Shown here: one piece after another, positions 1-64,000 of the stretch
Layout of the letters: each line of letters starts with the position of its first letter
Position numbering within the stretch: the first letter of the stretch is position 1
Source of the DNA: Styela clava
Lineage: Eukaryota; Chordata; Ascidiacea; Stolidobranchia; Styelidae
Assembly (NCBI RefSeq): GCF_964204865.1
Contig: NC_135258.1
Span: 4,207,001-4,271,000, forward strand
DNA length: 64,000 nt
Direction: 5' to 3'
Notes under the pieces: model-generated
Told to the model about the DNA's origin: nothing
Databases searched by the model: none
What the model saw: only the letters and a program-made list of their open reading frames with translations
Program-made: the position numbers and the translations under genes

Positions 1-462
1 TTGTCAAGTCTGTCTATAATTTTACTTATATGAAAACGAAACAAAAAAAGTCTGTGTACCCCCTCTTCCGCTTCAATGTAGCATAAGTAACTCGAGACAT
101 CGTCGAGTATACTGTTGAAAACGAGGAGATAAATCAACTCAATTTCAATGTAAAATAATATTGGCTGTGTTCGGCATTGCAAGCAAATTTACATAACTGT
201 TGTTTAACATTTCCTCCGCAATCTAAGTCGGGTATGAACTACTGCGGTGCAAAACAGATTGCGCGGGATTGTTCGTGTCGGTAGGAATAGGGATAATAAC
301 CTCCTTTCGGCTCCCAGTAATACTATAAAAATATTTATTCAATTTTAGTTCTAATAGTCGTTTAGGATTTTCTTTCCGATAACCCCAGACGATCCCATAC
401 CCCGCCTAGTGACTATAGAATAATCTGTCTAATAGCTTATACTCCCGACAAATAATTATATG

Positions 463-878
463 AAGACTATGTTATTCAATTTTAGGGAACACTAAGATTG
501 CTTGATCCTTTGCTATAACTATGGACAGAAGATCTGGTAAGGTACTGGAAGCTGAACCAAAAAATTTTTGAAATCTGGTGACGCAGTTATGGTCAGACTT
601 GTTCCAAGCAAACCAATGTGTGTCGAAGCGTTCAAGAATTATCCTTCGCTTGGTCGTTTTGCTGTCCACGACATGCGACAGCCTGTTGCTGTTGGAGTCA
701 TCAAGAAAAGTACCAAAAAGTCCGGGAGTGTGAAAGAAACCAAGGCAGCAGCTAAGGCCAATAAAACCAACAGGAGCAAAGTAGTGACTGGAAGCATCTG
801 GCACCCATCAACAGCTTAAACCTAAAAAAGACTATGTTATTCAATTTTGGGAACAATAAGATTGCTTGATCCTTTGCT
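463..878. repeat. 51-52 bp direct repeat flanking the eEF1A retrocopy
   Basis: The segment 463-514 is repeated almost exactly at 828-878 on either side of the eEF1A fragment. The corresponding place at about 57292-57342 has a single copy and no insert, so the direct repeat arose with the insertion. Its length is much greater than the 7-20 bp usual for LINE-type target duplications. Confidence 0.8.
515..827 (+). pseudogene. eef1a: eEF1A 3'-end retrocopy fragment
   Basis: Translation gives the C-terminal domain of elongation factor eEF1A: motifs such as [21 protein letters not shown] and AVGVIK are in the right order, and a DRRSGK-like stretch lies just upstream in another frame. Two extra A residues in an A/T run around 565 shift the frame between DRRSGK and KSGDA. 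There is no N-terminal GTPase region, so this is a 5'-truncated copy. The tail runs past the usual Lys-rich end to a TAA at about 817. It has no intron and is absent from the two other preamble copies, which fits a retrotransposed mRNA fragment. It is not a functional gene. Confidence 0.85.
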
Positions 879-1332
879 GTTGAAAGCCAGTTTATGTAAC
901 AACTAGTCTTGATAGGATTCACAAATTTATCCCGGAGGGAAGAAAGCTGATATATTTTCGGAAAGTATGGTGCACATATGGTACACATTGGTAGCTGTAT
1001 TATAATCTTCCATATTGGAAAAAATATTTATTCCAGACAAAAAAAAAAAATAAACGCTCGCCCTGGAAGCATCTCTGGTCTAAAACAACTTTTGTTCACT
1101 TTGGCTGATCAAACACGAGCCCGCCTAATGAAGCGGCATTTTTCATAGCGATACAATGCGCATTTCGCTTGATCAAGACTCGCACAATCGGCCACTGCTA
1201 GGTAACATAATTTAGAACAGTGGTTCTCAACCCTTTTTCTTCCGTGGCTCACTACCGTTGCGTAAATAATTCTGTGGCTCATAAACCTTTTTATATCAGG
1301 AAAACTACAGAAAAATAAAAAATGAAGTTTCG

Positions 1333-1567
1333 TGTTAATAATGTCTTGGTTATATGTTAAGTTCTACACCCAAGCTATTATAGAATAAGGGTTCAACTGA
1401 ATACGCTTACACTTCTTTATTACACCAGCATAACACACAACATAAGATGTTTACAGCAACAGAACATACTAGCGAGTGACGCAACTGCGACACGTTAGCA
1501 CAAGACAGATAGAACAATCAATTATTAGGGACGTTACTCGACAAGGCATTATTAGCCATCATCAACA
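1333..1567 (-). repeat. 3' LTR of the retrotransposon
   Basis: This 235-bp repeat is identical to 5553-5787. It follows a purine-rich tract on the coding strand and is bounded by the TTTCG target duplication. Confidence 0.95.
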
Positions 1568-1582
1568 TCCCTCTTTGTTTAA
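1568..1582 (-). other. Polypurine tract
   Basis: On the minus strand an AAACAAAGAGGGA stretch lies directly before the TG that opens the 3' LTR. This is the expected place and composition for the plus-strand primer of reverse transcription. Confidence 0.7.
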
Positions 1583-1716
1583 GATAAATTTCATAAATTA
1601 TTTTCGAATTCAGAATAGGAAATATTCACCTTTACCTATTACACAATTCATGACCACTACAATTAAGACACATAAATGAGCAATAATATTTAACACTCAA
1701 AATCAAGTTTTAGTCA

Positions 1717-4700
1717 CTACTGAGTCACATAGTCTTTCATCCAAATAGGAGGTTTACGATTTCGACGAGGTCTGGTTGGAACATCATTCGAAATCAGAGG
1801 TCGAGAATTGTCATTGGCAACCGGAAGGTTGTTCGGCTTATAGTCAGACAAGAATGGAATACTTGGTTCATATTTTTCGATATTACAACTTTCATCAGGA
1901 CGGATATGAACACGATTTCGTCTGTATGTAACACCATTCTTCGATTTGACAATGTAAGATCGTGTAGCAATTCGTTTCACAATAGTTCCTCTATTCCATC
2001 CCTTCCGTTCTGGATGTTGAAAATATACAACTTCGCCTAACTCAAGTTCTCGCATTGGTCTTGTAGATTTGTCATAACTCTTCTTAACGCTGTGCTTTCG
2101 GCGCAGGCGTTTCGAATCGTAATTTTCGTTTGGTTTCATAATTGTCGGTATAATCGATCTGGTTGATCGACAAAATAGCATCTTTGACGGACTGCTGTTC
2201 AAATCTTGACGCGGCGTATTTCTTATTTCTAGAAGAGCTAGAAATTGATCTTCATTCGTGTTTGCAGTCCTTTTCAACATATTCTTGAAAATTTTTACGG
2301 ACGATTCAGCTTTTCCATTCGCTTGTTGATGTCCAGGTGAAGAGGTAACATGCTGAATTCTCCAATCTCTCATGAATTTCTCGAATTCCGACGAGTTGAG
2401 ATTTCTCCCACAATCTGAGATTAACATCTTTGGAATACCATGTCGAGCAAAATGTCGTTTCAGACATATGATGATTTGATTCGTAGTTGTCGTCGTCATC
2501 ACATCAACTTCAAAGAAACTTGAAAAATAATCAACCGTGATTAGATAATTTTTCCCTTTATACTCACATAAATCAATTCCAACTTTTTCCCAAGGAACAC
2601 TTCCTTCGTTGTGTTGCAATAATGGTTCTTTCTGATTATTTGGTTTCGTCTGCTGACAAGAAAAACAATTGTTAGCAATTTGCTCAATCTCTTTGGACAT
2701 ACCAATCCAAAAAACAGTTTCACGAGCACGGCGCATCATACTTGCATAACCTAAATGAGAAAAATGAAGTTGTTGCTTTATTTCGTTACGCATAGATTTT
2801 GGGATCCATATCCGTTCACCCTTCAAAATAATATCATCTTGATAACTCAATGTATCTCTTATTGAAAAATATGGTTTTACACAGTCAGGTAAGTCATACT
2901 TATGCTCGGGCCATCCATGTTTTATATATCTCAGCAACTTCATCGATTCATCATCTTTCATCATAGCTTGCTTTACATCTTCAATTCTTTCATCTGGAAT
3001 TTGCTCTAAAGCGTCTACTTTCAAAATATGTGGAAAATGTTTGGAATTTTCGATAAAATTTCTGCTGAGGGTATCAGCAATTAATAAGGATTTTCCAGGC
3101 ATATATTTGAATTGGATATTATATCTGTTCAATCGCATCATAAGAGTTTGTAAACGTCGGGGCGCTTGACTTAATGGTTTGCTCAAAATTGTTTCAAGAG
3201 GTTTATGATCGTTGTGAATTATAACTTTGCGACCATAGGTATATTGATTAAATCGTTCAAGTCCAAATACAACAGATAAAGTTTCTTTTTCAATCTGAGC
3301 CCAATTTCTTTCAGATTTTGACAAACCACGGGATGCATATTCGATAGGCTTCTCATTCTGCATTAAAACAGCACCAAGACCATCTTTGCTGCTATCAACT
3401 TGTAGAACTAGGTCAAGGTTAGGGTCGTAATAAGCTAATACGGGCGATTTCGTAATTTTACGTTTGACCAATTGAAAAGCTTTCTCACACTTTTCGTCCC
3501 ATAGCCATTTAACATTCTTTCTAGTGAGATTTCGAATTGGCTCTAGATCACTGGCAAGATTAGGCAAAAATCTGGATAAATATTGAATCATGCCACAAAA
3601 TCGTTTCACATCACTGACATCTTTTAACGATGACATTTTCACTATGGCCTCTGTCTTAGCAGGATCTGGCTCTATCCCACTTGTTGTAATCTTATGGCCC
3701 ATAAAAGTTATTTCTTCTTTCCTAATTCTTGCTTTGGTATCATTTAATTTAATGTTTTTAGTTCGGCACCTGATTTGGAGATTTCTTGTGTTCTCTCTCA
3801 AATCCGCTTCCGCTTCAGATTTCGTGTCTCCACATCCAATTACTATGATGTCATCTGCAATCGTTATAACACCTTTCAATCTGAACAATGCTTCATTTAA
3901 ACGTTTCTGAAATATTTCGCTGCTCACATTCAAACCAAATGGGAGTCTAGCCCATCTGTAACGAGAAAAAGGTGTGATCATTGTCGTTAACTTACTCGCT
4001 TCTTCATCTAATATCACGTGCCAATATGCTTCTTTTACATCAAACTTGGTAAACACTTTTGCATTGCGTAGCTTATGCAATACATCATCAAGAACAGGTA
4101 ATCTGTAGTGTTCTCGTTTCAACGCGGCATTTAAAGGTTGAGGGTCAATACATATTCGAAGCTTTTTGTTAGGTTTCTCAGTCACAGCCATTTGACTAAC
4201 CCAATCGGTAGGTTCATCCACCGGTATTAAGATTCCCCTTTTCACCAGGTTATCTAATTCTAATTTAACTCTATCTTGGAGAGCTATTGGGATTTTTCTA
4301 CAAGGTAAAACTCTAGGTTGAAAATCGGGATCAACTTTTAATTTCGCTATTCCCAAGTTTCCCAAAGTTTGCGGTAGGTCAACATTTGCAATAAATTTAT
4401 CGCTGTTTATTGTAATCAAACCCATTTCTTGTATTGTCATTAACCCCAAAAGACAGTTGAAATTATTCTTGACAACAGTAAATCTTACCTCTGCGACTTC
4501 ATCATCTCGAGGATTTTTTACCTTTAAAATTGCCTCACCAAGTGGTTTCATTTTCGTTTTATTCCACATCACAAGATTGTCAGTAGTTGGTCTAATTTGG
4601 TCTTTCCGCACATATTTCTCGCATATTGTGTTGACATCTGCAGCACTATCAATTTGAAATCTGACTTCATAATTGTTGACTTCCATCAGAGCAGTAATTC

Positions 4701-5553
4701 TTGAACTGTTGACGTTATTTATATTCTGGACACGCTGATGACCTTCAAGCGTTTCTTCATTTTGGTCATGTTCCTTCATTTGTCGAACATAGCTTGCGTT
4801 TCTACACTTCACTCGGAAATGATTTCTACCATTGCACGAATGACAAGTTTTTCCGTAAGCAGGACAAAAGGATATCCCGAAGTTGTGTCTGCGTCCACAA
4901 AATTTACATTCTTGGTATGCATTTGGAATACGCTTGTTTTTCGAAGCTCTGTTCGTATTTCGGTATTGTCTATTTTTAGTCGACAAAATTCGTTGCTCGC
5001 TTTCTGAAGTTGCACGGATCTCAGTCGCTTGCTTTTCTGACATTTCATATGTTTGGCAAATCTTTATGGCTTTTGATATATTGAGATCAGTCTCCCGCAG
5101 CAGAATTTCTTGTAATTTACCGCTTACTGAAAATACGATTTTATCTCTGATCATTCGGTCTTTGTTTTCGAAATTACAGGAATCGGCTTTACTACGGAGT
5201 TCAACGAGAAATGTATCAAAATTGTCTTTGTACTGTATATTGAAAAAGCGAAAAGTCTCCATCACCTCATTCTTCCGAGGATTACAGTGTTCAGCCATTT
5301 GCTGTAGTAGAACTTTAGGGTCATTTTCGTCCTCTGTATCACTGTATACAAAGTGTTCGGCAGCTTCAATCATTTGAGCACCTGCGCAATATAAGATTAT
5401 TGCCTTCTGTTCTTCCTTTGACTTGCTAGTAGAACCGCTGGCTAGCATAAAAATATCAATCTGTCTCTTCCATTTCTTAAATGTTTCTGATAAATTTTCA
5501 TCATGCAGATCAAGAGTCGACGGTAAGCGAATTTCAGATACCGCTGCCACCAT
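1717..5553 (-). CDS. Gag-Pol polyprotein of the LTR retrotransposon
   Basis: A single 1278-aa frame encodes everything needed for retrotransposition. Domains in order are: a Gag-like region (about 20-190); a Cys-rich segment with a CCHC knuckle CHSCNGRNHFRVKC (about 237-250); an aspartic protease with Asp-Ser-Ala at 302-304; reverse transcriptase (about 415-600), in which the usual YxDD is IADD at 565-568; RNase H (about 715-830, with Asp720, Glu757 and Asp782 as likely catalytic residues); and integrase with an HHCC zinc site (His930, His933, Cys963, Cys966) and a DDE triad Asp994, Asp1047, Glu1083 (D35E spacing). Gag and Pol are fused with no frameshift. The ATG at 5553 overlaps the LTR end. 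No envelope gene was seen. The frame is intact, so the copy may be active. Confidence 0.93.
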   Translation of the reverse strand: MVAAVSEIRLPSTLDLHDENLSETFKKWKRQIDIFMLASGSTSKSKEEQKAIILYCAGAQMIEAAEHFVYSDTEDENDPKVLLQQMAEHCNPRKNEVMETFRFFNIQYKDNFDTFLVELRSKADSCNFENKDRMIRDKIVFSVSGKLQEILLRETDLNISKAIKICQTYEMSEKQATEIRATSESEQRILSTKNRQYRNTNRASKNKRIPNAYQECKFCGRRHNFGISFCPAYGKTCHSCNGRNHFRVKCRNASYVRQMKEHDQNEETLEGHQRVQNINNVNSSRITALMEVNNYEVRFQIDSAADVNTICEKYVRKDQIRPTTDNLVMWNKTKMKPLGEAILKVKNPRDDEVAEVRFTVVKNNFNCLLGLMTIQEMGLITINSDKFIANVDLPQTLGNLGIAKLKVDPDFQPRVLPCRKIPIALQDRVKLELDNLVKRGILIPVDEPTDWVSQMAVTEKPNKKLRICIDPQPLNAALKREHYRLPVLDDVLHKLRNAKVFTKFDVKEAYWHVILDEEASKLTTMITPFSRYRWARLPFGLNVSSEIFQKRLNEALFRLKGVITIADDIIVIGCGDTKSEAEADLRENTRNLQIRCRTKNIKLNDTKARIRKEEITFMGHKITTSGIEPDPAKTEAIVKMSSLKDVSDVKRFCGMIQYLSRFLPNLASDLEPIRNLTRKNVKWLWDEKCEKAFQLVKRKITKSPVLAYYDPNLDLVLQVDSSKDGLGAVLMQNEKPIEYASRGLSKSERNWAQIEKETLSVVFGLERFNQYTYGRKVIIHNDHKPLETILSKPLSQAPRRLQTLMMRLNRYNIQFKYMPGKSLLIADTLSRNFIENSKHFPHILKVDALEQIPDERIEDVKQAMMKDDESMKLLRYIKHGWPEHKYDLPDCVKPYFSIRDTLSYQDDIILKGERIWIPKSMRNEIKQQLHFSHLGYASMMRRARETVFWIGMSKEIEQIANNCFSCQQTKPNNQKEPLLQHNEGSVPWEKVGIDLCEYKGKNYLITVDYFSSFFEVDVMTTTTTNQIIICLKRHFARHGIPKMLISDCGRNLNSSEFEKFMRDWRIQHVTSSPGHQQANGKAESSVKIFKNMLKRTANTNEDQFLALLEIRNTPRQDLNSSPSKMLFCRSTRSIIPTIMKPNENYDSKRLRRKHSVKKSYDKSTRPMRELELGEVVYFQHPERKGWNRGTIVKRIATRSYIVKSKNGVTYRRNRVHIRPDESCNIEKYEPSIPFLSDYKPNNLPVANDNSRPLISNDVPTRPRRNRKPPIWMKDYVTQ
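5534..5552 (-). other. Candidate tRNA primer-binding site inside the Gag-Pol start
   Basis: The minus strand directly after the 5' LTR reads TGGTGGCAGCGGTATC, starting with the TGG expected opposite a tRNA CCA end. It overlaps the first codons of the reading frame. The priming tRNA is not identified; there is only loose likeness to initiator-Met type sites. Confidence 0.45.
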
Positions 5554-5787
5554 GTTAATAATGTCTTGGTTATATGTTAAGTTCTACACCCAAGCTATTA
5601 TAGAATAAGGGTTCAACTGAATACGCTTACACTTCTTTATTACACCAGCATAACACACAACATAAGATGTTTACAGCAACAGAACATACTAGCGAGTGAC
5701 GCAACTGCGACACGTTAGCACAAGACAGATAGAACAATCAATTATTAGGGACGTTACTCGACAAGGCATTATTAGCCATCATCAACA
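5553..5787 (-). repeat. 5' LTR of the retrotransposon
   Basis: This 235-bp repeat is identical to the 3' LTR. Its last base on the minus strand (5553) is also the A of the Gag-Pol ATG, so LTR and coding region abut. Confidence 0.95.
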
Positions 5788-6940
5788 TTTCGTGAAGATA
5801 GAAACTTCTACTTTATTAATGAAATAAGAATTACTACTCAGTTGCAAAATAAGCATCATCATCAATTGATACTACGATCAAAGTTTAACCAAATCATCAA
5901 ATCCTCAGCTATTTTCATTAAGCATGTGGCTCACCCAAGAACGCGCTGTCGCGAAAAAATATAAAATTTAAAACCAGTACTCACAGAAGCTTTTCCTTCG
6001 TCGTCAAAGTCTTTGAATGAATCTAAAATAAATTTACAAAAACAAACGCTAAAACATCTCTAGGACGTCATAGTAAATTTACGAAAACAGATCAAATACG
6101 TGAAATTCTAGATTTTAAAATTACTTTTATTTTGCAAATTTTGTTATTAAACTTCGACACTAAGTAGATTTTCTGTCATCAATTTCAATATTTCAAAAAG
6201 CGAGTATTCATCGGTCATTACTGGGAAATATATATAATACACATACAATATTTTTTTTATAGATGTAACTTTTCAATTGCATTTTCATGATTCTGCAAAT
6301 ATTAGTTTTCTGCACTGACAAAAATTAAGAGCTAAAAACGATAGAGACCACGAACTCTTATTTACAGATGAAACGCATAATGTTTCCGGATAGGGGATTT
6401 AATAAAACTTCATTTGTAATGAGTGTGCCGCGACTTTTTCATCTCGTTGTTAGTGTGCCGCAAGCTGAAAAAGTTTGGGAACACCTGGTTCAAACAGTAA
6501 TAGCGGGACTTAACGGTCGAATCCTGGTCGGAGTTGTGGTATTTGAGGGCCTCGTCAAATTGCAGTCGTGTAAGTTCAATTCTAACAATCTGATAATAAT
6601 TGCTATTTTTTCTCAGCTATGTCCACCACCCTTAAATAGGTGAAGGGAAATGGGTAACCGCCGGTGGGCAAAATCATGAAACGTGATGTGAAATTTTTGT
6701 CTACACGCTGCAGCTCAAATTAACTTTCTACAAACTGGGGTTAAGGTTATACAAGCCACCAAAGTACGATTCTCGGAAGACGAATCTGCTATCGAACGAC
6801 CAGTGCGCGACCACCGATTTCAAGCCTCCAATAGTAGGTGGTCGATCTGGTGGCCATAAGTAGTTGGGAAGACTACCGGTACAAGGGGTGGTTTGGATGA
6901 TTAGGTAAATATTTAATAAAATGAGCTAAGTAGTCTAAAC
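5788..6940. repeat. Remainder of preamble copy 1
   Basis: Non-coding sequence matches about 34845-35540 and 57775-58615 in the other preambles. The first part continues the hAT-like element; after 6488 it is the segment that leads to the 3' side of gene A. Copy 1 keeps extra hAT right-end sequence that the other two copies lost. No gene was recognised. Confidence 0.65.
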
Positions 6941-8914
6941 CAGTGGTTCCCAAACTTTTTGTACCATCGCCCCCCTACAGTAGTTTATACAACTTCATCG
7001 CCCCCCGGCACTGCAAAAAAAATTTGAACGTCTGAAACGAATATATTACAGACCGAATACGGAGACAAATCATAGTTTATAGTGTTTTTGATTGAGATGG
7101 ATGAGCTTGGTGTTCTTCGGCAAGTTTCTTATTATATTTAAAATTACCCCGTTTTACTGATGGAAAGGCGATTTAGTTGTTTTGATAGCAATACTGTCAC
7201 GGCTGAAAATTCTTTTTTCACCATATCAGAGGTCGGAAATGAAAGAATCCAGGATTCTACCTGGAAAACCGCCGTGTACTCTTGCCTTATAGCATTTAAC
7301 TCCCTAAATTTACACCGTTTCACATTAAAATAATGAAAACAAAATTAATTTTTCAAAACCTATAATAATGATTTAGGTACATCTCATTTATCCCTACAGC
7401 CTGATGACCGTCACCGAAAAATATGATATATAACGGTCTTCGGTAAAATCCATGCCCCATTCCTCATCCTACCACGTCCTCCAGTCCGATCACCAGTCCA
7501 TAGAATTAATCAGCCATTTGTTTTGGATTTGTGAACTTGGATGGCTCAGGGGTCGGCAAATTTAAGTCGCTCGCTGGACAAAATTTAGGGTTGCTATTCT
7601 TTTGCGGATCGCATATATTTTTTGAATGTTAAAAACGGAACATCGTGCAAAAACTGCGACAATTCGTGAACTCCACTCAGTCGTCTTATTAAATAATTAT
7701 TACAATGAAATTTAATGTGACGCCAAGATTGGAAGATTTTCTGAATGAGCATCACTTAATAGTTCTTTGCTTGTTCTTTGTAATGTTCATTTTCAAAAAT
7801 AATTGTTCGCACAAATATATACTTCCAAATATCGGAGTGAATATTTTTGCATGGTTTGTGAAATTTTGATAAAGATTTTCTTTAAGAAGATACATTCTTA
7901 AAAAAAATTAAGCAGTGATGGGTCTCTCGAATAGAATATGAATTTGATTTCCTTATTGCATTGCAATAACATCAACTTTTCTGCGTGTTTTCAATTGTCT
8001 AATTATAATTAAATTGCAGGCTCGTTGTGCGAGTAGCTGTTCAATATAGTTTTTAGGATATAATAAAATTTAGTCTAAACGTGTCTCACGATAAATTCTG
8101 TTACTTAAAAAAAATGTAATTTAATCCTCGAGCGTAGATAATAAATAAGATTAATTCATCGTTGAAACCGCCGTTTGGATGTTTACCAGAAAGATGCAAA
8201 AATAAACGTAACAATGCCCCCTTTCGCATCCGCTCAGACACATTCCTCACTCAGACAGACTTTCAGGCGTGGTCGTGAACATTACCTAATTTTTGCGATT
8301 TTGAATTATATTCGTTAGTTTTAAGTTGTTTTTCGGAAATTTAAATAAAATAAGTCAATGTGACACCTTGTCATCCTAGGAGTTTCAGTTTAATTACAGT
8401 AATCAAAAATTAGTGTAGAAATAGCTGTGATAGACTGGGCTAAAATTCTTTATCGGTACTTTGAAAAAGCAGATTGTTGAATGGTATGAATCAGAATGTT
8501 AGTTTGAAACAAATACTTCATTTTATAGGCAACAACTCGCGAAACCACTCTTAAATAAACACTGAACATTTTAGAATGGTAAAGTAGGGGAAAAATTGTC
8601 GGGGTCAAAGGTCGGGAAAAGATCTATTCAGTGAAGCGTCCCGGGCCAGATCACTACAGATTTCCCGATCACTTGGTTACGCAAACCACCGTACCTTACT
8701 GCGAAGACGAGTCCAGCAATCCTTCCGCGTGTGACATCGCCCACGTGATTTAAATCTACGAAAGCACGCAGAGTACGATGCACGATGAGCCGACCAAAAA
8801 CAGGTTTCGCGAAATCGCCTCCCTATCACCCCCTTCGACATTTTCGCCCCCCTCTGTATCGTTTTTGCCCACCGGGGGGAGGGGGGGCGATATCGCCCAC
8901 TCTGGGAATCACTG
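6941..8914. mobile_element. Non-autonomous hAT element, 1974 bp
   Basis: The termini CAGTGGTTCCCAAACTT (left) and the inverse of CAGTGATTCCCAGAGT (right) are flanked by a perfect 8-bp target duplication GTCTAAAC (6933-6940 and 8915-8922). The two other preambles show the empty site (about 35537-35544 and 58615-58622). C-runs next to both ends form imperfect subterminal inverted repeats. No transposase frame was found. A hAT-like CAGGGGTCGGC end at about 7550 hints at nested insertion, but its partner was not found. Confidence 0.88.
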
Positions 8915-9053
8915 GTCTAAACAAAAGTGGCTAAACCCATCACTCTGATCAAAAAACTTTTTTTTTTCAAAACTTTTATACGACTGTTTCTTACTAGTTG
9001 GAAAAAATAAACTTGACTTAGTGTGTAGAAATAAAAAAAACATGCACAAGACA

Positions 9054-9062
9054 AATAAATAA
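9054..9062 (-). promoter_or_regulatory. AU-rich element in the gene A 3' UTR
   Basis: The mRNA sense reads TTATTTATT, matching the AU-rich destabilising nonamer UUAUUUA(U/A)(U/A), 12 nt after the stop codon. The same nonamer sits at the same place after every family member: 19438-19446, 24441-24449, 35649-35657, 45852-45860 and 58758-58766. mRNA instability is inferred from the motif only. Confidence 0.4.
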
Positions 9063-9074
9063 TGCAAAGAAAAA

Positions 9075-12000
9075 CTAAATGTTGATACTTTTCCAGAATT
9101 TATGATCAACAACCTGCTGAATTGTTAGTCGTTGGTCTTCATCATCGTGTGTCATTCTTGTGAGCAAATCAAAGGCCAAGTGAGGGTTAGGAATCAGTAA
9201 AGCACTTGGATCCATAGCTACTGTAGAATCTAAGATTAGCTTTCGGTCAATCAGTTTATTAGACCACAATTTATACAAGGTGTGACACAAGGATAAAATA
9301 TCATCTTTAAAGCTGGAATTATATATTAAAATACCTAAAAAATAGGTCTTGAAACAAATTTTCACATTTTGCATGTCAAGTGAAAACAAAATATTCGGCA
9401 ACAAATATCCATGAACAATATTATATTTATGCAAATGTTGTAAAGCACTAACTAACTGTTTTGCATGTATGAGAGCAAGTCTAGGATCAAAAAGAATTTT
9501 GTTTTTCGTTCTCTCTTTATAATAATTATCAAGAGTTTGGAACTGGCATCTTTCAGTAGCAACAAAAGTTTGACTTGTTTCATTCAAACGACCACTAGCA
9601 ATAACAGAGATTACGTTTGAATGAGGTGGAAGTTGCTGAAGAGCTTTTAGTTCGTGTAGAAAGTTTTCATTCCGCAAAGAACACACCCATATTGCTAAGG
9701 GTTCTGTAACTGAATTTGGAAGTTTCCGTTGACCTTCGTAAACTGTGAAATTTAAACTCTCATAAACCACATTGTCTTTAGACCACAAGATGTCATCAGT
9801 GAGTTGTATGCGATCTGGAAATGTCACATTTAAAAAATTAATTTGAATTAAAAAACAATTTATAATAAACCTTGTGGGTCAAATGACAATTTTAAGCATG
9901 GTTACGGTAAGTATAAAGTTCAAACACTTTTAGTTTGGCTCAATATGTCATATTATTTAGAAAAAATTGAAGAAATACGAATGCCAAGCACAAATACCTT
10001 TAGTTTGCAATGCCACTATATTTTGAAAATTAAAGCCATGCACTCATTGTTTTATGTTAAAAATGTAGTATCCGTATTAGGTGTTCAAATAAATCGAATA
10101 AGCGAATAATTGGACGCAAATAATTGCGGTGTATGTGCAACACTTTGGAATCAATACTTAATTATGAGGATGAGCTCAAACCCAAATAATTAACTGTCGG
10201 TAGACGAAATAACAGAATACATTTTTCCACAGATTTGTTCTTGATCGTACACGAACATTTACGATAATACGCAAATTCATTAAATAAACTTTACTGAGAT
10301 TTTTTCAACTAATATAATGAAATTCCGATAACCGATAAAGCTTTTTGAGTCAAAAAAAGGTTATTATGCTTCAATACAAGGAATGTTGAAATCAACTTTT
10401 CTTACTTTTTGAGGTCAAAGCTGCCTTTCTATTCTTTTCCTTGGCTTCAAGATATTTTGCAAAGTGGAAATTATTAACAAGCTCTGATAATGAAGTTGCA
10501 ACTTGTGAAGAATGACTGAAATTAGATTGATTAGTTTTTGTAGGAAAATTAATTTGATTGTTACGAATAAGTTTTATTACCTATTGCTATGGTCCATCCT
10601 TGCATGATAACAGCCATGTTAGATACACCAATGAGAATATATATTCATAACAACATGCTTCATCAAGGATAGGTGGGACCAGAATTCTTATTTTGAAATT
10701 ATGTTTATTTTAGATTTGGTATTGCCTCATTCGAAAAAATACTTCTGCAGTGGGAACTATTCTTGGTAAATCTAAAATATATTGTTCACGAAAAATATTT
10801 GTGAGACAGGCACAATTTGTAAAACAATTACAAAACATGGCTGGCTCAATAGACAAGGGTTCTATTTGCTACCGCGAAAATAAAATATGGGTCGATTTCC
10901 TACGACCTATATATACCCTTGTTTGATAATTCGCACGCTACGTTTATTGGAATATGTAAATAGGAACATTCAAGTACGACGGACAAATTGCTGACTTCTC
11001 AATGCTGTATAGGGGTCATGTAACATGTAACCACCGGTCGGTCATGGCTTCCTCCACTATAAAGCCCATGCATCTGAAACAAATAAATGATTAACTAATC
11101 CCAAACCTTTTAGTTTTCTTTTTTGTTGCCAAATCTGATTTGAAAGTTCCATTTTTAAAATGTGGAAGCAAAAGTTCATCATGGATGCTTGTTTGAGACC
11201 TGCCAGGTGCAAATTCTTCCTGTAGATCTCGGAATAGTAAACCTGAACAGAAAGTTTCCTTGATAAGTGTTTAATTTCAGTTAGCAATAGGGCAATATCT
11301 CAAAAACCCCTTACTATAAGAAAACGTTTTCAAATAGGGAATAAAAATAATATAACGAAAAGGTTGGGAACCACAGCTATAAGTTATTGAGGAAAAAATA
11401 AAATGAAAAAAATATCGCGAACTTCACGACGCGCAGATTAGAAATAGCAGTTAAATTACAATGTATATGTCAATGGCCCGATCCCCAGCACATCTAGTTG
11501 ACCAACCATCACAATACACATGTATTTGCATTTCAATCAATTTTTCTTACCTTTTACATTCGGTGGAGCCATATATTTATGAGAGAGAACCTCGTTTATT
11601 ATTGGACGTTTACGAGGAACAAACTGCAGAATCCATTCCAGTAAATCTTTTGCAACTTCTTTGTCTGGAACTAAAAGTCCGTCCAGATTCAGGTTTTTAT
11701 GATTTTTCATGAAATGATTCCATAGATCCCTTTCGTCACCAAAGGGATGTTTACCGTCACTCCATACATAGTAAACAATGACAGCCAGTGAATATATGTC
11801 AGTTTTTTGGGAAGTTGGAAATCCAGGCACAAATGATTCAGGGGGTCTGTAACCGTCAGTACCGAGATCTTTTCTGGTGTAAATTGTTTGAGTCTTTGAC
11901 TCTATGACTTCACTTATGCCAAAATCACCAATTTTGACAACTTTTTGATCCAGGGATAAAAACACATTATCAGGCTTAAGATCTTTGTGCACCACAAGTT

Positions 12001-12597
12001 TATCATGAATGTATAAAATTCCAGCAAATAACTGTTTTGCAAAATCAAGTGCAAGTTCAGGATCGAATGGGATTTCGGCTTTCTTTCGATTTTCCACAAA
12101 ACCTCTCAAGTTGTCTTGGTTACATTTGTCCATTGCAATGTACATATATTTCATTGGACCTTGTTGGTATTCATCTGAATGTATCACAGAGACTACATGT
12201 GTGTGAGGGTTCAGTCGATAAAGAATTTTTGCCTCTTCCACACTTTGTTTGTTGTATTGAACAAATTTTATCGCAATCGGACGAATTCCATAAGTTGCAC
12301 TCGATATTTGTCCTTCATATACATCACCATGGTTTGAAATTTTTCTATCTCGAAACAGCAAAATAGAATCGGAGAGTTTGGTCGAGTCTGAAAAGGGAGA
12401 ATAAAATAGAAAATAAAAAGATTTAATATATTTATGATATAAAATAAATTATTGCCAAGCAGATCACTAACCAAGTATCACCCAATAGTGATCGAAAGGT
12501 TGCTTGTTTAAAACTACACGAGGCAATTGGAAGCAAGAAATAAAAATACAAACCAACCTTCACTATCTTCAGATTCACTTTCTTTATTATCCTCCAT
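9075..12597 (-). CDS. Gene A: IRE1/RNase L-like kinase-pseudokinase protein, type I, intact (620 aa)
   Basis: Exons: 12597-12558, 12387-11551, 11242-11107, 10515-10406, 9814-9075. All junctions are GT-AG and keep one frame to a TAG. The ATG opens an acidic start (MEDNKESESEDSE). Kinase 1 (about residues 25-286) has Lys54 in AIK, a helix-C Glu near 64, the HKDLKPDN loop (Asp149), DFG at 168-170, PPE at 195-197 and a GKHPFGD motif like IRE1, so it should be active on Ser/Thr substrates. Residues 293-374 are a basic linker (KKKTK). The second domain (375-620) has Trp417 in place of the ATP-binding Lys, HGY in place of HRD and no DFG, so it is a pseudokinase. It ends in DHKFW, which in IRE1 precedes the KEN nuclease; no KEN, signal peptide or membrane segment is present. 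The exon 3 donor is a weak GTTTGG. Substrate and partners are unknown. Confidence 0.85.
10975..11101. repeat. SINE 3' fragment in gene A intron 3
   Basis: The segment with CATGCATCTGAAAC and TTAACTAATCCC matches the body of the tRNA-derived SINEs at about 30815-31040 and 62518-62843. Longer versions lie in the same intron of gene C (about 37320-37510) and gene E (about 60710-60900). In gene A the 3' part was deleted up to a few bases from the exon 3 splice donor. Confidence 0.6.
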
Positions 12598-12830
12598 TTT
12601 CAGACTTTTCTCATATTTGACAATTCCAACCAAAGTAAATTAAACTAAATTAAATTTAACTACTAGGAGAAAAAAGGTTAAAATTTCACTAGCCGTCATA
12701 CAAAAGACGGAATGATATGTTTGGTTAAAAGTGACTTTTGCTATACATATTTAGATGATGTTACATAATTTCATGATGGGCGCGGTTTTCTGTGTTCATG
12801 TTCCTCCCTTATCCCAGCCTTGTTCTAAGC
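12598..12830 (-). promoter_or_regulatory. Upstream flank of gene A
   Basis: Directly upstream of the ATG is a short block (mRNA sense GAGAAAAGTCTGAAA before ATG) that resembles the flanks of genes C and E and of the decayed first exons at 14571, 15648 and 28561. This conserved block is the best candidate for the 5' UTR or promoter. No clear TATA box was identified. Confidence 0.3.
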
Positions 12831-13724
12831 CAGCGTTCCCCAACCTTTTTTGGTCGCGGACTATTTTCTCACCGGCGAAAACCTTTGCGGACTCAACGTG
12901 CGTTTTTTACAACCGTACTCTGTGTGAAGAAGTAATAAAACGAAATACAACAGAATTTTAACGAATTTCAAAATGGGAAAATGGATTCGCCGCAATTGCG
13001 CGTTTGTTAAAAGAGCCGACTTTTTTTAGTGTATGAATGGCCATTTCTGTCGCACAATATTCAATCTATGACAACAACGAGAATTTAAAATGTGTTTCTA
13101 TTTAATTTAATTATGTTCATGGTCACTCGCGGTTGCGTCTACTTATGACAAGATGAAAGCATTACTTCTTTAAAATGCCACGGCAATCTGCGAACATATT
13201 AATATGAGAATATAATGCCCGATTGTATTTGGCTTTGATGAATATTTTTTTGCGATCTTGCGTATCTGTTATCGCCGTTAGACTCCTACCAGAAAAAAAA
13301 TTATTCCTCATTATTCGAGCTCGCGAGAAACACCACTCGGGTAATATCCACGCTTGTGCCGACCGACTCGTGTTTTCATCGATAATTCGCAAGTGAGTTG
13401 TGAAATTCAATCGTTTGATTAAGCGACGCGCAAGTGACCTGTCGCGTCACCTGTTACCAAATTTTCGAATAGTAAATTGCTATTTTAATAGTTTGTATGT
13501 ATTTGAATATAAGCCCAGCCCTACTCAGTAGCCAGTAATTATTGACTCGATTAAACTTGAATAAACTTGGTTTTTATGTTTGATGTAAATCCCAACGTAA
13601 CTTGGCTGATGGTTAAGTTTACCAAAAACGTTTGCGACCCGCAGTGAATTTATGGCTCGCTGCGGACTCATTTAAACGCTCCGCGGACTTATTTGAGACC
13701 GCGGACTCGGGTTGGGAAACACAG
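12831..13724. mobile_element. Non-autonomous hAT element, 894 bp
   Basis: The left end CAGCGTTCCCCAACC and right end GGGTTGGGAAACACAG form imperfect terminal inverted repeats. An 8-bp target duplication TTCTAAGC lies at 12823-12830 and 13725-13732. GCGGACT subterminal repeats are abundant. An orthologous copy at 39344-40234 shows that it inserted before the gene pair duplicated. There is no transposase. Confidence 0.88.
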
Positions 13725-13732
13725 TTCTAAGC

Positions 13733-15114
13733 TATAACATAGCGCGTAATAAGTTTGACCCGTGTTCCTTCCATCGCTAAACCTACATATTCAACTCATG
13801 TTCGCTTCTTTGTTCGTCGCAAAACACCTCATGAAGAATATTCCAATATTGCCTGTTTTAAAATAGGTTTTGAAGTAAGCTGTTAGGCTATGAGTAACAA
13901 CTTTTATCACTTATTAGTTATGCAACACGAAAGGGCACAACCATAAATTTTTTGCTCCTGGAATTCACTCTAGAGAGCAGCGATATTACACGTGTTTTTT
14001 CCACAGTATGTTCCGTAACGACTGTAATTATTCGTTACGGTAGGATTTACGTACGAACGTAAGTACACAGCCCAGTATCTCAGAATAAACATACGCGGAG
14101 AGGAGAAGTTATAGATTGAACTTTGGGCAAAACAAATCGGTAAATTCACTGTAATTGTGTGGAATCGATACCAGGATACCAAGTGATGGTGAAGTTCCAG
14201 CAACCTTGCTTAGTATGTCGGATGAAAATGAATTAGTTTGAATAATCAGATCTTAATTAAGAATAACTTTTCAATTGTTTTTCAATTTACTTTGCAAAAA
14301 GACCGTATTATGTGATGAAAATTATTGGTGTGAACAAATATTGTTTAAGTGTTTTGCAACAAGTTTTATAGGTCGCAAAAAGTGCACCAATTCTACTCAG
14401 AGTACTATAACTATTCTAGTTTTATAGACTTGAGATTCGAAACACAATTATTAAAACTAATGCAAAACATAAATCTCACGATTTAGAAAGAATACATAGG
14501 ATCAGAGAAGCGGCGCTCTCGCATAACAATGCGGATTTAACAGAGGTCGCAGGTTTTTTATTGTCCGGCATTTTCAGATTTCTCTCAAATTTTATAATTC
14601 TACAGTTTGGCCAGTTCAAACCGGAATATTTCAAAACAAAAGTTGAAATTTTACTAGCCGTCTAAAAAAGGAGAAGCGATATAAAAAGTTTAAAACTGAC
14701 AGGTTTAGATGGGGGTTATATAAACTCAAAGTTTAAAATGTGCTTGATCCATTGAGTTCCTGTTCTCGCTGCCTTTTCTCAGCCATGTTCACTGATATAA
14801 ATCGTGTTAGAAAACAAATTGGGTCATCACATTGCTAAATCTACATATTTACTCCTCTGACTTCCTGTCTAATGCCATATTCCATGGAAATTATGTGGAA
14901 TATATGTAATTTTAATATATAGTTACACGTCTTAGTTAGGTTAATAAAAAGTTAACTCGTGTCTGTCTTCCTAGTTGCTGATCGGGGAATAAGTCTAAAA
15001 AACTCATGAAAAATATTCCCAATTTTCCATGCTCTTAGGCTCTCAAAACTTAGCTTACAAATTTTAATTTTAATCGATACAATTGATGGTAAACATTGCT
15101 TTGTATATCGGGGA
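13733..15114. repeat. Intergenic module with exon-1 relic
   Basis: Non-coding DNA is built from diverged copies of a module also seen at 15370-15700, 17390-18140 and 28100-28620. Landmarks are an ACTGTAATTATTCGTTACGG-like part, a CAAGTGATGGTGAAGTTCC part, and a GACCGTATTATGTGATG part. A decayed kinase-type first exon with its upstream block ends at the ATG of 14571 on the minus strand. The second-unit equivalent is about 40243-41626. Confidence 0.6.
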
Positions 15115-15144
15115 AAATGTGTATAGTCTGAATAATCGGCTATT

Positions 15145-15350
15145 CGGAAGTTTGTGTAACAAGAAGGCGGGCACCGTAACGTACTAAGTGTACCAGGTTA
15201 GTGCATACTTTTATTTCAATTTTTCTTATTTTTGTTCTATTACGAGTTCGGGGACTAGCCAAGTGCCTCCTGTAGTATTTGTACCTGAAGTTATGGCCTA
15301 GCTAGCCTTAATACGTTGCACTGTCCGCCATCTTGGTCCACATACTTCTG
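15145..15350. mobile_element. MITE, about 206 bp
   Basis: The ends are imperfect inverted repeats of roughly 44 bp, recognisable by CAAGA(A/T)GGCGG on the left and CCGCCATCTTGG on the right. Near-identical copies lie at about 20485-20690 and 41655-41860, and related ones at 33186-33338, 55879-56040 and partly at 63575-63640. There is no coding capacity. I could not assign a superfamily. Confidence 0.7.
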
Positions 15351-16039
15351 GAGTATCGAAGAGTCATTGTTTTTCAATTTTCTTTGCGAAACGACCGTGT
15401 AATGGGAAAAAAATTATTGGTATGAACATAAATCGTTTTAGTGTTTCGCAACCAATTTTATAGGTTGAAAAGAGTGCACCATTTTCATACAAAGTACTAT
15501 TTCTATTCTACTTTAATGGACATTAAATTAGTGCAAAACATAAATCTCAATCTCACGATTTCAAGAGAATACATATGATCAAAGTAGCGACGCGCCTGCA
15601 TAACAATGCTGATTTAACAGGGGTCGCGGGTTCTTTAGTTTCCTCCATTTTCAGATTTCTCTCAAATTTATCAAAACAAAAGTTGAAATTTCAATACATG
15701 TCTTTAAAAAGTAGGAACGATATGAAAGGTTGAACCAGAATTTTGCTCTACAGGTATATATATAAATTCATAATTCATAATGTTATCAATTCATTGAGTT
15801 CCTCTTCCTGCTCCTTTACGTCGGCATTGCCAAGCTATAACAAAGCGCTTAGTAAATTTGTCCTTGCTACTTCCATCGCTAAACCTACATATTCCACTCA
15901 TGTCTGCTACTTTGTTCACAGCAAAAGTCTAAAACACCTCATGAAGAATATTTCCAATATTGCCTGATTTGAAATAAATTTTAAAATAATAACTTAGACT
16001 CTAGAAAACTTAGCTTACAAAATTTTATTACTTATAAAC
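15351..16039. repeat. Intergenic module with exon-1 relic
   Basis: This non-coding module is homologous to 14290-14700. It contains a decayed first exon with the ATG at 15648 (minus strand), whose translation starts MEETKEPATP. Copies lie at 20691-21379 and 41860-42548. The small + strand frame at 15743-15967 is conserved only because the DNA is duplicated. Confidence 0.55.
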
Positions 16040-16558
16040 CAGGTGTGGGCACACCGCGGCTCGCCAGACTTTTTGTGCGGCTCTTCTCACTAACATAAAT
16101 TATTATCCAAATTTTAACTAAGAGAAAAACTTTAACGTAAACTCTTTTAATTTAATAAAAGTCGTAAAGAAGTTTTCGTCAATAATTAGGACAAATTATG
16201 TTTTAGTACGAAAATCGCTGTAGCGTTGAATTTAAGTCAGTCGAGTCAGCAAATCTTTCGTCACAATGGTCAATGTTTATTGATGCGTCGGCGATATTGC
16301 AGCTTGATTGCGGTTAGTTAGTCTTAGACTCTAAGCTAAGTTACTGTGCGATGTGTCCAAAATTTTAAAAAAACGAAAGTACGAAGATGAAAACATAGTT
16401 GCCTTGTTTATCTATTTATTGGTATTAGATTCTTGTGTGAATTTCTTTTCTGTTCATAGTATTTCGATAATATTAATAAATTCACAAATTCTGCGGCTCT
16501 TTTAAAGTTCTGACTTGCAGCATGCGGCTCTTATACTAAAAAATTGTGCCCACCCCTG
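16040..16558. mobile_element. Short hAT MITE, 519 bp, copy 1
   Basis: The termini CAGGTGTGGGCACACC and GTGCCCACCCCTG are inverted, with GCGGCTC subterminal repeats and a perfect 8-bp target duplication TTATAAAC at 16032-16039 and 16559-16566. It is shared with copies at 21380-21890 and 42549-43059, so insertion predates both later duplications. Confidence 0.88.
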
Positions 16559-16687
16559 TTATAAACTATACCGCATGAGAGGTAAATACCGACTGTAATT
16601 ATGCGTTACGGTTGGATTTACGTATGAACTAAAATACTTAGACCAGTATCTCAGAATAAACATCAGCGAAGAGGAGAAGTTATAGAT

Positions 16688-17376
16688 CAGGGATGGCGAA
16701 CCACTGACCCGCGGGTCACAAAGTGACCCACCGCGTTTTATTCGTGACCGGCTAAGGCACGAATAAAATAAAAAACATGCTAACATATCAGTGATAAAAA
16801 TTGGTAAAACCGGCATCAAATTAATCTAACAATAACTAAACTATTATAATGTACGGTCAGTTGGGCAGTCAGGGCTGCGATCTCTCATATTCAAATTGTT
16901 AATTGTCGGGCCAGTATGGTATGGTGGATATATTCGGGCCAGTATGGTGGCCAGTAATTTTCAAAACCCCTAATCTTGGACGCATGTCTGCACCGCTGTG
17001 TACCGTTATTCAGCTATTGGCTCTGACATCTTTTATGACAAAACAATGCAACCGATCTGTTCATGTTCCCTCCGAACTCTTTGGAACCGTAAAATAATTT
17101 GCCGCATCATCTTAAACGTTTTTGGTAATTCATATGCGTTGTTTCGTACTCCCATTTCCTAAAATCGAGTGCCATAAAAGGTCGTGCCACAACAAAAGTG
17201 TTGCATAAGTAGAGCCCAAAACTACTCCAACACCAACAGAAGCTTAGGCTATAAGATTTGTTTAAGAAGTTTCTTATAGATACAAACATTGGTTGAATAT
17301 CTGTGACCCACTCTCTTCTGTTCCGCGATAAAAATATAATTTTGACCCATACATTGAAAAAGGTTCGCCAACCCTG
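16688..17376. mobile_element. hAT MITE, 689 bp, unique to this copy
   Basis: The ends CAGGGATGGCGAACC and GGTTCGCCAACCCTG are inverted and flanked by a perfect 8-bp duplication TTATAGAT (16680-16687 and 17377-17384). The paralogous sites near 22012-22019 and 43180-43187 are empty. It therefore inserted after the 5.3-kb duplication. Confidence 0.9.
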
Positions 17377-17384
17377 TTATAGAT

Positions 17385-18221
17385 TAAACTTTCTGGCAAA
17401 ACAAATTGGTAAATTCACTGTGATTTTAGTGTGATATAGTTACCAGAATACCAAGTGATGGTAAAGTACCAGCAACATTGCTTTGTATGTCGAATGAAAA
17501 TGAATTAGTCTAAATAATCATATTCCTAATTGAGGAAATTTTGAAATATCTCAATCATTCAATTTACCTCAAAACAACAAGACCGAATTATGTGGTAAGG
17601 TTTCAAACAGGCGTGTACAGACATTGTATCAGTGCCTTGTACCGATCATTTGTTGAGCGCTTATGAGGTAATGATTCGAATAAAAAGTAACCTTGCGTTT
17701 TGTTTGTCTTGGTTGTTGATTTAATAGAATATGTAGAACTCTTTATGATTCTTTATGGAAGACGTGTGATGCTATACTACAGCCCTCGCTATTTTTTAAT
17801 TTACACGCTCACGCCCACTTGTCTATTGCTTGGCTGTAAGAAGACTTGAAATAAATGTGGTTCTACATTTCACCGATGGCTACAGTCGAAGCGTTGCTAT
17901 AGGTGTATTGTACTATTTCTTATGTTTATATTAAATAAATAGGCCTATATCTGCTTTTCCACATCTTTATTCGGAGAAAAATGTTGATACCCCGTTTGCA
18001 AAACTGTTTTATTATTCGTGATTCATCTCCAAGATCCCGCTACTTTTAAAAAAAAATATTCCCACACCTTGGATACCGCATGGAGGGTACGGGTGAAACA
18101 AGTTTTAGGGGTTGCAAAGAGTGCAACAATTTAACACAAAGTACCGTATATATTCTACTTTTTTATACTTTAGATTTGAAACACCAAGCACGTATAAATG
18201 TATATATACGTCTCTCTGTTA
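17385..18221. repeat. Intergenic module upstream of the minisatellite
   Basis: Non-coding sequence is copied at about 22020-23060 and 43190-44235, and as a diverged relative at 28100-29450 and 49640-50990. It contains no recognisable gene. Reading frames within it are not preserved between the type I and type II flanks. Confidence 0.5.
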
Positions 18222-19404
18222 GTGTTTTTATACTACTAAATCTCCTTATTATTTTCGTTGCATATATATATATATATATCAATGTGTAAATACCCTATAC
18301 GCACTCTATTATTGGCTTTTATACTACTAAGTCTTCCTAATAACGTCGTTGCGTACATATATAAATGTATACATACTTCCCACTATTAATGGCTTTTATA
18401 CTACAAAGTCTCCCTAATAAGTTTGCTGCATATATATATTTATATATGTATATATGAGTTCCCTTATTACTAGTTTTTATAATACTAAGTCTTCCTAATA
18501 AGTTTGTTGCATACATTTATAAATTTATACATGCGTCCCCTTATCACTGGTTTTATACTACCAAGTCTTCCTAATAAGTTTGTTGCATACATATATAAAT
18601 GTTTATATGCGTCCCCCTATTACTGGTTTTCATAACACTAAGTCTCCCTAATAAATTTGTTGCATACATTTATAAATGTATATATACGTCCCGTTATTAC
18701 TGTTTTTTAGACTATCAAGTCTCCCTAATAAGTTTGTTGCATACATATATAAATGTATATATGAGTCCCCTTATTACTAGTTTTTATAATACTAAGTCTT
18801 CCTAATAAGTTTGTTGCATACATATATAAATGTATATATGAGTCCCCTTATTACTAGTTTTTATAATACTAAGTCTTCCTAATAAGTTTGTTGCATACAT
18901 TTATAAATGTATATATGCGTCCCCTTATCACTGGTTTTTATACTACCGAGTCTTCATAATAAGTTTGTTGCATACATATATATATGTATACATACGTCCC
19001 CTTATTACTAGTTTTTATAATACTAAGTCTCCCTAATAAATTTGTTGCATACATTTATAAATGTATATATACGTCCCGTTATTACTGTTTTTTAGACTAT
19101 CAAGTCTCCCTACTAAGTTTGTTGCATACATATATAAATGTATACATACGCCCCTATTACTGGTTTTTATAATACTAAGTCTCCCTACTAAGTTTGTTGC
19201 ATACATATATAAAAGTATACATACGCCCCTATTACTGGTTTTTTATATTACTAAGTCTCCCTAATAACGTCGTTGCATACATATATAAATGCATATATGA
19301 GTCCCTCTATAACTGGTTTTTATACTACTATGTCTCCCTAATAACGTCGTTGCATACATATATAAATGCATATATACGCCCCACTATTACTGGTTTTTAT
19401 ATTA
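18222..19404. repeat. 77-bp minisatellite, array 1
   Basis: About 15 units of roughly 77 bp contain ACTAAGTCTCCCTAATAAG, then GTTGCATACATATATAAATG, then a CGTCCCC...TTACTGG part. The middle of each unit is a self-complementary AT stretch able to fold into a hairpin. The array stops a few bases before the 3' UTR of the orphan pseudokinase exon. Apparent long frames on both strands are by-products of the repeat. Confidence 0.92.
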
Positions 19405-19458
19405 CTTGGAAATATAAAAAAAAACATGCACAAGACAAATAAATAATAAAAAGAAAAA

Positions 19459-20205
19459 CTAAATGTTGATACTTTTCCAGAATTCATGATCAATAACCTG
19501 CTGAATTGTTATTAGTTGGTCTTCATCATCGTGTGTCATTCTTGTGAGCAAATCACCAGCCAAGTGAAGGTTAGGAATAAGTAGAGTACTGGGATTAAAA
19601 GCAAGCGAAAAGGAATAATAAAAAACACGAATTTCCTGTTGATTGGACCATAATTTATACAAGTGATACCCTAAGGTAATAATATCACTTATACTGAGAT
19701 TATATCCATAGGAGTAATATGGTATAAAATAGTTCTGAAAACTAAATTTCACATTTTGCATGTATGTCATGTGAAAAAAGAATACTCCCCTCCATTTCCC
19801 CATGAACAATATTATATTTATGAAGATGTTGTAGACCACTAACTAATTGTTTTGCATGTACGAGAGCAAGTCTAGGATCAAAAGGAATATTGTTTTTTTC
19901 CCTCTCTTTGTAATATTCATGAAGAGTTTGGAACTGGCATCTTTCAGTAGCAATAAAATGTTGACTTGTTCCATTCACACGACCACTAGTCATAACAGAG
20001 ATTAGGTTTGGATGAGGTGGAAGTTGCTGAAGAGCTTCTAGTTTGTAAAGAAAGTCTGCATCCCACGAAGAAAACACCCATATTGCTAAAGGTTCTGTCT
20101 CTGAATTCGGAAGTTTCCGTTGACCTTCGTAAACTGTGAAATCCGAAAATTCATAAACCACATTGTCTTTATACCACAAGATATCATCAGTGAGATGTAT
20201 GCGAT
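19459..20205 (-). pseudogene. Orphan pseudokinase exon (exon 5 copy)
   Basis: This is a copy of the last exon of the type II kinase gene, with its TAG acceptor, stop codon and AU-rich 3' UTR. It was carried along by the 5.3-kb duplication without exons 1-4. A 4-nt insertion near 19762 (an extra ATGT) shifts the frame in the middle of the domain. It matches the exons at 24462-25204 and 45873-46615 almost completely. Upstream (20206-20455) is intron-derived sequence that breaks off at the duplication junction. It could be transcribed but cannot make the normal protein. Confidence 0.88.
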
Positions 20206-20484
20206 CTAAAATGTCATATTTTTAGAAGAAAATTAAACACAAAACTTGATCTGAAGGAGAAAATAGTTAAGTGATTTACAAAATAAATATTACTGTAGTT
20301 TAAATCTGGACTTTTCAAACTAGGGGTCAACGTGAGAGCGCAAAATTGGGGTCGTGGCAAAACTTTTCCGACACTACCTCATGTTAAAACCAAAATATTG
20401 ATCAAAGATGAAACCAGTACGAAGACCAAGATAAGATATTTTGTGCAAGAATGAAAATGAGTATAGTCTGAATAATCGGCTATT

Positions 20485-20690
20485 CGGAAGTTTGTGTAAC
20501 AAGAAGGCGGGCACCGTAACGTACTAAGTGTACCAGGTTAGTGCATACTTTTATTTCAATTTTTCTTATTTTTGTTCTATTACGAGTTCGGGGACTAGCC
20601 AAGTGCCTCCTGTAGTATTTGTACCTGAAGTTATGGCCTAGCTAGCCTTAATACGTTGCACTGTCCGCCATCTTGGTCCACATACTTCTG
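20485..20690. mobile_element. MITE, second copy
   Basis: This is a near-identical duplicate of the 206-bp MITE at 15145-15350, carried by the local tandem duplication. Confidence 0.7.
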
Positions 20691-21379
20691 GAGTATCGAA
20701 GAGTCATTGTTTTTCAATTTTCTTTGCGAAACGACCGTGTAATGGGAAGAAAATTATTGGTGTGAACATAAATGGTTTTAGTGTTTCCCAACAAATTTTA
20801 TAGGTTGAAAAGAGTGCACCATTTTCATACAAAGTACTATTTCTATTCTACTTTTATGGACATTAAATTAGTGCAAAACATAAATCTCAATCTCACGATT
20901 TCAAGAGAATACATATGATCAAAGTAGCGACGCGCCTGCATAACAATGCTGATTTAACAGGGGTCGCGGGTTCTTTAGTTTCCTCCATTTTCAGATTTCT
21001 CTCAAATTTATCAAAACAAAAGTTGAAATTTCAATACATGTCTTTAAAAAGTAGGAACGATATGAAAGGTTGAACCAGAATTTTGCTCTACAGGTATATA
21101 TATAAATTCATAATTCATAATGTTATCAATTCATTGAGTTCCTCTTCCTGCTCCTTTACGTCGGCATTGCCAAGCTATAACAAAGCGCTTAGTAAATTTG
21201 TCCTTGCTACTTCCATCGCTAAACCTACATATTCCACTCATGTCTGCTACTTTGTTCACAGCAAAAGTCTAAAACATCTCATGAAGAATATTTCCAATAT
21301 TGCCTGATTTGAAATGAATTTTAAAATAATAACTTAGACTCTAGAAAACTTAGCTTACAAAATTTTATTACTTATAAAC

Positions 21380-21890
21380 CAGGGGTGGGCACACCGCGGC
21401 TCGCCAGACTTTTTGTGCGGCTCTTCTCACTAACATAAATTATTATCCAAATTTTAACTAAGAGAAAAACTTTAACGTAAACTCTTTTAATTTAATAAAA
21501 GTCGTAAAGAAGTTTTCGTCAATAATTAGGACAAATTATGTTTTAGTACAAAAATCGCTGTAGCGTTGAATTTAAGTCAGTCGAGTCAGCAAATCTTTCG
21601 TCACAATGGTCAATGTTTATTGATGCGTCGGCGATATTGCAGCTTGATTGCGGTTAGTTAGTCTAAGCTAATTTACTGTGCGATGTGTCCAAAATTAAAA
21701 AAAAACGAAAGTACGAAGATGAAAACATAGTTGCCTTGTTTATCTATTTATTGGTATTAGATTCTTGTGTGAATTTCTTTTCTGTTCATAGTATTTCGAT
21801 AATATTAATAAATTCACAAATTCTGCGGCTCTTTTAAAGTTCTGACTTGCAGCATGCGGCTCTTATACTAAAAAATTGTGCCCACCCCTG
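21380..21890. mobile_element. Short hAT MITE, copy 2
   Basis: This is the same element and TTATAAAC target duplication as at 16040-16558, with a few indels. Confidence 0.88.
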
Positions 21891-23064
21891 TTATAAACTA
21901 TACCGCATGAGAGGTAAATACCGACTGTAATTATGCGTTACGGTTGGATTTACGTATGAACTAAAATACTTAGACCAGTATCTCAGAATAAACATCAGCG
22001 AAGAGGAGAAGTTATAGATTAAACTTTCTGGCAAAACAAATTGGTAAATTCACTGTGATTTTAGTGTGATATAGTTACCAGAATACCAAGTGATGGTAAA
22101 GTACCAGCAACATTGCTTTGTATGTCGAATAAAAATGAATTAGTCTAAATAATCATATTCCTAATTGAGGAAATTTTGAAATATCTCAATCATTCAATTT
22201 ACCTCAAAACAACAAGACCGAATTATGTGGTGAGGTTTCAAACAGGCGTGTACAGACATTGTATCAGTGCTTCGTACCGATCGTTTGTTGAGCGCTTATG
22301 AGGTAATGATTCAAATAAAAAGTAACCTTGCGTTTTGTTTGTCTTGGTTGTTGATTTGATAGAATATGTAGAACTCTTTATGATTCTTTATGGAAGACAT
22401 GTGAGGCTATACTACAGCCCTCGCTATTTTTTAATTTACACGCTCACGCCCACTTGTCTATTGCTTGGCTGTAAGAAGACTTGAAATAAATGTGGTTCTA
22501 CATTTCACCGATGGCTACAGTCGAAGCGTTGCTATAGGTGTATTGTACTATTTCTTATGTTTATATTAAATAAATAGGCCTATATCTGCTTTTCCACATC
22601 TTTATTCGGAGAAAAATGTTGATACCCCGTTTGCAAAACTGTTTTATTATTCGTGATTCATCTCCAAGATCCCGCTACTTTTAAAAAAAAAATTAGTAAA
22701 GCTAAATGATATCGCCATTATTAGAGTGGTTCATTACCAACTTAGCTCAGGGTGAAACTTAGCAGTTGAAATTAAATATACAAGATAGGTCGACTATTTC
22801 CATCTCTTCGCCAAATATATCTAGTTGAACAGGGAAAACTAAAGCGTAAAAAATACGTGTTGTAAATATAGATTTCATTAACCCACAAATTCAAAAAATA
22901 TTCCCACACTGGGGGGGGGGGGGGATACCGCATGGAGGGTACGGGTGAAACAAGTTTTAGGGGTTACAAAGAGTGCAACAATTTAACACAAAGTACCGTA
23001 TATATTCTACTTTTTTATACTTTAGATTTGAAACACCAAGCACGTATAAATGTGTATATACGTC

Positions 23065-24410
23065 TCTCTGTTAGTGTTTTTATACTACTAAATCTCCTTA
23101 TTATTTTCGTTGCATATATATATATATCAATGTGTAAATACCCTATACGCACTCTATTATTGGCTTTTATACTACTAAGTCTTCCTAATAACGTCGTTGC
23201 GTACATATATAAATGTATATATACTTCCCACTATTAATGGCTTTTATACTACAAAGTCTCCCTAATAAGTTTGCTGCATATATATATTTATATATGTATA
23301 TATGAGTTCCCTTATTACTAGTTTTTATAATACTAAGTCTCCCTAATAAGTTTGTTGCATACATTTATAAATGTATATATGCGTCCCCTTATCACTGGTT
23401 TTATACTACCAAGTCTTCCTAATAAGTTTGTTGCATACATATATAAATGTATACATACGTCCCCCTATTACTGGCTTTTGTACTACCAAGTCTCCCTAAT
23501 AAGTTTGTTGCATACATGTATATATGTATATATGAGTCCCCTTATTACTAGTTTTCATAATACTAAGTCTCCCTAATAAGTTTGTTGCATACATATATAA
23601 ATGTATACATACGTCCCCCTATTACTGGCTTTTGTACTACCAAGTCTCCCTAATAAGTTTGTTGCATACATTTATAAATGTATATATGCGTCCCCTTATC
23701 ACTGGTTTTATACTACCAAGTCTTCCTAATAAGTTTGTTGCATACATATATAAATGTATACATACGTCCCCCTATTACTGGCTTTTGTACTACCAAGTCT
23801 CCCTAATAAGTTTGTTGCATGCATATATATATGTATATATGAGTCCCCTTATTACTAGTTTTTATAATACTAAGTCTCCCTAATAAGTTTGTTGCATACA
23901 TATATATATGTATATATGAGTCCCCTTATTACTAGTTTTTATAATACTAAGTCTCCCTAATAAGTTTGTTGCATACATTTATAAATGTATATATGCGTCC
24001 CCTTATCACTGGTTTTCATACTACCGAGTCTTCATAATAAGTTTGTTGCATACATATATATATGTATATATGAGTCCCCTTATTACTAGTTTTTATAATA
24101 CTAAGTCTCCCTAATAAATTTGTTGCATACATTTATAAATGTATATATACGTCCCGTTATTACTGTTTTTTAGACTATCAAGTCTCCCTAATAAGTTTGT
24201 TGCATACATATATAAATGTATACATACGCCCCTATTACTGGTTTTTATATTACTAAGTCTCCCTAATAACGTCGTTGCATACATATATAAATGCATATAT
24301 GCATCCCTTTATTACTGATTTTTATACTACTATGTCTCCCTAATAACGTCGTTGCATACATATATAAATGCATATATACGCCCCCCTATTACTTGTTTTT
24401 ATACTACTTG
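23065..24410. repeat. 77-bp minisatellite, array 2
   Basis: About 17-18 units of the same family as array 1, with a different order of unit variants. It ends about 50 bp before the ancestral stop codon of gene B. Confidence 0.92.
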
Positions 24411-24461
24411 GAAATATAAAAAAAAAACATGCACAAGACAAATAAATAATGAAAAGAAAAA

Positions 24462-27400
24462 CTAAATGTTGATACTTTTCCAGAATTCATGATCAACAAC
24501 CTGCTGAATTGTTAGTAGTTGGTCTTCATCATCGTGTGTCATTCTTGTGAGCAAATCACCAGCCAAGTGAAGGTTAGGAATAAGTAGAGTACTGGGATTA
24601 AAAGCAAGCGAAAAGGAATATTAAAAAACACGAATTTCCTGTTGATTGGACCATAATTTATACAAGTTATACCCTGAGGTAATAATATCACTTATACTGA
24701 GATTATATCCATAGGAGTAATATGGTATAAAATAGTTCTGAAAACTAAATTTCACATTTTGCATGTCATGTGAAAAAAGAATACTCCCCTCCATTTCCCC
24801 ATGATCAATATTATATTTATGAAGATGTTGTAGACCACTAACTAATTGTTTTGCATGTACGAGAGCAAGTCTAGGATCAAAAGGAATATTGTTTTTTTCC
24901 CTCTCTTTGTAATATTCATGAAGAGTCTGGAACTGGCATCTTTCAGTAGCAATAAAATGTTGACTTGTTCCATTCACACGACCACTAGTCATAACAGAGA
25001 TTAGGTTTGGATGAGGTGGAAGTTGCTGAAGAGCTTCTAGTTTGTAAAGAAAGTCTGCATCCCACGAAGAAAACACCCATATTGCTAAAGGTTCTGTCTC
25101 TGAATTCGGAAGTTTCCGTTGACCTTCGTAAACTGTGAAATCCGAAAATTCATAAACCACATTGTCTTTATACCACAAGATATCATCAGTGAGATGTATG
25201 CGATCTAAAATGTCATATTTTTAGAAGAAAATTAAACACAAAACTTGATCTGAAGGAGAAAATAGTTAAGTGATTTACAAAATAAATATTACTGTAGTTT
25301 AAATCTGGACTTTTCAAACTAGGGGTCAACGTGAGAGCGCAAAATTGGGGTCGTGGCAAAACTTTTCCGACACTACCTCATGTTAAAACCAAAATATTGA
25401 TCAAAGATGAAACCAGTACGAAGACCAAGATAAGATATTTTGTGCAAGAATCCGTCTCTTAAAGGTATTGTCAATTTTAGTACTTTTAAAATATTTTCTG
25501 TATTATTTAATTTTGCTTTTTTTTATTTTAGTTACTGCGAGTCGAGAAAAAATTTGCCAATGCCAAGTCGCAGTTAACTGGCGTTATATTTTTGCACAGA
25601 CTTGGTTTTGATGGTACATGATGGCAGAATTATTTATTCAAAAAAATTTTGAGCAAACATAACATCATTTCTTATCCAAGATAGTTTTTTTGTGGTAAAT
25701 CGGATACAAAACACCCGGAAATTAAATGTTAAGTAAAAATACAAGCATTGTTAAAATAAACTTATCTTACCTACGGAGGTCGAAGCTGCCTTCCTATTCT
25801 TTGCTTGTTCTTTAAGATATTTTACAAAGTGGAAATTATTAACGAGCTTTGATAATGAAGTTGCAACTTGTGAAGAATGACTGAAATTATGATTGGCTAG
25901 TTTTAGTTGAAAAAATTATTTGACTACCACAGCCAATAATAATATTCTATTCATCTATTGCTAAGGTTAATTCCTGCATGATATTAGTCATGTTAAACAC
26001 ACCAATAAAAAACATTTATAGCCTCCTGCTCAATCTAGGACAGGAAAATTATGTTATTTTGCAGTTTGTTTTAGATTAACAGTCGCCTTAGTCAATAAAA
26101 ATACTCCTGGGAATTAATCTTGGTAATTTTAAAATAAAATATATTGTCCACAAAAAATATTTGTAAGATATAATAAATCAATATACAGGCTAAGTATACA
26201 AACATTTTAGTTTTCTTTCTTGTTGACAAATCTGATTTAAAAGTTCCATTCTCAAAATGTGGAAGCAAAAGTTTATCATGGCTGCTCGTTAGAGAGCTGC
26301 CAGGTGTAGATTCTTCCTGTAGATCTCGGAATAGTAAACCTGAACAGAGAGTTTTCTTTGATAAGTGTTAACTTTCAGTTAGCAATCACAATATCTCAAA
26401 TAATATTTTTTCCTACCTTTTACATTTGTTGGAGCCATATATTTATGAGAGAGAACCTCGTTTATTATTGGACGTTTACGAGGAACAAACTGCAGCATCC
26501 ATTCCAGTAAATCTTTTGCAACTTCTTTATCTGGAACTAAAAGTCCGTCCAGGTTCAGGTTTTTATGGTTTTTCATGAAATGATTCCATAGATCCCTTTC
26601 GTCACCAAAGGGATGTTTACCGTCACTCCATACATAGTAAACAATGACAGCCAGTGAATATATGTCAGTTTTTTGTGAAGTTGGAAATCCAGGCACAAAT
26701 GATTCAGGGGGTCTGTAACCGTCAGTACCGAGACCTTTTCTGGTGTAAACTGTTTGAGTCTTTGACTCGATGACTTCACTTATGCCAAAATCACCAATTT
26801 TGACAACTTTTTGATCCAGGGATAAAAACACATTATCAGGCTTAAGATCTTTGTGCACCACAAGTTTATCATGAATGTATAAAATTCCAGCAACTAACTG
26901 TTTTGCAAAATCAAGTGCAAGTTCAGGATCGAATGGGATTTCGGTTTTCTTTCGATTTTCAACAAAACCTCTCAAGTTGTCTTGGTTACATTTGTCCATT
27001 GCAATGTACATATATTTCATTGGACCTTGTTGGTATTCATCTGAATGAATCACAGAGACTACATGAGTGCTAGGGTTCAGTCGGTAAAGAATTTTTGCCT
27101 CTTCCACACTTTGTTTGTTGTATTGAACTAATTTTATCGCAATCGGACGAGTTCCATAAATTGCACTCGATATTTCTCCTTCATATACATCGCCATGGTT
27201 CGAAATTTTTTTATCTTGAAACAGCAAAATAGAATCGGAAAGTTTGATCGAATCTGAAAAAACAAAATTTGATAAGGTTTACAGATTTCCACCCAACAGA
27301 CCATTTGACCACAATGTGGCATTAAAGAGTTTAAGACTGTGATATTTAAGTTATGAGTTTAAAGTATTAATATACAAATAGGAGAAAATGATTGTTTAAT

Positions 27401-27689
27401 TTCTTTTAACATCAAATTAAAGCATAGTTATATCAAATTAGACTTGCAATATTATTTTTATATTCATAGGTTCATCAAAAATAAATATAAACTAAGTACG
27501 CCACTATCACCTCTATCATCAGTTTGTAAGATCTTAATAAAGTTATAACTCGTTCCTCACCAGACATAGTAGGTCTTACCTGTATTCGTTAAGTTGGTTT
27601 CCGTACATCTGATCTTAGCTGGTGGTTCATCACCACTTTCCTCGATTGCATGCTTTGTTGTTCCACCAAGGCTTTCCATAACAGTTCAC
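24462..27689 (-). CDS. Gene B: kinase-pseudokinase, type II, truncated by a nonsense codon (588 aa)
   Basis: Exons: 27689-27590, 27253-26417, 26339-26204, 25880-25771, 25204-24621 (stop). Exon 1 encodes 33 residues starting MESLGGTTKHAIEE and is unrelated to the type I start. Kinase 1 is complete, with AIK lysine, HKDLKPDN, DFG, PPE and GKHPFGD. The exon 5 domain carries the same pseudokinase changes (AIW, HGE, no DFG). A CAA codon seen in gene D is TAA here (24621-24623), removing the last 53 residues of the expected 641. The ancestral stop is at 24462-24464. The exon 3 donor is AAT|GTTTGT and intron 2 is only 77 bp. The kinase may work alone; the pseudokinase C-lobe cannot fold normally. 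Confidence 0.8.
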
Positions 27690-30600
27690 ATGTGTGGCTT
27701 CGTTACCGCACAAGTTATAGAAATTTTAAATGCGTTGAACCAATACCCTTAACAGTATTTTTTTTTGTTTTTCTTTATACCCAATGAGATATATTACGAT
27801 CGAAATGAAAGTTAATGTTAGCATGAAATAGCAATGCTTAATACATGCATTTTCAAAGAAACTTCACTGTATTTCATTCCTTGTGCAAATATTTTCGATT
27901 AAAGCAAAATCTTATGTCCTCAATTGCTCCTGACACCCACGACTGCTTGTCTAATGCCATATTCTGTGCAAAACGTGTGGAATTTATGTAGTTTGGTTAT
28001 ACACGTCTTAGTTTGGTTTATCAAAAGGTCATAAACTCGTGCCTGCCTCCTTACGTTGCACCTAAATACACACTAAGTACCTTCTAGCGCTTGACTAAAC
28101 AGTAGCGAAGAGAATGAATTGCTCAAACTTTTGGACAAAACAAGATGGTGAATTTACTGTGATTGTAGTGTGATATCGACACTAGAATACCAAGTAATGG
28201 TGAAGTTCCGAAGATGAAAATGAATATGGTCTGAATGATCATATCCTAATTAAGAATAACTTTTTAATTGTTTTTCAATTTACTTTACAAAAAGACCTTA
28301 TTATGTGATGAAAATTATTGGGGTGAACAAACATCGTTTAAGTGTTTCGCAAATATTTTATAGGTCGCACAGAATGTACCAATTTCACACAAAGTACTAT
28401 AATTATTCTACTTGTCTAGACTTAAGAATCTAAACACAAACATTAAAACTAGTGAAAAAAATAAACCCAACGATTTCAAAAAATAGATTGGATTATGTAA
28501 CGGCGCGCTTGCATAACAATGCTGACTTAACAGGAGTCGCGGGTTGTTTACTTCGCTCCATTTTCAGATTTCACTCAAATTTGTTAATTCTACAGCTTGT
28601 TCAGTTCAAACCAAGTTAAATGGAAAACAAACTACTTGAAGAAGAAATTCAAAACAAGAGTCAAAACTGACTTATGCTGTACAGGTTTAGGTAAGGATTT
28701 TATAAATTCACAATTCCTAATGTGCTCGATTCATTACGTTTCTGGTTTCGCTCGCTTTTCTTGTCCTTGTTCTAAATCTGAGCTATAATAAAGCGCGTAA
28801 TAAATTGGTCAGTGCCCCTTCTATCGCTAAACCTGCATATTCTACTCATGTCTAATTCTCTGTTCAGAGCAAAAGTCGAAAACACCTCATTGAGGATATT
28901 ATGAAATTGCTTAAGCATTCAATTTACCTGAAAACAACATGACCGTATTATGTGGTAGAAATTACTGGCGTGTACAGGCAACGTATCAGTGGTTTGTACC
29001 GAGTGTTTGTTGAGCTCCAATGAGGTAATAATGCAAATAAAAAATAACCTCGCGTTTGTTTGTCTTGGGTGTTGTTTTGAGCAAATACGTGGAACGCTTT
29101 ATTACTATTTATGGGAGACGTGTAAGCCCTCGCTATTTTCGAATTTACGATCCCATCTATTTGTCATTTGCCATGCTGTGAGAAGACATGAAATAAATGT
29201 GGTTCTACATTTCAACTATAGCTACAGTCGAAGCATTGTTATAAGTGTATTATTGTACTCTTTCTCGTGTTTATATAATCCTTTTTCAGGCCAATATCTG
29301 CTTTTTCTCATCCTTATTGGGAGCAAAATGTGGAACCCCCCTTGTAAAACTGTTTTGTATTCTTGGTTCATCCCCACGAGCTGCCATTTATGGAGAAATT
29401 TAGTACAGCTATCTGATATCGCCATTATTTAATTCGTTCATTACTAACTTAGGTGAAACTTAGCAGTTCAAATTTAATATACAAGATCGGTTAAACATTC
29501 CCATCTTTTCGCCAAATATATCTAATTGAACAGAAAAGCTGTAAGTGCTATGAATATGTGTTGTGAATAAAAATTTCTTTAGTTTTAACCAACGAAATCA
29601 AATAAATATTTCCACAAAATCAATCTTTTGCCTTGCGATGCTTCCGTCTAAGTCCGACAAAAAAATAAAATTTTTCTGCTTGTTATTCACCTTAATTCAA
29701 GCTATACCGAGATCAAGCGACGAGAAATATTGCGGGCGTATATGAAATCCCCCGAAATCTGTCACTGAATCTTTTACGCTGATATTACCAGGCTAGTATA
29801 CAACATTACCCAGTGTCTAACTTAGGAAGAACTTTTTGTTTTATTTTACACAAAATAGATTTTTGTTAATTTGATAATTCATTAAATACAATAATACATG
29901 CTTAGTTCATCCACGACTCGAACTTATTTAAATTCCTAATGCACGGATCGGATTCGAATCACTGCAACCTAAAATAACTAAGTTTTTGAGTCGCTTGTAA
30001 TCTCAACGCACGAACAATCTGTTATAACAACGGAATTTTTATTTTTTGCCATTATTTTGAACCATCGAAGACAATGTCTCTTGCATTCATTTGAACACTT
30101 GGGGGCGTATCAGACCGGCTATTTCCACACCACTACGCAAAATGAAGATGGTTGGAATATCTGTATCGCCATATCCTGGAATTTGAGCAGACATTATATG
30201 ACTGAGGAACTAATTAAGCAATATCTCTCATGTTTAGGTGTTTCTACGTTTTATCATATTTTGTTGAAACGTAGGTTTTTTGATGATGAAAACGAGCGTT
30301 TCATTGTCTACATTGCCACATAGCGTTGTCAGTAAAAATTTTACCACGCTGTGGCTTTTGTCCAATCCTATATATAGTTAAGGTCTTGCCTTATTTGTTA
30401 TTTTTCAAAAGTCTGACACAAATATTAGTTTGAAACAAATTCCCAAACTTTCAGACTTTCTCAAAGAATTATAGTTCCCAAATATTCTGGCATACTTTCA
30501 ACGGATGTCAGTCCCTAATTCTTTTGGCATGCTTTAGCATTTTCTAGTGCTCAAGTCGGAATCTTCTTAGGATGTCAATTTCACGTATGCTCATTATATA

Positions 30601-30814
30601 CTGTCAACGTTAATCACTGTTGGATTTATTCATAACTGTTAGAATTAAAATCACGGGTGTCGCTGCTCGATAACCAGTAATGTTGTACCACGTCTCCCTT
30701 CACTCTGAATTAATATTTTTCTTCTTTTTATGTATTGTTTATTCGTGAAGTGTACTTTAGTATGGTGGAAAAATAAATTACTGTTTGATTGCTTGCCACT
30801 GCACCCCTGATTAC
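27690..30814. repeat. Intergenic DNA upstream of gene B
   Basis: No supported gene. The part 28100-29450 is a diverged relative of the module upstream of gene A (17390-18060 and 22020-22680), with an exon-1 relic at 28561 (minus strand). The whole stretch is repeated with few changes at 49219-52950. Small + strand frames (28989-29432, 30057-30323) persist in the duplicate but have no recognisable domains. Confidence 0.5.
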
Positions 30815-31040
30815 CCTGCGTGGATTCGCAGGTTCGAGTCCTGTGGGCGATAATTATGCGCGAGAGCTTCCTCCACCGTAAAGTTCATGCATCTGAAACA
30901 AATAATAAGTGGCTAACCAATCCCATACTCAACATGGACTGATACCCGGAGCAGAGTCCGTGGTTCACCATGTGAATATTCGATCTCAACGACTTTCCTG
31001 TCCCCCAGGATGAATATGTAAATCCTATCCGGCGCTACAG
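30815..31040 (+). repeat. tRNA-derived SINE
   Basis: A B-box-like GGTTCGAGTCC follows GGATTCGCA, and the body shares ATGCATCTGAAACAA and GGCTAACCAATCCCATA blocks with the SINE at 62518-62843 and the fragments in intron 3 of genes A, C and E. Its duplicate is at about 53690-53905. The 5' tRNA part is incomplete. Confidence 0.6.
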
Positions 31041-32035
31041 TTGTTACCAAGAATGTGGAAACTTGAGTCGAAAATCACTGCTTGAAGTTGGAGATCAAAA
31101 TTTGCAACGCCTTATCATTTAAGATAAAGTTTTAGTGAAAATGTAAAACCGACAATAAATTAATACCATATTTTCAATAGAAGCGTCTTCCTCGACACAG
31201 AATAAATTGGTAATATCCCATCCTATCCTGAATGATGCATGCTAACCAACATTTTCAACCGAAACTAAATAAACGAAACGTCAATGCTTGTGACGAGTTC
31301 ATGTGTCGAAATAACACTTTTCATCTTTAAACCAAAACGTTTTTTTATCGAAATGAATGATGGTAATTTTCCAACAGTAGATATCGCTGAAGAGTATGAT
31401 TAGTTTAAAGTGCACAGAGGTGGGTTCGAATTCCTATTAGGACACAAGTCAGTCTACTGTTAAATCAATAATGTAACTGTTATAAAGCAAGAAGAATAAG
31501 TAAATATAGTAAGAATCGAGCAAAACAGTCAGGGTGAGGAGCAAAGAAACAGCGAGTAGTAATAAGTGAGTCCGTGGGCGAAAAGCAGGCGAGGATCGCA
31601 AGAATCGAGCAAGTGGCTTTATAGATATGGTCAACAATGAGGCAATAAATAGGATTAATAAGTAGACAAATGGCATGCAGGAGACGAGAAAGCAGCAGAC
31701 GACGCAGGTGGCATAGCCAAATCGATATAAGGGCTAAAACAATGGGGTAAAAAATAATGAGTGAGCCGATTGCATGGTAGGTAGGGCAAGCGAGGTGGCA
31801 AGCAGTGCTCTCTTACACAAAATGAAGGAGTGTCATGTAGGGAGTTACAGAGGCGATATCAGAGTAATGGCAAAGAAAAAGTGAGTCTCATGTAACAGGA
31901 GGATTACAGCGTAAATAGTCCGGAGAGCAGCGAGCAACGAGAGTCGGCAATGGTCGTAGGAATCAAGCATAACACTCAAGAAGAACTAGCCAATCGACAC
32001 CTGATAGAACGAAAAGGATATATAACGTATATACG
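31041..32035. other. Intergenic DNA with a purine-rich stretch
   Basis: There is no gene. From about 31470 to 32000 the + strand is strongly enriched in A and G with recurring GAATCGAGCAA and GCGAG words. About 400 bp of this (31492-31806) is missing from the duplicate at 54380. The rest is duplicated at 53906-54600. Confidence 0.5.
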
Positions 32036-32270
32036 TGGCTTTTATACTACTAAGTCTCCAAAATAATGTCGCTGAAAGCATACATAAATGTATATATATG
32101 TCCCCCTATTCCTGGTTTTTATACTACTGAGTCTTCCTAATAACGTCGCTGCAAACATATATGGATATATAAATACGTCCCTCTATTCCTGGTTTTTATA
32201 ATACTAAGTCTCCCTAATTACGTCGTTGCATACACTTATAAATGTATATATATACGTCCTCCTATTCTTT
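32036..32270. repeat. 77-bp minisatellite, short array
   Basis: About three diverged units of the same family as the large arrays. Related pieces lie at 32872-33186 (partly inverted) and 33347-33470. The unit 2 equivalents are 54616-54935, 55545-55855 and 56050-56163. Confidence 0.8.
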
Positions 32271-32377
32271 ATCCGGATTTATTTTCTCACGGAAAAATGT
32301 AAAAATTCGACTAACAAACTTTTTCACTGCTCTTTACGTAGGAATGACATTTCAAAAACAAGACGTCATAGATTACA

Positions 32378-32605
32378 TTGTATAAACAAACAACTAATTT
32401 AAAAGGAGGAGAGGTAATGACGTTATCAGGAGACAGAGACGCAAAGACCAAAGATATTACGTCATATTCGGAACATCACCACGAAGAGACACATACTGCC
32501 TGCCAAAAGGTTTTAGAAAAAATACAAAAAAAATATGAAAATTTAGATAATTCGTGTTTGGTATGTAGTTGGGATTCTTGGATCCTGGATCCTCCAGACA
32601 CATAA
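32378..32605 (+). CDS. Small unidentified reading frame in an inverted-repeat arm
   Basis: The frame from the ATG at about 32417 would encode roughly 62 residues starting MTLSGDRDAKTKDITSY and rich in His, Glu and Lys. The same frame occurs at 55043-55270 with a few amino-acid differences, and the start of it recurs in inverted orientation at 33535-33692. A GTATGT donor-like site lies near 32561, so it could be an exon. I recognise no family. It may be a gene fragment or chance. Confidence 0.25.
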   Translation: MYKQTTNLKGGEVMTLSGDRDAKTKDITSYSEHHHEETHTACQKVLEKIQKKYENLDNSCLVCSWDSWILDPPDT

Positions 32606-33692
32606 ATTACTGAAAACATAAAATCCATCACTCAGAAAATTGTAGAATTCACCTCGACCGTTAGTACTTGCATACCCCTGCCGTATATCGTTAGCTAGCT
32701 GCGGTGCAAGTTACGCAATTACTGAGGTTGTCTAACTAAAATTAATCTTAAACAAAATACAAGAACGAGTTTACTTATTTACACGTCATTCAACACCCGC
32801 CCCATACCCTCCTCCCTGGATACCCCACTGGACTCAACTAATTTATTTTTTAGGCTCATAAAATCCAAAAACGACGTTATTAGGGAGACGTATATATATA
32901 TATATATATTCGAATATATATGCAACGAGTTTATTAGGGAGACGTTGTGGTATAAAAAACAGTAATAGGGGGACGTATATATACATTTATATATGTTTGC
33001 AACGACGTTATTAGGGAGACGTATATATATATATATACGTCTCCTATTACTGGTTTTTATACGACCAAGTCTCCCTAATAACGTCTTTGCATACATATAT
33101 AAATATTCGCCCCCCTATTACTGCTTTTTATACTACTATGTCTCGTTTATAACGTCGTTGCATACATATATAAATGCATATATACGTGGCAAGATGGCGG
33201 ACACCGGAACGTAGTATATCAGGTTAGGGCTAGGTCATAATTTCAGGTACAAATACTTTGGGAGTCACTTGGCACACATACTAACCTGGTACACATACTA
33301 CGTTCTGGTTCCCGCCATATTGGTTCACATACTTCTAGATCGCCCTGGTTTTTATACTACTAAGTCTCCAAAATAATATGGTCGCAAAAATATAAAAATG
33401 TATATATACGTCACCTTATCACTGGTTTTATACTATTAATTCTACCTAATAACGTCTATACTTACCACTCCGCATGTACGATTCCATTCTACCAACCCCA
33501 ACTATCCACACAAATCACAAATTATAAAATTTTTCATATTTTTTTGTGTATTTTTTCTAAAACCTCACCGGAGTCTTTTTGACAGGCAGTATGTGTGCCT
33601 TCGTGGTGATGCTCCGAATATGACGTAATATCTTTCGTCTTTGCGTCTCTGTCTCCAGATAACGTCATAGCTTCACCTCCTTCTTTTAAATA
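32390..33692. repeat. Long inverted repeat with mirrored coding-like arms
   Basis: The left arm (about 32390-32545) and right arm (about 33535-33692, reverse complement) are alike along roughly 150 bp and share the ATGACGTTATC...TACTGCCTG core. The right arm carries about 12 extra bases. Minisatellite pieces and a MITE (33186-33338) lie in the loop. The structure is duplicated at about 55055-56400. Confidence 0.75.
33186..33338. mobile_element. MITE, related copy
   Basis: It has CAAGATGGCGG and CCGCCATATTGG inverted ends, related to the 15145 element. About 42 bp at the left end is missing compared with the copy at 55879-56040. Confidence 0.65.
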
Positions 33693-35668
33693 AAAATATT
33701 TATCAGATTCGATCTTGTCCGCCTCATTTCTGATATTTACATTTCTTTATTTATTTTATTACTTTCGCCTTACTATCTATTATTTGTAATGTATCGTGAA
33801 CTGGTTATTATTTTGGTGGGGCGAGAGACAAATTATAAAAATCGGGCGCGTCATAAAAAGTTAGAGAACCACTGGATAAGAAATTAAGTAGATTTTTGAT
33901 GAATAAAATATAAATAAACATGTTGTACTCCACTAGTGTTGCATCTTTTAATAATAGCTTGTTTAAAATAATCGATTGATTACCTTTGTTGTGTTAATTT
34001 GATCAATTTCCTTTTCATAGGTGTCTTCAGATCAATTTTTCTGTACTGTTTCGTCGAGTCTTCCGCTTCAATGGAGCATAAGTAATAATAATATCTGTTC
34101 GAGACATCGTCGAGTATACTGTTGAAAACGAGGATATAAATCAACTCATTTTTAACATAAATTAATATTGGCTGTGTTCGGCATTGCAAGCAAATTTACA
34201 TAACTGTTGATAGTTTAACATTTCCTACGGTATGAACTATTGCGGTGCAAAACAGATGGCGTGGGATTGTTCGTGTGGGTAGGAAGAAGGATAATAACCC
34301 CCTTTCAGCTCCCAGTAATACTATAAAAATATTTATTCAATTTTAGTTCTAATAATCGTTTAGGACTTTCTTTCCGATAACCCCAGACGATCCCATACCC
34401 AACCTAGTGACTATAGAATAATCTGTCTAATAGCGTATACTCCCGACAAATAATTATATAAAGACTATGTTATTCAATTTTGGGAACACTAAGATTGCTT
34501 GATCCTTTGCTGTTGAAAACCAGTTTATGTAACAACTAGTCTTGATGGGATTCACAAATTTTCCAGAGGGAAGAAAGCTGATATGTTTCCGGAAAGTATG
34601 GTGCACATATGGTACACATTGGTAGCTGTATTATAATCTTCCATATTGGAAAAAATGTTTATCCCGGACAAAAAAAATGAACGCTCGCCCTGGAGGCATC
34701 TCTGGTCTAAAACAACTTTTGTTCACTTCAGCTAATCCAACACGAGCCGCCTAATGAAGAATTTTTATAGCGATACAATGCGCATTTCGATTGATCAAGG
34801 CTCGCACAATCGGCCACTACCGTTGCGTAAATAATTACGTTGCTGTCGCGACAAAATATAAAAATTAAAACCAGTACTTACAGAAGCTCTTCCTTTCTTC
34901 GTCAAAGTCTTTGAATGGATGTAAAATAAATTTACAAAAACAAACGCTAAAACATCTCTATAACGTCGTAGTAAATTTACAAAAAATATCAAATAGGTGA
35001 AATTCTTGATTTTAAAATTACCTTTATTTTGCAAATTTTGTGATTAAACTTGGACACTAAGTAGATTTTTTGTCATTCATTTCAAAAAGCGAGTATTCAT
35101 CGATCGTTACCAGGAAATATATATAGTACACATACAATATAATTTATTTCACAGATGTAACTTTTTATTTGTATTTCCATGATTCTGCAAATATTAGTTT
35201 TCTGCACTGCGACTTTTACATCTCGTTGTTAGAGTGAAAAAAAAATGGGTGAACGCCGGTGAGAAAATTTACGAAATATGATGTGAAATTTTTGTCTACA
35301 CGCTGCAGTTTAAATAATTAACTTTCTACAAACAGGGGTCAAGGTTATACAAGTCACCAAAGTACGATTCTCGGAAGACGAATCTGCTATCGAACGACCA
35401 GTGCGCGACCACCGATTTGAAGCCTCCAATAGTAGGTGGTAGATCTGGTGGCCATAAGTAGTTGGGAAGACTGGGTGGTTTGGTAAAGGGTGGTTTGGAT
35501 GATTAGGTAAACATTTATTAAAATGAGCTAAGTAGTCTAAACAAAAAAGGCTAAACCCATCATTCTGATCAAAAAATGTTTTTTTTTAACTGATTTTTAC
35601 TAGTTAAAAAAAGAAGCTTGACTTAGTCTGTAGAACATGCACAAGACAAATAAATAATGAAAGAAAAA
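33693..35668. repeat. Preamble segment, copy 2
   Basis: Non-coding sequence matches 1-1217 and 5990-6940 as well as 56760-58777. It lacks the eEF1A retrocopy, the retrotransposon and the 1974-bp hAT element. A deletion near 34820 removed the left end of the hAT-like element. A hAT-type end (inverse of CAGTGGTTCTCTAAC) is at about 33860-33873, and its partner end was not found. Confidence 0.6.
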
Positions 35669-38600
35669 CTAAATTTTGATACTTTTCCAGAATTTATGAT
35701 CAACAACCTGCTGAATTGTTAGTCGTTGGTCTTCATCATTGTGTGTCATTCTTGTGATCAAATCAAAGGCCAAGTCAGGGTTAGGAATCAGTAAAGCACT
35801 TGGATCCATAGCTACTGTAGAATCTAAGATTAGCCCTTGGTCAATCTGTTTATTAGACCACAATTTATACAAGGTGTGACCCAAGAATAAAATATCATTT
35901 TTAAATCTGGAATTATATATGAGAGAAAATGAAAAATAAATCTGAAAACAAATTTTCACATTTTGCATGTCAAGTGAAAACAGAATATATTTCTAATTTT
36001 CCATGAGTAGTATTATGTTTATGCAGATGTTGTAGACCACTAACTAACTGTTTTGCATGTATGAGAGCAAGTCTAGGATCAAAAGGAATTTTGTTGTTCT
36101 TTCTCTCTTTATAATAATCATCAAGAGTTTGGAACTGGCATCTTTCAGTAGCAAGAAAACGTTCCCTTGTTTCCTTCCAACGACCATAAGCAATAACAGA
36201 GATTACGTTTGGATGAGGTGGAAGTTGCTGAAGAGCTTCTAAGTTGTTAAGAAAGAGTTTATCCCAAAAACACACCCATATTGCTAAAGGTTTTGTAACT
36301 GAATTTGGAAGTTGTTGTTGACCTTCGTAAACTGTAAAATCCAATTCTTCATGAACCACATTGTCTTTATACCACAAGATGTCATCAGTGAGTTGTATGC
36401 GATCTGGAAATGTCACATTTAAAAAATTTATTTGAATTAAAAAACAATTTATAATAAACCTTGTGTGTCAAATGACAATTTTAATCATGGTCACGGTAAG
36501 TATACAGTTCAAAACACTCTTAGTTTGGCACAATATGTCATAATATTTAGAAAAAATTGAAGAAATACAAATGTCAAGCCCTAATAGCTTTAGTTTGCAA
36601 TGTCACCGTTGCGTTAATTGCGGTTTATGTGCAGGCACTTTGGAGTTTTTCGAGTTAAATTCAAATGCAAAAAAAAAGTTAATACGCTTCAATACAAGGA
36701 ATAATGAAATAAACCTTTCTTACTTTTTGAGTTCAGAGCTGCCTTTCTATTCTTTTCTTTGGCTTCAAGGTATTTTGCAAAGTGGAAATTATTAACAAGC
36801 TTTGATAATGAAGTTGCAACTTGTGAAGAATGACTGAAATTAGATTGATTAGTATTTGTAGAAAAAGTTATTTGATTGTTACGAATAAGTTTTATTACCT
36901 ATTGCTATGGCCCATCCCTCCATGATAACAGCCATGTTAGATACACCAATAAGAATATATATATCCGTAACAACATGTTTAATCAAGGATAAGTGTGACC
37001 AGGATTCTTATTTTGAATTTATGTTTATTTTAGATTTGGTATTGCCTCATTCGGAAAAATACTTCTGCAGTGGGAACTATTTTTGCTAAATCTAAAATAT
37101 ATTGTTCACGGAAAATATTTGTGAGACAGCCACAATTTGTGAAACAATTACAAAACATGGCTGGCTCAATAGACAAGGGTTCTATTTGCTACCGCGAAAA
37201 TAAAATATGGGTCGATTTCCTACGACCTATATAAACCCTTGTTTGATAATTCGCACGCTAGAAACCAAGTTTATTGGAATGTGTAAATAGGAACATTCGA
37301 GTAGAACGAACAAATTGCTGACTTCTCAATGCTGTATAGGGGTCATGTAACATGTAACCACCGGTCGGTCATGGCTTTCTCTACTATAAAGCCCATGCAT
37401 CTGAAACAAATAAATGGTTAACTAATCCCATACCCGACATGGACTGCTAACTGAACGAGAGGCAGTGGTATGCCATATGATTAAGCCGTTTATCGAATTA
37501 TTTCTCCCCCGTGATAAAATTATAACTCAGGCTTTTTGCAAAAGCAAGTTGGGAACATTCATGAAGGAAGACTGCAAATGAGTAATATTCAAATAATACA
37601 GCAAAATAAATACACAAACCTTGTAGTTTTCTTTTTTGTTGGCAAATCTGATTTGAAAGTTCCATTTTTAAAATGTGGAAGCAAAAGTTCGTCATGGATG
37701 CTTGTTTGAGACCTGCCAGATGCAAATTCTTCCTGTAGATCTCGGAATAGTAAACCTGAACAGAAAGTTTTCTTTGATAAGTGTTTAATTTCAGTTAGCA
37801 ATAGGGCAATATCTCAAAAACCCCTTACTATAAGAAAACGTTTCCAAACATGGAAAAAAATAATATAACTGAAAGGTTGGGAACCACAGCTATAAGTTAT
37901 TGAGGGGAAAATGAAATGGAAAAAATATAGCAAACTTCACGACGCGCAGATTAGAAATAGCAGTTAAATTACAATGTATATGTCAATGGCCCGATACCCA
38001 GCACATCTAGTTGACCAACCATTAAAATACCCATGTATTTACATTTCAATCAATTTTTCTTACCTTTTACATTCGGTGGAGCCATATATTTATGAGAGAG
38101 AACCTCGTTTATCATTGGACGTTTACGAGGAACAAACTGCAGCATCCATTCCAGTAAATCTTTTGCAACTTCTTTGTCTGGAACTAAAAGTCCATCCAGG
38201 TTCAGGTTTTTATGATTTTTCATGAAATGATTCCATAGATCCCTTTCGTCACCAAAGGGATGTTTACCGTCACTCCATACATAGTAAACAATGACAGCCA
38301 GTGAATATATGTCAGTTTTTTGAGAAGTTGGAAATCCAGGCACAAATGATTCAGGGGGTCTGTAACCGTCAGTACCGAGACCTTTTCTGGTGTAAATTGT
38401 TTGAGTCTTTGACTCTATGACTTCACTTATGCCAAAATCACCAATTTTGACAACTTTTTGATCCAGGGATAAAAACACATTATCAGGCTTAAGATCTTTG
38501 TGCACCACAAGTTTATCATGAATGTACAAAATTCCAGCAAATAACTGTTTTGCAAAATCAAGTGCAAGTTCAGGATCGAATGGGATTTCGGCTTTCTTTC

Positions 38601-39110
38601 GATTTTCCACAAAACCTCTCAAGTTATCTTGGTTACATTTGTCCATTGCAATGTACATATACTTCATTGGACCTTGGTGGTATTCATCTGAATGTATCAC
38701 AGAGACTACATGAGTGTGAGGGTTCAGTCGATAAAGAATTTTTGCCTCTTCCACACTTTGTTTGTTGTATTGAACGAATTTTATCGCAATCGGACGAATT
38801 CCATAAGTTGCACTCGATATTTGTCCTTCATATACATCACCATGGTTTGAAATTTTTCTATCTCGAAACAGCAAAATAGAATCGGAGAGTTTGGTCGAGT
38901 CTGAAAAGGGAGAATAAAATAGAAAATAAAAAGATTTAATATATTTATGATATAAAATAAATTATTGCCAAGCAGATCACTAACCAAGTAGCACCCAATA
39001 GTGATCGAAAGGTTGCTTGTTCAAAACTACACGAGGCAATTGGGAGCAAGAAATAAAAATACAAACCAACCTTCACTATCTTCAGATTCACTTTCTCTAT
39101 TTTCCTCCAT
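35669..39110 (-). CDS. Gene C: kinase-pseudokinase, type I, frameshifted in the pseudokinase (518 aa)
   Basis: Exons: 39110-39071, 38900-38064, 37755-37620, 36833-36724, 36403-35970 (premature stop; ancestral stop at 35669). The start is MEENRESESEDSE. Kinase 1 has all catalytic motifs and differs from gene A at only a few residues. In exon 5 the segment after HGKLE is 2 nt shorter than in gene E, so a TGA follows within a few codons and about 100 residues of the pseudokinase C-lobe are lost from frame. The downstream part remains open as a separate 99-codon frame (35669-35968), so the lesion is recent. The product would be an active kinase with half a pseudokinase. Confidence 0.82.
37320..37510. 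repeat. SINE fragment in gene C intron 3
   Basis: It contains the ATGCATCTGAAACAAAT and TTAACTAATCCCATACCC blocks of the tRNA-derived SINE. It is longer than the equivalent in gene A and very like that in gene E. Confidence 0.6.
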
Positions 39111-39343
39111 TTTCATACTTTTCTCATATTTGACAATTCCAACCAAAGTAAATTAAACTAAATTAAATTTAACTACTAGGAGAAAAAAGGTTAAAATTTC
39201 ACTAGCCGTCATACAAAAGACGGAATGATATGTTTGGTTAAAAGTGACTTTTGCTATACATATTTAGATGATGTTATATAATTTCATGATGGGCGCGGTT
39301 TTCTGTGTTCATGTTCCTCCCTTATTCCAGCCTTGTTCTAAGC

Positions 39344-40234
39344 CAGCGTTCCCCAACCTTTTTTGGTCGCGGACTATTTTCTCACCGGCGAAAACCTTTG
39401 CGGACTCAACGTGCGTTTTTTACAACCGTACTCTGTGTGAAGAAGTAATAAAACGAAATACAACAGAATTTTAACGAATTTCAAAATGGGAAAATGGATT
39501 CGCCGCAATTGCGCGTTTGTTAAAAGAGCCGACTTTTTTTAGTGTATGAATGGCCATTTCTGTCGCACAATATTCAATCTATGACAACAACGAGAATTTA
39601 AAATGTGTTTCTATTTTAATTTAATTATGTTCATGGTCACTCGCGGTTGCGTCTACTTATGACAAGATGAAAGCATTACTTCTTTAAAATGCCACGGCAA
39701 TCTGCGAACATATTAATATGAGAATATATTGCCCGATTATATTTAGCTTTGATAAATATTTTTTTGCGATCTTGCGTATCTGTAATCGCCGTTAGACACC
39801 TACCAGAAAAAAAATTATTCCTCATTATTCGAGCTCGCGAGAAACACCACTCGGGTAATATCCACGCTTGTGCCGGCCGACTCGTGTTTTCATCGATGTG
39901 AGTTGTGTAATCCAATCGTTTGATTAAGCGACGCGCAAGTGACCTGTCGCGTCACCTGTTACCAAATTTTCGAATAGTATATTTGCTATTTTAATAGTTT
40001 GTATGTATTCGAATATAAGCCCAGCCCTACTCAGTAACCAGTAATTATTGACTCGATTAAACTTGAATAAACTTGGTTTTTATATTTTATGTAAATCCCA
40101 ACGTAACTTGGCTGGCTGATGGTTAAGTTTACCAAAAACGTTTGCGACCCGCAGTGAATTTATGGCTCGCTGCGGACTCATTTAAACGCTCCGCGGACTT
40201 ATTTGAGACCGCGGACTCGGGTTGGGAAACACAG
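39344..40234. mobile_element. Non-autonomous hAT element, 891 bp (unit 2 copy)
   Basis: This is the ortholog of 12831-13724, with the same TTCTAAGC target duplication (39336-39343 and 40235-40242). Confidence 0.88.
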
Positions 40235-40242
40235 TTCTAAGC

Positions 40243-42548
40243 TATAACATAGCGCGTAATAAGTTTGACCCGTGTTCCTTCCATCGCTAAACCTACATAT
40301 TCAACTCATGTTCGCTTCTTTGTTCGTCGCAAAACACCTCATGAAGAATATTCCAATATTGCCTGTTTTAAAATAAGTTTTGAAGTAAGCTGTTAGGCTA
40401 TGAGTAACAACTTTTATCACTTATTAGTTATGCAACACGAAAGGGCACAATCATAAATTTTTTGCTCCTGGAATTCACTCTAGAGAGCAGCGATATTACA
40501 CGTGTTTTTTCCACAGTATGTTCCGTAACGACTGTAATTATGCGTTACGGTAGGATTTACGTACGAACGTAAGTACACAGCCCAGCATCTCAGAATAAAC
40601 ATACGCGGAGAGGAGAAGTTATAGATTAAACTTTGGGCAAAACAAATCGGTAAATTTACTGTAATTGTGTGGAATCGATACCAGGATACCAAGTGATGGT
40701 AAAGTTCCAGCAACCTTGCTTAGTATGTCGGATGAAAATGAATTAGTTTGAATAATCAAATCTTAAGTAAGAATAATTTTTCAATTGTTTTTCAATTTAC
40801 TTTGCAAAAAGACCGTATTATGTGATGGAAATTATTAGTGTGAACAAATATTGTTTAAGTGTTTTGCAACAAGCTTTATAGGTCGCAAAAAGTGCACCAA
40901 TTCTACTCAGAGTACTATAACTATTCTAGTTTTATAGACTTGAGATTCGAAACACAATTATTAAAACTAATGCAAAACATAAATCTCACGATTTAGAAAG
41001 AATACATAGGATCAGAGAAGCGGCGCTCTTGCATAACAATGCTGATTTAACAGGGGTCGCAGGTTTTTTATTTTCCCGCATTTTCAGATTTCTCTCAAAT
41101 TTTATAATTCTACAGTTTGGCCAGTTCAAACCGGAATATTTCAAAACAAAAGTTGAAATTTTACTAGCCGTCTAAAAAAGGAGAAGCGATATAAAAGGTT
41201 CAAAACTGACAGGTTTAGATGGGGGTTATATAAACTCAAAGTTTAAAATGTGCTTGATTCATTGAGTTCCTGTTCTCGCTGCCTTTTCTCAGCCATGTTC
41301 ACTGATATAAATCGTGTTAGAAAACAAATTGGGCCATCACATTGCTAAATCCACATATTTACTTCTCTGACTTCTTGTCTAATGCCATATTCCATGGAAA
41401 TTATGTGGAATATATGTAATTTAATATATAGTTGCACGTCTTAGTTAGGTTAATAAAAAGTTAACTCGTGTCTGTCTTCCTAGTTGCTGATCGGGGAATA
41501 AGCCTAAAAAACTCATGGAAAATATTCATAATTTTCCATGCTCTTAGGCTCTAAAAACTTAGCTTACAAATTTTAATTTTAATCGATACACGTGATGGTA
41601 AACATTGCTTTGTATATCGGGGAAAATGAGTATAGTCTGAATAATCGGCTATTCGGAAGTTTGTGTAACAAGAAGGCGGGCACCGTAACGTACTAAGTGT
41701 ACCAGGTTAGTGCATACTTTTATTTCAATTTTTCTTATTTTTGTTCTATTACGAGTTCGGGGACTAGCCAAGTGCCTCCTGTAGTATTTGTACCTGAAGT
41801 TATGGCCTAGCTAGCCTTAATACGTTGCACTGTCTGCCATCTTGGTCCACATACTTCTGGAGTATCGAAGAGTCATTGTTTTTCAATTTTCTTTGCGAAA
41901 CGACCGTGTAATGGGAAGAAAATTATTGGTGTGAACATAAATCGTTTTAGTGTTTCGCAACCAATTTTATAGGTTGAAAAGAGTGCACCATTTTCATACA
42001 AAGTACTATTTCTATTCTACTTTTATAGACATTGAATTAGTGCAAAACATAAATCTCAATCTCACGATTTCAAGAGAATACATATGATCAAAGTAGCGAC
42101 GCGCCTGCATAACAATGCTGATTTAACAGGGGTCGCGGGTTCTTTAGTTTCCTTCATTTTCAGATTTCTCTCAAATTTATCAAAACAAAAGTTGAAATTT
42201 CAATACATGTCTTTAAAAAGTAGGAACGATATAAAAGGTTGAACCAGAATTTTGCTCTACAGGTATATATATAAATTCATAATTCATGATGTTATCAATT
42301 CATTGAGTTCCTCTTCCTGCTCCTTTACGTCGGCAATGCCAAGCTATAACAAAGCGCTTAGTAAATTTGTCCTTGCTACTTCCATCGCTAAACCTACATA
42401 TTCCACTCATGTCTGCTACTTTGTTCACAGCAAAAGTCTAAAACACCTCATGAAGAATATTTCCAATATTGCCTGATTTGAAATAAATTTTAAAATAATA
42501 ACTTAGACTCTAGAAAACTTAGCTTACAAAACTTTATTACTTATAAAC
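40243..42548. repeat. Intergenic modules, unit 2
   Basis: This is the counterpart of 13733-16039, including a MITE at about 41655-41860 and exon-1 relics with ATGs at 41081 and 42157 (minus strand). There is no supported gene. Confidence 0.55.
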
Positions 42549-43059
42549 CAGGGGTGGGCACACCGCGGCTCGCCAGACTTTTTGTGCGGCTCTTCTCACT
42601 AACATAAATTATTATCCAAATTTTAACTAAGAGAAAAACTTTAACGTAAACTCTTTTAATTTAATAAAAGTCGTAAAGAAGTTTTCGTCAATAATTAGGA
42701 CAAATTATGTTTTAGTACGAAAATCGCTGTAGCGTTGAATTTAAGTCAGTCGAGTCAGCAAATCTTTCGTCACAATGGTCAATGTTTATTGATGCGTCGG
42801 CGATATTGCAGCTTGATTGCGGTTAGTTAGTCTAAGCTAATTTACTATGCGATGTGTCCAAAATTAAAAAAAAACGAAAGTACGAAGATGAAAACATAGT
42901 TGCCTTGTTTATCTATTTATTGGTATTAGATTCTTGTGTGAATTTCTTTTCTGTTCATAGTATTTTGATAATATTAATAAATTCACAAATTCTGCGGCTC
43001 TTTTAAAGTTCTGACTTGCAGCATGCGGCTCTTATACTAAAAAATTGTGCCCACCCCTG
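42549..43059. mobile_element. Short hAT MITE, unit 2 copy
   Basis: This is the same element and TTATAAAC duplication as at 16040-16558 and 21380-21890. Confidence 0.88.
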
Positions 43060-44239
43060 TTATAAACTATACCGCATGAGAGGTAAATACCGACTGTATT
43101 TATGCGTTACGGTTGGATTTACGTATGAACTAAAATACTTAGACCAGTATCTCAGAATAAACATCAGCGAAGAGGAGAAGTTATAGATTAAACTTTCTGG
43201 CAAAACAAATTGGTAAATTCACTGTGATTTTAGTGTGAGTTACCAGAATACCAAGTGATGGTAAAGTACCAGCAACATTGCTTTGTATGTCGAATGAAAA
43301 TGAATTAGTCTAAATAATCATATTCCTAATTGAGGAAATTTTGAAATATCTCAATCATTCAATTTACCTCAAAACAACAAGACCGAATTATGTGGTGAGG
43401 TTTCAAACAGGCGTGTACAGACATTGTATCAGTGCTTCGTACCGATCGTTTGTTGAGCGCTTATGAGGTAATGATTCAAATAAAAAGTAACCTTGCGTTT
43501 TGTTTGTCTTGGTTGTTGATTTGATAGAATATGTAGAACTCTTTATGATTCTTTATGGAAGACATGTGAGGCTATACTACAGCCCTCGCTATTTTTTAAT
43601 TTACACGCTCACGCCCACTTGTCTATTGCTTGGCTGTAAGAAGACTTGAAATAAATGTGGTTCTACATTTCACCGATGGCTACAGTCGAAGCGTTGCTAT
43701 AGGTGTATTGTACTATTTCTTATGTTTATATTAAATAAATAGGCCTATATCTGCTTTTCCACATCTTTATTCGGAGAAAAATGTTGATACCCCGTTTGCA
43801 AAACTGTTTTATTATTCGTGATTCATCTCCAAGATCCCGCTACTTTTAAAAAAAAAATTAGTAAAGCTAAATGATATCGCCATTATTAGAGTGGTTCATT
43901 ACCAACTTAGCTCAGGGTGAAACTTAGCAGTTGAAATTAAATATACAAGATAGGTCGACTATTTCCATCTCTTCGCCAAATATATCTAGTTGAACAGGGA
44001 AAACTAAAGCGTAAAAAATACGTGTTGTAAATATAGATTTCATTAACCCACAAATTCAAAAAATATTCCCACACTGGGGGGGGGGGGGGGGATACCGCAT
44101 GGAGGGTACGGGTGAAACAAGTTTTAGGGGTTGCAAAGAGTGCAACAATTTAACACAAAGTACCGTATATATTCTACTTTTTTATACTTTAGATTTGAAA
44201 CACCAAGCACGTATAAATGTGTATATACGTCTCTCTGTT
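43060..44239. repeat. Intergenic module, unit 2
   Basis: This is the counterpart of 21891-23064, including a 16-bp G run at 44076-44091 (14 bp in unit 1) and a TA dinucleotide run at about 44281-44306 that is longer than in unit 1. No gene was recognised. Confidence 0.5.
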
Positions 44240-45820
44240 AGTGTTTTTATACTACTAAATCTCCTTATTATTTTCGTTGCATATATATATATATATATAT
44301 ATATATCAATGTGTAAATACCCTATACGCACTCTATTATTGGCTTTTATACTACTAAGTCTTCCTAATAACGTCGTTGCGTACATATATAAATGTATATA
44401 TACTTCCCACTATTAATGGCTTTTATACTACAAAGTCTCCCTAATAAGTTTGCTGCATATATATATTTATATATGTATATATGAGTTCCCTTATTACTAG
44501 TTTTTATAATACTAAGTCTCCCTAATAAGTTTGTTGCATGCATTTATAAATGTATATATGCGTCCCCTTATCACTGGTTTTATACTACCAAGTCTTCCTA
44601 ATAAGTTTGTTGCATACATATATAAATGTATACATACGTCCCCCTATTACTGGCTTTTGTACTACCCAAGTCTCCCTAATAAGTTTGTTGCATACATATA
44701 TATATGTATATATGAGTCCCCTTATTACTAGTTTTTATAATACTAAGTCTCCCTAATAAGTTTGTTGCATACATATATAAATGTATACATACGTCCCCCT
44801 ATTACTGGCTTTTGTACTACCAAGTCTCCCTAATAAGTTTGTTGCATACATTTATAAATGTATATATGCGTCCCCTTATCACTGGTTTTATACTACCAAG
44901 TCTTCCTAATAAGTTTGTTGCATACATATATAAATGTATACATACGTCCCCCTATTACTGGCTTTTGTACTACCAAGTCTCCCTAATAAGTTTGTTGCAT
45001 ACATATATATATGTATATATGAGTCCCCTTATTACTAGTTTTTATAATACTAAGTCTCCCTAATAAGTTTGTTGCATACATATATATATGTATATATGAG
45101 TCCCCTTATTACTAGTTTTTATAATACTAAGTCTCCCTAATAAGTTTGTTGCATACATTTATAAATGTATATATGCGTCCCCTTATCACTGGTTTTTATA
45201 CTACCGAGTCTTCATAATAAGTTTGTTGCATACATATATATATGTATATATGAGTCCCCTTATTACTAGTTTTTATAATACTAAGTCTCCCTAATAAATT
45301 TGTTGCATACATTTATAAATGTATATATACGTCCCGTTATTACTGTTTTTTAGACTATCAAGTCTCCCTAATAAGTTTGTTGCATACATATATAAATGTA
45401 TACATACGCCCCTATTACTGGTTTTTATATTACTAAGTCTCCCTAATAACGTCGTTGCATACATATATAAATGCATATATGCATCCCTTTATTACTGATT
45501 TTTATACTACTATGTCTCCCTAATAACGTCGTTGCATACATATATAAATGCATATATGCATCCCTTTATTACTGATTTTTATACTACTATGTCTCCCTAA
45601 TAACGTCGTTGCATACATATATAAATGCATATATACGCCCCTCTATAACTGATTTTTATACTACTATGTCTCCCTAATAACGTCGTTGCATACATATGTA
45701 AATGTATATATACGTCCCTCTATAACTGGTTTTTATACTACTATGTCTCCCTAATAACGTCGTTGCATACATATATAAATGCATATATACGCCCCCCTAT
45801 TACTGGTTTTTATACTACTT
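44240..45820. repeat. 77-bp minisatellite, array 3
   Basis: About 20 units. Compared with array 2 it has extra units near the gene D side (about 45480-45780), showing expansion since duplication. It ends about 50 bp before the gene D stop codon. Confidence 0.92.
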
Positions 45821-45872
45821 GGAAATATAAAAAAAAAACATGCACAAGACAAATAAATAATGAAAGGAAAAA

Positions 45873-48800
45873 CTAAATGTTGATACTTTTCCAGAATTCA
45901 TGATCAACAACCTGCTGAATTGTTATCAGTTGGTCTTCATCATCGTGTGTCATTCTTGTGAGCAAATCACCAGCCAAGTGAAGGTTAGGAATAAGTAGAG
46001 TACTGGGATTAAAAGCAAGCGAAAAGGAATATTGAAAAACACGAATTTCCTGTTGATTGGACCATAATTTATACAAGTGATACCCTAAGGTAATAATATC
46101 ACTTATACTGAGATTATATCCATAGGAGTAATATGGTATAAAATAGTTCTGAAAACTAAATTTCACATTTTGCATGTCATGTGAAAAAAGAATACTCCCC
46201 TCCATTTCCCCATGAACAATATTATATTTATGAAGATGTTGTAGACCACTAACTAATTGTTTTGCATGTACGAGAGCAAGTCTAGGATCAAAAGGAATAT
46301 TGTTTTTTTCCCTCTCTTTATAATATTCATGAAGAGTTTGGAACTGGCATCTTTCAGTAGCAATAAAATGTTGACTTGTTCCATTCACACGACCACTAGT
46401 CATAACAGAGATTAGGTTTGGATGAGGTGGAAGTTGCTGAAGAGCTTCTAGTTTGTAAAGAAAGTCTGCATCCCACGAAGAAAACACCCATATTGCTAAA
46501 GGTTCTGTCTCTGAATTCGGAAGTTTCCGTTGACCTTCGTAAACTGTGAAATCCGAAAATTCATAAACCACATTGTCTTTATACCACAAGATATCATCAG
46601 TGAGATGTATGCGATCTAAAATGTCAATTTTTAGAAGAAAATTAAACACAAAACTTGATCTGAAGGAGAAAATAGTTGAGTGATTTACAAAATAAATATT
46701 ACTGTAGTTTAAATCTGGACTTTTCAAACTAGGGGTCAACGTCAGAGCGCAAAATTGGGGTCGTGGCAAAACTTTTCCGACACTACCTCATGTTAAAACC
46801 AAAATATTGATCAAAGATGAAACCAGTACGAAGACCAAGATAAGATATTTTGTGCAAGAATCCGTCTCTTAAAGGTATTGTCAAATTTAGTACTTTTAAA
46901 ATATTTTCTGTATTATTTAATTTTGCTTTTTTTTATTTTAGTTACTGCGAGTCGAGAAAAAATTTGCCAATGCCAAGTCGCAGTTAACTGGCGTTATATT
47001 TTTGCACAGACTTGGTTTTGATGGTACATGATGGCAGAATTATTAATTCAAAGAAAATTTTGAGCAAACATAACATCATTTCTTATCCAAGATAGTTTTT
47101 TTGTGGTAAATCGGATACAAAACACCCGGAAATTAAATGTTAAGTAAAAATACAAGCATTGTTAAAATAAACTTATCCTACCTACGGAGGTCCAAGCTGC
47201 CTTCCTATTCTTTGCTTGTTCTTTAAGATATTTTACAAAGTGGAAATTATTAACGAGCTTTGATAATGAAGTTGCAACTTGTGAAGAATGACTGAAATTA
47301 TGATTGGCTAGTTTTAGTTGAAAAAATTATTTGACTACCACAGCCAATAATAATATTCTATTCATCTATTGCTAAGGTTAATTCCTGCATGATATTAGTC
47401 ATGTTAAACACACCAACAAAAAACATTTATAGCCTCCTGCTCAATCTAGGACAGGAAAATTAAGTTATTTTGCAGTTTGTTTTAGATAAACAGTCGCCTT
47501 AGTCAATAAAAATACTCCTGGGAATTAATCTTGGTAATTTTAAAATAAAATATATTGTCCACAAAAAATATTTGTAAGATATAATAAATCAATATACAGG
47601 CTAAGTATACAAACATTTTAGTTTTCTTTCTTGTTGACAAATCTGATTTAAAAGTTTCATTCTCAAAATGTGGAAGCAAAAGTTTATCATGGCTGCTCGT
47701 TAGAGAGCTGCCAGGTGTAGATTCTTCCTGTAGATCTCGGAATAGTAAACCTGAACAGAGAGTTTTCTTTGATAAGTGTTAACTTTCAGTTAGCAATCAC
47801 AATATCTCAAATAATATTTTTTTCATCGTTAGAGAGCTGCCAGGTGTAGATTCTTCCTGTAGATCTCGGAATAGTAAACCTGAACAGAGAGTTTTCTTTG
47901 ATAAGTGTTAACTTTCAGTTAGCAATCACAATATCTCAAATAATATTTTTTCCTACCTTTTACATTTGTTGGAGCCATATATTTATGAGAGAGAACCTCG
48001 TTTATTATTGGACGTTTACGAGGAACAAACTGCAGCATCCATTTCAGTAAATCTTTTGCAACTTCTTTATCTGGAACTAAAAGTCCGTCCAGGTTCAGGT
48101 TTTTATGGTTTTTCATGAAATGATTCCATAGATCCCTTTCGTCACCAAAGGGATGTTTACCGTCACTCCATACATAGTAAACAATGACAGCCAGTGAATA
48201 TATGTCAGTTTTTTGTGAAGTTGGAAATCCAGGCACAAATGATTCAGGGGTCTGTAACCGTCAGTACCGAGACCTTTTCTGGTGTAAACTGTTTGAGTCT
48301 TTGACTCGATGACTTCACTTATGCCAAAATCACCAATTTTGACAACTTTTTGATCCAGGGATAAAAACACATTATCAGGCTTAAGATCTTTGTGCACCAC
48401 AAGTTTATCATGAATGTATGAAATTCCATCAAATAACTGTTTTGCAATATCAAGTGCAAGTTCAGGATCGAATGGGATTTCGGTTTTCTTTCGATTTTCA
48501 ACAAAACCTCTCAAGTTGTCTTGGTTACATTTGTCCATTGCAATGTACATATATTTCATTGGACCTTGTTGGTATTCATCTGAATGAATCACAGAGACTA
48601 CATGAGTGTGAGGGTTCAGTCGGTAAAGAATTTTTGCCTCTTCCACACTTTGTTTGTTGTATTGAACAAATTTTATCGCAATCGGACGAGTGCCATAAGT
48701 TGCACTCGGTATTTCTCCTTCATATACATCGCCATGGTTCGAAATTTTTTTATCTCGAAACAGCAAAATAGAATCGGAAAGTTTGATCGAATCTGGAAAA

Positions 48801-49218
48801 ACAAAATTTGATAAGGTTTACAGATTTCCGCCCAACAGACCATTTGACCACAATGTGGCATTAAAGAGTTTAAGACTGTGATATTTAAGTTATGAGTTTA
48901 AAGTATTAATATACAAATAGGAGAAAATGATTGTTTAATATCTTTTAACATCAAATTAAAGCATAGTTATATCAAATTAGACTTGCAATATTATTTTTAT
49001 ATTCATAGGTTCATCAAAAATAAATATAAACTAAGTACGCCACTATCACCTCTATCATCAGTTTGTAAGATCTTAATAAAGTTATAACTCGTTTCTCACC
49101 AGACATAGTAGGTCTTACCTGTATTCGTTAAGTTGGTTTCCGTACATCTGATCTTAGCTGGTGGTTCATCACCAGTTTCCTCGATTGCATGCTTTGTTGT
49201 TCCACCAAGGCTTTCCAT
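45873..49218 (-). pseudogene. Gene D: kinase-pseudokinase, type II, frameshifted in kinase 1
   Basis: Exons: 49218-49119, 48792-47957, 47750-47615, 47291-47182, 46615-45873. Exon 2 is 836 nt instead of 837 because a run of five G in the other copies is four here (near 48250). The frame is lost just after GTDGYRP, before the PPE motif, and ends at 48113, so the kinase C-lobe and everything after it are missing. The rest, including the pseudokinase exon (AIW, HGE, no DFG), is open to the normal stop. Intron 2 has a 129-bp tandem duplication (47697-47825 and 47826 onward) that repeats the 5' part of exon 3 and its acceptor. A sequencing error in the G run is possible. Confidence 0.8.
47697..47955. 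repeat. 129-bp tandem duplication in gene D intron 2
   Basis: The second copy starts at 47826 and duplicates about 54 nt of exon 3 and its CAG acceptor (partial exon about 47826-47879) without a donor. Gene B has a single copy. Confidence 0.9.
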
Positions 49219-51433
49219 AACAGTTCACATGAGTGGCTTCGTTACCGCACAAGTTATAGAAATTTTAAATGCGTTGAACCAATACCATAAACAGTATTTT
49301 TTTTTTGTTTTTCTTTATACCCAATGAGATATATTACGGTCGAAATGAAAGTTAATGTTAGCATGAAATAGCAATGCTTAATACATGCATTTTCAAAGAA
49401 ACTTCACTGTATTTCATTCCTTGTGCAAATATTTTCGATTAAAGCAAAATCTTATGTCCTCAATTGCTCCTGACACCAACGACTGCTTGTCTAATGCCAT
49501 ATTCTGTGCAAAACGTGTGGAATTTATGTAGTTTGGTTATACACGTCTTAGTTTGGTTTATCAAAAGGTCATAAACTCGTGCCTGCCTCCTTACGTTGCA
49601 CCTAAATACACACTAAGTACCTTCTAGCGCTTGACTAAACAGTAGCGAAGAGAATGAATTGCTCAAACTTTTGGACAAAACAAGATGGTGAATTTACTGT
49701 GATTGTAGTGTGATATCGACACTAGAATACCAAGTAATGGTGAAGTTCCGAAGATGAAAATGAATATGGTCTGAATGATCATATCCTAATTAAGAATAAC
49801 TTTTTAATTTTTTTTCACTTTACTTTACAAAAAGACCTTATTATGTGATGAAAATTATTGGGGTGAACAAACATCGTTTAAGTGTTTCGCAAAAATGTTA
49901 TAGGTCGCACAGAATGTACCAATTTCACACAAAATACTATAATTATTCTACTTGTCTAGACTTAAGAATCTAAACACAAACATTAAAACTAGTGAAAAAA
50001 ATAAACCCAACGATTTCAAAAAATAGATTGGATTATGTAACGGCGCGCTTGCATAACAATGCTGACTTAACAGTAGTCGCGGGTTGTTTACTTCGCTCCA
50101 TTTTCAGATTTCACTCAAATTTGTTAATTCTACAGCTTGTTCAATTCAAACCAAGTTAAATGGAAAACAAACTACTGGAAGAAGAAATTCAAAACAAGAG
50201 TCAAAACTGACTTTTGCTGTACAGGTTTAGGTAAGGAATTTATAAATTCACAATTCCTAATGTGCTCGATTCATTACGTTTCTGGTTTCGCTCGCTTTTC
50301 TTGTCCTTGTTCTAAATCTGAGCTATAATAAAGCGCGTAATAAATTGGTCAGTGCCCCTTCTATTGCTAAACCTGCATATTCTACTCATGTCTGATTCTC
50401 TGTTCAGAGCAAAAGTCGAAAACACCTCATTGAGGATATTATGAAATTGCTTAAGCATTCAATTTACCTGAAAACAACATGACCGTATTATGTGGTAGAA
50501 ATTACTGGCGTGTACAGGCAACGTATCAGTGGTTTGTACCGAGTGTTTGTTGAGCTCCAATGAGGTAATAATGCAAATAAAAAATAACCTCGCGTTTGTT
50601 TGTCTTGGGTGTTGTTTTGAGCAAATACGTGGAACGCTTTATTACTATTTATGGGAGACGTGTAAGCCCTCGCTATTTTCGAATTTACGAGCCCATCTAT
50701 TTGTCATTTGCCATGCTGTGAGAAGACATGAAATAAATGTGGTTCTACATTTCAACTATAGCTACAGTCGAAGCATTGTTATAAGTGTATTATTGTACTC
50801 TTTCTCGTGTTTATATAATCTTTTTTCAGGCCAATATCTGCTTTTCCTCATCCTCATTGGGAGCAAAATGTGGAACCCCCCTTGTAAAACTGTTTTGTAT
50901 TCTTGGTTCATCCCCGCGAGCTGCCATTTATGGAGAAATTTAGTACAGCTATCTGATATCGCCATTATTTAATTCGTTCATTACTAACTTAGGTGAAACT
51001 TAGCAGTTCAAATTTAATATACAAGATCGGTTAAACATTCCCATCTTTGCGCCAAATATATCTAATTGAACAGAAAAGCTGTAAGTGGCATGAATATGTG
51101 TTGTGAATAAAAAATTCTTTAGTTTTAACCAACGAAATCAAATAAATATTTCCACAAAATCAATCTTTTGCCTTGCGATGCTTCCGTCTAAGTCCGACAA
51201 AAAAATAAAATTTTTCTGCTTGTTATTCACCTTAATTCAAGCTATACCGAGATCAAGCGACGAGAAATATTGCGGGCGTATATGAAATCCCCCGAAATCT
51301 GTCACTGAATCTTTTACGCTGATATTACCAGGCTAGTATACAACATTACCCAGTGTCTAACTTAGGAAGAACTTTTTGTTTTATTTTCCAAAAAATAGAT
51401 TTTTGTTAATTTGATAATTCATTAAATACAATT
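49219..51433. repeat. Intergenic DNA upstream of gene D
   Basis: Nearly collinear with 27690-29893, including an exon-1 relic at 50101 (minus strand). No supported gene; the conserved 147-codon + strand frame at 50529-50972 has no recognisable domain. Confidence 0.5.
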
Positions 51434-52778
51434 CAGGGGTGGCCAACCTTTCACATACCATGCGCCACGTTTTAAACATAATGTTTCAGATGCGCCGTAA
51501 ATCTCTTGTATTCGAACGCCTAATGTCCGCTCCTTGTTGAAATTGTATAAATTTATAATACACACACATATATACACACGTATATGTAGTTTTTACAATT
51601 TACAACTCCACATGAATAGAAATTAAGCAAGGAAGTATAATAAATAAAACTGATCAATTTTATTTAAGTACCGCCTTTATGAGACTTTTGCTGCTGTTTT
51701 ACTTTCGAAGTTTTTTTATTCTTGGAGTTAAGTTTGTTACTGAGAGGAGCAGTGCATTCTTCAAATTTCAAATCTGTAAGTCTTGACCTCGCTTTGCTTT
51801 TAATCAGTTTCATGGCAGAAAAATGTTTTTTCACATCTATATGTCGTTCCGAAACGACATATAAAACCCTGGGCAAATTTTCTCAGTTCTGGAAAATTTT
51901 TACGGGGTAACGATTGCCAGGACTTGATCATGTCAGATGCACTTGGGACTGGAGAAAGCTCATCAAATTTAATTTTCAATGATGGATGAGTTTTCAAGTC
52001 AATTAGTTCCAATTGTATATTGCTTGGCATCTTCATTATGGTTAGTTCACTAAGTGAAAATGGGTTTATGTTACTTATGTTACTGCCCCCACCGGCCAAG
52101 GGTAGAGTACTCTACCCTCGGTTCCAATTGGCCTTTGCTAATCAGCTGTTTGGCCTAGCGTCGCGTGATTTTACTCCAGGCTTTTTCGAGATTAGTACTT
52201 GCGTCACAGCAAGCGATTTTACGCTTCGCTTTTGTTGACAACGGTCATTTGAAGTTTGGATGAAAAAGGTGGTATTTAGGGGTCATTTTCAGCATGTTGT
52301 GGGTTGATTTATAATAAATTGTTTAGGCTTTGGCAATTCAACTGGTTGTTCAATGGTTATTGGGAGATATTTGGGAAGTCTGGGCAGTGGAAAATCCATG
52401 TTTCAAGCTGATAAATGACGATTTTCTATTTTCTCCAAAAGTTCTGAACTTTTTACTTCAGTAGGGAAAAAATAGTGAATTTTACTAATTTTTGCTAAAA
52501 CTCCAGAATGAATGTCATAAAGTCCGTCCAAAAGCTAACGTCGATAATCGCCTGTTGTTTCTAATTCCAACAAGCCGTAAGTGGGCGACGTGGAGTAAGG
52601 AGAATAGATTTTAGGTACAATCAAAAGTCACCATGTAAATCGCAAAAAAACGGCTTGGCGTGGAGAAGCCAAGTGCAATTAACAATTTTGGCATGAAAAG
52701 GGTTAAAGATGCAATGCGCCACCTCTAATCATGCAATGCGCCACGTTTGGCGCATGCGCCAAAGGTTGGCCACCCCTG
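51434..52778 (-). mobile_element. hAT element with transposase remnant, 1345 bp
   Basis: The ends CAGGGGTGGCCAACC and GGTTGGCCACCCCTG are good inverted repeats, with GCGCCACG subterminal repeats. The matching position in unit 1 (about 29888-29895) has no element. The flanks do not form a clean 8-bp duplication: the other copy equals the left flank less one T joined to the right flank less one A. A perfect 20-bp palindrome is at 52099-52118. Confidence 0.85.
51664..52099 (-). pseudogene. hAT transposase C-terminal remnant
   Basis: Two overlapping minus-strand frames (51800-52099 and 51664-51876) together resemble the C-terminal dimerisation region of hAT transposases: SWQSLPRKNFPELRKFA, then a FG(T)TYRCEK-like part in one frame and FSAMKLIKSKARSRLTD in the other. 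The frameshift at the join and the absence of the zinc-finger and catalytic N-terminal parts make it non-functional. Confidence 0.78.
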
Positions 52779-54615
52779 AAATACATGCTTAGTTCATCCA
52801 CGACTCGAACTTATTTAAATTCCTAATGCAGGGATCTGATTCGAATCACTGCAACCTAAAATAACTAAGTTTTTGAGTCGCTTGTAATCTCAACGCACGA
52901 AAAATCTGTTATAACAACGGAATTTTTATTTTTTGCCATTATTTCGAACCATCGAAGATAATGTCTCTTGCATTCATTTGAACACTTGGGGGCGTATCAG
53001 ACCGGCTATTTCCACACCACTACGCAAAATGAAGATGGTTGGAATCTCTGTATCGCCATATCCTGGAATTTGAGCAGACATTATATGACTGAGGAACTAA
53101 TTAAGCAATATCTCTCATGTTTAGGTGTTTCTACGTTTTATCATATTTTGTTGAAAGGTAGGTTTTTTGATGATGAAAACGAGCGTTTCATTGTCTACAT
53201 TGCCACATAGCGTTGTCAGTAAAAATTTTACCACGCTGTGGCTTTTGTCCAATCCTAAATATAGTTAAGGTCTTGCCTTATTTGTTATTTTTCAAAAGTC
53301 TGACACAAATATTAGTTTGAAACAAATTCCCAAACTTTCAGACTTTCTCAAAGAATTATAGTTCCCAAATATTCTGGCATACTTTCAACGGATGTCAGTC
53401 CCTAATTCTTTTGGCATGCTTTAGCATTTTCTAGTGCTCAAGTCGGAATCTTCTTAGGATGTCAATTTCACGTATGCTCATTATATACTGTCAACGTTAA
53501 TCACTGTTGGATTTATTCATTACTGTTAGAATTAAAATCACGGGTGTCGCTGCTCGATAACCAGTAATGTTGTACCACGTCTCCCTTCACTCTGAATTAA
53601 TATTTTTCTTTTTTTAATGTATTGTTTATTCGTGAAGTGTACTTTAGTATGGTGGAAAAATAAATTACTGTTTGATTGCTTGCCACTGCACCCCTGATTA
53701 CCCTGCGTGGATTCGCAGGTTCGAGTCCTGTGGGCGATAATTACGCGCGAGAGCTTCCTCCACCGTAAAGTTTATGCATCTGAAACAAATAATAAGTGGC
53801 TAACCAATCCCATACTCAACATGGACTGATACCCGGACCAGAGTCCGTGGTTCACCATGTGAATATTCGATCTCAACGACTTTCCTGTCCCCCAGGATGA
53901 ATATGTAAATCCTATCCGGCGCTACAGTTGTTACCAAGAATGTGGAAACTTGAGTCGAAAATCACTGCTTGAAGTTGGAGATCAAAATTTGCAACTTCTT
54001 ATCATTTAAGATAAAGTTTTAGTGAAAATGTAAAACCGACAATAAATTAATACCATATTTTCAATAGAAGCGTCTTCCTCGACACAGAATAAATTGGTAA
54101 TATCCCATCCTATCCTGAATGATGCATGCTAACCAACATTTTCAATCGAAACTAAATAAACGAAACGTCAATGCTTGTGACGAGTTCATGTGTCGAAATA
54201 ACACTTTTCATCTTTAAACCAAAAGTTTTTTTATCGAAATGAATGATGGTAATTTTCCAGTAGATATCGCTGAAGAGTATGATTAGTTTAAAGTGCACAG
54301 AGGTGGGTTCGAATTCCTATTGGGACACAAGTCAGTCTACTGTTAAATCAATAATGTAACTGTTATAAAGCAAGAAGAATAGGTAGGCTCTCTTACACAA
54401 AATGAAGGAGTGTCATGTAGGGAGTTACAGGGGCGATATCAGAGTAATGGCAAAGAAAAAGTGAGTCTCATGTAACAGGAGGAATACAGCGTGAATAGTC
54501 CCGAGAGCAGCGAGCAACGAGAGTCGGCAATGGTCGTAGGAATCAAGCATAACACTCAAGAAGAACTAGCCAATCGACACCTGATAGAACGAAAAGGATA
54601 TATAACGTATATACG
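52779..54615. repeat. Intergenic DNA, unit 2
   Basis: Collinear with about 29896-32035, including the SINE copy at 53690-53905, but lacking about 400 bp of purine-rich sequence near 54380. No supported gene; the 80-codon + strand frame at 52968-53210 is a duplicate of that at 30057-30323. Confidence 0.55.
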
Positions 54616-55054
54616 TGGCTTTTATACTACTAAGTCACCAAAATAATGTCGCTGAAAGCATACATAAATGTATATATATGTCCCCCTATTCCTGGTTTTT
54701 ATACTACTGAGTCTTCCTAATAACGTCGCTGCAAACATATATGGATATATAAATACTTCCCTCTATTCCTGGTTTTATTACTACTGAGTCTCCCTAATTA
54801 CCTCGTTGCATACACTTATAACTGTATAAATATATATACGTCCCTCTATTCCTGGTTTTATTACTACTGAGTCTTCCTAATTACGTCGTTGCATACACTT
54901 ATAAATGTATATATATATACGTCCTCCTATTCTTTATCCGGATTTATTTTCTCACGGAAAAATGTAAAAATTCGACTAACAAACTTTTTCACTGCTCTTT
55001 ACGTAGGAATGACATTTCAAAAACAAGACGTCATAGATTACATTGTATAAACAA

Positions 55055-56400
55055 ACAACTAATTTAAAAGGAGGAGAGGTAATGACGTTATCAGGAGACA
55101 GAGACGCAAAGACCATAGATATTACGTCATATTCGGAACATCACCACGAAGAGACACATACTGCCTGCCAAAAGGTTTTAGAAAAAATACAAAAAAAATA
55201 TGAAAAATTAGATAATTCGTGTTTGGTATGTAGTTGGGATTCTTGGATCCTGGATCCTCCAGACACATAAATTACTGAAAACATAAAATCCATCACTCAG
55301 AAAATTGTAGAATTCACCTCGACCGTTAGTACTTGCATACCCCTGCCGTATATCGTTAGCTAGCTGCGGTGCAAGTTACGCAATTACTGAGGTTGTCTAA
55401 CTAAAATTAATCTTAAACAAAATACAAGAACGAGTTTACTTATTTACACGTCATTCAACACCCGCCCCATACCCTCCTCCCTGGATACCCCACTAGACTC
55501 AACTAATTTATTTTTTAGGCTCATAAAATCCAAAAACGACGTTATTAGGGAGACGTATATATATATATATATATTCGAATAAATATGCAACGAGTTTATT
55601 AGGGAGACGTTGTGGTATAAAAAACAGTAATAGGGGGACGTATATATACATTTATATATGTTTGCAACGACGTTATTAGGGAGACGTATATATATATATA
55701 TACGTCTCCTATTACTGGTTTTTATACGACCAAGTCTCCCTAATAACGTCTTTGCATACATATATAAATATTCGCCCCCCTATTACTGCTTTTTATACTA
55801 CTATGTCTCGCTTATAACGTCGTTGCATACATATATAAATGCATATATACGTCCCAGTACTAATGGTTTTGGTACTCCTGTAGTATGTAAACCAAGATGG
55901 CGGACACCGGAACGTAGTATATCAGGTTAGGGCTAGGTCATAATTTCAGGTACAAATACTTTGGGAGTCACTTGGCACACATACTAACCTGGTACACATA
56001 CTACGTTCTGGTTCCCGCCATATTGGTTCACATACTTCTAGATCGCCCTGGTTTTTATACTACTAAGTCTCCAAAATAATATGGTCGCAAACATATAAAA
56101 ATGTATATATACGTCATCTTATTACTGGTTTTATACTATTAATTCTACCTAATAACGTCTATACTCACCACTCCGCATGTACGATTCCATTCTACCAACC
56201 CCAACTATCCACACAAATCACAAATTATAAAATTTTTCATATTTTTTTGTGTATTTTTTCTAAAACCTTCACCGGAGTCTTTTTGACAGGCAGTATGTGT
56301 GCCTTCGTGGTGATGCTCCGAATATGACGTAATATCTTTCGTCTTTGCGTCTCTGTCTCCAGTGACGTCATAGCTTCACCTCCTTTTTCTAAATAAAAAT
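55055..56400. repeat. Long inverted repeat, unit 2 copy
   Basis: The arms at about 55060-55210 and 56235-56400 correspond to those at 32390-32545 and 33535-33692. The small + strand frame is kept (55043-55270) with substitutions. The MITE in the loop (55879-56040) has its full left end here. Confidence 0.75.
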
Positions 56401-58777
56401 AAAATTATTTATTAGATTCGATCTTGTCCGCCTCATTTCGGAAATTTATATTTCTTTATTTAGAGATTGCGATTCTAACCACATATTTCTTTGATAAAAC
56501 CTACTTTCGCCTTACTATCTGTTATTTGTAATTTATCGTTAACTGGGTATTTTTGTGGTGGGGTGACAAATTAAAAAACAAATTATTGACAAATTATAAA
56601 AAACGGGCGCGTCATAAAAAGTTTGAGAACCACTGGATAAGAAATTAAGTAGATTTTTGTTAAATAAAATATAAATTAACATTTTGTACTCCACTAGTGT
56701 TGCATCTTTTAATAATAGCTTGTTTAACATTATCGGTCCATTACCTTTGTTGTGTTATTTGAATCAATTTCCTTTTCATCAAACCCGCTAGGTGTCTTCA
56801 AATCAATTTTTCCGTATTGTTTTGTCAAGTCTGTCTATAATTTTACTTATATGAAAACAAAACAAAAAAAGTCTGTGTACCCCCTCTTCCGCTTCAATGT
56901 AGCATAAGTAACTCGAGACATCGTCGAGTATACTGTTGAAAACGAGGAGATAAATCAACTCAATTTCAATGTAAAATAATATTGGCTGTGTTCGGCATTG
57001 CAAGCAAATTTACATAACTGTTGATAGTTTAACATTTCTTCCGCAATCTAAGTCGGTTATGAACTACTGCGGTGCAAAACAGATTGCGCGGGATTGTTCG
57101 TGTCGGTAGGAATAGGGATAATAACCTCCTTTCGGCTCCCAGTAATACTATAAAAATATTTATTCAATTTTAGTTCTAATAGTCGTTTAGGATTTTCTTT
57201 CCGATAACCCCAGACGATCCCATACCCCGCTTAGTGACTATAGAATAATCTGTCTAATAGCTTATACTCCCGACAAATAATTATATGAAGACTATGTTAT
57301 TCAATTTTGGGAACACTAAGATTGCTTGATCCTTTGCTGTTGAAAGCCAGTTTATGTAACAACTAGTCTTGATGGGATTCACAAATTTATCCCCGAGGGA
57401 AGAAAGCTGATATGTTTTCGGAAGGTATGGTACACATTGGTAACGGTATTATAATCTTCTATATCGGAAAAAATATTTATCCCGGACAAAAAAAATGAAC
57501 GTTCGCCCCGGAGGCATCTCCGGTCTAAAACAACGTTTGTTCACTTTGGCTGATCCAACACGAGCCCGCCTAATGAAGCAGCATTTTTTATAGCGATACA
57601 ATGTGCATTTCGCTCGATCAGGGCTTGCACAATCGGCCACTGCTAGGTAACATAGTTTGAAACAGTGGTTCTCAACCCTTTTTCTTCCGTGGCTCACTAC
57701 CGTTGCGTAAATAATTCTGTGGCTCACAAACTTACTTATATCAGGAAAACTACAGAAAAATAAAAAATGAATGTTTCGTGAAGATAGACACTTCTACTTT
57801 ATTATTGAAATAAGAATTACCACTCAGTTGCAAAAACACCATCATCATTAATTGCTACTACGATCAAAGTTTAACTAAATTATCAAATACTCAGCCATTT
57901 TTATTAGGCATATGGCTCACCCAAGAAGGTGCTGTCGCGCCAAAATATAAAATTTAAAACCAGTACTCACAGAAGCTCTTCCTTTCGTTGTCACATCTTT
58001 GAACGAATGTAAAATAGATTTACAAAAACAAACGCTAAAACATCTCTATGACGTCATAGTAAATTTACAAAAAAAGACCGAATAGGTGAAATTCTGGATT
58101 TTAAAATTACTTTTATTTTGAAATTTTGTTATTAAACTTCGACACTAAGTAGATTTTCTGTCATCTATTTCAAAAAGCGAATATTCATCGATCGTTACTA
58201 GGAAATATATATAGTACACATACAATATAATTTATTTCACAGATGTAACTTTTTATTTGCATTTTCATGATTCTGCAAATATTAGTTTTCTGCACTGCGA
58301 CTTTTTCATCTCGTTGTTAGAGTGAAAAAAAATGGGTGAACGCCTGTAAGAAAATTTACGAAATGTGATGTGAAATTTTTGTCTACACGTTGCAGCTTAA
58401 ATTAACTTTCTACGAACAGGGGTCAAGGTTATACAAGCCACCAAAGTACGATTCTCGGAAGACGAATCTGCTATCGAACGACCAGTGCGCGACCACCGAT
58501 TTCAAGCCTCCAATAGTAGATGGTCGATCTGGTGGTCATAAGTAGTTGGGAAGACTACCGGTACAAGGGGGGGGGGGGGGGAAATTAGGTAAATATTCAA
58601 TAAAATGAGCTAAGTAGTCTAAACAAAAAGGCTAAACCCATCACTCTGATCAATAAAGGTTTTTTTTTTTTGAAAACTTTCATACAACTGTTTCTTACTA
58701 GTTGGAAAAAATAAACATGACTTAGTCTGTAGAAATAAAAAAAACATGCACAAGACAAATAAATAATGAAAGAAAAA
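56401..58777. repeat. Preamble segment, copy 3
   Basis: Sequence from 56824 matches the window start (1 onward). It shows the undisturbed target sites for the eEF1A retrocopy (about 57292-57342), the LTR retrotransposon (about 57771) and the 1974-bp hAT (about 58615). The left hAT end is at 57663. A 15-bp G run lies at 58567-58581. No gene was recognised. Confidence 0.65.
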
Positions 58778-61700
58778 CTAAATGTTGATACTTTTCCAAA
58801 ATTCATGATCAACAACCTGCTGAATTGTTAGCCGTTGATCTTCATCATCGTGTGTCATTCTTATGAGCAAATCATTGGCCAAGTGAGGGTTAGGAATCAG
58901 TAAAGCACTTGGATCCATAGCTAATGTAAATTCTAAAAATTCTGAGATTTGCCCATGGTCAATCAATTTATTAGTCCACAATCTATACAAGATGTAACCC
59001 AAGGAAATAATATCATTTTTAAAGCTAGAATTATATATGAAAGAAATTGAAAAATAATTCTGAAAACAAATTTTCACATTTTGCATGTCAAGTGAAAACA
59101 GAATATCGGTTTCTAATATTCCATGAGTAGTATTATGTTTATGCAGATGTTGTAGACCACTAACTAACTGTTTTGCATGTACGAGAGCAAGTCTAGGATC
59201 AAAAGAAATTTTGTTTTTCTTTCTCTCTTTATAATAATCATCGAGAGTTTGCAACTGGCATCTTTCAGTAGCAACAAAAAGTCCACTTGTTTCCCTCAAA
59301 CGACCACTAGCAATAACAGAGATTACGTTTGGATGAGGTGGAAGTTGCTGATAAGCTTTTAGTTTGTGAAAAAAGCCTTCAGTCCACGAAGAATACACCC
59401 ATATTGCTAAAGGTTCTGTCACTGAATTTGGAAGTTTCCGTTGACCTTCGTAAACTGTAAAATTCAGACCCCCATAAACCACATTGGTTTTATACCACAA
59501 GATGCCATCAGTGAGTTGTATGCAATCTGGAAATGTCACATTTTAAAAATTAATTTGAACTATAATAAACCTTGTGGGTCAAATGACAATTTTAAGCAAG
59601 ATCACGGTAAGTATAAAGTTCAAAACACTTTTAGTTTGGCACAATATGTCATAATATTTAGAAAAAATAGAAGAAATACGAATGCCAAGCACTAATACCT
59701 TCAGTTTGCAATGCCACTATATTTTGAAAATTAAAGCCATGCACTCATTGTTTTATGTTAAAAATGTAGTATCCGTATTAGGTGTTCAAATAAATCGAAT
59801 GAGCGAATCAAATAATTGCGGTGTATGTGCAGGCACTTTGGAACCAATACTTAATTACGAAGAAAAGCTCAAACCCAACTAATTAACTGTCGGTAGACCA
59901 AATGACATAATACACTTTTTCACAGATTTGTTTTTGGTGGTGCACGAACATTTACGGTAATACGCAAATTCATGAATTAAACTTTACTGAATTCAAATTT
60001 TTTCAAATTATACAATGAAACTCTTGACCGATAGAGTTTTTTGAGTCAAATTCGAATGCAAAAAAAGTTAATATGCTTCAATACAAGGAATGTTGAAATA
60101 AACCTTTCTTACTTTTTGAGTTCAGAGCTGCCTTTCTATTCTTTTCTTTGGCTTCAAGATATTTTGCAAAGTGGAAATTGTTAACAAGCTTTGATAATGA
60201 AGTTGCAACTTGTGAAGAATGACTGAAATTAGATTGATTAGTTTTTGTAGGAAAAGTTATTTGATTGTTAATAAGTTTTAATAACCTATTGCTACGGTTC
60301 ATCCTTGCATGATAACAGCCATGTTACATATGCCAACGAGAATATATATTCATAACAACATGCTTAATCAAGGATAAGTGTGACCAGGATTCTCATTTTA
60401 AATTCATGTTTATTTTAGATTTGGTATTGCCTCGTTCGAAAAAATACTTCTGCACTGGGAACTATTCTTGGTAAATCTATAATATATTGTTCACGAAAAA
60501 TATCTGTGAGACAGCCACAATTTGTGAAACAATTACAGAACATGGCTGGCTCAATAGACAAGGGTTCTATTTGCTACCGCGAAAATAAAATATGGGTCGA
60601 TTTCCTACGACCTATATATATCCTTGTTTGATAATTCGCACGCTAGAAACCAAGTTTATTGGAATGTGTAAATAGGAACATTCGAGTAGAACGAACGAAT
60701 TGCTGATTTCTCAATGCTGTATAGGGGTCATGTAACATGTAACCACCGGTCGTTCATGGCTTCCTCCACTATAAAGCCCATGCATCTGCAACAAATAAAT
60801 GGTTAACTAATCCCATACCCGACATGGACTGCTGACTGAACGAGAGGCAGTGGTATGCCATATGATTAAGCCGTTTATCGACATACCTCTCCCCCGTGAT
60901 AAAAATTATAACTCAGCCTTTTTGCAAAAGCAAGTTGGGAACATTTATGAAGGGAGACTACAAATGAGTAATATTCAAATAATACAGCAAAATAAATACA
61001 CAAACCTTTTAGTTTTCTTTTTTGTTGGCAAATCTGATTTGAAAGTTCCATTTTTAAAATGTGGAAGCAAAAGTTCGTCATGGATGCTTGTTTGAGACCT
61101 GCCAGGTGCAATTTCTTCCTGTAGATCTCGGAATAGTAAACCTGAACAGAAAGTTTTCTTTGATAAGTGTTTAATTTCAGTTAGCAATAGGGCAATATCT
61201 CAAAAACCCCTTACTATAAGAAAACGTTTCCAAACATAAAAAAAAATAATATAACTGAAAGGTTGGGAACCACAGCTATAAGTTATTGAGGGAAAAATGA
61301 AATGGAAAAAATATAGCAAATTTCACGACGCGCAGATTAGAAATAGCAGTTAAATTACAATGTATATGTCAATGACCCGATGCCCAGCACATCTAGTTGA
61401 CCAACTATCAAAATACCCATGTATTTACATTTCAATCAATTTTGCTTACCGTTTACATTCGATGGAGCCATGTATTTATGAGAGAGAACCTCGTTTATTA
61501 TTGGACGTTTACGAGGAAAAAACTGCAGCATCCATTCCAGTAAATCTTTTGCAACTTCTGCATCTGGAACTAAAAGTCCATCCAGGTTCAGGTTTTTATG
61601 GTTTTTCATGAAATGATTCCATAGATCCTTTTCGTCACCAAAGGGATGTTTACCGTTACTCCATACATAGTAAACAATGACAGCCAGTGAATATATGTCA

Positions 61701-62899
61701 GTTTTTTGAGAAGTTGGAAATCCAGGCACAAATGATTCAGGGGGTCTGTAACCGTCAGTACCGAGACCTTTTCTGGTGTAAACTGTTTGTGTCTTGGACT
61801 CGATGACTTCACTTATGCCAAAATCACCTATTTTGACAACTTTTTGATCCAAGGATAAAAACACATTATCAGGCTTAAGATCTTTGTGCACCACAAGTTT
61901 ATCATGAATGTATAAAATTCCAGCAAATAACTGTTTTGCAAAATCAAGTGCAAGTTCGGGATCAAATTGGATTTCGGCTTTCTTTCGATTTTCCACAAAA
62001 CCTCTCAAGTTATCTTGGTTACATTTGTCCATTGCAATGTACATATATTTCATTGGACCTTGTTGGTATTCGTCTGAATGAATCACAGAGACTACATGAG
62101 TGTGAGGGTTCAGAAGGTAAAGAATTTTTGCCTCTTCCACACTTTGTTTGTTGTATTGAACAAATTTTATTGCAATCGGACGAGTTCCATAAGTTGCACT
62201 TGATATTTGTCCTTCATATACGTCACCATGGTTTGAAATTTTCTTGTTCCGAAACATTAAAATAGTTTCGGATAGATTGATCGATTCTGTAAAGTGAGAA
62301 TAAATATAGAAAATCAAAATGTTTCAATGTATTTATGATATAAAATAAGTTAATGCCAGAAAGGCGAACCAGTTAAAATTTGAGAGATTAAAAATATTTT
62401 CAGATGCTGGCTACTCTTTAACCTCACTAACCAAGTAGCTGGAAGCAATACTGATCAAGAGGTTGCTGGTTTAAAAGAAAACACGACAATCAACATAAAT
62501 TAAAATACAGGACATAGAGGCTCGGTGGTGTAGTGCATTGTGCTAATCGTTAGGAATATGTTTGCCCCCGCATCCATGATTCCCCTGCGGGGGTTTGAAT
62601 TCCGTTGGGGATAATTATGTACGAGAAGATTGCTGGACTCTTAGCCGCAGTGGTTGGTTCAAGTAAACGCTGGTCGGTTACCAGGTTACCCATTTCTCCT
62701 CCATCAAGTCCATGCATTTGAAATTAAATATTTGACTACTAATCCCATGCCCATCATGGGCTGGTAACCGGACGAGAGGCTGTTGTTGGCCACATGATTA
62801 ATTCGTCTTATTAACTTTCGTTTCCCGGGGGTAAATGTGTAAATTTTGAACAAACCAACCTTCACTATCTTTGGCTTCAGATTCTTTGTTTTCCTCCAT
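58778..62899 (-). CDS. Gene E: IRE1/RNase L-like kinase-pseudokinase, type I, intact (623 aa)
   Basis: Exons: 62899-62860, 62286-61450, 61141-61006, 60222-60113, 59526-58778; the frame is continuous to TAG. The start is MEENKESEAKDSE. Kinase 1 keeps the AIK lysine, HKDLKPDN, DFG, PPE and a GKHPFGD motif, so it is predicted active. The linker exons encode a QEEIAPGRSQTS-like part with a basic KKKTK end and an SSQVATSLSKLVNNF part. The second domain has AIW for AIK, HGI for HRD and no DFG. It is the most diverged type I copy. Intron 1 is 573 bp against 170 bp in A and C because it holds a SINE. With gene A it is one of two copies able to make the whole protein. Confidence 0.85.
60710..60900. 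repeat. SINE fragment in gene E intron 3
   Basis: It shares the ATGCATCTG and TTAACTAATCCCATACCC blocks with the SINE family and is nearly the same as the fragment in gene C. Confidence 0.6.
62518..62843 (+). repeat. tRNA-derived SINE in gene E intron 1
   Basis: The 5' part looks like a tRNA: an A-box-like TGGTGTAGTGC and a B-box-like GGTTTGAATTCC about 50-60 nt later. The body has the CATGCATTTGAAA and CTAATCCCATGCCC blocks of the family. Intron 1 of genes A and C lacks it. Clear target duplications were not identified. Confidence 0.72.
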
Positions 62900-64000
62900 T
62901 TTCAGATTTCTCTTGAGATTTGTTAATTCTACAGTTTGGTCAGTTCATGCCAAGATAAATTAAACCAAACTATTGAATGAAAATACGTTGAATGAAACAA
63001 TCAAACCAAAACCTAAAACATCATTAGCCGTATTTGAGAATAAGAAATAAATATATAGGATTCATTCCTTAGAATCGAATTGAGATATAGGCAGTGCTAT
63101 ACATATTCCCAACGGGCTCTATTCATTAACTTTTTTTCTTCCTTTTATAACTTCCTTCCCCCCTATAAAGCTCTGATTAATTATTCCTTGTTCTATGCTA
63201 TAACTCAAAACGCTGAACCTAAATATTTTCTTATAAAAGCTTACTTGCAACATACTGTATGCATTTTTTGATTATTTATGTCGAAACTTCATAAATTGAT
63301 GCCTGGTTGTATAGTTCCTTATTGGGAGCAAAAATTAAAAAAATATCTTCCAAAAGTATTATTCCTCACCTATAATTTTGACGGTAAAACGATAGAACAG
63401 TTATAACGGTAGAATTTTTAGGGAAAACGCTTCGCATTCGTTATTGTATGTTTGAATGGTTTATCAAGGCTTTGGATGAAATCTAAGATGCCAAAATTAA
63501 CTGTTAACTGAACTAAGACCATTTTTCAAACTCATTATAGAACTAAAATGAGGAAAATTGGAATAAAATCATGGCCTAACCCTAACCTGGTACACGTACT
63601 ACGTTCTGGTGTCTACTATCTTGGTTCACATACTTCGATAGTACCTAAACGTTTCATCTTAATTAATGCGCCCAAATTCCTTTTCAATATCGAGTCTCGA
63701 TGCAAATAGAGAGACAATCAACGCAAATTCATCGCCAACGCTCAGCAAAGCAATAGCTTCTCGCGTTCTCAAAGTTATGGCCTCAAAGTTCTATTCTATT
63801 TTTAACGTGGAAACTATATATTGCAAATAACTAGCTACTCTTAAAAGCGACTCCGCAAAAATAATTAGAATATATTTTAGATTTTTCTGAAATTGAAGTC
63901 AATTGTAAAAGTGCGACACGTTCGACAAATTCACCTTGAAAAATTCATAGATTTACGGGGTGTCCACGAAGTATTAATTAAAATATTTCAAGTTTGAAAA
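62900..64000. other. Upstream flank of gene E and distal DNA
   Basis: The first 60 bp (to about 62955) matches the block upstream of the other first exons and relics, including ATTCTACAG and GGTCAGTTCA words. Beyond about 63100 it no longer follows the other units and may be outside the repeat. A half MITE with CTACTATCTTGGTTCACA lies at about 63575-63640. No gene was found. Confidence 0.45.

What the first reader, a model, noticed from the sequence alone, without database searches (positions are those of the whole stretch)
9075..62899. Expanding tandem array of fused kinase-pseudokinase genes related to IRE1/RNase L
Five genes and one loose exon on one strand encode an active-looking IRE1/RNase L-type kinase followed by a degenerate second kinase domain, without the KEN nuclease, sensor or membrane parts that define known IRE1 and RNase L proteins. 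I know of no described family with this order (active first, pseudo second, both IRE1-like). Exon lengths 837, 136 and 110 nt and phases 1, 1, 2, 1 agree in all five genes except for gene D's 1-nt deletion in exon 2. Fast copy-number growth and decay are typical of defence or recognition families; the function is inference.
Basis: partly seen in the sequence, partly recalled or inferred. Interest (0 to 1): 0.88.

Follow-up and report, generated by a model that had tools for sequence, protein, structure and literature searches.

The report
Animal tandem kinase-pseudokinase gene array
An animal genome carries a large, fast-changing row of genes that each join a conserved, working-looking enzyme (a kinase related to the stress sensor IRE1) to a dead and highly variable copy of it, a layout known from plant immune receptors that I did not find described for this enzyme family.

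Summary
The window has five units (A-E) and a loose exon of an array of about 23 units at C10:4.06-4.39 Mb of the host genome. A second cluster lies at 5.94-6.33 Mb, with relatives on C4 and C18. A and E give complete 620- and 623-aa proteins: 13-codon start, active-looking kinase (K1), 82-aa linker, degenerate kinase (K2), stop. Conserved splice sites, in-frame linker exons and a relative with K1, linker and K2 in one 679-aa frame support fusion. Family profiles of both domains match IRE1 best in the PDB. No KEN nuclease or membrane segment was found. Catalytic residues are kept in 26 of 26 open K1 copies; DFG is lost in 25 of 25 open K2 copies. K1 is constrained (dN/dS 0.20); K2 evolves near 1 yet its frame is kept. 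K1 and K2 distances are uncorrelated, pointing to exon exchange. I read it as a conserved output kinase with a variable recognition or regulatory pseudokinase, working like plant tandem kinase proteins. Function is inferred; positive selection is not proven.

The parts
62860..62899 (-). gene E exon 0 (ATG, 13 codons + 1 base; MEENKESEAKDSE)
61450..62286 (-). gene E exon 1, active-looking IRE1-type kinase K1 (837 nt)
61006..61141 (-). gene E exon 2, linker (136 nt)
60113..60222 (-). gene E exon 3, linker (110 nt)
58778..59526 (-). gene E exon 4, pseudokinase K2 and stop (749 nt)
47957..48792 (-). gene D exon 1, K1 with 1-nt deletion (836 nt)
47615..47750 (-). gene D exon 2 (136 nt); a partial second copy begins at 47879
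47182..47291 (-). gene D exon 3 (110 nt)
45873..46615 (-). gene D exon 4, K2, open
39071..39110 (-). gene C exon 0
38064..38900 (-). gene C exon 1, K1, open
37620..37755 (-). gene C exon 2
36724..36833 (-). gene C exon 3
35669..36403 (-). gene C exon 4, K2, frame shifted
26417..27253 (-). gene B exon 1, K1, open (exon 0 not found)
26204..26339 (-). gene B exon 2
25771..25880 (-). gene B exon 3
24462..25204 (-). gene B exon 4, K2 with in-frame stop
19459..20205 (-). loose exon 4 (K2), frame shifted by 4 extra bases
12558..12597 (-). gene A exon 0 (MEDNKESESEDSE)
11551..12387 (-). gene A exon 1, K1
11107..11242 (-). gene A exon 2
10406..10515 (-). gene A exon 3
9075..9814 (-). gene A exon 4, K2 and stop

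Best explanation
The array encodes proteins of about 620 residues, apparently cytosolic. Each is an IRE1-type Ser/Thr kinase expected to be active (K1), joined by an 82-residue linker to an IRE1-derived pseudokinase (K2). K2 has lost the ATP-site, catalytic and activation-segment residues and ends where IRE1 would continue into its KEN nuclease. K2 most likely acts in cis as regulator and recognition surface. At rest it pairs with K1, in place of the IRE1 kinase partner, and restrains it. A ligand or foreign protein binding the variable K2 surface releases or dimerises K1, which then phosphorylates itself and a downstream target instead of switching on an attached RNase. Amplification and exon exchange between copies supply many K2 variants on one output kinase. 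Shown: anatomy, fusion by sequence, family, absence of KEN, copy number, open frames, unequal constraint on the two halves, exchange. Inferred: K1 activity, cis control, ligand recognition, a defence or self/non-self role.
For: Fusion: splice boundaries, and linker exons in order and in frame, with a 9-nt in-frame addition in four of five cluster-2 copies; ATG-to-stop models for A and E; one 679-aa K1-linker-K2 frame on C18 and the same order on C4. Family. Catalytic residues kept in 26 of 26 open K1 copies; DFG lost in 25 of 25 open K2 copies. dN/dS 0.20 for K1 and 0.95 for K2 over 78 pairs of 13 intact copies. K2 is still held open: 0 private stops against 6-8 expected, and 10 in-frame against 2 frameshifting gap events (the stop in B is at a site that is not private and so is not in this count). 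K2 dN exceeds intron-3 distance in 35 of 36 pairs of nine copies. K1 and K2 synonymous distances are uncorrelated (rho -0.04, 78 pairs), and site patterns switch at the K1 exon. In plants, kinase-pseudokinase proteins give disease resistance, and a decoy role is proposed there (PMC6170490 and PMC10260399, passages).
Against: No transcript, activity or ligand evidence. dN/dS among private K2 changes is 0.70, and the interval for whole K2 spans 1, so relaxed constraint explains part or all of it. The 35 of 36 was reached after dropping two copies with a shortened intron 3; with them it is 36 of 55. K1 synonymous distance also exceeds the distances of introns 1 and 2, so introns may understate the neutral rate. 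8 of 23 cluster-1 units are broken or were not read in full. The structure model of K2 was poor (mean pLDDT 46.6), so surface claims rest on sequence subdomains.
Confidence: 0.45

Rival explanations
1. K2 is an ordinary cis-acting scaffold or inhibitor of K1 with no recognition role. Once its active site was lost, most of its surface became free to drift, so the fast change reflects relaxed constraint and the copy number reflects unequal crossing-over.
For: Whole-K2 dN/dS is near 1, not clearly above it (bootstrap 0.76-1.24; 0.70 for private changes). Some K2 parts stay constrained: helix E region 0.41, b7-b8 0.18.
Against: K2 dN exceeds intron-3 distance in 35 of 36 pairs of nine copies (36 of 55 with two more copies). 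Helix C and b4-b5 give 2.3-2.6, on few synonymous changes. Many in-frame length variants occur.
Confidence: 0.33
2. The copies are mostly a decaying by-product of tandem duplication with no present function; the conserved kinase exon only reflects recent conversion.
For: B, C, D, x, K4097, K4312 and K6204 are broken; K4166 and K4181 also show stops in one half. Minisatellites and an LTR element lie in the region.
Against: 15 of 23 cluster-1 units are open over exons 1-4. No private stops in K2 or K1, where 6-8 and 3-6 would be expected. K1 catalytic residues are invariant in open copies.
Confidence: 0.08
3. K1 and K2 are separate genes. K1 ends a few codons into intron 1 (for example NVKGKKN-stop) and K2 has its own start.
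For: The K1 frame closes 3-11 codons after the donor site in A, B, C and E.
Against: The donor is kept, linker exons are conserved and in frame while introns are not, and C18 reads both domains in one frame.
Confidence: 0.04
4. The family serves self/non-self or gamete recognition or intragenomic conflict rather than pathogen defence; K2 is the allotype-bearing part.
For: Diversity is concentrated in one exon, with exchange between copies, in tandem clusters.
Against: No polymorphism or expression data. No membrane segment was seen in A or E, which speaks against a surface recognition protein.
Confidence: 0.1

Closest known systems
IRE1 (ERN1)
   Same: Nearest solved sequence for both K1 and K2 by profile. 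The same genome has a canonical IRE1 on C5 (L001; PDB IRE1 at 3.1e-154).
   Different: No luminal sensor, membrane segment or KEN nuclease was found; a second, dead kinase instead.
RNase L and KEN-bearing pseudokinases
   Same: Same IRE1-type family; RNase L also has a degenerate kinase domain (recalled). The genome has KEN proteins whose kinase part looks degenerate, L004, L006, L008.
   Different: No KEN and no ankyrin repeats found; here the pseudokinase follows an active-looking kinase.
Plant tandem kinase-pseudokinases (TKP, WTK1/Yr15)
   Same: Kinase then pseudokinase, no other conserved domain, catalytic-loop residues lost in the pseudokinase (PMC6170490, passages).
   Different: Related to plant kinase families; here IRE1-type and animal. 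Convergent layout, not homology.
JAK and GCN2
   Same: A kinase and a pseudokinase in one chain; the TKP paper calls the JAK structure unique among animal kinases (passages).
   Different: Pseudokinase first and other domains (FERM/SH2; RWD/HisRS), both recalled. GCN2 appears in the K1 profile list below the best IRE1 entries.

Membership tests
IRE1 | IRE1-type kinase domain | tested here: met
   K1 profile: IRE1 3e-26; K2 profile: IRE1 6.4e-17, with a calcium-dependent kinase close behind at 3.7e-16. With the single K2 of gene E, PLK1 (1.7e-5) ranks above IRE1 (8.8e-4).
IRE1 | C-terminal KEN ribonuclease | tested here: not met
   42 PF06479 matches genome-wide (a lower bound), none listed on C10. 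tblastn of ten open frames from eight KEN loci matched only K1 and K2 regions; one of these matches, E 0.028, pairs 30 residues of the KEN part of L008 with the K2 exon of A and looks like chance. No KEN in the linkers.
IRE1 | Luminal sensor and membrane segment | tested here: not met
   First exon is 13 codons; maximum 19-residue hydropathy 1.03 in A and 1.02 in E against 2.21 in the genome's IRE1. B and D lack a known first exon.
RNase L | Ankyrin repeats, pseudokinase, KEN | tested here: not met
   Pfam finds only kinase-type domains in the five kinase exons scanned, and no ankyrin or KEN in two linkers; no KEN on C10.
Plant TKP family | Tandem kinase then pseudokinase, no further domain | tested here: met
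Plant TKP family | Plant kinase ancestry | tested here: not met
   IRE1-type by PDB profiles, and near KEN kinases of the same genome by tree; no plant TKP sequence was compared directly.
Plant TKP family | Role in immunity | not testable with these tools
   No expression or infection data.
JAK | FERM-SH2-pseudokinase-kinase order | tested here: not met
   The active-looking domain is first, and no FERM or SH2 was found in the exons and linkers scanned; the JAK order is recalled.

The most novel reading that the evidence does not exclude
An animal counterpart of plant tandem-kinase immune receptors, evolved independently from the IRE1/RNase L family. The KEN effector was discarded, and a second kinase became a hypervariable recognition cassette in one exon, exchanged between copies and attached to a conserved output kinase.
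Probability: 0.35. Interest if true: 0.86.

Novelty: new variant of a known kind. Interest (0 to 1): 0.7.

Why it matters
IRE1 and RNase L are known for coupling a kinase fold to an RNase. Here a family kept the kinase, lost the RNase and added a dead kinase, in tens of copies. If K2 is a recognition part, plants and an animal reached the same receptor layout from unrelated kinases, and recognition could be tested by exchanging one exon. It also gives a natural series, from C18 and C4 (ATP lysine and part of the activation segment kept) to C10 (both lost in the copies aligned), for studying how a kinase becomes a pseudokinase.

Tried and rejected
Considered and rejected: separate genes (conserved linker, C18 single frame); a KEN remnant in the linker (no Pfam match for the A linker; two sub-threshold matches to unrelated families for the B linker); an arthropod origin, my first guess (0 Chitin_bind_4 matches, but nothing rang in the controls either, so the tool says absence is not shown); relatives among viral contigs (22 stretches matched a pattern, none a relative).

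Led nowhere: COX1 for the mitochondrial code (0 matches); the K2 structure model (pLDDT 46.6), so no fold search was made; omega from the IQ-TREE codon reports (no ratio could be read out); a first exon for B and D (the repeated upstream ATG element has no clear donor in the right phase); OAS (PF10421, asked ten times) and GFP (PF01353, asked once), never answered; a poly-A mark at C18 (none evident).
Full report
OBSERVATION. The window is G000:C10:4207001-4271000 of a 376.6-Mb genome in 379 contigs. I take it for an animal because its IRE1 matches PDB IRE1 entries at 3.1e-154. On the minus strand there are five units, A-E. Each has an acceptor-bounded kinase exon of 837 nt (836 in D), linker exons of 136 and 110 nt, and a second kinase-like exon of 735-749 nt. 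A 40-nt first exon with ATG and a phase-1 donor is present in A, C and E. With it, A and E read through as 620 and 623 aa with one terminal stop. B, C, D and the loose exon x are broken in the ways listed under the observation check.

EXTENT. Searching the genome with K1 of gene E gave 133 matches (284 candidates, 133 scored), and with K2 of gene A 123 (151 candidates, 144 scored); both are lower bounds. I read 31 units: 23 in cluster 1 (C10:4.06-4.39 Mb), 6 in cluster 2 (5.94-6.33 Mb), one on C4 and one on C18. In these units K2 lies downstream of K1 on the same strand. There are also leftovers without a partner: K1 pieces near 4285454, and K2 pieces such as x, 4110247, 4357763 and 6013730. 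In cluster 1, 15 of 23 are open over exons 1-4. The other eight are K4097, B, C, D and K4312 (broken), K4166 and K4181 (stops in one half and not fully held), and K4379p (exon 2 not held). In cluster 2, two of six are open; a third (K5998p) looks open, but its exon-4 start was misplaced by extrapolation. Loci around B and C are 100% identical over 3852 and 3876 bases to copies 67,242 bp away, yet the K2 exon of B is only 99.5% identical to that of its twin and alone has the stop. This is a very recent duplication or an assembly matter.

FUSION. Of 31 units, 27 give exon 2 and 29 give exon 3 by blastn. The misses are C18 (intronless), C4 (found only by protein), and exon 2 of K4379p and K5941p, which were partly not held. 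Splice letters: exon 3 has AG/GT in 29 of 29. Exon 2 has them in 25 of 27 (K4181 acceptor not held, K6204 donor TG). The exon-4 acceptor is AG in 25 of 27 (K5941p and K5998p had extrapolated starts). Exon 1 has AG/GT in 28 of 30, C18 left out (not K4181 or K6328, whose K1 is broken). Exon 2 is 136 nt in cluster 1 and 145 nt, an in-frame +9, in four of five cluster-2 copies. In the five window genes exons 2 and 3 align without a gap, while introns 1-3 are gapped in 236 of 312, 511 of 802 and 428 of 689 columns. The C18 relative reads start, K1, linker and K2 as one 679-aa frame, and its linker aligns to that of gene A at 37 of 100 identical residues across the predicted junctions. C4 has the same order, with an exon-2-like piece (2e-4) and a weak exon-3-like piece (1.4). 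Whether C18 is a retrocopy is open; no poly-A mark was evident. The competing reading, K1 ending in intron 1, remains possible as a short form.

FAMILY. K1 of gene E alone matches IRE1 first in the PDB (2.8e-22; best non-IRE1 NEK1 2.3e-18). K2 of gene E alone matches PLK1 first (1.7e-5) and IRE1 at 8.8e-4. With cluster-2, C18 and C4 relatives in the profile, K2 matches IRE1 first (6.4e-17), narrowly ahead of a calcium-dependent kinase (3.7e-16); the K1 profile gives IRE1 3e-26. K1 and K2 profiles match each other at 1.7e-42 over 243 columns. In a 30-row tree all eight K1 rows form one clade (100/100) and all eight K2 rows another (97/96), each including C4 and C18, so the two-kinase layout is older than the C10 arrays. 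K1, K2 and three single kinases group at 96/96. The join to KEN-bearing kinases L003/L005/L007 has 86/79. Canonical IRE1, KEN kinase L002 and human RNase L sit at an open fork, and PKR, Aurora A and PLK1 form their own clade (96/91). The tree is midpoint-rooted; RNase L and the KEN pseudokinases are long branches.

CATALYSIS. In 26 of 26 open K1 copies (29 examined) the ATP lysine, helix-C Glu, HxD His and Asp, catalytic-loop Asn and DFG are kept; the HxD middle residue is Lys in 25 and Asn in 1. In 25 open K2 copies (29 examined) the ATP lysine is Trp in 21, Ser in 1, Arg in 1, and Lys only in C18 and C4. The HxD Asp is kept in one (K6259). The DFG Asp is kept in none. The C10 K2 copies aligned lack the activation segment; C18 and C4 keep part of it.

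ABSENT PARTS. PF06479 (KEN) matches 42 places in the genome, none listed on C10. Ten open frames from eight KEN loci matched only K1 and K2 regions of the window; one of these, E 0.028, is a 30-residue match of a KEN part to the K2 exon of A, most likely chance. Hydropathy shows no membrane segment in A or E.

EVOLUTION. For 13 intact cluster-1 copies (K4148 and K4301 dropped as near-duplicates), mean dS/dN is 0.141/0.028 for K1 (ratio 0.20, 0 of 78 pairs above 1), 0.090/0.060 for the linker (0.67, 19 of 78), and 0.158/0.151 for K2 (0.95, 38 of 78). K2 is not simply free. Among 20 K2 rows, broken ones included and three near-identical ones dropped, private changes were 30 synonymous, 70 non-synonymous, 0 stop and 1 loss of a stop, with 6-8 stops expected; the stop in B is not at a private site. 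Gap events were 10 in-frame and 2 frameshifting. The private-change ratio is 0.70, below 1. In the 13 intact copies 39% of K2 sites and 79% of K1 sites are invariant. By subdomain the K2 ratio runs from 0.18 (b7-b8) and 0.41 (helix E) to 2.3-2.6 (helix C, b4-b5); the whole-K2 interval is 0.76-1.24. For nine copies with a full intron 3, K2 dN (0.120) exceeds intron-3 distance (0.075) in 35 of 36 pairs, and K2 dS (0.116) does so in 32 of 36. With K4189 and K4363, whose intron 3 is shortened, it is 36 of 55 for dN, and 55 of 55 against intron 2. K1 dS (0.144) also exceeds introns 1 and 2 (0.077, 0.061). This fits exon-centred exchange or a higher exon rate, so I do not claim positive selection as shown.

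EXCHANGE. Outside the K1 exon, variable sites mostly group A, C, E against B, D. Inside it, 29 sites set E apart, 9 group A, C against the rest, and only 6 keep the outside pattern. Pairwise dS of K1 and K2 is uncorrelated (rho -0.04, p 0.73, 78 pairs). For example K4066 and E differ by dS 0.011 in K1 and 0.111 in K2. K4115 and K4341 differ by 1.5-1.8% in introns 2 and 3 but by 8-12% in K2.

MECHANISM AND COMPARISON. IRE1 kinases dimerise and trans-phosphorylate (established knowledge; the abstract of PMC7736581 says so, seen in the listing). A covalently attached dead partner is a plain way to hold or tune such a kinase. The plant TKP family has the same order with no other domain and loses the same kind of residues in the pseudokinase. 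A decoy role has been proposed there, and its authors call the JAK arrangement unique among animal kinases (PMC6170490, passages; PMC10260399, passages). My searches for a described animal or IRE1-type case (held open-access library only; listings seen, only part of the papers found) showed none. The HEPN survey (PMC3710099, passages) reports KEN expansions in Oikopleura and monocots, not this. The protein database was closed, so how widespread the family is remains unknown.

VERDICT. A real, functional-looking, amplified variant of the IRE1-type kinase family with a layout convergent on plant TKPs. The architecture is well supported; the recognition role is my leading but unproven reading.

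Noticed in passing
genome G000, loci L001-L008 (contigs C1, C5, C6, C8): 42 KEN (PF06479) matches in the genome, none in the window: a canonical IRE1, several kinase-KEN proteins in one frame, and proteins of pseudokinase-KEN, RNase L-like layout (L004, L006, L008). Hu et al. 2018 (PMC6307210, passages) found no RNaseL in the lower Metazoa they searched.
   Followed up: partly
L072 (G000:C5:4080900-4083200) and the C5 2.65-4.43 Mb cluster: Another cluster of IRE1-like kinase frames of about 300 aa; in the one read, the kinase is followed by a frame that looks like a coiled coil.
   Followed up: no
window 28561, 50101, 14571, 15648, 20988, 41081, 42157 (minus strand): Seven copies of an upstream element share the context of the gene E start codon, with an ATG and a short conserved frame (for example MEETKEPATPVKSALLC); perhaps alternative first exons or a separate small gene.
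   Followed up: partly
window 18193-19406, 23041-24408, 44212-45819: Arrays of a roughly 77-nt minisatellite just downstream of the K2 exons of x, B and D.
   Followed up: no
window 1717-5583 (minus strand): Open frame with reverse transcriptase, RNase H and integrase domains, an LTR-type retroelement.
   Followed up: no
window 51800-52111 (minus strand): 103-aa frame that reminds me of a hAT-type transposase end (recalled; no Pfam match).
   Followed up: no
G000:C5:17933888-17936271: Degenerate K1 and K2 matches in a row with several stops, probably a dead dispersed copy; the stretch was not fetched.
   Followed up: no
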